A program made the position numbers and the translations under genes. The notes below the pieces were generated by a model that was not told the DNA's origin, searched no databases, and saw only the letters and a program-made list of their open reading frames with translations. From assembly GCA_016792685.1 (NCBI GenBank), contig JAEULQ010000072.1:1-32539 (forward strand): a stretch of DNA of 32,539 nucleotides. The letters are read 5' to 3'. Positions 1-32,539 of this stretch are shown in pieces. The number at the start of each line of letters is the position of its first letter. The first letter of the stretch is position 1. This stretch comes from Tabrizicola sp. Its GTDB lineage: Bacteria > Pseudomonadota > Alphaproteobacteria > Rhodobacterales > Rhodobacteraceae.

Positions 1-431
1 ATCGCGTCCAGCTCGGCCTTGTTCCGGGTCAGACCATGGATCTTCGGCCCGTAAGCCACGTTGTCATAGATGCTTTTCGGAAACGGGTTCGGCTTCTGGA
101 ACACCATGCCGACGCGGGCACGCAGCTGGACGGGATCGACGCGGGGGTCGTAGATATCCTCGCCCTCCAGCAGGATCTGCCCCGAGACCCGGGCCGAGGC
201 GACCGTGTCGTTCATCCGGTTGAGACAGCGCAGGAAGGTCGACTTGCCGCAGCCCGAAGGCCCGATGAAGGCAGTGACCGCGCGGTCGAGGATCTCGACC
301 GAAACATCCTTCAGCGCATGGTTCTGCCCGTAGTGAACCTGAACCCCACGCGCCGATATCTTCGCCGTGGCAGCCTGCAGTCCCTGACCCGCCGTCCGGA
401 TGTCGTCCATCGCCCGCTCCACGCCGTCCAT
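1..431 (-). CDS. pstB: Phosphate ABC transporter ATP-binding protein PstB (5' part, runs off the window)
   Basis: Cytoplasmic ATPase that powers high-affinity phosphate import through PstC/PstA. The visible 143 codons contain the Walker A motif GPSGCGKST followed by [10 protein letters not shown], then the Q-loop stretch [23 protein letters not shown]. The [10 protein letters not shown] and [10 protein letters not shown] wording is typical of PstB rather than of other ABC ATPases. The ABC signature, Walker B and H-loop lie beyond the window edge. The start used is ATG at 431; an in-frame ATG at 410 is an alternative. The gene directly upstream on the same strand is ribokinase, 65 bp away, not pstA, so it does not follow a pstSCA set in the usual order. 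A Pho-box-like sequence lies in that gap. Family assignment is firm; whether it is the only PstB of this genome cannot be seen. Confidence 0.9.
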
Positions 432-464
432 GCTGCCGCTTTAGGACGGCATGGTGAAGCATAT

Positions 465-482
465 GCGACGGATTTGTAACAG
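465..482 (-). promoter_or_regulatory. Pho-box-like PhoB operator upstream of pstB
   Basis: On the minus strand this reads CTGTTACAAATCCGTCGC: two CTGTCAT-like heptamers separated by AAAT, the spacing of the classical PhoB Pho box. It ends 33 bp before the pstB start and lies between the ribokinase stop and pstB, so it would allow phosphate-responsive transcription of pstB independently of the sugar operon. Match to consensus is imperfect (about 5 of 7 in each repeat). Confidence 0.6.
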
Positions 483-496
483 CGCGATGACAGGCC

Positions 497-1417
497 TCAG
501 CGGCGTGCCAGCAGGGCCTCGATCTCGGCCCGCGAGGGCATCGAAGGTGCCGTCCCGGCCCGGGTGACCGAAATCCCCGCCGTGGCACAGCCGAAGCGCA
601 CGGCCTCGACGACATCCTTGCCCTCGGAGAGTGCAACCGCAAAACCGCCGTTGAAGGCATCACCTGCGCCAGTGGTCTCGACCACCGGCCCGGCACTGAT
701 CACCGGCACATGCACACTGCGCGACCGGTCACGGTACAGCGCTCCGTTGCCCCCAAGCGTGATCACGACGGCACCCACGCCGCGCGCCAGCAGCGCGTCT
801 GCCGCCTTTTCCGCCTCGGCGACCGAGGTGACGGGCAGGCCGGTCAGGGTCTCCGCCTCGGATTCGTTCGGCGTGACGAAATCGCAAAGCGCAAGCATCG
901 CATCGTCCAGGGGCGCCGCCGGGGCCGGGTTCAGGATCGTGCGCACACCGGCTGCCCGGGCAAGCTCAAGTCCCCGCCGTGCTGCCGGGATCGGCTGCTC
1001 CAGCTGGGTGACAAAGACCGAAGCGCTGCGGATCAGCTCTGCCTTGGCGTCAAGGTCGCCCGCAGTGATCCGGGCCGCCGCACCGGGCGAGACGATGATC
1101 GCATTGTTCCCCGTCGCCTCTTCCAGGAAGATGAAGGCCGCCCCGGTATAGCTTTCGCCGTCCTCGGTTACCTCGGCATGCACACCGGCCTTGCCCCAGG
1201 TCGAGCGCGCGATCTGGGCGAAATCGTCTTTCCCAAGCCGGGTGATGAAATGGGTCTTTCCCCCGGCCATCGCCGCTGCCACCGCCTGGTTCGAGCCCTT
1301 GCCACCCGGGCCCAGCACGAAGCTTTTGCCAAGGATCGTCTCGCCCATCTTCGGCATGCGCTCGGCACGATAGGCGGTATCGGCAACAAAAATGCCAAGG
1401 ATCACAATCGGTTTCAT
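497..1417 (-). CDS. rbsK: Ribokinase (PfkB family carbohydrate kinase)
   Basis: ATP-dependent kinase of ribose or a related pentose; 306 residues, the usual ribokinase length. Visible motifs are the N-terminal sugar-binding GGKGSNQA (about residue 39), NPAPA (about 163), TLGGNGAL (about 220) and the C-terminal PfkB signature TTGAGDAFNGGF, whose Asp (about 253) is the catalytic base. An AGGGAAGG ribosome-binding site precedes the ATG. It follows the RbsD/FucU-type gene by 18 bp and the ABC ATPase further upstream, so it is probably the last gene of the leftward operon starting near 3.02 kb. Pairing with an RbsD-type mutarotase fits phosphorylation of a free furanose. The true substrate may differ from ribose, since the neighbouring transporter is of the CUT1 (MalFG) type rather than the RbsABC type. 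Confidence 0.85.
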   Translation of the reverse strand: MKPIVILGIFVADTAYRAERMPKMGETILGKSFVLGPGGKGSNQAVAAAMAGGKTHFITRLGKDDFAQIARSTWGKAGVHAEVTEDGESYTGAAFIFLEEATGNNAIIVSPGAAARITAGDLDAKAELIRSASVFVTQLEQPIPAARRGLELARAAGVRTILNPAPAAPLDDAMLALCDFVTPNESEAETLTGLPVTSVAEAEKAADALLARGVGAVVITLGGNGALYRDRSRSVHVPVISAGPVVETTGAGDAFNGGFAVALSEGKDVVEAVRFGCATAGISVTRAGTAPSMPSRAEIEALLARR

Positions 1418-1435
1418 CGTCTCACGCCTTCCCTG

Positions 1436-1888
1436 TCACGCCTCCGGTGGGATCACGCCCTTGCGCAGCATGAAGCAGCCATAGAACCGCCGCTCGCCGG
1501 TCTGGATCACCGCATAGGACTTCCGTGCCATGTCATAGAAGGCGAAACGCTCGATGGAAACCATCTTTCGGGCCCGGCCCTCGGCGCGGTCGATCTCGGC
1601 CTGCACCTCGGCCTGCACCGTGGGGATTTCGTCGGGCTTGCCCACCACTTCCATCCGGCCCGCGAAGTCATCGACGAAAGTGTCCAGCGGCAGCACCGAC
1701 AGGATTGCGTTGATCGCTTCGGCGCAGGTCAGGTTCTCCATCCGGAGCAGGCGGCCGGTGACCGTTGCCCGCGCGACCGAGTCCGACGGAAAATTGGTAT
1801 CCGCCACGATCAGCACATCACCGTGCCCCATCGCCCGGAGGCAGGCCAGCACTTCGGCATTCAGCCGGTTGTCGATCCCCTTGAGCAT
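1436..1888 (-). CDS. RbsD/FucU-family sugar mutarotase (copy 1)
   Basis: RbsD/FucU proteins are small cytoplasmic decamer-forming mutarotases that interconvert anomers or ring forms of ribose or fucose. This 150-residue protein begins MLKGIDNRLNAEVL and has the family's MGHGD motif (catalytic His), the LPLDTF stretch and a C-terminal FAFYDMARKSYAVIQTGE...YGCFMLRKGV block. The open frame extends 12 codons further upstream, but ATG 1888 is preferred because it has AAAGGA 8 bp before it and because the second copy at 7064 begins with the same MLKGID. It lies between the transport ATPase and ribokinase. Subfamily (RbsD versus FucU) cannot be settled by eye; the ending YGCFMLRKGV looks more like FucU. 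Confidence 0.85.
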   Translation of the reverse strand: MLKGIDNRLNAEVLACLRAMGHGDVLIVADTNFPSDSVARATVTGRLLRMENLTCAEAINAILSVLPLDTFVDDFAGRMEVVGKPDEIPTVQAEVQAEIDRAEGRARKMVSIERFAFYDMARKSYAVIQTGERRFYGCFMLRKGVIPPEA

Positions 1889-1959
1889 CCTGCCGATCCT
1901 TTCATCTTCTTGCAGATTCCCCACCGAGGTGCGGAGGGCATGCCCCCAAGCACCACCCT

Positions 1960-3015
1960 TTATCCCAGGCGTGCACCCGATGCCCTGTCGAAGAGATGCA
2001 CCTTTTCCGCATCCGGCGCAAAGGTCAGGCTGTCGCCCGGACGGAAGCTCACCCGGTCGCGGAACATCGCCACTACATCCCGTCCGCCCGAACGCAAAAC
2101 GACATGGGTCTCGGACCCGGTCGGCTCGACCACCGCGACGGTTCCCGCGATCCCTTGGGGCCCGACCGACAGATGTTCCGGGCGGATGCCGTAGGTCACT
2201 TCTTGACCCTCGGCGACCGAAAGGCCGGGGGGCAGCGGCAGCCGCCCGCCGTCTTCCAGAACGACCGCGCCGCCCTTTACCACGCCCGGCGCCATGTTCA
2301 TCGCGGGGCTGCCGATGAAGCCCGCAACAAAGGTATTCTCCGGCCGGTCATAAAGCTCCAGCGGTGCGCCGACCTGTTCAATCCGGCCACCCTGCATGAC
2401 CACGATCTTGTCGGCCATCGTCATCGCCTCGATCTGGTCATGGGTGACATAGACCGTCGTCGTCTTCAGACGCTGGTGCAGTTCACGGATCTCGGTCCGC
2501 ATCTGGACACGCAGTTTCGCGTCGAGGTTCGACAGGGGTTCGTCGAACAGAAACACCTGCGGATCGCGCACGATGGCACGGCCCATCGCGACCCGCTGGC
2601 GCTGGCCACCCGAAAGTGCGCGGGGATAGCGGTCGAGGTAGTTCGTCAGCCCCAGGATTTCCGCCGCGCGCTTTACCTTCTCGGCGATCGCGGCCTTTTC
2701 CATGCCACGCATCTTGAGCGGAAAGCCCATGTTCGCGCCCACGGTCTTGTGCGGATAAAGCGCGTAGTTCTGGAACACCATCGCGATGTCACGCTCCGAC
2801 GGGGGCAGGTTGTTGACCCGCCGCTCACCGATCCGGATGTCGCCGCTGGTGATTTCCTCCAGCCCCGCGATCATCCGCAGCAGCGTGGACTTGCCGCAGC
2901 CGGACGGGCCGACCAGCACGACGAACTCACCATCGGCGATGTCGAGATCAATGCCGTGGACGACGTCAACTGCGCCATAGGCCTTCTTCAACGCGCGGAC
3001 CGTCACAACCGCCAT
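1960..3015 (-). CDS. Sugar ABC transporter ATP-binding protein (UgpC/MalK type)
   Basis: ATPase subunit of a CUT1-type carbohydrate importer. In order: Walker [10 protein letters not shown] (about residue 37), Q-loop MVFQNYALYPH, ABC signature LSGGQRQR, Walker [14 protein letters not shown]-loop VTHDQ, then a C-terminal TOBE/regulatory domain of about 110 residues with the GIRPEHL motif. An ATG at 3024 gives three more residues, but GGGAGGG lies directly against it and 9 bp before ATG 3015, so 3015 is chosen. It is divergent from the binding-protein and permease genes at 3294-7030, which have no ATPase gene of their own, so it very likely energises that transporter. The intervening region carries the shared CTAACATGTTAG operator. 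Confidence 0.92.
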   Translation of the reverse strand: MAVVTVRALKKAYGAVDVVHGIDLDIADGEFVVLVGPSGCGKSTLLRMIAGLEEITSGDIRIGERRVNNLPPSERDIAMVFQNYALYPHKTVGANMGFPLKMRGMEKAAIAEKVKRAAEILGLTNYLDRYPRALSGGQRQRVAMGRAIVRDPQVFLFDEPLSNLDAKLRVQMRTEIRELHQRLKTTTVYVTHDQIEAMTMADKIVVMQGGRIEQVGAPLELYDRPENTFVAGFIGSPAMNMAPGVVKGGAVVLEDGGRLPLPPGLSVAEGQEVTYGIRPEHLSVGPQGIAGTVAVVEPTGSETHVVLRSGGRDVVAMFRDRVSFRPGDSLTFAPDAEKVHLFDRASGARLG

Positions 3016-3081
3016 CGCCGTCATCCCTCCCCCAGATTTGCCGCAAGGCTAGCGGTCACGACCGGCGCTGTCCACCGGCTG

Positions 3082-3109
3082 ATCATACTAACATGTTAGA
3101 ATCTTGACA
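3082..3109. promoter_or_regulatory. Divergent promoter elements around operator 1
   Basis: Leftward, a -10-like TATGAT (minus strand of 3082-3087) abuts the palindrome at 3088-3099, with CTGTCA 17 bp upstream as a possible -35. Rightward, a perfect TTGACA at 3104-3109 begins 5 bp after the palindrome and could be the -35 of the transporter operon, although no convincing -10 follows at 17 bp. A protein bound to the palindrome would lie between -35 and -10 of the leftward promoter, as expected for a repressor. Boxes are by eye. Confidence 0.4.
3088..3099. promoter_or_regulatory. Operator 1: palindrome CTAACATGTTAG (putative GntR site)
   Basis: Perfect 12-bp palindrome with AT at matching outer positions on both sides (AT-n-palindrome-n-AT). 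It lies in the 279-bp region between the divergent ABC ATPase and binding-protein genes. The identical 12-mer occurs at 16216-16227 beside the GntR gene and a 10/12 version at 12370-12381, so it is the best candidate operator of that regulator. Confidence 0.7.
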
Positions 3110-3250
3110 GGCCCCCTGCCCCCCTGCCAAGCTGACCCAAGGAAAGGCTGCCGCACGGGGAGGGGAGGCCCCAGGGTTCTGTCGTCGACCAAGAACGGTC
3201 GGCGCAACGCACCGGTTTTCAGACGTCACCACCGCAACAGAAAACGGCCC

Positions 3251-3266
3251 CCGGCGCGTTCGCCGG
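3251..3266 (+). other. 5' leader hairpin before the sugar-binding protein gene
   Basis: CCGGCG-CGTT-CGCCGG, a perfect 6-bp GC stem with a 4-base loop, 13 bp before the AGGGAGGA ribosome-binding site of the gene at 3294. It could stabilise the leader. The rest of the 3100-3250 stretch is GC-rich leader in which I see no further gene or motif. Confidence 0.4.
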
Positions 3267-3293
3267 CAAGGGCATTCCAAGGGAGGAACGAAC

Positions 3294-4919
3294 GTGAAGG
3301 TCGAACACTACAATGCTATGCTGCAAGGCCGGATGAGCCGGCGGCGCATGCTGCAGGGGGCTACGGCGCTTACGGCCATGGCGGCCCTGCCGATGTCGGC
3401 GCGCATGGCCTCGGCGCAAGACAACATCCGGGCCGAAATCCTGAAGATCCCGGGCGTGGGCATGGGTTCGCCCACCGATGCCGACTGGCAGAAGGTCGGC
3501 GAGATGTGCCTTGGACCCACCAAGGCAAACGTGGCCGAGGGCGAGTTCGCGGGGGTTGAGCTGACCTTCATGGGTCTGAACAACCAGAACCTGCACAACG
3601 TGCTGTTCCGCGGCTTCCTGAAGCCCTGGGAGGCCTATACCGGGGCCAAGATCAACTGGATCGACCTTGCCCAGGCCGATTACAACCCGCGGCTCCAGCA
3701 GGCCATCGCCACCGGAACGGTCGACTTCGACATCATCGAGATGGGCGCACCCTTCGAGGGCGACACCGCCGGCAAGGGCCTTCTCGACGAAATGCCCGAC
3801 TGGGTGAAGACCCAGATCGAGGCGGATGACCTCGTGGCCTATCTGCAGCCGCCGGTCGGCACCTGGAACGGCAAGTCCTACCGGATCACCATCGACGGCG
3901 ACTGCCATACGCTGGCCTACCGGAAGGACTATTTCGGCGAGGGCGGCATCGGCGGTGCCGAGATGCCCAAGCACTGGGAAGACGTGAACGCGATGTCGGT
4001 GGCCCTCAAGGGCAAGACCGACCCGCTGACCGGGCTGCCCGCCTATGGATTCCTTGACCCGCTGAAGGGCTGGGGTGGCTTCGGCTTCTACTTCCTGGAA
4101 GACCGGGCGACCGCTTACGTCAAGCACCCGTCCGACCCCGCCTGGCTGTTTGATCCCGACACGATGAAGCCGCGGGTCAACAACCCGGGCTGGGTGCAGG
4201 CGATCCAGGACGTGATGGACCTGATCAAGGCCGACGCCTATCCGCCGGACCAGATCAACGCCGACCCCGGCACCACTGCCTTCAGCCAGTTCCTCGCCGG
4301 AACCGGTACGGCGCTGACCTGGTGGGGCGATGTGGGTTCGAACGCCCGGACCTCGGACACCTCGGTCGTGGGCGACGTCGTGGGCTTCGACATCAACCCT
4401 GGCGCCAAGCGGGTCTACAACCACGCCGCCGGTGCCTGGGAAGAGACCGAAAACTTCGCCCCGAACCTCGCCTATCTGGGCTGGGGCGTCTATGTCACCA
4501 GCCGTGTCTCGGGCGACGAGAAGAAGCGCAAGGCCGCCTGGTCGGCTGCCGCGCATCTTGGCGGCAAGGACATCTCGCTCTGGATGGCGGCCTATCCGTC
4601 GGGCTTCCAGCCCTATCGCAACTCGCACTTCCAGTTCGAAGAGTGGGAAGCGGCGGGCTATGACCGGGCCTTTGTCGAGGATTACCTCGGCTCGAACCGC
4701 GACAGCTACAACCACCCGAACGCAGCGATCGAGCCGCGCATCCCCGGCATCTTCCAGTACTACTCGGTCGCCGAGGACGAACTGGCCAAGGGCTTTGCCG
4801 GTCAGTACGCAAGCGCACAGGAAACGGCCGATGCCATCGCCGCCGCCTGGGAGAAGATCACCGACCAGATTGGCCGCGACAGTCAGATCGCACTCTACAA
4901 GGCCTCGCTCGGCATGTGA
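3294..4919 (+). CDS. Tat-exported ABC sugar-binding protein (family 1, large)
   Basis: Periplasmic receptor of a CUT1 carbohydrate importer. The start is GTG with AGGGAGGA 6 bp upstream. The N-terminus carries a twin-arginine signal (SRRRML, residues 15-20), a hydrophobic stretch and a likely cleavage site ASA|QD after residue 41. At 541 residues it is much longer than MalE-type proteins (about 400) and belongs to the large family-1 binding proteins of alphaproteobacteria. Tat export suggests folding before export. It is followed by a stem-loop (4928-4953), then two permease genes. The ligand is unknown; context (ribokinase, RbsD/FucU proteins, aldose dehydrogenase, sugar-acid dehydratase under the same operator) suggests a monosaccharide, glycoside or sugar acid. 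Confidence 0.88.
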   Translation: MKVEHYNAMLQGRMSRRRMLQGATALTAMAALPMSARMASAQDNIRAEILKIPGVGMGSPTDADWQKVGEMCLGPTKANVAEGEFAGVELTFMGLNNQNLHNVLFRGFLKPWEAYTGAKINWIDLAQADYNPRLQQAIATGTVDFDIIEMGAPFEGDTAGKGLLDEMPDWVKTQIEADDLVAYLQPPVGTWNGKSYRITIDGDCHTLAYRKDYFGEGGIGGAEMPKHWEDVNAMSVALKGKTDPLTGLPAYGFLDPLKGWGGFGFYFLEDRATAYVKHPSDPAWLFDPDTMKPRVNNPGWVQAIQDVMDLIKADAYPPDQINADPGTTAFSQFLAGTGTALTWWGDVGSNARTSDTSVVGDVVGFDINPGAKRVYNHAAGAWEETENFAPNLAYLGWGVYVTSRVSGDEKKRKAAWSAAAHLGGKDISLWMAAYPSGFQPYRNSHFQFEEWEAAGYDRAFVEDYLGSNRDSYNHPNAAIEPRIPGIFQYYSVAEDELAKGFAGQYASAQETADAIAAAWEKITDQIGRDSQIALYKASLGM

Positions 4920-4927
4920 CACTGTGA

Positions 4928-4953
4928 GGGGGTGGGCAATTCTGCCCACCCTC
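4928..4953 (+). terminator. Stem-loop between binding-protein and permease genes
   Basis: GGGTGGGCA (4930-4938), loop ATTC, TGCCCACCC (4943-4951): a perfect 9-bp stem extendable by about two pairs. No U-run follows, so it is more likely an mRNA-stabilising or partially attenuating element that raises binding-protein levels over the permeases, as known in malE-malF-type operons. Confidence 0.65.
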
Positions 4954-4994
4954 CCTGATTCTGCGCGCGGGCGGGAGACCGGCCGCGCAAACCC

Positions 4995-6113
4995 TTGGCG
5001 GGCAAACGATTGGGCAGCAGCGAACACCTTCACATCGTCACCAGTGACGATATCACGCCCGGCCGGAAGCGGTTTGGCCAGACGCTGGTCTGGGGCAGCG
5101 CCGGGCTGATGCTTTGCGTGGGCGCGGCCCAACTGGTTCAGTCGCTTGGCTGGCAGGACTTCGGCTTCCAGACCTGGCGTCCGACGCTTTACGCCTTCTG
5201 CCTCTGGGCCACGGCGCTTTGCTGGGCGCAGGTGCTGGTCCGCGGCGAACAGGGCAAGCGCACGCTCTTTGTCCTACCCGCAGCGCTCTTCGTCGTCTCG
5301 CTCACGATCTTTCCGCTGCTCTTCGGCCTGATCATCGCCTTTTCCAGCTGGAACCTCTCCAGCCCGGACGGCCGCCAGTTCAACGGGGTCGCGAACCTCG
5401 TACAGATGTGGAACGACCCGTTCTACTGGAACGCCATGTGGAACATGGTCTGGTATACGCTGGCCATCATCGTCGAATATGCCATTGCCTTTGGCCTCGC
5501 GCTTCTGCTGAACGCCCAGATCCGGGCGCGCAAGTTCTTCCGCGTGGCCTTCCTTCTGCCGCTGATGCTGTCGCCTGTCGCCGTGTCCTGGATGATCGGC
5601 AAGTCGATGCTCGAACCCCGCTTCGGCCCGCTCGCCCGACTGGGCCGCGCGATGGGATGGGAGAACCCCTCGTTCTTCGGCTCACCGGAAATGGCCAAGC
5701 TCACCATCATGCTGATGGACGCCTGGACCTTCATCCCCTTCATGATGATCATGCTGCTGGCGGGCCTGCAGGCGATCCCGAAGGAACTGACCGAGGCGAG
5801 CCGCGTCGATGGCGCCACGGGCTGGAAGAGCTTCTGGGAAGTGACCTTTCCCCTGATGCTTCCAGTTTCGGTCACGGCAATCCTGATCCGCATCATCTTC
5901 AAGCTGAAGCTTGCCGATATCGTGATCAACGTCACTTCGGGCGGGCCCGGAGGGGCCACCGATACGGTCACCAGCTTCATCTTCCGTGAGTACCGAGACC
6001 GGTCGAACGTGGGCTACGGCACGATGCTGGCGATGGTCTACCTCGTGTTCATCGTGATCGCGATGACCATCCTCATGAAACTTGCCGCGCGCTGGTCGGG
6101 ACCGAAGACATGA
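4995..6113 (+). CDS. Sugar ABC transporter permease, MalF/UgpA type
   Basis: Inner-membrane permease subunit. The C-terminal 290 residues form a typical MalF-type domain with the EAA loop LTEASRVDGATGWKSFWEVTFPLMLP, where the cytoplasmic ATPase docks. About 80 extra N-terminal residues carry additional hydrophobic segments (around residues 33-50 and 65-80), longer than the usual 290-320-residue permease. No ATG is available near the 5' end; the frame opens after a stop at 4956-4958. TTG at 4995 is used; TTG at 5010, preceded by GGCGGGC, is an equally plausible start. The following permease overlaps by 4 bp (ATGA). Confidence 0.85.
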   Translation: MAGKRLGSSEHLHIVTSDDITPGRKRFGQTLVWGSAGLMLCVGAAQLVQSLGWQDFGFQTWRPTLYAFCLWATALCWAQVLVRGEQGKRTLFVLPAALFVVSLTIFPLLFGLIIAFSSWNLSSPDGRQFNGVANLVQMWNDPFYWNAMWNMVWYTLAIIVEYAIAFGLALLLNAQIRARKFFRVAFLLPLMLSPVAVSWMIGKSMLEPRFGPLARLGRAMGWENPSFFGSPEMAKLTIMLMDAWTFIPFMMIMLLAGLQAIPKELTEASRVDGATGWKSFWEVTFPLMLPVSVTAILIRIIFKLKLADIVINVTSGGPGGATDTVTSFIFREYRDRSNVGYGTMLAMVYLVFIVIAMTILMKLAARWSGPKT

Positions 6114-7030
6114 CCGAAACCGCGATCTTCAAGGACAGTGCCGCCGACCGCAGCTTTCGCGCCAAGTGGTTTGCCAACCGCCTCGTGGTCTATGGCGTGC
6201 TGATCCTCTGGGCGGTGATCTGCCTCTTCCCGATCTATTGGACCATCACGACAAGCTTCAAGATGGCCCCGAACGTGATGCAGGGGAACATGGTGCCCTG
6301 GGTCGACTTCCAACCGAAATGGCTGGGGTGGAAATCGCTGGGCCTGTCGCCCGACACGATCGGCACCGAATCCACGGTGCGGGACGAATTCGTCAAACGC
6401 TTCCTGAATTCCTCGATCACGGCACTGGTGTCGTCCTTGCTTGCCGTCATTCTCGGCTCGCTGGCCGCCTATGGGCTGTCGCGGTTTTCCTACAAGTTCC
6501 TCTGGATGAAGAACGACGACATCTCGTTCTTCTTCCTCAGCCAGCTTATCCTGCCGCCGGTCGTGCTCGCCCTGCCCTTCCTCGTGCTCTACAAGGAGCT
6601 GGCGCTTCTGGACACCACGATCGGGCTGATCCTGCTTTATACGCTGTCGGTCCTGCCCATCGTCATCTGGATCATGCGTGACCAATTCGCCTCGATCCCG
6701 ACTGAGCTGGAAGAGGCCGCGATGGTCGATGGCCTGGGCGTCTGGGGCGCCTTCTTCACCATCATCCTGCCCATCGCGCTTCCCGGCATGGTGGCGGCCT
6801 TCATCCTGTCGCTTGTCCTGACCTGGAACGAATACTTCTTCGCAGCGCTCCTGACCTCGACCCATTCCAACACCTTGCCGGTGATGGTCGCCAGCCAGAC
6901 CGGCAGCCAAGGCATCAGCTGGTGGTCGATGGCCGCGCTCTCGACGGCGGCGATCCTGCCGCTTGTCATCATCGGCGTTGTGCTGGAACGCTTCATCATC
7001 AAGGGCATGGCCGCAGGGGCCGTGAAGTAG
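6110..7030 (+). CDS. Sugar ABC transporter permease, MalG/UgpE type
   Basis: Second inner-membrane permease of the importer; 306 residues with about six hydrophobic segments and the MalG EAA loop LEEAAMVDGLGVWGAFFTIILP near residue 200. The C-terminal end VLERFIIKGMAAGAVK is characteristic of MalG-family proteins. The start ATG overlaps the upstream permease stop (ATGA), indicating translational coupling. It forms the transmembrane heterodimer with the preceding gene product. A second RbsD/FucU-type gene follows 33 bp downstream. Confidence 0.9.
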   Translation: MTETAIFKDSAADRSFRAKWFANRLVVYGVLILWAVICLFPIYWTITTSFKMAPNVMQGNMVPWVDFQPKWLGWKSLGLSPDTIGTESTVRDEFVKRFLNSSITALVSSLLAVILGSLAAYGLSRFSYKFLWMKNDDISFFFLSQLILPPVVLALPFLVLYKELALLDTTIGLILLYTLSVLPIVIWIMRDQFASIPTELEEAAMVDGLGVWGAFFTIILPIALPGMVAAFILSLVLTWNEYFFAALLTSTHSNTLPVMVASQTGSQGISWWSMAALSTAAILPLVIIGVVLERFIIKGMAAGAVK

Positions 7031-7063
7031 GCTGGGCGGTATTGCACTCACCGGGGGGAAAGG

Positions 7064-7519
7064 ATGCTCAAGGGAATAGACCAGCGCCTCTCTGCCGAAG
7101 TTGTCCATGTCCTGATGCTGATGGGTCATGGCGATGACCTGGTGATCTGCGACGTGAACCATCCCGCCGCGACCATCGCTGCCGAGACGACTTATGGTCG
7201 CCTGATCGACATGGCGGGCTGTGACATTCCCACCGCTGCCCGCGCGATCCTTTCCCTGATGCCACTTGATACGTTCGTCCCATCCCCAATCCGCCGAATG
7301 CAGGTCGTGGGTGACCCTGCCGCCGAAGTACCGGTCTTCGCCCGAATGCAAGCTGTCGCAGACAGCGCAGAGGGCCACCCGGTCGGGATGGAAAGCCTGG
7401 AACGCTTCGCCTTCTACGACGCCGCAAAACGCGCCTTCGCTATCATCCGCACGGCCGACAGTGGGCCTTATGGCTGCTTCATCCTCAAGAAGGGCGTCGT
7501 GACGCTGCCTGAGCTTTAG
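7064..7519 (+). CDS. RbsD/FucU-family sugar mutarotase (copy 2)
   Basis: Paralogue of the protein at 1436-1888: both begin MLKGID, share MGHGD (catalytic His), LPLDTF versus MPLDTF, the FAFYDAAKRAFAIIRT block and a YGCFILKKGV ending. 151 residues, normal for the family. GGGGAAAGG precedes the ATG. It is the last gene of the rightward transporter operon and is followed by a strong hairpin. Having one copy in each arm of a divergent transport locus suggests that spontaneous mutarotation of the imported sugar limits flux, or that the copies act on different sugars. The mutarotase role comes from the family, not from this sequence. Confidence 0.85.
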   Translation: MLKGIDQRLSAEVVHVLMLMGHGDDLVICDVNHPAATIAAETTYGRLIDMAGCDIPTAARAILSLMPLDTFVPSPIRRMQVVGDPAAEVPVFARMQAVADSAEGHPVGMESLERFAFYDAAKRAFAIIRTADSGPYGCFILKKGVVTLPEL

Positions 7520-7532
7520 CCGGGCTGATCTC

Positions 7533-7566
7533 CACTCTGGCAGGCGGAAACTGGCCTGCCAGAGTG
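7533..7566 (+). terminator. Hairpin terminator of the transporter operon
   Basis: A 13-bp perfect stem, CACTCTGGCAGGC (7533-7545) and GCCTGCCAGAGTG (7554-7566), with an 8-base loop, 14 bp after the RbsD-like stop codon. Only a weak T-rich stretch follows, so termination may be partial. Confidence 0.65.
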
Positions 7567-7618
7567 CTCATTTCCCCCGAACCCTCGCAATCGAAGCTCG
7601 GCACCCCATCTCTGTAGG

Positions 7619-7637
7619 AGCGAACCATCCGTTCGCT
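7619..7637 (+). other. 5' leader hairpin of the fasciclin-domain gene
   Basis: AGCGAAC-CATCC-GTTCGCT, a perfect 7-bp stem immediately before the AAAAGGA ribosome-binding site at 7640-7646. It could influence translation or mRNA stability of the gene at 7653. No known riboswitch fold is recognisable. Confidence 0.45.
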
Positions 7638-7652
7638 TGAAAAGGACTTTCC

Positions 7653-8063
7653 ATGAACATTGTTGATACCGCTGCCGGTAACCCGGCTTTCTCGACGCTT
7701 GTTTCGGCCATCAAGGCCGCCAATCTGGGCCAGGCTCTTGCCGCGAATGGCCCCTTCACCGTGTTCGCGCCGACGAACGAGGCTTTTGCCAAGCTTCCGG
7801 CTGGCACCGTCGAGGATCTGGTCCTTCCTGCCAACAAGGACAAGTTGACCAAGATCCTGAAACTGCATGTCGTTTCGGGCAAGCACATGGCGTCGGAGTT
7901 CACCGGCAAGACCGCCGACATTGCCACGCTTGGCGGTGAAAAGGTCACTGTCACGGGCAAGGACGGTTCGGTTCATGTCGGCAAGGCCAAGGTCAGCTCG
8001 GCCGATCTCAACGCCTCGAATGGCGTGATCCATGTGATCGACACCGTGATGATGCCCGCCTGA
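7653..8063 (+). CDS. Single-domain fasciclin (FAS1) protein
   Basis: 136 residues that are essentially one FAS1 domain: the H1-like box [17 protein letters not shown] (residues 33-49), the central LKLHVVSGK segment, and the C-terminal [15 protein letters not shown] (H2-like) box. FAS1 domains usually mediate extracellular adhesion, but this protein starts directly at the domain with no signal peptide or membrane segment. A clear ribosome-binding site (AAAAGGA, 6 bp spacing) supports the start. It has its own leader hairpin and intrinsic terminator, so it looks like an independent unit inserted between sugar operons. Function unknown. Confidence 0.85.
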
Positions 8064-8089
8064 ACGCGGTCAGTTGCTTAACGAGTTCG

Positions 8090-8111
8090 GGGGGCCGCAA
8101 GGCCCCCTTTT
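8090..8111 (+). terminator. Rho-independent terminator of the fasciclin gene
   Basis: GGGGGCC (8090-8096), loop GCAA, GGCCCCC (8101-8107), then TTTT. A textbook intrinsic terminator 27 bp after the stop codon. Its T-run touches the stop codon of the convergent creatininase-family gene. Confidence 0.9.
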
Positions 8112-8848
8112 CACGCGACCAGCCCAAGACAGCTTCGCAGGTGCTTTAGGGCGATCTCCGTTCCGCTTTCTCCCAGGTCGCGGGTCGCTTGTGGTGCGGT
8201 CTCGGTGTACCACAGCCCCCCGGCGTTGGCCCGGTCCATTGCCACCGTTTCGGGCGCCAAGGCCTGCATCAGGGCGGTTTCTCCCTTCCCGGCATGGTCG
8301 AACGGAAAGTCCGCCCCCTTCGGAAACAGCGGGTGGATGCGGATCCAGTTGAACGGGTCCTCGGCTGCCGCGTGACGTTCGTAATAGTCCGCCATCTCGC
8401 GCCTGCCCCACCAGCCGGCGCCGCGCTCGACCTCCAGATACCGAAAGATCGCGTTGCGCGCGCCCAGACGGAAAGTCAGGTCGGTCGGCATCCCTTGCGC
8501 GAAATTCTCGGTCTGGTGGTGGATCACACCGTGGATATTGCGAAAGCCGCCCGCCAGCAGCGCCGCGAACAGCCCCTCGACCATCGGCAAGAGGGCCGAG
8601 GCATCCACATGCAGCGTCCCCGTCCCCTCCGGACCGGCGACTGCGTGGCTTGCCGCGCCATAGGCGAAGGACGGCAGGAGAACGACCTCATCTTCCAGCC
8701 GCGACAGAACCTCGGTCACCGCAAGAAGATCGACGCCCGAAGGCAGGTGCTCGCCATGATATTCCATCACGCCGATCGGCAGAACGAAGGGCACGCCCTG
8801 GCGCTGAGCGTCACGCAACTCCTCTGGGCGCATCCGCTCGAACCGCAT
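8111..8848 (-). CDS. Creatininase-family metal-dependent hydrolase
   Basis: 245 residues, the usual size of creatininase/creatinine amidohydrolase proteins. The N-terminal metal motif LPIGVMEYHGEHLPSGVD supplies the Glu, His and Asp ligands, and the later DHAGKGETALMQAL matches the family's HAGxxET block. The segment that normally reads NGHGGN or NGHYEN is HHQTEN here, keeping the Glu but changing the surroundings of the bridging His. The ATG overlaps the kinase stop by one base (TGATG), so the two are translationally coupled. Members hydrolyse cyclic amides, and related enzymes open other rings; in this operon a lactone, lactam or cyclic ketone derived from a sugar is a reasonable but unproven substrate. 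Confidence 0.85.
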   Translation of the reverse strand: MRFERMRPEELRDAQRQGVPFVLPIGVMEYHGEHLPSGVDLLAVTEVLSRLEDEVVLLPSFAYGAASHAVAGPEGTGTLHVDASALLPMVEGLFAALLAGGFRNIHGVIHHQTENFAQGMPTDLTFRLGARNAIFRYLEVERGAGWWGRREMADYYERHAAAEDPFNWIRIHPLFPKGADFPFDHAGKGETALMQALAPETVAMDRANAGGLWYTETAPQATRDLGESGTEIALKHLRSCLGLVA

Positions 8849-10326
8849 CAGCTCGCGCCCAACTGATGGGCGATGTCACGGCTGGCGCGGTAGAAGGCCT
8901 TCCAAAGCGGGTATTGCTTGCGGTAGGTTGCCACCGCCTCCGGCGCGACCCGCGTGGCAACCGGATTCCAGCGGACGATGTCGCCCTCCTCAACCAGCCC
9001 GACGGAAAGTGCAGCAAGGAACGCGTCGCCATAGCTCGCCCCGATGGTCTTGTCGCACACCTCTTGCACCGCGCCGCACAGGTCCGAAGTCGCCTGCAGC
9101 CAAAGCGCGTTCTTAGTCCCGCCGCCCACAGCCCGCACGGTCCGGGGCGTGGCGCCGACCTCGGCACAGGTTTCGAAGACATGAGCCGTGCCCATCGCGA
9201 TCCCCTCCAGCACCGCCCGGTAAAGGTCGGCGCGGGTATGGGTCAGGTCAAGGCCGAAGAACGCCCCCTTGGCCTTCGGATCATGAATCGGCGTCCGCTC
9301 GCCCGAGAAATACGGAAGGCAGATCAACCCCTTGGCCCCCTTTGGGCTGTCGGCGGCCTCTGCCGCCAACTGGGCGAAGTCCGCGTCCCGTGCCAACTGA
9401 TCGCGGAACCAATGCGTCAGCGTCCCGCTGGTCGCAAGGCCGGCCATCGACGCATGTTGCCCGGGGAAAAGCCAGGGCGCATACCAAAGCCGCGGGTCAC
9501 GCACCGGTTGGTCGGTCACCTGGATGATGAAGATGGTCGAGCCATACATCAGCATCATCTCGCCCGGGCTCGCGACACCGACGCTTACCGCCTCGGCCGC
9601 CGCGTCGATGGTGCCGCAGGTGACCGGCGTGCCTTCGGCAAGGCCAGTTTCAGCCGCCGCTGCGGTGGTCACATGGCCCGCGATTTCGGTCGACCACATC
9701 AGGCGGGGAAGACGCTCCAGGGGAAGGATGTCGGCGAGGTCGGCAGTCCAGTCCTGCAGCCCCACGTCATAGAGCGGCGAGAAATTGGCCGCCGTGTAAT
9801 GATCGATGACGTAGTCCCCGGTCAGTTTCCAAGTCAGGTAGCTGGTCGAGGTCAGTACCTTCGCGGTCCTGGCAAACAGCTCGGGATGCGTCTCCTTCAG
9901 CCACAGGATCTTCGGCCCCACCGACTGCGAGGTCAGCGCGTTGCCGCAATGTGCAAGGATCCGATCCTCGCCGATCGCCGCATTCAGCGCCGCGATCTGC
10001 GCCGTTGCCCGCGTGTCCACGCCATAAAGGACACCGTTCATCAGCGGGGCGCCTGCAGCGTCGACCGGCAGCATGCAGGGGCCGATGGCACTGGCCGCGA
10101 TGGCCTTGATCTCTTTCGGGTCCACTCCCGATTGGGCGAGCAAGGCCTTGGTCACATGGACAAAATCGCCCCACCAGTCCTCCTCGGCCCGGTGTTCAGC
10201 CCAGCCCGGACGCGGGACCAGCATCTTGTGCGGGCGGGTGGCGGTGGCAAGGATCGTACCGTCCGGCGTGACCAGCACGCCCTTGGTCTCGAATGTGCCG
10301 ATGTCGATGCCAAGGGTACAGGTCAT
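8848..10326 (-). CDS. FGGY-family carbohydrate kinase (xylulokinase-like)
   Basis: 492 residues, typical FGGY length. The N-terminal phosphate-binding loop GIDIGTFETKGVL (residues 6-18), the GVDTRA catalytic segment (about residue 103), GPKILWLKETHPELF (about 137) and the C-terminal adenosine motif RAVGGGTKNALWLQATSDL (about 415) are all present. It phosphorylates a ketose or polyol in the cytoplasm; specificity (xylulose, ribulose, erythritol and others) cannot be read from these motifs. The start overlaps the M42 peptidase stop (ATGA) and the end overlaps the creatininase start, so it is in the middle of a tightly coupled operon. Confidence 0.88.
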   Translation of the reverse strand: MTCTLGIDIGTFETKGVLVTPDGTILATATRPHKMLVPRPGWAEHRAEEDWWGDFVHVTKALLAQSGVDPKEIKAIAASAIGPCMLPVDAAGAPLMNGVLYGVDTRATAQIAALNAAIGEDRILAHCGNALTSQSVGPKILWLKETHPELFARTAKVLTSTSYLTWKLTGDYVIDHYTAANFSPLYDVGLQDWTADLADILPLERLPRLMWSTEIAGHVTTAAAAETGLAEGTPVTCGTIDAAAEAVSVGVASPGEMMLMYGSTIFIIQVTDQPVRDPRLWYAPWLFPGQHASMAGLATSGTLTHWFRDQLARDADFAQLAAEAADSPKGAKGLICLPYFSGERTPIHDPKAKGAFFGLDLTHTRADLYRAVLEGIAMGTAHVFETCAEVGATPRTVRAVGGGTKNALWLQATSDLCGAVQEVCDKTIGASYGDAFLAALSVGLVEEGDIVRWNPVATRVAPEAVATYRKQYPLWKAFYRASRDIAHQLGAS

Positions 10327-11399
10327 CGGGTCAGACTCAGGTCCGGGGTGATGCGGTCGAGCATGAGGTCAAGGAGCCGGGTCAGCCCGTCAAGATCGGC
10401 CAGATCGACGACCTCAAGCGCGGAATGCGAATAGCGCATGGGGAAGCCCACATCGAGACAGGCCACTCCTTCCGGCCCCATGAACTGGATGTAGGAAAGG
10501 TCGGTCAGCGCGCCGGTATGGGCCGAACGCTGCAGGGCCAGCCCGCCCCCGGCTGCGGCATCTTCGGCCAGTTGCACGAGTGCGGGATGCGGAATGACGC
10601 CGTTCAGGGTTCCGCGCCCGTGGAAGGAATAAAGACTGATGCCGGGGCCACCGCCCAGGGCAACGTCACCGCGATGGGTCATGTCCGGCGTGTCGCAGGC
10701 CAAAAGAAGGTCGATCTGCAGGGCGATGTCCGGCGCAAGCGCCGTGGCCGCGGGCAGGACGCCGCGCAGGTTGAACTCCTCCTGCACCGACCAGACGAGA
10801 TGCAACGTCGGGCCGGGCTTGCCGATCCGCGCTGCCGCAAGTGCCAAAAGTACGGCACATCCCGCCCGGTCGTCGACCGAGGTTCCGGCAAGCCGAGCCC
10901 CGGCAAGGTCCAGAACGCGCGGCAGGTAGGTCACCGGAGTCCCGATCCTCACCCCCGCGGCCTGCGCCTCTGCCGCCGAGGCAAAGCCCGCATCGACGTA
11001 AAGTTCGGCATAGGGCAGGACCTTGTACTTTTCCTCCGGTCCCGTAGCGTGATGCGACTTGTTGGCGATGATGCCGGGCAGATCGCCCTTGTCAGTGCAC
11101 AGCACCACGGCCTGCGCCGGAAGCGCCCGTTCCGGCACGCCGCCAAGGCGTTCCAGGCGGATCAGGCCGTTCGGCTCCACTTTGCGGACGACAAAGCCCA
11201 ACTGGTCCATATGGGTGAAGACCATGACCGAAGGCAGGGCGGGATCGCCCGGGATGGTGCAGCTCAGGTTGCCAAGCCGGTCCGAGCGGTGCGCAAGGCC
11301 CATCCGATCGAGATGCCCCGCTATCGCGCGGGCCACTCGCGTTTCATGGCCGGACAGGCCAGGGATCAGCATCAGTTCGGTCAGGGTCTCGCGGATCAT
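10323..11399 (-). CDS. M42-family metallopeptidase (SgcX/FrvX/YsdC-like)
   Basis: 358 residues, normal for M42 di-metal aminopeptidases. The metal and catalytic residues appear intact: THMDQLGF (His and Asp), SVDDRAG (bridging Asp), VQEEFNLRG (catalytic and ligand Glu), ACDTPD (Asp) and MRYSHSALE (His near the C-terminus). The open frame continues upstream to 11507, but that stretch only translates a palindrome cluster; ATG 11399 with GCGAGG before it gives the normal MIRETLTELMLIPGLSGHE start. M42 homologues recur in sugar operons (E. coli sgcX, frvX), where their substrate is unknown. It lies downstream of a BtpA/SgcQ gene, as in the sgc gene set, and overlaps the FGGY kinase by 4 bp. Confidence 0.88.
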   Translation of the reverse strand: MIRETLTELMLIPGLSGHETRVARAIAGHLDRMGLAHRSDRLGNLSCTIPGDPALPSVMVFTHMDQLGFVVRKVEPNGLIRLERLGGVPERALPAQAVVLCTDKGDLPGIIANKSHHATGPEEKYKVLPYAELYVDAGFASAAEAQAAGVRIGTPVTYLPRVLDLAGARLAGTSVDDRAGCAVLLALAAARIGKPGPTLHLVWSVQEEFNLRGVLPAATALAPDIALQIDLLLACDTPDMTHRGDVALGGGPGISLYSFHGRGTLNGVIPHPALVQLAEDAAAGGGLALQRSAHTGALTDLSYIQFMGPEGVACLDVGFPMRYSHSALEVVDLADLDGLTRLLDLMLDRITPDLSLTR

Positions 11400-11414
11400 T
11401 GGGGCCTCGCGCAG

Positions 11415-11482
11415 GCAAATTCCTTCGAAGGAATTTGCAATTTTCTTCGAAGAAAATTGTCCGGAATTTTCGAAAATTCCGG
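11415..11482. repeat. Cluster of three abutting perfect palindromes centred on TTCGAA
   Basis: Palindrome 1 spans 11415-11438 (24 bp, half GCAAATTCCTTC), palindrome 2 spans 11438-11459 (22 bp, half CAATTTTCTTC) and palindrome 3 spans 11461-11482 (22 bp, half CCGGAATTTTC). All are perfect and centred on TTCGAA, with centres 22 and 23 bp apart. They fill the 97-bp gap between the BtpA-family and M42 genes of one operon and are AT-rich in a GC-rich region. Possible roles are an mRNA processing or attenuation element, a REP/BIME-like repeat, or a multi-dimer protein-binding array. Confidence 0.9.
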
Positions 11483-11496
11483 CGCTGCACTGGCCG

Positions 11497-12309
11497 TCAT
11501 GCCCCACCTCTCGCCGCCCGCGCGCGGTCCATGAAGTCCTTCGCCCGCTCCGGGTCCACTGCCGCCCAGGTATCGCCGCCCTGCTTCAGGGCCGAGCCCA
11601 CGATGCATCCATCCGCGATCCGCAGCACCTCGGCCACGGTGGCATGCTTGACGCCGGTATTGGCCAACACAGGTGTCGTCGGCAGCACCCGCTTTACCGC
11701 CTCCAGATCCTCCATCCGCGCCGCCTCACCGGTGATCGCGCCCGAGACGAGCACCGCATCGGGCACCGAGGAGAAGACCGCCGAGCGTGCCCGGTCTGCC
11801 AGAGACCGGGGGTCGAGCGAGCCCGCGAATTCGGCCGACACGTTGTAGAGCGTGGCGACATCCCCCACCCCCAGCCGCGCGCCATAGCGCCGGGCTGCTC
11901 CGGCATCCGGGGCCCAGAGGCCCATGTCGCTGGCATAGGTGCCGGTGAAGATCTCACGCACGAAAGCGGCCCCCGTTGCCGCCGCCAATGCCATCGTCGC
12001 CATCGGATCCCAAAGCACGTTGACGCCGAAGGGCACGGTGATCCGATCCCGCAGTCGGCCGATCACATAGGCCATCGTCGCGGTCGAGGCCGTATCGACC
12101 TTAAGCTCATAGGGCCGGTCGTTCTCGTTCCCGAACATCACCGCATCGACGCCCGCCGCCTGCAGGGCGGCAAGGTCGGCCTCGGCGCCGCGCAGGATCG
12201 CCGCCACGCCCCCCGCCGCATCGTGCAAGGGCGTGCCTGGCATTGCCCCAAGATGGACCATGGCTATCACGGGCTTCTTCCGCCCGAAGACCGTCTCGAA
12301 CCGAGTCAT
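11497..12309 (-). CDS. BtpA/SgcQ-family protein
   Basis: 270-residue TIM-barrel protein of the BtpA family. The N-terminal PVIAMVHLGAMPGTPLHD is the diagnostic opening, followed by GVDAVMFGNENDRPY, PFGVNVLWDPMATMALA and the C-terminal TPVLANTGVKHATVAEVLRIADGCIVGSALK barrel-end phosphate-loop-like segment. GGGAAGGGAGAG precedes the ATG. BtpA was linked to photosystem I stability in cyanobacteria, while SgcQ of E. coli sits in a sugar operon; no enzymatic activity is established that I can cite. It is the first gene of the leftward operon under the operator at 12370. Its fold and the absence of a recognisable aldolase in the cluster make a lyase role worth considering. Confidence 0.85.
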   Translation of the reverse strand: MTRFETVFGRKKPVIAMVHLGAMPGTPLHDAAGGVAAILRGAEADLAALQAAGVDAVMFGNENDRPYELKVDTASTATMAYVIGRLRDRITVPFGVNVLWDPMATMALAAATGAAFVREIFTGTYASDMGLWAPDAGAARRYGARLGVGDVATLYNVSAEFAGSLDPRSLADRARSAVFSSVPDAVLVSGAITGEAARMEDLEAVKRVLPTTPVLANTGVKHATVAEVLRIADGCIVGSALKQGGDTWAAVDPERAKDFMDRARAARGGA

Positions 12310-12369
12310 GACTCTCTCCCTTCCCCTGACGCTAGCGCGAAAGACCTTGGCCGGGAAGCCTGCAGCATA

Positions 12370-12381
12370 CTAGCATGTCAG
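12370..12381. promoter_or_regulatory. Operator 2: CTAGCATGTCAG (variant putative GntR site)
   Basis: Matches CTAACATGTTAG at 10 of 12 positions and keeps the CATG core, the outer CT/AG and the flanking AT at 12367-12368. It lies in the 91-bp gap between the divergent BtpA-family gene and the aldo/keto reductase. On the minus strand it is directly followed by TATGCT, the same juxtaposition of palindrome and -10-like hexamer (TATGAT) seen at operator 1. Confidence 0.6.
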
Positions 12382-12400
12382 AAGAAGACGGGAGGCGCGC

Positions 12401-13423
12401 ATGCAGGCAAGACGGCAATGGGACCGACTGGGAAATGGCGGGGTGTCGTTCACCGAACTCGGCTTCGGTGCGGCGCCGCTCGGCAACCTCTTCCGGGCGA
12501 TCACCGAGCCCGAGGCCCAGGCAATCCTCGAGGGCGCATGGGCCGCCGGGGTGCGGTATTTCGATACGGCACCGCTCTACGGGCTGGGCCTGTCCGAGAC
12601 CCGCCTGAACCATTTCCTGCGCGGAAAGTCGCGAGATGACTTTGTGATCTCGACCAAGGTCGGTCGCATCCTGCAAGTCACCGCGCCGGACAAGCGTGAC
12701 GGGTTCGGAAAATGGGTCGATGTCCCCGCCCGCCGCGAGATCTATGATTACAGCCACGACGGGGTGCTGCGCAGCCTGGAGTTCAGCCTGGAACGGCTCG
12801 GGCTGGACCGCGTCGACATCCTCTATGCCCATGACCTCGACATCTTCAACCATGGCACCTTCGACGCGATGCTGGCGCGGCTTGAAGAGTTCATGGCGGG
12901 CGGCTACCGCGCCCTTTGTCGGCTGCGCGACGAGGGGGTGATCAAGGCCTTCGGCGCTGGGCTGAACGAGACCGAGCCCTGCGACTGGCTGATGGCGCGT
13001 GGGGATTTTGATATCTTCCTTCTCGCCGGGCGCTACACGCTCTTGGAACAGGGTGCGCAGGGCTTCATGGACCGTGCGGCGGCAAAGGGAGTGGGGGTCG
13101 TGATCGGCGGGCCCTACAATTCGGGCATCCTGGCCACTGGGCCACGCCCTGGCGCCCACTACAATTACGCACCTGCCCCAAAGGCAGTGATGGACCGCGC
13201 CGGGCGGCTGCAGGAAATCTGCGAAGCCCATGACGTCCGTCTCGTTGACGCGGCCTTCCGCTTCCCTCTGCTTCATCCTGCGACCGTCAGCGTGATCCCC
13301 GGAGGTCAGGGCCAGGCGGACATGGCCAGCAATGTGCAGGCAGCGGCAGCGCAGATTCCGCAGGCGCTATGGCAAGACCTGGCTGCCGAGGGGCTGATCC
13401 CCAAGGCTCTGCTTCAACCCTGA
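12401..13423 (+). CDS. Aldo/keto reductase, D-threo-aldose (L-fucose) 1-dehydrogenase-like
   Basis: 340-residue NAD(P)-dependent oxidoreductase of the AKR superfamily. The catalytic tetrad is visible: Asp55 and Tyr60 in FDTAPLYG, Lys86 in STKVG and His144 in LYAHD. The beginning LGFGAAPLGNLF and the SETRLNHFLRGKSRDDFVISTKVGR pattern resemble D-threo-aldose/L-fucose dehydrogenases, which oxidise an aldose at C1 to the lactone. GGGAGG lies 5 bp before the ATG. It is transcribed alone, divergently from the BtpA operon. A C1 oxidation step fits with a sugar-acid dehydratase (16262) and candidate ring-opening hydrolases encoded nearby. Confidence 0.87.
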   Translation: MQARRQWDRLGNGGVSFTELGFGAAPLGNLFRAITEPEAQAILEGAWAAGVRYFDTAPLYGLGLSETRLNHFLRGKSRDDFVISTKVGRILQVTAPDKRDGFGKWVDVPARREIYDYSHDGVLRSLEFSLERLGLDRVDILYAHDLDIFNHGTFDAMLARLEEFMAGGYRALCRLRDEGVIKAFGAGLNETEPCDWLMARGDFDIFLLAGRYTLLEQGAQGFMDRAAAKGVGVVIGGPYNSGILATGPRPGAHYNYAPAPKAVMDRAGRLQEICEAHDVRLVDAAFRFPLLHPATVSVIPGGQGQADMASNVQAAAAQIPQALWQDLAAEGLIPKALLQP

Positions 13424-13426
13424 CCG

Positions 13427-13441
13427 CCGCCAGTCTGGCGG
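13427..13441. terminator. Hairpin between convergent genes
   Basis: CCGCCAG-T-CTGGCGG, a 7-bp perfect inverted repeat three bases after the aldo/keto reductase stop. The remaining 13442-13613 gap holds further short hairpins (GCGGT/ACCGC near 13443; GGGGGT-TTCAC-ACCCCC near 13506; CGGTT-TCTAG-AACCG near 13530) and no gene. Together they probably terminate both converging transcripts; no clear U-run follows. Confidence 0.45.
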
Positions 13442-13613
13442 AGCGGTTTCACCGCAAGTCTTTCCTCTCGCCTCTGCGCGCAGGCGCGCAACCGGCTCGG
13501 GCGGCGGGGGTTTCACACCCCCATGCCAGCGGTTTCTAGAACCGGTGGCGAGACCTCTGGCATACCCCGTGGGATAGTTGCAGACAGGAAGATGAAGAAG
13601 TCGCCTGGCCCGA

Positions 13614-14507
13614 TCAGCCGCCCTGCAGCCGAGCGCGGATCGCGGCTTCGGTGATCGAGGCCCTGCGGTCATGGGCGAGGCTTACATGCAGCGCGGCGGC
13701 GGCCTGACCGAAGGCGGCGGCACCCTGCAGGCTTGCCCCGCGCGCCCATTCTGCAGCAAGCGCCCCGATGAATGCGTCCCCCGCCCCATGGGTCGAGACG
13801 ACCTGCACCGGCTGCGCGGCTTCAGCCCTGGTCGTGCTGCCCTCGGAGAGAACCAGGCCGTCACCCCCCAGGGTCACGATCACCGCTGCCGGACCAAGCG
13901 AGCGAAGCGCCAGGGCGGCGTCTTGCGCATCAAGGCCGGCCTCCTCCCGGCCAAGAAGTCCGGCGGCCTCGCCCCGGTTGACGACCAGAAGGTCGATCTG
14001 CCGCATGAGCGCGGGGGCAACCGGGCGGGCCGGGGCGGCATTCAGAAGGACCCGTATCCCCGCTGACCGGGCGCGGGTGGCCAGTGCCAAGTTCGCAGGC
14101 TCCGGGATTTCGCTTTGCAGAAGGAGGAGCGCACAGTCCTTGGGAAAGGTCACCGCAGCAGGATCAAAGGCAAGGTTTGCGGCCGAGACGATGACTGCGC
14201 CATATCCGCCATCCGGCAATGAAATCGCCACCGACATGCCAGAGGCACCTGGATGGGTCTGGACCTGCCCCTGCCCGACCTCTGCTGCCCGCAGCGCCGT
14301 GCGCAGCACCTCGGCGCTGGCGTCACTGCCCACCGCCCCAGCCATTTCGGACCTGGCCCCGGCGCGGGCCACCGCCACGGCCTGGTTGCCACCTTTGCCG
14401 CCAAAGACATAGCGCACGGCCGTGCCGACCAGGGTCTGGTCGACGCGCGGCAGAGACGGGGCTTCGACCACAACGTCATGGTGCAATGACCCCGCGCAGA
14501 GGATCAC
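13614..14507 (-). CDS. PfkB-family carbohydrate kinase (ribokinase-like)
   Basis: About 297 residues with the family motifs GGKGGNQAVAVARAG, NAAPARP, TLGGDGLVL and the signature THGAGDAFIGALA, whose Asp (about residue 244) is the catalytic base. The frame opens further upstream to 14624, but that overlaps the preceding gene by more than 100 bp; GTG 14507 (MILCAGSLHHDVVVEAPSLP) gives the normal kinase N-terminus 14 bp after the upstream stop. It is the last gene of the gntR-TIM barrel-kinase operon. It resembles the other ribokinase here only at family level; a 2-keto-3-deoxy sugar acid or a pentose are possible substrates. Confidence 0.85.
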   Translation of the reverse strand: MILCAGSLHHDVVVEAPSLPRVDQTLVGTAVRYVFGGKGGNQAVAVARAGARSEMAGAVGSDASAEVLRTALRAAEVGQGQVQTHPGASGMSVAISLPDGGYGAVIVSAANLAFDPAAVTFPKDCALLLLQSEIPEPANLALATRARSAGIRVLLNAAPARPVAPALMRQIDLLVVNRGEAAGLLGREEAGLDAQDAALALRSLGPAAVIVTLGGDGLVLSEGSTTRAEAAQPVQVVSTHGAGDAFIGALAAEWARGASLQGAAAFGQAAAALHVSLAHDRRASITEAAIRARLQGG

Positions 14508-14520
14508 CGGCCCTGTGGCA

Positions 14521-15486
14521 TCACGCGCCAAGGAGGGCCGCCATGACCAGCGTGGTCGCTGCTGCCGCATCCTGCCGGGCTTGGGCGGCGGCAAGGGCCG
14601 GGTCCACCGCCAGTCGCGCAGCAAGATCGATCAGGCGGTCGGTCAGGCGGATATTGGCGCGGGATTCCGCGACCGGGTCGATGCCGGAGTGATCGGGGAA
14701 AGTGTCGAAATAGATGACCCCGGCATAGCCGATCCGGGCCAGCGCCACGAGAAGCTCGACCGTCTGCACCGGATGAACCGCACCCGCGATCAGCCCATCG
14801 TCGCGCTTGCCGTAGCCGTCGTTCAGATGCAGGCCCAGGATCCGGCTTTTCCGCGCCGCAAGCATCGCGGATTTGGCCGGCATTTCGCCCGCGTAGAGCA
14901 TATGCGCAAAGTCGAGTGTCACTCCGGTATTGGCGCGCCCCACTTCGGCCAGGGCCAGAAGGGTCGTCGCCATGTCGGGCATCAGCGCATGGGCGCGCGG
15001 CTCGTTCGGCTTGTATTCCACTGCGACGTCGATGGCCGGATTGTGGTCTGCCACTTCGGCCAAGGCAGAGATCGTGTCGTCCCACATCCGACCGTAGTCC
15101 GCCTGGAAGCTGTAGTCGAACCCGTCCTGCCCCATCCAGAGCGTCATCTGACTGCCACCCATTTCCGCGCAGGCATCGATGCCACGTCTGGTCAGATCGA
15201 TGGCGGCCCGGCGCAAGTCCGGATCAGGGTGGGTGAAAGCGCCAAGCCTGAACCCGTCCTCGGTGTAGTAGCGCATCGCAAGGCCGTTCAGGACCAGCCC
15301 CTGGTCGGTCAGAAGCCGCGACAGTGCCACCGGATCGTGCGCGGCAAAATGGTCGGGATAGTTGAGATCGGCCGCCGAAAGCCCGCCCACCCGACCCGCG
15401 CCGGCAAGCATGTCGGCCACGGTCCCGCCCTTCACCTTGAAGGCGTTCAGCCGAGCGGCATAGCGGGGGCGGTTCAAACGCGTCAT
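14521..15486 (-). CDS. Xylose isomerase-like TIM-barrel sugar isomerase/epimerase
   Basis: 321-residue cytoplasmic protein of the AP-endonuclease-2/sugar isomerase fold. Divalent-metal ligands of this fold can be picked out: Glu in VAVEYKPNEPR, Asp and His in TLDFAHMLYAG, His in GLHLNDG, and an acidic residue in YFDTFP. The first two-thirds (RYAARLNAFKV, FAAHDP, GLAMRYY, FRLGAFTHPD) resemble L-rhamnose isomerase-like and ketose 3-epimerase-like families rather than xylose isomerase itself. The ATG overlaps the gntR stop by ATGA, so it is coupled to its regulator. It probably interconverts an aldose and ketose or epimerises a ketose or keto-acid in the pathway. Confidence 0.82.
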   Translation of the reverse strand: MTRLNRPRYAARLNAFKVKGGTVADMLAGAGRVGGLSAADLNYPDHFAAHDPVALSRLLTDQGLVLNGLAMRYYTEDGFRLGAFTHPDPDLRRAAIDLTRRGIDACAEMGGSQMTLWMGQDGFDYSFQADYGRMWDDTISALAEVADHNPAIDVAVEYKPNEPRAHALMPDMATTLLALAEVGRANTGVTLDFAHMLYAGEMPAKSAMLAARKSRILGLHLNDGYGKRDDGLIAGAVHPVQTVELLVALARIGYAGVIYFDTFPDHSGIDPVAESRANIRLTDRLIDLAARLAVDPALAAAQARQDAAAATTLVMAALLGA

Positions 15487-16214
15487 GTCGGGTCAAAGAG
15501 ATCGGGCCGGTCACGTTCCAGCGGTTCAAGGTAGGAGATCAGCTGGCGCAGATGGCTGCGTACCGCCAGTCGGGCCTGTGCAGGATCGCGCGCCTCAAGC
15601 GCCGCAAGGATCGCTTGGTGCTCGGCCAGCGTGGCAGGTATCCGACCCGGCACCGGCAGCACCAGTTGCCGCGCCCGGTTCACATGCAGCCAGGCGGTTT
15701 CGGACACCTGAGCAAGCTTTGGAAACCCGGTGAAATTGAGCAAGAGCTCATGCATCGCCGCATCCATCGCATAGAATCCGGGCGTATCGCCATCGGCCAC
15801 CAGGGCCGCCTGAACGGTCAGGTTTCGCCGTAAAAGCGTCAACTGCTCATCCGTAATCCGCTCGGCCACGCGTTCGATGGCGGCAAGCTCGATCGCCTCG
15901 CGCAGAAAGGCGCCTTCGCGAATCTCCTGCATCGAGAACCGCGCGACAAAAGTCCCCGCCTGCGGCACGACATCGACCAGCCCTTCCGCCTGCAGCCGGG
16001 CCACTGCATCGGCCACCGGACTACGACTGACCCCAAGCGCATCGCAGATTTCGGGCTTGCGCAGGATTTCGCCCGGCCGATAGGTCAGGGACAGGATTGC
16101 CTGGCGCAGCGTCTGATAGACCCGTTGCCCGAGCGAGCCCGAGAACTCTGTCAAGGGCTTTAGTCGCAGAGTTGCGGACGGCTCTTGTTCGGCGGGCGGG
16201 GCTGGTTGTAACAT
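15483..16214 (-). CDS. GntR-family transcriptional regulator (FCD/FadR subfamily)
   Basis: DNA-binding regulator, probably a ligand-relieved repressor of the surrounding sugar genes. The winged helix spans about residues 33-95 (VYQTLRQAIL, RKPEICDALGVSRSPVADAVARLQAEGLV). The C-terminal FCD domain has the metal or ligand residues MDAAMHELL (Asp, His), LAEHQAIL (His) and AVRSHLRQ (His). The ATG at 16214 has no ribosome-binding site and lies one base from operator 3, so the real start may be downstream, for example TTG at 16154 (MTEFSGSLGQRVY), or the message may be leaderless. It is the first gene of an operon with the TIM-barrel and PfkB genes, implying autoregulation. Confidence 0.87.
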   Translation of the reverse strand: MLQPAPPAEQEPSATLRLKPLTEFSGSLGQRVYQTLRQAILSLTYRPGEILRKPEICDALGVSRSPVADAVARLQAEGLVDVVPQAGTFVARFSMQEIREGAFLREAIELAAIERVAERITDEQLTLLRRNLTVQAALVADGDTPGFYAMDAAMHELLLNFTGFPKLAQVSETAWLHVNRARQLVLPVPGRIPATLAEHQAILAALEARDPAQARLAVRSHLRQLISYLEPLERDRPDLFDPT

Positions 16215-16215
16215 G

Positions 16216-16227
16216 CTAACATGTTAG
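16216..16227. promoter_or_regulatory. Operator 3: palindrome CTAACATGTTAG beside gntR
   Basis: Identical to operator 1. An overlapping half-copy, TAACATG at 16209-16215, extends it toward gntR, giving two overlapping palindromic frames (GTAACATGCTAAC and the main site). It lies between the divergent gntR and altronate-dehydratase-like genes, 35 bp before the latter's ATG. Autoregulation and control of both arms follow if this is the GntR site. Confidence 0.7.
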
Positions 16228-16261
16228 GCACCTGTGCCGGGCTGTCAAGGAAGGGACGATC

Positions 16262-17773
16262 ATGCCAGAAGCGGTGATCCGGCTGCACGGAGCCGACAAT
16301 GTTGCCATTGCCCTGCGCGACCTGCCCCTTGGTGCCAAGGCCGAGGGTGTTCCCGCGGCCTTGCCCGGTCCGGTTCCGCGCGGCCACAAGATCGCGCTGC
16401 GCGACATTGCGCGCGGGCAAGAGGTGATCCGCTACGGCCAGATCATTGGTCAGGCGACCGAGGATATTCCCGCTGGCGCCCATGTCCACAGCCACAACCT
16501 CGGCATGGGACCGCATTCCAGCGACTACGCCATCGGCAGCGAATGCCTGACCCTGCCGCCACTGCCACCGCGCAGTTTCCAGGGCTACCACCGGCCCGAC
16601 GGCACCGTTGGCACGCGGAACTACCTTGGCATCCTCACGTCGGTGAACTGCTCGGGCTCCGTCGCCCGCTTCATCGCCGAAGCCGCCGAAAAGGACCCCG
16701 TCCTCGGCGCGATGCCTGGTATCGACGGGATTGTGCCGATCGTCCACCAGACTGGCTGCGGCATGTCGGGGACCAACGAAGGCTATGCGACGCTGATGCG
16801 GACGCTGAAGGGCTATGCCCGGAACCCGAACTTCGGCGGCATCCTTCTGGTCGGCCTTGGCTGCGAGGTGATGCAGGTCCCCGACCTCGTGGGTCAGGGC
16901 CGCCTTCGGCCCGACGGCAATTTCCGCTACATGACGATCCAGGGCGAAGGCGGCACGCGGGCCACGATCGAACGCGCCCTGGGCGTCCTGCGCGAGATGG
17001 CCGAAGTCGCAGGCCGCACCAGCCGCGCGCCTGCCCCGGTCTCGAAACTGATGATCGGACTGCAATGCGGCGGTTCGGACGGCTATTCCGGCATCACCGC
17101 AAACCCTGCACTTGGGCATGCCTCGGACCTTCTGGTGCGGATGGGCGGCACGACGATCCTGTCGGAGACGCCCGAGATCTACGGGGCCGAACACCTTCTG
17201 ACCCGGCGCGCGGTCAGCCGCGAAGTGGGCGAGACGCTGCTGGAACGCATCCGCTGGTGGGAGGACTACACTGCCAGAAACGATGGCGAGATGGACAACA
17301 ACCCCTCGCCCGGCAACAAGCGCGGCGGGCTGACGACGATCCTGGAAAAGTCGCTGGGCGCGGTTGCCAAGGGCGGCACTGCCCCCCTCTCCGGCGTCTA
17401 CAAATTCGCCGAACCGATCACCACGCCCGGCTTCACCTATATGGACAGCCCCGGCTACGACCCCTGCTCGGTCACCGGCCAGATCGCATCCGGCGCCACG
17501 ATGATCGTCTTCACCACCGGACGCGGCTCGGTCTCGGGCTACAAGCCCAGCCCCTGCATCAAGCTGGCCACCAACAATGAGATGTATGCCCGGATGAAGG
17601 AGGACATGGACATCAACTGCGGCGACATCATCGACGGGGTCTCGATCGAAGCGAAGGGCGAGGAGATTCTGGAAAAAATCATTGCGGTCGCCTCGGGAGA
17701 GCAGACACTCTCGGAACAGCTCGGCTTCGGCGGGGCAGAATTCGTCCCCTGGCAGATCGGAGCCGTGATGTGA
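16262..17773 (+). CDS. UxaA-family altronate/sugar-acid dehydratase
   Basis: 503 residues combining the N-terminal SAF domain (residues 1-90, ending [12 protein letters not shown]) and the large catalytic domain in one chain, as in altronate and galactarate dehydratases. Characteristic segments are [57 protein letters not shown] and [17 protein letters not shown]. These iron-dependent enzymes remove water from aldonates or aldarates to give 2-keto-3-deoxy acids. AAGGAAGGGA precedes the ATG. The substrate need not be D-altronate: no UxaB or UxaC is visible. It heads a three-gene operon with a methyltransferase and an alpha/beta hydrolase, and is divergent from gntR across operator 3. Confidence 0.88.
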
Positions 17774-18540
17774 GCGAAGACCACTATCCCCCCCGCCTGA
17801 TCGCGATGCTGGAAGCGGTCTGGGGCGAGGGTTTCCTGTCTCCCGGCGGCCCGGATGAGGTGGCTCGCGTGCTCGAAGGCCACGATCTGCGCGGCAAGTC
17901 GGTGCTCGACATCGGTTGCGGAGCCGGCGGGATCGACGTCGCATTGGTGACAAATCACGGTGCGGGATACGTGACCGGCATCGATGTCGAAGACCCGGTG
18001 TTGACCCGGGCCCGCGCGCTGGTGGCCGAAAAGGGCCTGACCGACCGTATCGGCCTTGTGAAGGTCGCTCCGGGGCCCCTGCCCTTTCCCCCGGGAACCT
18101 TCGATGTCGTCTTTTCGAAGGATTCGATCATCCACATTCCCGACAAGATGGCGCTGATGGCCGAGGTCTCCCGTGTGCTGAAACCCGGCGGCTGGTTCCT
18201 GGCTTCTGACTGGTTGATCGGAACGGAAGACATCTCGCCGCAGATGGCCGAATACATCGCGTCCGAAGGTCTGGATTTTGGCATGGCCACGCCCGCCCGA
18301 TATGGGGCCGCAATGGTGGCGCAGGGCTTCACCAATCTTCGCATCGCTTCACGCAATGCCTGGTACCGCGAGGAAGCCCGCCGCGAGGTCGCCAGGATGA
18401 AAGGCGAACTGGGCGCCCGGGCCGCCAGCGTGGTCGGACAGGATTTCGTCGACCACAACATCGCGATCTGGGAACGGATGATCCCGGTTCTCGACACGGG
18501 CGAACACTGCCCGACGCATCTGGCAGGCAGAAAGCCGTGA
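17770..18540 (+). CDS. SAM-dependent class I methyltransferase
   Basis: 256 residues, Rossmann-type. Motif I is [11 protein letters not shown] (residues 44-54), motif II GIDVED, then [22 protein letters not shown] and [13 protein letters not shown]. The [11 protein letters not shown] segment resembles phosphoethanolamine N-methyltransferase-like proteins, and the C-terminus ([21 protein letters not shown]) also fits that broad group. The GTG start overlaps the dehydratase stop (GTGA), so translation is coupled. A methyltransferase is unusual in a sugar-acid operon; it may modify or detoxify an intermediate, or the imported substrate may be a methylated or amino-linked sugar. Substrate unknown. 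Confidence 0.8.
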
Positions 18541-19334
18541 TCCCCTCTTATCGCTGGCCCGACCCCGACCGCGACTATGCGAATGGCGCCTTCATCCCGG
18601 GCGGGGCCGACTATCCGGCCCGCTGGACCGCCCGGGCCGCGGCCTTCCGCCAGGCGCTTGGCGGCAAGGCAAGGCTTGATGTCGCCTATGGCCCGAAACC
18701 ACGCCAGAAGCTCGATCTCTTCCTGCCGGATGAACCGCCACGGGGGCTCGTGGTTTTCGTCCATGGCGGATACTGGCATCTCTTTTCCAAATCCGAATGG
18801 TCGCATCTGGCGGCGGGTCCCCTGGCCCGCGGGTTTGCGGTGGCCTTTCCCGGCTATACGCTCGCCCCCGAAGCCCGGCTTTCCGCCATGACTGCCGAGA
18901 TCGCCAGCGCCTGCCGCTTTCTGTCGGCCGAGGTCGGTGGCCCGATGGTCGTCACCGGTCATTCCGCCGGGGGCCACCTCTCTGCCCGCATGGGCTGCGC
19001 CGATCTTGAGCTGCCCGTGGCGCGGGTCGTGCCGATCTCACCCCTGGCTGAACTTGGACCGCTGATCGCCACCGGGATGAACGCAACCCTTGGGATCGAC
19101 GCCGCCGAGGCTGCCGAAGAAAGCCCCGCGCGACTGCAGTTGCGCGACGGGGTCACGGCCCATGTCTGGGTCGGGGCCGAGGAGCGCCCGGCCTTCCTCT
19201 GGCAGGCCCGGGTCCTGTCCGAGGAATGGGCCTGCCCCTGGACCGCCGATCCAGGCCGGCACCACTTTGATGTGATCGACGCGCTGGAGGACCCCGCTTC
19301 GCCCCTTTGCAAGGTGCTGCTGCAGGGGTTGTAG
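18537..19334 (+). CDS. Alpha/beta-hydrolase (kynurenine formamidase/esterase-like)
   Basis: 265 residues. The oxyanion-hole motif [10 protein letters not shown] (residues 72-81) and nucleophile elbow TGHSAGGH (Ser143) are intact, and a C-terminal [11 protein letters not shown] segment supplies the catalytic His. The N-terminal [18 protein letters not shown] and the HGGYW motif resemble bacterial arylformamidase-like esterases of the HSL/BD-FAE group. GTG start overlapping the methyltransferase stop (GTGA). In the context of an aldose dehydrogenase and sugar-acid dehydratase it could remove an acyl or formyl group or open a lactone. Last gene of its operon. Confidence 0.82.
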
Positions 19335-19467
19335 CCGGGTCTGCCCACAGTGGACATTTCCGGATTTCCATTTCCTCTCAATGCCTTGCTTGTGGGCGTT
19401 AGGGATTTCTTAGTGTCGGATGACCCTACGCGGAACCAGCCGGTTCCTGCGCCCCGGGCCGAAAGGG

Positions 19468-19486
19468 GACATGCCAGTGGCATGTC
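19468..19486. repeat. Inverted repeat with TGCCAGTGGCA core (copy A)
   Basis: GACATGCCA-G-TGGCATGTC, a perfect inverted repeat around a single central G. It shares the 11-base core TGCCAGTGGCA with the repeat at 19620-19644, while the outer arms differ but stay complementary, as expected for a conserved hairpin. Confidence 0.8.
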
Positions 19487-19619
19487 ACCCGGTCCGGCTG
19501 GCCCTGACGCAAGGAAGGGCCAAGGGGGTGTCGGATATCCCAAAGCGATTGGGGTACGGGCGACGCCCGCCCCGGTGGGCGCATTTGCGCCCGCCGCCCG
19601 GGGGGGGTGATGAGGGATA

Positions 19620-19644
19620 GGAAACCTGCCAGTGGCAGGTTTCC
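19620..19644. repeat. Inverted repeat with TGCCAGTGGCA core (copy B)
   Basis: A 25-bp inverted repeat with 12-bp perfect arms (GGAAACCTGCCA and its complement) around a central G. It has the same core as copy A, 152 bp away. It is followed by a CCCC run rather than U-rich sequence, so it is not a standard intrinsic terminator. Confidence 0.8.
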
Positions 19645-19881
19645 CCGAAGAACGCCGCGCCCGTGGCGCGGCCGGGAGGCGCCGGCCGTACGCGGGGCGC
19701 GCGGCCGGGGAAAGCTGCACCGTCAGCACTTGGCCCGAGGCGATGGCTTCGGGCCAGGGATGTGTTGATTCCATGCAGGATGATCCCGCTCGAGGGCTTG
19801 CCCAGCACCCGCTCGTCATGGGCTTCGTCCTCCCTCGAGGGCCTCGCGAGGAGAAGTCGAAGGCGCACGACGTGCTGGCTG

Positions 19882-20748
19882 TCAGAGCAGCATCGCTTCT
19901 TCCGCGCGACGCGCTTCGGCTTCCCGGGCCGCTTCGATCTTGGCCTTCCGCTGACGGTTCATCTCGTAGACCAGCGCCAGAATCAGCGTCAGCAGGATCA
20001 GGAGGAAGGCCAGCGCATTGATCTTCGGCGTGATCCCGGCCCGCACCTGGCTGAAGACATAGACCGTCAACGTCGTGTCATTCGCCTTGGTGAAAAGCGT
20101 GACGTTGAAGTTCTCGATCGATTGGAAGAAGGCAATCGCCGCCGAAGCCGCAATCGCGGGGTAGAGATGCGGCAACAGGATACGCCGCAGCACCTGACCG
20201 TGGTTGGCGCCAAGGTCCAGCGCTGCCTCTTCCAGGCCTGGATCAAAGCTCTGCAGCCGTGCCAGCACCAGTAGCATCACATAGGCCGCGATGTAGCTCA
20301 CTTGCCCCAGCGTCGCCAGATGCAGGCCCCGGCCGAAGAAGAAGAACTCGTCCGCCCCGAATGTATGGCCCAGCTGGTTCCAGAACAGCACGGTCGAGAT
20401 GCCGATCACCAGGCCCGGCGCCAGCACCGGCGCGACCATGAACCCGTAAAGCGTCGCCCGCACCTTGCCCGAGATCGAGTTCAGCACGATGGCCGCCGCT
20501 GTCCCGATCGGCACGGCCAGCGCGACAACCGCCAGCGCTACGAGGATCGAGTTGAGGAAAGCCCCCCACATCACCTCATCCGCCCAGAGCTCGCCGAACC
20601 AGCGCCAGGTGAAACCCTTCCAGGGCGCCACCGTCGGCAACTTGCTGTCGTTGAACGCCGCCCCCGCCATGACGACCAGCGGAACCAGCAGGTAAAGGAT
20701 GAACAGCGTGAAGTAGAGCTGTCCCAGAAATGCGCGATTCCGGATCAT
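19882..20748 (-). CDS. ABC transporter permease, PotC type
   Basis: 288-residue inner-membrane permease of the spermidine/putrescine (POT) class. It has six or so hydrophobic segments and the EAA loop LEEAALDLGANHGQVLRRILLPHLYP (about residue 185), typical of PotC. The start is ATG 20748, overlapping the stop of the PotB-type gene (ATGA); the frame is open further upstream only as a shadow of that gene. The C-terminal tail is strongly charged (RQRKAKIEAAREAEARRAEEAMLL), cytoplasmic, and longer than usual. Last gene of the operon. Confidence 0.88.
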   Translation of the reverse strand: MIRNRAFLGQLYFTLFILYLLVPLVVMAGAAFNDSKLPTVAPWKGFTWRWFGELWADEVMWGAFLNSILVALAVVALAVPIGTAAAIVLNSISGKVRATLYGFMVAPVLAPGLVIGISTVLFWNQLGHTFGADEFFFFGRGLHLATLGQVSYIAAYVMLLVLARLQSFDPGLEEAALDLGANHGQVLRRILLPHLYPAIAASAAIAFFQSIENFNVTLFTKANDTTLTVYVFSQVRAGITPKINALAFLLILLTLILALVYEMNRQRKAKIEAAREAEARRAEEAMLL

Positions 20749-21680
20749 TTGGCGATATCCGACAGTTTGACCTTGAAGACCCGCATCGCCAGGATCACGA
20801 ACATGATGCAGACCAGAAGGAAGATCATCGAGTAGGCCGCACCGGTGTTCCAGTCGAGCGCATCGTTGAACCAGGTGTAGATCGTCTGCGGGAACCAGTT
20901 GGCCTTGGTCGACCCGACGACCGTGGGCACCAGCAGCGACCCGGCGGACAGCATGAACACCATCACGCAGCCGCTGGCGATACCCGGTTTCGCGTGTGGT
21001 ATGATCACCCGCCAATGCGTGCGCCACCAGGGCGAGCCCAGATCCTCGGCCGCCTCGATCTGGTTGGTGTCAAGCGAGGTGATCGCCGTGTAGATCGGGA
21101 ACAGCATGAAGAGGACGTAGCAATAGGTCAGCACGATCACGATGGCATCATAAGAGGTGAAGATGCCGTTCTGCCACCGGATGCCCTGGTCGATGAGACC
21201 CAGCCCCTTCAGAAGCGCATTCAGCGGTCCGTTGAAGGTCAGGATGATGTACCAGGCAAAGGCCCGCAGCGCCTCGCTGACCCACATCGGGATGAAGAGC
21301 AGCAAAAGCAGCGTGGGGATCGACTTCGGGCTCGCGACCTTCGCCAGGAAGTAGGCCAGCGGATAGGCCAGGACCAGCGTCATGAAGGTGACGAGGGCCG
21401 AGAAGAAGACCGTGTCGACAAAGGTGCTGACGTGAATCGGGATCGTGATCGGAATGCCGAACCAGTTTGTCTCGATCGGGTTGGCCAGGACCTTTTCATA
21501 GTTCTGCAGCGTGAAGACATCCTTCGGCCCGTCAAGTTCGCTGACGGGCAGATAGGGAAAGAAGCTCTCGAACAGCATCGAGAAGTTCGGCAGCACGATC
21601 AGGACAAGGATCCAGAACGCGACCATCAGGCAGAAGATCGTCGTCAGGCCGGTCCCATAGCGGCGGAGCAGGTCCTGCAT
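20745..21680 (-). CDS. ABC transporter permease, PotB type
   Basis: 311-residue permease subunit of the POT class. A first transmembrane segment (about residues 15-35) is followed by a long periplasmic region, then five segments and the EAA loop QIEAAEDLGSPWWRTHWRVIIPHAKPG (about residue 210). Partner of the following PotC-type protein. The gene begins 4 bp after the ATPase stop, so the three genes at 19882-22767 form a tight unit. Substrate is probably a polyamine or similar cation, but POT-class systems also carry other compounds. Confidence 0.9.
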   Translation of the reverse strand: MQDLLRRYGTGLTTIFCLMVAFWILVLIVLPNFSMLFESFFPYLPVSELDGPKDVFTLQNYEKVLANPIETNWFGIPITIPIHVSTFVDTVFFSALVTFMTLVLAYPLAYFLAKVASPKSIPTLLLLLFIPMWVSEALRAFAWYIILTFNGPLNALLKGLGLIDQGIRWQNGIFTSYDAIVIVLTYCYVLFMLFPIYTAITSLDTNQIEAAEDLGSPWWRTHWRVIIPHAKPGIASGCVMVFMLSAGSLLVPTVVGSTKANWFPQTIYTWFNDALDWNTGAAYSMIFLLVCIMFVILAMRVFKVKLSDIAK

Positions 21681-21684
21681 GGCC

Positions 21685-22767
21685 TCAGCCCCTTACATTC
21701 GCGTCGGGCAGAAGCAGTGCCCGGGCGGCATCGAAGCTGGCAAAGACCTTCTCGCCCACGCCCGGCACCACTGTGACCCCGTCGTTCTTCACTTCCGCCG
21801 ACAGACGCTTGCCGCCCGCCGCAACCCCATGGACCGAGATGAAGGCGCCCTCGAAGGCGACTTCGGTCACTTCCATCTCGACCGAATTTTCGGCGGCCTT
21901 GGTCTTGGACAGGACCGTGTGCTCAGGCCGGACATAAAGCTTCAGCGCCTTTCCCTGCGCTTCCGGAGAGACCTTCGCGCGGAAGCTGCCATGGGCGCCG
22001 GTCATCCCGGCCATGCCACCCGAAACCGCGCCGACGTCGCCCTCGAAGATGTTGTTTTCGCCCACGAAACTGGCCACGAAACCATTGACCGGATTGTCAT
22101 AGATGTCACGCGGGGCAGCGATCTGCTGGATGCGGCCCTGGGACATGACGCCCACCCGGTCCGACATCGCCAGGGCTTCGCCCTGGTCATGGGTGATATA
22201 GATGAAGGTCACGCCCGTCCGCTTCTGGATCGCGCGCAGTTCGGCCCGCATGTGCTGGCGCAGCTTCAAGTCCAGCGCCGACAGAGGTTCGTCCAGCAGC
22301 ATCACCGAGGGCTCAACCGCCAGCGCCCGGGCAATCGCGACCCGCTGCTTCTGGCCGCCCGAAAGCTGGCTGACCATCTTGTCCGCCGCCCCTGGCAGGT
22401 CGACCAGCTTCAAAAGCTCTTCGGCCCGCGCGCGCCGCGTGGCCTTGTCGACGCCCCGCACTTCCAGCCCGAACGAGATGTTTTCCCAGATCGGCATCAG
22501 CGGGAACAGCGCGAGGTTCTGGAAGATGAGAGCCGTCGGCCGCTGGTTCGGCCGCGTGCCCTTCACGTCCTTGCCGCCGATCTTGATCGCGCCTTCGGTC
22601 GGCTCGATGAACCCCGACACCATCCGAAGGATCGTGGTCTTGCCGCAGCCAGAAGGCCCGAGGAACGAGAAGAACTCGCCCGGCTTGATCGACACATTGG
22701 CATTGTCCACGGCCCGGAAGGTGCCGAAGTCGCAGCAGACATTTTCCAGATCAATTCCCGCGCTCAT
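21685..22767 (-). CDS. ABC transporter ATP-binding protein, PotA type
   Basis: 360 residues. Walker A GPSGCGKTT (about residue 38), Q-loop LIFQNLALFP, signature LSGGQKQRVAIARAL, Walker B VMLLDEPLSALD and H-loop ITHDQGEALAMSDR are intact. The C-terminal TOBE domain includes LYVRPEHT and a VTEVAFEGAFISVH segment. It is read 173 bp downstream of the binding-protein gene, across a strong terminator hairpin, implying reduced read-through or a separate promoter. GGGGGGA occurs upstream of the ATG. The 22768-22886 gap holds no gene. Confidence 0.9.
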   Translation of the reverse strand: MSAGIDLENVCCDFGTFRAVDNANVSIKPGEFFSFLGPSGCGKTTILRMVSGFIEPTEGAIKIGGKDVKGTRPNQRPTALIFQNLALFPLMPIWENISFGLEVRGVDKATRRARAEELLKLVDLPGAADKMVSQLSGGQKQRVAIARALAVEPSVMLLDEPLSALDLKLRQHMRAELRAIQKRTGVTFIYITHDQGEALAMSDRVGVMSQGRIQQIAAPRDIYDNPVNGFVASFVGENNIFEGDVGAVSGGMAGMTGAHGSFRAKVSPEAQGKALKLYVRPEHTVLSKTKAAENSVEMEVTEVAFEGAFISVHGVAAGGKRLSAEVKNDGVTVVPGVGEKVFASFDAARALLLPDANVRG

Positions 22768-22886
22768 CCCGCGTGGTCCCCCCGAGTGTCATTCTTTTTG
22801 TGCAGGCTAGCAGGCAGTCTGGCCCAGTCAAAGTGTATCGCCAGTTCAGGCCGGGATTTCAGTCCAGACCGACCAGCCGATGCCCG

Positions 22887-22923
22887 AAAAAGTCACGCCG
22901 AGCCCTTTCGGACCCGGCGTGAC
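22887..22923 (-). terminator. Intrinsic terminator between PotD-type and PotA-type genes
   Basis: On the minus strand: GTCACGCCG, a 14-base loop, CGGCGTGAC, then TTTTT. It is a textbook rho-independent terminator 18 bp after the binding-protein stop but upstream of the ATPase and permease genes of the same system, so it would limit expression of the membrane parts relative to the binding protein. Confidence 0.88.
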
Positions 22924-22940
22924 CCCAATTATGCGCGCAC

Positions 22941-24068
22941 TCAGGCGGCCTTGTACTTGTCGGCGTATTCCGAACGCTTGGCGATGAATTCGGCCGACTG
23001 AGCGGGCCACCACCACAGTTTCGACAGGGCTTCGTCGTTGAAGGTGCCATTGTAGTAGGCCGCCACATCGGGATCGATGAAGTCGGCCGAGCCCTTGCCA
23101 ACGGCGTTCGACGAGAAGGCCGAAGCCCAGAGCGCCGAGCCTTCTGCGGTCGAAACCCACTTGGCAAATTCGTGTGCCTGATCGACGTTGGTCGCGTTCT
23201 TCATCAGCACGAAGCCCTGGTGCCAGGCAAAGGCGCCTTCCGCCGGAGCGACATACTTGTAGCCGTCGTTGCGCAGGTTGTAGCCGGTCGAGTCCCAGCA
23301 CAGGCCGATGGTCGCGCCGTTCGCGGTGAAGCCGGCATTGGCTTCGTTCTCGCCCGACCACCACTGGACCACGTTGCCCTTCATCTTGATGGCTTCCGCC
23401 AGCGCGATGTCCCACAGCTCGGTCATGGCAGCCATGTCGGTGTAGCCGTCCATCCACGGACGCGGCAGCTTGCCCTGCGCATCAAGCCAGCGGCCCATGG
23501 CCGCCAGGGTCGAATGCGGACGCAGAACCGCCTGGTTCTCCGGGTTGAACAGATCGCCCAGCGAGGCCGGGGACGACAGCTTGGCATTGGCCTCGTTCAC
23601 GACCAGTGCTTCGGTGCCCCAGTTCGACGGGACATACATCAGGTTGTCGCCGTCACGCGAGCGTTCGCCGGCCGAGCCGTCAGCCAGACCCGGCAGGTAG
23701 TTGTCCATCGCAAGCTTGGACGCATCCCAGGCGCCAAGAAGGCCATTCGAATGCCAGCCGCCCCAGCGGTCGATGGTCGGCTCCAGAACGTCGACGCCGC
23801 CCGCTTCCAGGGCGACCTTGGCTTCGGCGAACATCGTGTCCTGGTCAGGCAGTTCCTTGAAGTTCACTTTGATGCCCGTAGCGGCTTCGAAAGCCGGGAA
23901 CACCTTTTCCAGCATCGCGGGATAGCCCGCCCAGCCGATGAAGTTCACTTCTCCCGACGAGGCCAAGGCCTTCGACGAGATGATCGCCGGAGCGGCGAGA
24001 AGCCCGGCACCGGCAGCGGACCCTTGCAGGAACCGGCGACGGCTGAAGGCGGAGGTGGATTTTTTCAC
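22941..24068 (-). CDS. Tat-exported PotD-type polyamine-binding protein
   Basis: 375-residue periplasmic binding protein. GTG 24068 with AGGGAGA 5 bp upstream is the start; it opens a twin-arginine signal (SRRRFLQG, residues 9-16) with probable cleavage at ALA|SS near residue 35. The mature N-terminus EVNFIGWAGYPAMLEKVFPAFEAATGIKV is typical of PotD/PotF-like family-1 proteins, as are VPSNWGTEALVV and the C-terminal WWWPAQSAEFIAKRSEYADKYKA. First gene of the D-A-B-C set. Ligand probably spermidine, putrescine or a related amine, by family only. Confidence 0.88.
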   Translation of the reverse strand: MKKSTSAFSRRRFLQGSAAGAGLLAAPAIISSKALASSGEVNFIGWAGYPAMLEKVFPAFEAATGIKVNFKELPDQDTMFAEAKVALEAGGVDVLEPTIDRWGGWHSNGLLGAWDASKLAMDNYLPGLADGSAGERSRDGDNLMYVPSNWGTEALVVNEANAKLSSPASLGDLFNPENQAVLRPHSTLAAMGRWLDAQGKLPRPWMDGYTDMAAMTELWDIALAEAIKMKGNVVQWWSGENEANAGFTANGATIGLCWDSTGYNLRNDGYKYVAPAEGAFAWHQGFVLMKNATNVDQAHEFAKWVSTAEGSALWASAFSSNAVGKGSADFIDPDVAAYYNGTFNDEALSKLWWWPAQSAEFIAKRSEYADKYKAA

Positions 24069-24230
24069 GGTAGTCTCCCTGGTTGATGTCAGAGGCGCGG
24101 GCTGTCCCCGAGTGTTCTCGTTCACATGGGCGCGCGCTGCCGCCTCACTAGCAGGCCCCTTGTAACAGGACCTTGTCAGCTGGAAGTAGCGCCCCCTGCG
24201 CGGCAAGCTTACTCCTCCACCGGGTAGGCC

Positions 24231-24253
24231 TGTCAACGATGCAATGCATGCAT
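24231..24253 (-). promoter_or_regulatory. Candidate promoter/operator of the PotDABC-type operon
   Basis: Minus strand: TTGACA (plus 24231-24236) is a perfect -35-like hexamer. Just upstream lies the 10-bp palindrome ATGCATGCAT (24244-24253) with a further ATGCA at 24239-24243. No convincing -10 follows at 17 bp. The remaining 24069-24367 stretch is leader and the modC 3' flank; I see no gene in it. Confidence 0.35.
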
Positions 24254-24367
24254 ACAACCGAAGGTGAAGGTCGGATTGCGCCAACACCGCAAGGAAGCTT
24301 TGTTTTGCGACCACACGCGGACCCCACTGCGCCGGAAAGCGCCGAATCGGTCTGGGATGGCCGACCC

Positions 24368-25444
24368 TCAGCCTTGCGCCGCAGCGCCCCCCACATCCGC
24401 CTGCGCCACCGCAACGGATTTCAGGACGGCATGGACCTGAAGGCCAGGGGCGAGTTCCAGCGCCAGAGCCGACCGGCGCGTCAGACGGGCCAACAAGAAC
24501 ACGCCCCCCAGATCCAGACGGACCAGCACACCCGGCCCCTGACCTTCATGCAGGGCCGAGATCGTCCCGGGCAGGATGTTCAGGGCCGAGAGGCCTTCGG
24601 GACGCGCGCGGGACAGGATGACATCCTGCGCCGCGATTCGGACCCTTACCTCCCGACCGGGAATGCCCTCCAGCCGGGGCAGCCAGATCGGCCCGGCAAC
24701 GGTCATAAGCCGGGTAAGCCCGTCCGGTTCCTGCGCCTCGATTCGCGCGGTCAGCACGGCGCCCGCATCGCGCAAGCCCAGATGTGGGGCCGTCTGCGGA
24801 TCGGACAGGATGTCGGCCGCAGGCCCGAAGGCCGCGACTTTCCCGGCTTCAAGCACAACAATGGTCGTAGCCAGCCGCGCCACCTCGGGCAAGGAATGGC
24901 TGACGTAAAGCACGGGCAGGCCCGTCTCGTCCCGCAACGCCTCGATATAGGGCAGGATCTCGGCCTTGCGTGCCTCGTCCAGCGCTGCAAGCGGTTCATC
25001 CATCAGCAAGAGCCGCGGCCGGGACAGAAGCGCCCGCCCGATGGCCACGCGCTGGCGCTCGCCTCCCGACAAGGTGCCCGGCCGGCGCGGCAACAAGGAA
25101 CCGATCCCCAAAAGCCCGATGATCCGGTCGAAGTCCTCGACCGGGCGGCGGCGGATACGGGCGGCGTAGGTCAGGTTTTCGGCCACCGTCATGTGCGGAA
25201 ACAGCCGGGCATCCTGGAACACATAGCCCACCTCGCGCCGATGCGGTGGCAGATCCTGCAGAGGCACCCCGTCCAGCCGGATCTCGGCCCCGTCGGGCCG
25301 CAACAGGCCCGCAACTGCATTGACGATGGTCGTCTTGCCCGACCCCGACCGCCCGAACAGGCAGGTCAGCCCCCCCGGCAGGACCAGATCGACCTCCAGC
25401 CGGAAGTCGGGGAAGGCATGGTTCAGGCGCAATTCCAGCGTCAT
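24368..25444 (-). CDS. modC: Molybdate ABC transporter ATP-binding protein ModC
   Basis: 358 residues. Walker A FGRSGSGKTT (about residue 29), Q-loop YVFQDARLFPHMTV, signature [16 protein letters not shown], Walker B LLLMDEPLAALD and H-loop VSHSL are present; FGRSGSGKTT and [14 protein letters not shown] are typical of ModC. The C-terminal 65 residues (LSALNILPGTISALHEGQG onward) form a TOBE/Mop-like domain that can bind molybdate. ATG 25444 overlaps the modB stop by ATGA. The frame is open far upstream through modB, but that is a shadow. Last gene of the molybdate operon. Confidence 0.93.
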   Translation of the reverse strand: MTLELRLNHAFPDFRLEVDLVLPGGLTCLFGRSGSGKTTIVNAVAGLLRPDGAEIRLDGVPLQDLPPHRREVGYVFQDARLFPHMTVAENLTYAARIRRRPVEDFDRIIGLLGIGSLLPRRPGTLSGGERQRVAIGRALLSRPRLLLMDEPLAALDEARKAEILPYIEALRDETGLPVLYVSHSLPEVARLATTIVVLEAGKVAAFGPAADILSDPQTAPHLGLRDAGAVLTARIEAQEPDGLTRLMTVAGPIWLPRLEGIPGREVRVRIAAQDVILSRARPEGLSALNILPGTISALHEGQGPGVLVRLDLGGVFLLARLTRRSALALELAPGLQVHAVLKSVAVAQADVGGAAAQG

Positions 25445-26145
25445 CTCCCGGCGATCCTTGTCGCCACGCGCCGCGACAGCCACTCTGACAGTGCCAGCGC
25501 GACCAGCGCCACAACCACTGAAATCGCCACCAGCCGCAGCGCCGCGGCATCGCCCCCCGGAACCTGCAGGAAACTGTAGATCGCCGTCGGCAGGGTCTGC
25601 GTCTCGCCCGGGATGTTCGCGACAAAGGTGATCGTCGCGCCGAATTCCCCCATCGCCTTGGCAAAGCCCAGCACCGCCCCTGCGATGATGCCCGGCAGGA
25701 TCAGCGGCAAAGTCACGGTCAGGAACACCACCAGCCGCGACGCACCAAGGGTCGAGGCCGCTTCCTCGAGCTTTGGGTCGACCGCTTCGATCGCCAGCTT
25801 GATGGCGCGCACCATCAGCGGAAAGGCCATGACCGCCGCCGCCAGAGCCGCGCCGGTCCAGCGGAAGGCAAAGGTAAAGCCGAACCAGTCCCAAAGCAGG
25901 GCTCCGATCCAGCCCTGCCGCCCGAACGCGAGAAGCAGAAGGTAGCCCGTCACCACTGGCGGCAGGATCAGGGGCAGATGAATCATCCCGTTCAGAAGGC
26001 CATGCCCGGGAAACCGCCCCCGAGCCAAAGCATAGGCCGCAAGGACCCCGAAGGGCAGACTGACCAGCATCGCCACCAGCGACACCCGCAGGGACAGAAG
26101 CAGGGCCAGCCATTCCTCGGGCGAAAGGGCGTCAAGCATGACCAC
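25441..26145 (-). CDS. modB: Molybdate ABC transporter permease ModB
   Basis: 234 residues with five to six hydrophobic segments. LPLILPPVVTGYLLL and the EAA loop LEEAASTLGASRLVVFLTVTLPLILPGI are diagnostic of ModB, as are the AKAMGEFGATITF and NIPGETQTLPTAIY segments. Start is GTG 26145 or, two codons in, ATG 26139; neither has a strong ribosome-binding site. It begins 6 bp after the modA stop. Works as a homodimer with ModC at the inner membrane. Confidence 0.92.
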   Translation of the reverse strand: MVMLDALSPEEWLALLLSLRVSLVAMLVSLPFGVLAAYALARGRFPGHGLLNGMIHLPLILPPVVTGYLLLLAFGRQGWIGALLWDWFGFTFAFRWTGAALAAAVMAFPLMVRAIKLAIEAVDPKLEEAASTLGASRLVVFLTVTLPLILPGIIAGAVLGFAKAMGEFGATITFVANIPGETQTLPTAIYSFLQVPGGDAAALRLVAISVVVALVALALSEWLSRRVATRIAGR

Positions 26146-26151
26146 GACCCG

Positions 26152-26973
26152 TCACGGCGCAGGGAGCAAAGGGAGGTCGCACGCGGTGGGGTAGTGCGGC
26201 AGGAAGCAATTTGTGCGCCGGAGGGGTATGGCATAGAACCCGTTCTTCTTGAAAACGGCGACGGCCTCGACCGTGGCAAGGTAATCGAGGAACGCCGCCG
26301 CTTCAGGTTCGGTTGCTTCCGTTGTCAGCGCGACCGGGTAGATGATGCGGCTGTGGCTCTCTTCGGGAAAGAGGCCCACCGACTTGACCGTATCATTTCC
26401 TTTAGGAAGATCCGACCAGTAGACAATTCCGAACGGCACTTCTCCGATTGCGACAAGCCGCAGGGCCTGGGCCACGTTCTCAGACTGGATGACTTGATCC
26501 TTCACCTCGTCCCAGACGCCAAGCGACGTGAGAGCTTCCTTGCCGTACTGGCCAGCGGGAACGGAATCTACCAATGCCATCGAAAGCTTTTGCTCCCCAA
26601 GGAGGGCCGTCACTTCGGCGCCTGTTCTGAGCGTGTGGCGAAACGGGACCCGTAAGGATGTGACCAGAACCAGCCTGTTCATAAGCAGGTTGCGACGCGT
26701 GTCTGGCTGGATCAGGCCTTGCTCTTCCAGGTGGTCCATCCAGTCCCTGGACGCCGATATGAAGACATCTGCCGGCGCGCCCGCTTCGATCTGTCGGGCC
26801 AGCGCGGGCGTTCCAGCGTAAGAGACGACGATCTTTGCCCCCGTCCTGCCCGAGTAATCCGCCGCGATCTCGTCCAGTGCGGTCTTAAGGCTGGCCGCAG
26901 CAAAGACGGTGACCTCAGCCATGGCGGACTGACCCGACAGCAGAAGGGCAACAAGAAGGGCGGGACTGCGCAA
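26152..26973 (-). CDS. modA: Periplasmic molybdate-binding protein ModA
   Basis: Start TTG 26973, chosen because GGAGG lies 4 bp upstream and it gives a clean Sec signal, MRSPALLVALLLSGQSAMA|E. The mature protein opens EVTVFAAASLKTALDEIA, the ModA signature, with SYAGTPALARQIEAGAPADVFISA and LVDSVPAGQYGKEAL (oxyanion-binding regions). About 273 residues: the fold should end near FKKNGFYAIP, but about 22 more residues (from LRRTNCF) follow that do not look like ModA, suggesting loss of the original stop. By eye its GC content (roughly 55-60%) is below that of modB and modC. An earlier TTG at 26997 lies inside the upstream palindrome and is less likely. Confidence 0.9.
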   Translation of the reverse strand: MRSPALLVALLLSGQSAMAEVTVFAAASLKTALDEIAADYSGRTGAKIVVSYAGTPALARQIEAGAPADVFISASRDWMDHLEEQGLIQPDTRRNLLMNRLVLVTSLRVPFRHTLRTGAEVTALLGEQKLSMALVDSVPAGQYGKEALTSLGVWDEVKDQVIQSENVAQALRLVAIGEVPFGIVYWSDLPKGNDTVKSVGLFPEESHSRIIYPVALTTEATEPEAAAFLDYLATVEAVAVFKKNGFYAIPLRRTNCFLPHYPTACDLPLLPAP

Positions 26974-26983
26974 AGGGCCTCCG

Positions 26984-27003
26984 ATATGTTCCCGCAAACA
27001 TAT
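26984..27003. promoter_or_regulatory. Inverted repeat before modA (candidate ModE-type operator)
   Basis: ATATGTT-6 bp-AACATAT, perfect 7-bp arms, 11-30 bp upstream of the preferred modA start. The half-sites and 6-bp spacing recall the TATATA-N6-TATATA layout of ModE-binding Mo-boxes. It lies between the modE and modA genes, where autoregulation of molybdate uptake would be expected. Confidence 0.55.
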
Positions 27004-27029
27004 GGCCCGCGCAGCCTGACAGGCAAGCG

Positions 27030-27395
27030 TTATTTCCCGTCCGACATATCCCTAAGCAGGGCCGCGATGCGTGTGACTTCCGGCGCAGCAGCCTTTTCGG
27101 TTGCGGCCAGCATGCCCCGGTAGGCCTCCAGCACCTCGCGCCCGGCATCGGTTAACCTTGCGCCCCCGCCCCCCGTCCCACCCCGTGCCGACTGGACGAG
27201 CGGCGCGCGAAACGCCGCGTTCATCTCCTCGACAAGGGCCCAGGCCCGCTTGTAGCTCATCCCCATCGCCCGACCGGCGGCCGCGATCGAGCCGGTCTCT
27301 CCGATCCGGGCCAGCAGCTCACCCTTGCCCGGCCCGAAAACCAGCCGGTCGCCGAACAGAAGCCGAAGCCGAAGCGTCGCAGGAGCCTTTGCCAT
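27030..27395 (-). CDS. modE: Short ModE-type regulator (DNA-binding domain only)
   Basis: 121 residues with the ModE/LysR-like winged helix: LLFGDRLVFGPGKGELLARIGETGSIAAAGRAMGMSYKRAWALVEEMNAAF (about residues 12-62), then the wing APLVQSARGGTGGGGARLTDAGREVL. Full-length ModE (about 260 residues) carries two C-terminal Mop domains that bind molybdate; they are absent, since the stop follows at AALLRDMSDGK. ATG 27395 is preferred; an open extension to 27434 adds 13 unlikely residues. Same strand and immediately upstream of modA, divergent from lacI. Probably represses modABC, but how it would sense molybdate is unclear. Confidence 0.85.
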   Translation of the reverse strand: MAKAPATLRLRLLFGDRLVFGPGKGELLARIGETGSIAAAGRAMGMSYKRAWALVEEMNAAFRAPLVQSARGGTGGGGARLTDAGREVLEAYRGMLAATEKAAAPEVTRIAALLRDMSDGK

Positions 27396-27460
27396 GCCAC
27401 CAGCATCGGTCCGCACCGCACATCTGGCAAGCACCAGCGCAGAATCTCGTTGATTTTCTC

Positions 27461-27478
27461 ATCCGAAATGTTTCGGAT
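27461..27478. promoter_or_regulatory. LacI-type operator upstream of lacI
   Basis: ATCCGAAATGTTTCGGAT: perfect 8-bp arms around TG, 22 bp before the lacI ATG. The half-site TCCGAAA recurs in the perfect palindrome at 28577-28592, which indicates a common regulator and autoregulation. Confidence 0.75.
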
Positions 27479-27500
27479 ACAGTCCAAAGGGGTTTGAACA

Positions 27501-28550
27501 ATGGCGACGCTGAAGGACATCGCGCGAAAGCTCGACCTGTCGATCACCCAGGTCAGCCGGGCGCTGAACGATCATTCCGACGTAAACGAGGAAACGCGCC
27601 ACCGCGTCAAGGAGGCCGCCCGCGCGCTCAACTACCACCCTAACGTCTCGGCCCGCAAACTGGTCTCGGGCCGCTCGGGCATGGTCGGCCTCGTCGTCCC
27701 GCAACACCGCGACATGGGCGAGGACGGGATCTTCCTTGAAGTGATCGCCGGGCTATCCGCCCAGTTCTCCGGGCGCGGCATGCAGTTCGTGCTGCATATC
27801 ATGGCCGAGAACGAGCCCGCGATCCCGGTCTACCAAAAGCTGATCGGCAAGGCGATGCTGGATGGGTTCGTGCTGATCAACCCGCTGGATCAGGACCCGC
27901 GCATCGCCTTCCTGCGAAAGGCAGGTATTTCGTTTGTGGTGCACGGCCGCAGCGGCCCGACACAGGACTATCCGTATTTTGACATTGAAAATGAACAACT
28001 TGCCTATGATTTGACCGCCCATCTTACCGCTCGCGGACATCGCCGGATTGCGTTCCTGAATGGCATCGCCGGCCTCCACTATGTCACCGAGCGGAACCAC
28101 GGCTACCGCCGCGCACTGGCAGACGTGGGGGAAAGGCCGCTTGACCATCTTCACCTCAACAGTCTCATGGATGAGGCAAATGGCCTTATTGGCACAGTGC
28201 GGCTCTTCTCGGGCGACGCGCCGCGCCCCACGGCGATTGTCTGTGGCAATGTCCGCCTGGCGCGCGGGGTCTATCAGGCGCTGTCCGCGCTTGGCCTTTC
28301 GGTACCGGGCGATGTTTCGGTCGTGGCGCATGACGACCAGTTGCCCAGCCTGCGCGCCTCGGCCTTCTTCCCCGCCCTCACCGTCACCAAGGCGCCCCTG
28401 CGCGACAGCTGGGAGCCCCTGGCCGACTGCCTTGCCGGGGCAATCGAAGGCAAGCCGCTGTCCACACTGCAACGCATTGGCGACTACAGCTTTATCGAGC
28501 GCAATTCGGTCGCCGGAATTCTGCCGTCCCAAAGCGCATCGAATCGTTGA
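27501..28550 (+). CDS. LacI-family transcriptional regulator of the sugar ABC operon
   Basis: 349 residues. The N-terminal helix-turn-helix and hinge are clear (TLKDIARKLDLSITQVSRALN, residues 3-23, then VNEETRHRVKEAARALNYHPN). They are followed by a periplasmic-binding-protein-like sensor domain with GLVVPQHRD, DGFVLINPLD, GHRRIAFLNG and the terminal DVSVVAHDDQ block. It lies just upstream of, and in the same direction as, the binding-protein gene of a ThuE-type transporter, matching thuR-thuEFGK-like or aglR-like loci. Palindromes with TCCGAAA half-sites flank it on both sides. Probably a repressor released by an imported alpha-glucoside or its derivative. Confidence 0.88.
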   Translation: MATLKDIARKLDLSITQVSRALNDHSDVNEETRHRVKEAARALNYHPNVSARKLVSGRSGMVGLVVPQHRDMGEDGIFLEVIAGLSAQFSGRGMQFVLHIMAENEPAIPVYQKLIGKAMLDGFVLINPLDQDPRIAFLRKAGISFVVHGRSGPTQDYPYFDIENEQLAYDLTAHLTARGHRRIAFLNGIAGLHYVTERNHGYRRALADVGERPLDHLHLNSLMDEANGLIGTVRLFSGDAPRPTAIVCGNVRLARGVYQALSALGLSVPGDVSVVAHDDQLPSLRASAFFPALTVTKAPLRDSWEPLADCLAGAIEGKPLSTLQRIGDYSFIERNSVAGILPSQSASNR

Positions 28551-28565
28551 CCGAAAGCGCTTTGG
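28551..28565. promoter_or_regulatory. Second LacI-like operator candidate
   Basis: CCGAAAGCGCTTTGG: a 10-bp perfect palindrome AAAGCGCTTT with one asymmetric G outside. It resembles generic LacI-family operators (GAAAGCGCTTTC-like) and begins right after the lacI stop codon, 11 bp before the stronger site. Confidence 0.45.
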
Positions 28566-28576
28566 AGACTATGTTT

Positions 28577-28592
28577 TCCGAAACGTTTCGGA
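28577..28592. promoter_or_regulatory. LacI-type operator upstream of the binding-protein gene
   Basis: TCCGAAACGTTTCGGA, a perfect 16-bp palindrome 63 bp before the binding-protein start, with the central CG usual for LacI-family operators. It shares its half-site with the operator at 27461-27478. Confidence 0.8.
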
Positions 28593-28655
28593 TTCATCCG
28601 GGCGTTTTGCAGCAGAGATTGCACGCCAGCACGGCGGCTTTTGGGAGGAAAACCA

Positions 28656-29933
28656 ATGATGATCATGAAAGGCCGCGCACTCCGCGCGACCGCAACTGCA
28701 GCCATGCTCGCCGTCTTCGGCGCGCCGGTCATGGCCGATGAACTTTTCTACGTGTCCGGCGCCGTCGGCAACGCAGTCGAGAACTTCAAGACGCTCGTGA
28801 AGCCTTGGGAAGAGGCCACCGGTCACACCGTGACCCTGGTGCCGATGCCTGCTTCGACCACCGACCAGTTCGGCCAGTACCGCCTGTGGCTCGCCGCCGG
28901 TGCGACCGACATCGACCTCTACCAGACCGACGTCATCTGGGCGCCGCAGCTGGCCGAGCACTTCGTCGACCTGACCGAGGCCGCAAAGGACCTGGCGCCC
29001 CAGCATTTCCCCTCGATCATCGAATCGCAGACCGTGAACGGCAAGCTCGTCGCGCTGCCGATCTTCACCGACGCCCCGGCGCTCTATTACCGCAAGGACC
29101 TGCTGGAAAAGCACGGCAAGACCCCGCCGAAGACCTGGGCCGAGCTCGCTGAAACCGCCAAGTTCATCCAGGACGCCGAGCGCGCCGAGGGCAAGGCTGA
29201 CCTCTGGGGCTTCGTCTGGCAGGGCAACGCCTATGAAGGCCTGACCTGCAACGCTCTGGAATGGGTCAAGTCGTTCGGCGGTGGCCAGATCGTCGAGCCC
29301 GATGGGTCGATCTCGATCAACAACGAGAACGCCGCTGCCGCGCTTGAAGCCGCCAAGAGCTGGGTCGGCACGATCTCTCCGGAAGGCGTCCTGGCCTATC
29401 AGGAAGAAGAAGCCCGTGGCGTCTGGCAGACCGGCAACGCCGTCTTCATGCGCAACTGGCCCTACGCCTATGGCCTGGGCAATGGCGACGACTCGGCGGT
29501 CAAGGGCCTCTTCGGCGTGACCACCCTGCCGGTCGGCAAAGAAGGCGACACCTCGGCTGCAACGCTGGGCGGCTGGAACGTCGCCGTGTCGAAATACTCG
29601 ACCAAGCAGGAAGCCGCGATCAGCCTGGCCATGTACCTGGCTGGCCCCGAGGCCCAGAAGCAGCGCGCAATCGCTGAATCGAACCTGCCGACGATCATCG
29701 CGCTTTACGATGACGCCGACATCGCCGCCGCCCAGCCGATCATCCCGCAGTGGAAGGACGTCTTCCTGAACGCGGTTCCGCGGCCATCGGCTCCGACGCT
29801 TGGCAAGTACAACGAAGTCTCGGCCAAGTTCTGGTCGGCCGTGCACAACACGCTCTCGGGCAACGGTTCGGCCGCCGAGAACCTGGAACTGCTTGAGGTC
29901 GAACTGACCGACATCAAGGGGTCGGCCTGGTAA
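28656..29933 (+). CDS. Sugar ABC transporter binding protein (ThuE-like, trehalose/maltose class)
   Basis: 425 residues. GGGAGG lies 7 bp before ATG 28656; two further in-frame ATGs follow within three codons. A Sec signal ends PVMA|DEL near residue 27. The mature protein is a family-1 sugar-binding protein with PMPASTTDQFGQYRLWLAAGATDIDLYQTDVIW, FTDAPALYYRKDLLEKHGK, GFVWQGNAYEGLTCNALEW and the ARGVWQTGNAVFMRNWPYAY motif common to trehalose/maltose-binding proteins such as ThuE. It is followed by a strong hairpin, then two permeases and an ATPase. Ligand by family and gene order; trehalose, maltose, sucrose or another alpha-glucoside are all possible. Confidence 0.87.
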   Translation: MMIMKGRALRATATAAMLAVFGAPVMADELFYVSGAVGNAVENFKTLVKPWEEATGHTVTLVPMPASTTDQFGQYRLWLAAGATDIDLYQTDVIWAPQLAEHFVDLTEAAKDLAPQHFPSIIESQTVNGKLVALPIFTDAPALYYRKDLLEKHGKTPPKTWAELAETAKFIQDAERAEGKADLWGFVWQGNAYEGLTCNALEWVKSFGGGQIVEPDGSISINNENAAAALEAAKSWVGTISPEGVLAYQEEEARGVWQTGNAVFMRNWPYAYGLGNGDDSAVKGLFGVTTLPVGKEGDTSAATLGGWNVAVSKYSTKQEAAISLAMYLAGPEAQKQRAIAESNLPTIIALYDDADIAAAQPIIPQWKDVFLNAVPRPSAPTLGKYNEVSAKFWSAVHNTLSGNGSAAENLELLEVELTDIKGSAW

Positions 29934-29959
29934 GTCCTCCCGGACCTGACTGATCCCAT

Positions 29960-29999
29960 GGCGGGCGGCTTCTGACCAAACGGGGGCCGCCCGCCTTTT
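29960..29999 (+). terminator. Terminator-like hairpin between binding-protein and permease genes
   Basis: GGCGGGCGGC (29960-29969) and GCCGCCCGCC (29986-29995), a perfect 10-bp GC stem with a 16-base loop, followed by TTTT. Probably a leaky attenuator setting a high ratio of binding protein to permeases. Confidence 0.85.
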
Positions 30000-30040
30000 C
30001 TAAACGGGTCTCGGAGGGGGACCCGACAGGGGAGGGTATC

Positions 30041-30987
30041 ATGGCTACAAATGACGGGGGGCTCAGCCTCTCGCAACAACGCCAGCGCGCGGCCTTCTGG
30101 TTCATCGCGCCCATGCTGGCAGCACTGTTCTGCGTGGCCGCCTGGCCGCTTCTGCGCACCTTCTGGTTTTCCTTCACCAACACCACGCTTTCCGACCTTT
30201 ACGGCGGGGAATTCATCGGCTTCGACAACTATCTGTCGGTCCGGGTGCTGGAGTCGGGCCGCTGGATCTGGCGCGGGACGCTGGTCGATCCGGCCTGGTG
30301 GAACGCCGTCTGGAACACCGTGCGCTTCGCCTTCGTCTCGGTTTTCTTCGAGACCGTACTTGGCCTGATCGTGGCGCTTGTCCTCAACGCCGAATTCAAG
30401 GGCCGCGGCCTTGTGCGCGCCGCGATCCTGATCCCCTGGGCCATCCCGACCATCGTCTCGGCCAAGATGTGGGCCTGGATGCTGAATGACCAGTTCGGGA
30501 TCATCAACGACATCATGCTGAACCTTGGGCTGATCAGCCAGAAGATCGCCTGGACCGCCTCGACAGACACCGCCATGTACGCGGTTCTGATGGTCGACAT
30601 CTGGAAGACCACGCCCTTCATGGCGCTTCTGATCCTCGCGGGCCTGCAGATGGTGCCGCGCGACATCTACGAGGCCGCCCGGATCGACGGGGTGAACCCG
30701 GTCAAGGTGTTCTTCAAGATCACCCTGCCCCTGATCCGCCCCGCGCTGATGGTTGCCATCATCTTCCGGATGCTCGACGCGCTCAGGATCTTCGACCTGG
30801 TCTACGTCTTGACCCCGAACTCGGCCGCCACCAAGACCATGTCGGTGATCAGCCGCGAGAACATGATCGACTTCGACAAGTTCGCCTATGGCGCGGCACA
30901 GTCGACACTGCTCTTCGCGATCCTCGCTGTCTTCGTCTCTGCCTACATCTGGCTGGGCCGTGTCGACCTTTCCGGGGAGGGCCAGAA

Positions 30988-30991
<4 letters not shown>
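30041..30991 (+). CDS. Sugar ABC transporter permease (ThuF/MalF type)
   Basis: 316 residues with about six hydrophobic segments and the EAA loop IYEAARIDGVNPVKVFFKITLPLIRP (about residue 206). The pattern TPNSAATKTMSVISRENMIDFDKFAYGAAQS near the end is typical of trehalose/alpha-glucoside MalF-type permeases. GGGGAGGG precedes the ATG by 4 bp. It overlaps the next permease by 4 bp (ATGA) and forms the membrane channel with it. Confidence 0.9.
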
Positions 30992-31821
<830 letters not shown>

Positions 31822-31825
31822 CATC

Positions 31826-32539
31826 ATGGCAAAGATCGAACTGAAGAACGTCACCAAGTCCTACGGCGCCGTGCAGGTGATCAAGGGCATCGACCTTACG
31901 ATCGAGAAGGGCGAGTTCATGGTCTTCGTCGGGCCTTCGGGCTGCGGCAAGTCCACGCTTCTGCGCCTGATCTCGGGCCTGGAAGAGATCACCACCGGCG
32001 ACATGCTCTTTGACGGCGAAAGGGTGAACAACCTGATCCCGTCCAAGCGCGGCATCGCCATGGTGTTCCAAAGCTACGCGCTCTATCCGCACATGAAGGT
32101 CTATGACAACATGGCCTTCGGGATGAAGCTGGACAAGACCAGCCCCGAGGAGATCAAGAAGCGCGTCGAAGCCGCCGCCAAGCTTCTGCAGATCGACCAC
32201 CTGCTCGACCGCCTGCCGAAGCAGCTCTCCGGCGGCCAGCGCCAGCGCGTCGCCATCGGCCGCGCCATCGTCCGCGAGCCGAAGGTGTTTCTCTTCGACG
32301 AGCCGCTCTCCAACCTGGACGCCGCACTCCGCGTCCAGATGCGGGTCGAGATCGCCCGCCTCCACAGCCAGATCGGCGCCACCATGATCTACGTCACCCA
32401 CGACCAGGTCGAGGCGATGACGCTCGCCGACCGCATCGTGGTCATGAACAAGGGTGTGGTCGAGCAGGTCGGCACACCGCAGGACGTCTATAACCGGCCG
32501 GAATCGACCTATGTCGCCGGCTTCATCGGAGCGCCGGGG
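31826..32539 (+). CDS. Sugar ABC transporter ATP-binding protein (ThuK/UgpC type; 3' end outside window)
   Basis: 238 codons are visible, open to the window edge. The protein begins [20 protein letters not shown]; Walker A is [10 protein letters not shown] (about residue 36), Q-loop [18 protein letters not shown], signature [16 protein letters not shown], Walker [13 protein letters not shown]-loop [14 protein letters not shown], then [17 protein letters not shown] leading into the missing TOBE domain. It is a separate gene from the UgpC-type ATPase at 1960-3015, with a similar organisation. It completes the LacI-controlled importer, starting 4 bp after the ThuG-type gene. Confidence 0.93.

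Follow-up and report, generated by a model that had tools for sequence, protein, structure and literature searches.

What reads a 12-bp palindrome that lies between divergent genes in Tabrizicola sp., and which pathway would it control? The DNA analysed, called the window, is the whole 32,539-nt stretch of contig JAEULQ010000072.1 (assembly GCA_016792685.1, forward strand, 1-32,539). An earlier note had placed the palindrome at 3088-3099 and 16216-16227, with a variant at 12370-12381, in divergent intergenic regions; all three copies are present there, and each was found between divergently oriented genes. Our reading, to which we give a probability of about three in four, is that the 12-bp CTRRCATGYYAG serves as the operator of the adjacent GntR-FCD protein at five promoter regions (the three window divergons, fucF and fucG), and that this protein would repress a Route III sugar regulon.

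The palindrome, its genes and its conservation

The genes and sites of the window are as follows.

497-1417, minus strand: ribokinase (TIGR02152, 304.6 bits, cutoff 299.65)
1436-1924, minus: RbsD/FucU family, closer to the fucose mutarotase model (80.0 bits versus 29.5 for RbsD; below the cutoff of 141)
1960-3024, minus: abcA, ABC ATPase of the UgpC subfamily (505.7 bits, cutoff 432)
3088-3099: putative operator 1, CTAACATGTTAG, between abcA (minus) and SBP (plus); extended minus-strand form CTAACATGTTAGTATG at 3084-3099
3294-4919, plus: ABC transporter solute-binding protein (SBP)
4995-7030, plus: two ABC permeases (4995-6113 and 6110-7030)
7064-7519, plus: RbsD/FucU family, closer to the fucose mutarotase model (76.0 bits versus 27.8 for RbsD; below the cutoff of 141)
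8111-8848, minus: creatininase-family amidohydrolase
8848-10326, minus: FGGY carbohydrate kinase
10323-11507, minus: M42-family peptidase-like protein, which probably starts nearer 11411
11497-12309, minus: BtpA/SgcQ family protein (247.1 bits, cutoff 153.4)
12370-12381: putative operator 2, CTAGCATGTCAG, between btpA (minus) and AKR (plus); extended minus-strand form CTGACATGCTAGTATG at 12366-12381
12401-13423, plus: aldo/keto reductase (AKR), candidate aldose 1-dehydrogenase (FucA role)
13614-14513, minus: PfkB sugar kinase
14521-15486, minus: xylose-isomerase-like TIM barrel (AP_endonuc_2; best PDB match 3ktc)
15483-16214, minus: gntR, regulator with an N-terminal GntR winged helix (PF00392, 1e-18) and a C-terminal FCD domain (PF07729, 4.1e-27), both above cut-off
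16216-16227: putative operator 3, CTAACATGTTAG, between gntR (minus) and gdAH (plus); tandem form GTAACATGCTAACATGTTAG at 16208-16227
16262-17773, plus: gdAH, altronate/galactarate dehydratase family (SAF + GD_AH), candidate sugar-acid dehydratase (FucC role)
17770-18540, plus: SAM methyltransferase, found in 5 of 39 relative loci (L026, L031, L035, L036, L046)
18537-19334, plus: alpha/beta hydrolase, HaHSL family (368.8 bits, cutoff 320)

Throughout the assembly (3,583,112 bases, 136 contigs) CTAACATGTTAG is exact only at its two window positions; one site has a single mismatch and 11 have two, among them 12370, the near copy CTAGCATGTCAG. That such a recurrence would be very unlikely by chance, as had been argued, is overstated for the window alone, given that 54 of 400 first-order Markov windows likewise hold some repeated perfect 12-bp palindrome and that the window has four matches within three mismatches of the 12-mer against 2.7 expected. 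The genome-wide excess of CTRRCATGYYAG is also small (six sites, against four in the backward control), and these six comprise the three window sites, one upstream of a FucG-like hydrolase gene, one upstream of a FucF-like dehydrogenase gene and one inside a likely coding sequence, so that five of the six precede pathway genes. All three window sites read CTRACATGYTAG-YATG on the minus strand, and CTAACATGTTAGYATG, with up to two mismatches, is found genome-wide only at these sites (3088 matching on the other strand too). Because the window statistics are weak by themselves, the case for an operator is made by position and by conservation in relatives.

The core upstream of gntR is exact in 29 of 35 gntR-class rows, and 25 of 26 rows between btpA and AKR match CTRRCATGYYAG; in both classes it stands at or near 2 bits per position, with weakly conserved flanks. 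The search matrix proposed in the earlier note fails beyond the 12-bp core, where the ATn...nAT flank is kept on one side only. Among same-order loci, whose GntR proteins are 54-87% identical, the site lies upstream of gntR with at most two mismatches in 25 of 26 (13 exact; 23 of 24 and 11 exact once two duplicates of earlier-collected loci are removed). Orthologous loci, whose lack of the motif would have refuted the proposal of the earlier note, conserve the core. Cultured relatives with the locus include Tabrizicola sp. TH137 (L028) and Rhodobacter kunshanensis (L025). It also precedes gntR in a genome of another family (G025, GntR identity 54%). Matches to CTRRCATGYYAG number 94 against 13 in the control across 25 same-genus genomes, and 10 against 21 across 16 other genomes; a gntR orthologue occurs in 26 of 112 sampled genera of the order. 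The permease/SBP class counts 11 rows, and sites equivalent to operator 1 precede SBP in L040, L041 and L043. AKR lacks the operator in two of 28 loci examined (L043, L047). One genome, G004, has no gntR orthologue and both its sites are altered at core position 11, an argument from a single genome whose sites are still one base off consensus.

Several further matches were not adopted. Nine two-mismatch sites of the own genome (L004-L010, L012, L014) comprise five in likely coding sequence and four outside (L004, L007, L009, L012); L012 lies beside GAPDH/DUF808 and L004 beside PHP-domain genes, with no pathway link. Seven of the 18 stretches examined around CTRRCATGYYAG sites in relatives contain locus genes, and the other 11 comprise six sites in likely coding sequence (L207-L211, L215), one overlapping an ORF start (L218) and four outside (L212, L213, L214, L219). 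In G003 the L212 site precedes an MFS gene by 25 bp.

Recognition helix and predicted promoter architecture

GntR very probably reads the palindrome, as judged from its adjoining gene and the conserved sites, and to this extent the earlier proposal of one operator tying three divergent promoters into a GntR regulon stands. Its FCD residues D151, H155, H199 and H221, which we take to be the Asp/His metal site of the domain (putative metal binding), are kept in 33 of 33 rows (L046, L049 and L050 left out). Members of the FadR (FCD) subfamily typically carry an Arg in the recognition helix (SR-PVREAL). At this position, 78 orthologue rows (70 distinct) have Ala in 54, Ser in 23 and a gap in one, and all 10 paralogue rows have Arg. 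Likewise, GT-N2/3-AC was found inside the core in none of 78 rows and TKGT/ACMA nowhere within 44 bp; GT-N3-AC spans the core edge in 7 of 35 gntR rows. One survey gives TKGT-N2/3-ACMA as a FadR-subfamily operator consensus (PMC4494728); it is typical of the subfamily, with exceptions, and does not define it.

Candidate promoters place the sites as follows.

3082-3110, minus: predicted abcA promoter CTGTCA-17-TATGAT (consensus scan), operator 1 occupying most of the spacer
3104-3109, plus: TTGACA, candidate -35 of the SBP operon (read from the sequence), 4 bp beyond operator 1
12329-12358, minus: candidate btpA promoter CTTCCC-18-TAGCGT, its -35 beginning 11 bp beyond the 12-bp core
12347-12376, plus: candidate AKR promoter TTGGCC-18-TAGCAT, its -10 within operator 2
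16221-16248, minus: predicted gntR promoter TTGACA-16-TAACAT (consensus scan), its -10 inside operator 3

The consensus scan found four promoters in 19.4 kb against a mean of 2.6 in shuffles. At gntR, every one of the 35 rows has TTGACA with no more than one mismatch; among spacers of 14-20, the best were 16-19. The start codon lies one base past the core, inside the tandem form. In each of the 33 rows L015-L047 it stands in frame, 13 bases from where the core begins; none of the 35 rows has a Shine-Dalgarno-like sequence before gntR. Judged by the distance from the predicted -10 in the core to this start codon, and by the missing Shine-Dalgarno sequence, the gntR mRNA probably has no leader; self-repression of gntR is likewise probable. 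The candidate AKR -35 is weak, with two mismatches here and up to four in other rows. TTGAC recurs at the same offset from the operator in L040, L041 and L043. Searching 20-45 bp from the core end before btpA, we found TAGNNT at 33-35 bp in 23 of 26 rows. Both at btpA and at SBP the operator is upstream of the candidate -35, an arrangement that does not resemble plain occlusion.

YATG, which at gntR forms the start codon, also occurs at btpA/AKR and abcA. We rejected it as an essential third half-site, since it is absent at fucG and fucF, and regard it as accessory only. A leaderless upstream ORF before btpA was rejected as well. Beginning at the ATG of the operator, such an ORF runs to the btpA start (ATGA) in the window, L015 and L016, but its length, frame and stop are not constant elsewhere, and the sequence of L020 is ATG TAG.

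Remote members and the proposed sugar pathway

The regulon had been described as self-contained within about 19 kb. It extends beyond the window, with one conserved site before the FucF-like SDR on contig C40 and another before the FucG-like FAH hydrolase on contig C105. Of 30 fucF loci, nine carry the fucF site, at 41-49 bp from the ATG, and of 30 FAH loci, five carry the fucG site, every one of these loci being gntR-positive; the 17 same-genus gntR-positive genomes have the fucF site in only nine and the fucG site in only five. G020 and G024 have fucF without the operator, and G013 offers just 52 bp upstream of fucF. The fucG class has six rows, gathered by the motif itself, with partly conserved flanks. 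Beside gntR, gdAH-SDR-FAH are grouped in L041 and likewise in L042, where the middle ORF was judged by size only, and fucF-FAH in L187, L188, L189, L191, L192 and L204.

By sequence comparison, the best PDB matches of FucF are 8xwk, 8y11/8y46/8y4b and 8y4j (313 bits), and passages of PMC11199699 present 8y46, 8y4b and 8y4j as L-2-keto-3-deoxyfuconate 4-dehydrogenase complexes; FucG best matches L-2,4-diketo-3-deoxyrhamnonate hydrolase 8gsr (338 bits). An SDR encoded directly before fucG (L003:744-1487) was rejected as a FucF orthologue at 30% identity. AKR best matches L-galactose dehydrogenases at 102 bits, distant from characterised enzymes, and gdAH belongs to the GarD/UxaA family, that of the Herbaspirillum huttiense D-arabinonate dehydratase. 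Together with the dehydratase, the aldo/keto reductase and the mutarotases, the fucF and fucG sites point to a non-phosphorylating (Route III) L-fucose/L-galactose/D-arabinose pathway. Our guess for the creatininase-family protein (8111-8848) is a lactonase.

We propose that without substrate a GntR dimer would cover the -10 at gntR and AKR, the spacer at abcA or the -35 at fucF, blocking RNA polymerase, and that the start codon directly beside the core of the probably leaderless gntR would make autoregulation tight. Release may come from an acidic pathway intermediate bound at the conserved FCD Asp/His site, for which L-fuconate and its 2-keto-3-deoxy product are candidates. The core regulon would then comprise ABC uptake, the FucU mutarotases, the AKR dehydrogenase, the GarD/UxaA-family dehydratase, the FucF dehydrogenase and the FucG hydrolase, handling a sugar of L-fucose/L-galactose/D-arabinose stereochemistry.

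Could the palindrome be a mere promoter element, two overlapping divergent -10 boxes with TAACAT on each strand? TAACAT and TAGCAT are plausible -10 boxes at gntR and AKR; at btpA and fucF, however, the candidate -10 (TAGNNT) lies elsewhere at a constant distance, although the 12-mer is conserved in both its halves, and G004, lacking gntR, keeps the fucF half that overlaps the candidate -35 while the other half has changed. We find this very improbable. Equally improbable is that another regulator of the cell reads the site and GntR is merely its neighbour: binding by GntR is itself deduced from sequence, relatives encode several further GntR proteins and the window a LacI protein (27501-28550), but the site goes with gntR in 25 of 26 same-order loci, the altered recognition helix and altered operator co-occur, and the LacI gene is 11 kb off beside a different transporter.

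Two modifications of the repressor reading deserve more weight, though both seem unlikely to us. GntR could repress at gntR, AKR and fucF and activate at btpA and SBP, where the operator lies just upstream of the -35; the constant distance before btpA and the TTGACA 4 bp past operator 1 fit such a dual role. These promoter boxes are themselves predicted, however, and with the operator in the spacer of the candidate abcA promoter a single bound site would need to have opposite effects to its left and right. Alternatively, the natural substrate of the same regulon may be a compound other than L-fucose, L-galactose or D-arabinose, used through the BtpA-M42-FGGY-creatininase-PfkB-TIM branch, since roughly half of the genes in the window find no place in Route III as the sampled literature describes it. 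Against this, in the 54-55% clade (L200-L206, short loci) the matched genes by gntR are AKR, RbsD/FucU and gdAH or fucF-FAH, so that the genes retained beside the regulator are those of Route III.

Significance and relation to known systems

If GntR acts in this way, the regulator, its motif, its inducer class and the pathway are all open to test, and two unlinked genes are tied to the regulator. The many orthologues and the one gntR-less genome with changed sites offer a natural series for a change of GntR operator specificity, and through this locus the role of BtpA/SgcQ and M42 proteins in sugar metabolism becomes accessible to functional study. What is new here is the predicted gntR -10 within the core, the adjoining start codon, a core without the FadR-type GT...AC, and Ala or Ser for the recognition-helix Arg that paralogues keep. 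Tentatively, at somewhat under even odds, we suggest that a FadR-type GntR branch re-specified its DNA recognition, loss of the Arg being accompanied by a change from GT...AC to an inside-out AC..GT palindrome; that the extended operator took in the -10 and the start codon of the leaderless regulator gene itself, one DNA word acting as promoter, operator and translation start; and that it unites an L-fucose-type Route III pathway with a BtpA/M42/FGGY/creatininase branch. The exact motif had no match in the literature searched, nor was this regulon described among the matches listed for BtpA/SgcQ, leaderless or FCD GntR proteins, diketo-deoxy acids, Rhodobacterales regulons or L-fucose with GntR (RegPrecise and supplements lay outside this scope).

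One precedent in approach is the FucR study, which we take to be that of Leyn et al. 2017. In its accessible part, predicted FucR regulons are accompanied by L-fucose loci in Halomonas, A. marincola and Rhodobacteriaceae bin08 (PMC5507952); it is likewise a comparative L-fucose regulon prediction with one Rhodobacteraceae genome, a likeness drawn without regard to FucR's family or motif. FadR-subfamily regulators of sugar acids and related substrates include DgoR, UxuR, ExuR and LldR (Suvorova et al. 2015, PMC4494728). As far as that account was available, they share with GntR the winged helix and FCD domain, a palindromic site in divergons and autoregulation (predicted here), and have a weaker extra half-site 7-12 nt from the centre, comparable here to YATG, which in the gntR, btpA and abcA classes is centred at a distance of 8 bp. 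Unlike them, the present system has no GT-N2/3-AC in the 78 core rows and has Ala or Ser for the helix Arg. BioR (TTATMKATAA) and NanR (TGGTATAW repeats) also have non-canonical operators within the subfamily (same source), but differ from GntR in operator sequence and function. Finally, Route III of H. huttiense and Xanthomonas, in the sections available of PMC11199699 and PMC6336799, comprises a COG2721 D-arabinonate dehydratase, the SDR FucF, an FAH-type hydrolase, a mutarotase and an ABC transporter, each with a candidate counterpart here, whereas in Tabrizicola sp. fucF and fucG lie on other contigs, joined by the putative operator, and a BtpA/M42/FGGY/creatininase set is added.

Operator sites in the window and across the genome

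The earlier note had described a 12-bp palindrome (the core) at 3088–3099, 12370–12381 and 16216–16227 (operator 3), and all three sites are confirmed there, each in the gap between divergent genes: abcA and a solute-binding protein (SBP) gene, btpA and an aldo/keto reductase (AKR) gene, and gntR and the dehydratase-family gene gdAH. The exact 12-mer has 2 copies in the 3,583,112-base assembly, both inside the window. Taken alone, the window supports the accompanying argument against chance recurrence less strongly than was assumed: among 400 simulated windows, 54 also held a perfect 12-bp palindrome in more than one copy. Site location is the stronger evidence, because the three gaps together fill 407 bp within positions 1–19,334.

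Matches to CTRRCATGYYAG in the Tabrizicola genome show little excess in number (6 forward, 4 for the backward-read control pattern); five of the six precede genes of one pathway, while the sixth lies within a likely coding sequence of 353 residues. In 25 same-genus genomes the counts are 94 forward versus 13 backward-read, and in 16 more distant genomes 10 versus 21. The note had taken the regulon to be self-contained over about 19 kb; it proves wider, as the five-site operator set extends to two other contigs:

C105:24581, fucG site, 22 bp before a FAH-family hydrolase gene
C40:22167, fucF site, 45 bp before an SDR gene

We regard the regulon with this five-site set as real and conserved.

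Conservation of the operator and of the remote members

A GntR protein scan of relatives' contigs gave 39 loci, with GntR identities of 67–87% (L015–L048), 38% (L049) and 29–31% (L050–L053). The gntR-upstream class comprises 35 rows, the window plus L015–L048, and the exact core precedes gntR in 29 of them. The btpA/AKR gap carries a site in 26 of 28 loci examined (absent from L043 and L047), 25 of these fitting CTRRCATGYYAG. Two classes are smaller: permease/SBP with 11 rows, and fucG with 6, the latter gathered via the motif itself and with partly conserved flanks. The site finder takes the best match within a short interval at up to 4 mismatches, but core positions reach about 2 bits and most flanking positions stay below 1, except for the extended element beside gntR, which contains the gntR start codon. 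In an order-wide sample GntR was detected (E at most 1e-55) in 48/292 genomes and 26/112 genera; the 48 matches yielded 26 new loci, 4 already in the set and 18 without a locus. When up to 2 mismatches are allowed, the operator is present in 25 of the new loci, in 13 of them exactly; two of the new loci (L181, L183) duplicate L015 and L037, and without duplicates 23/24 carry it before gntR, 11 exactly. It is still present, as CTAACATGTTAC, in G025, a genome of a different family whose GntR is 54% identical.

For the remote members, CTAACATGTCAG precedes the FAH orthologue also in G007, G016, G017 and G022, giving 5/30 FAH loci with the own genome (32 matches, loci obtained for 30), and CTGGCATGTCAG lies 41–49 bp before fucF in 9/30 loci (32 matches). 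The gdAH, SDR and FAH genes are grouped next to gntR in L041, and likewise in L042, where the middle ORF is assigned by size only; fucF and FAH adjoin gntR in L187, L188, L189, L191, L192 and L204. However, among 17 same-genus gntR-positive genomes the fucF site occurs in only 9 and the fucG site in only 5. G004 keeps both genes; no gntR orthologue was found in it (best match 32%), and core position 11 is changed at both remote sites (L142, L061); this case is a single genome. The ortholog scan found no gntR in G012 either; an assembly break may explain this, because an AKR-type site lies at 17,806, near the end of the 18,718-base contig C53. In G015 gntR is split over two frames.

Several other elements were observed. 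Between btpA and M42 (11415–11482) stand three perfect hairpins in tandem, each with TTCGAA at its centre; for the middle one the own genome holds no second copy when up to 1 mismatch is allowed. Similar hairpins occupy this gap in L019, L020, L029, L030 and L033 of 21 loci, and an intercistronic role in mRNA processing or stability is possible. A fasciclin-domain gene (7653–8063) separates the transporter operon from the creatininase gene and has a match only in L020 among the relatives' loci compared. Positions 27501–32539 hold a LacI-family regulator gene and, after it, a further, distinct sugar ABC transporter; no operator copy occurs there at up to 3 mismatches. In G003 an MFS transporter gene (L212, 1–732, minus strand) has CTGACATGTTAG 25 bp upstream. 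At L100, a frame divergent from fucF (325–1446, minus strand; 373 residues translated, without Pfam match) may share the fucF operator.

Promoters and start codons

The placement of operator 3 bears on expression of the regulator itself:

16248–16221, minus strand, predicted gntR promoter, TTGACA-16-TAACAT, with its -10 within operator 3

This is one of 4 promoter-like sites in 19.4 kb (shuffles: mean 2.6). In 33/33 rows (L015–L047) the gntR ATG is in frame and sits one base past the core, at a distance of 13 bases from the core start, and no SD-like sequence precedes gntR in 35/35 rows; for the promoter and SD analysis the register of L038, L045 and L047 was shifted by 8 bases. Because the -10 falls in operator 3, which adjoins the ATG, and an SD is lacking, we predict that the gntR mRNA is leaderless and self-repressed. 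Beyond the L015–L047 clade the rule weakens, the in-frame start being kept in 13/26 further loci.

The other promoter assignments likewise rest on hexamers. The operator would occupy the spacer of the predicted abcA promoter, overlie a candidate -10 of AKR and lie immediately upstream of candidate -35 elements of btpA and SBP; at fucF the CTGGCA half could serve as -35, with 18-bp spacing to TAGNNT in 10/10 rows tested. In relatives a further operator directly precedes permease 1, whose apparent start stands at the offset seen for the gntR ATG in L016, L017, L018, L023, L029, L222 and L224, and one base further in L019; G015 (L222) has both the SBP and permease 1 sites. A search of the window at up to 3 mismatches gave no operator of the permease 1 type.

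The regulator, the pathway and related systems

GntR has both GntR and FCD domains, and D151, H155, H199 and H221 are conserved in 33/33 rows. The Arg position of SR-PVREAL, which we take to be E. coli FadR Arg49, is Ala/Ser in 77/78 orthologue rows (70 distinct), with one gap; Arg is retained in 10/10 paralogue rows and in L049 and L050. At L049, CTAATATATTAG (9896–9907) stands upstream of the 38%-identical GntR, inside a longer perfect palindrome, and may represent a related operator that serves a paralogue.

The best solved relative of the FAH protein is L-2,4-diketo-3-deoxyrhamnonate hydrolase, and those of the SDR include 8y46, 8y4b and 8y4j, identified in PMC11199699 as L-2-keto-3-deoxyfuconate 4-dehydrogenase. 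Route III, the non-phosphorylating L-fucose-type pathway, comprises mutarotase, aldose 1-dehydrogenase, lactonase, dehydratase (COG2721 for D-arabinonate), SDR and FAH-type hydrolase, and yields pyruvate plus lactate or glycolate, as PMC11199699 and PMC6336799 describe it. Window and remote members together offer candidates for every step except a sure lactonase; the enzymes common to their pathways do not tell L-fucose, L-galactose and D-arabinose apart. This reading leaves out BtpA, M42, FGGY, creatininase, both PfkB-family kinases, the TIM barrel, and the methyltransferase and lipase, whose genes are kept by only some relatives.

The FadR consensus operator is TKGT...ACMA (PMC4494728); GT-N2/3-AC is absent within the core in all core rows, and GT-N3-AC spans the core edge, where flanks vary, in 7/35 gntR rows. 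The same paper reports weak additional half-sites 7–12 nt from the centre of FadR-type operators, which the YATG element beside the core fits. The regulon is of a known general kind; distinctive are its non-canonical operator, the altered recognition helix and the start codon beside the core.
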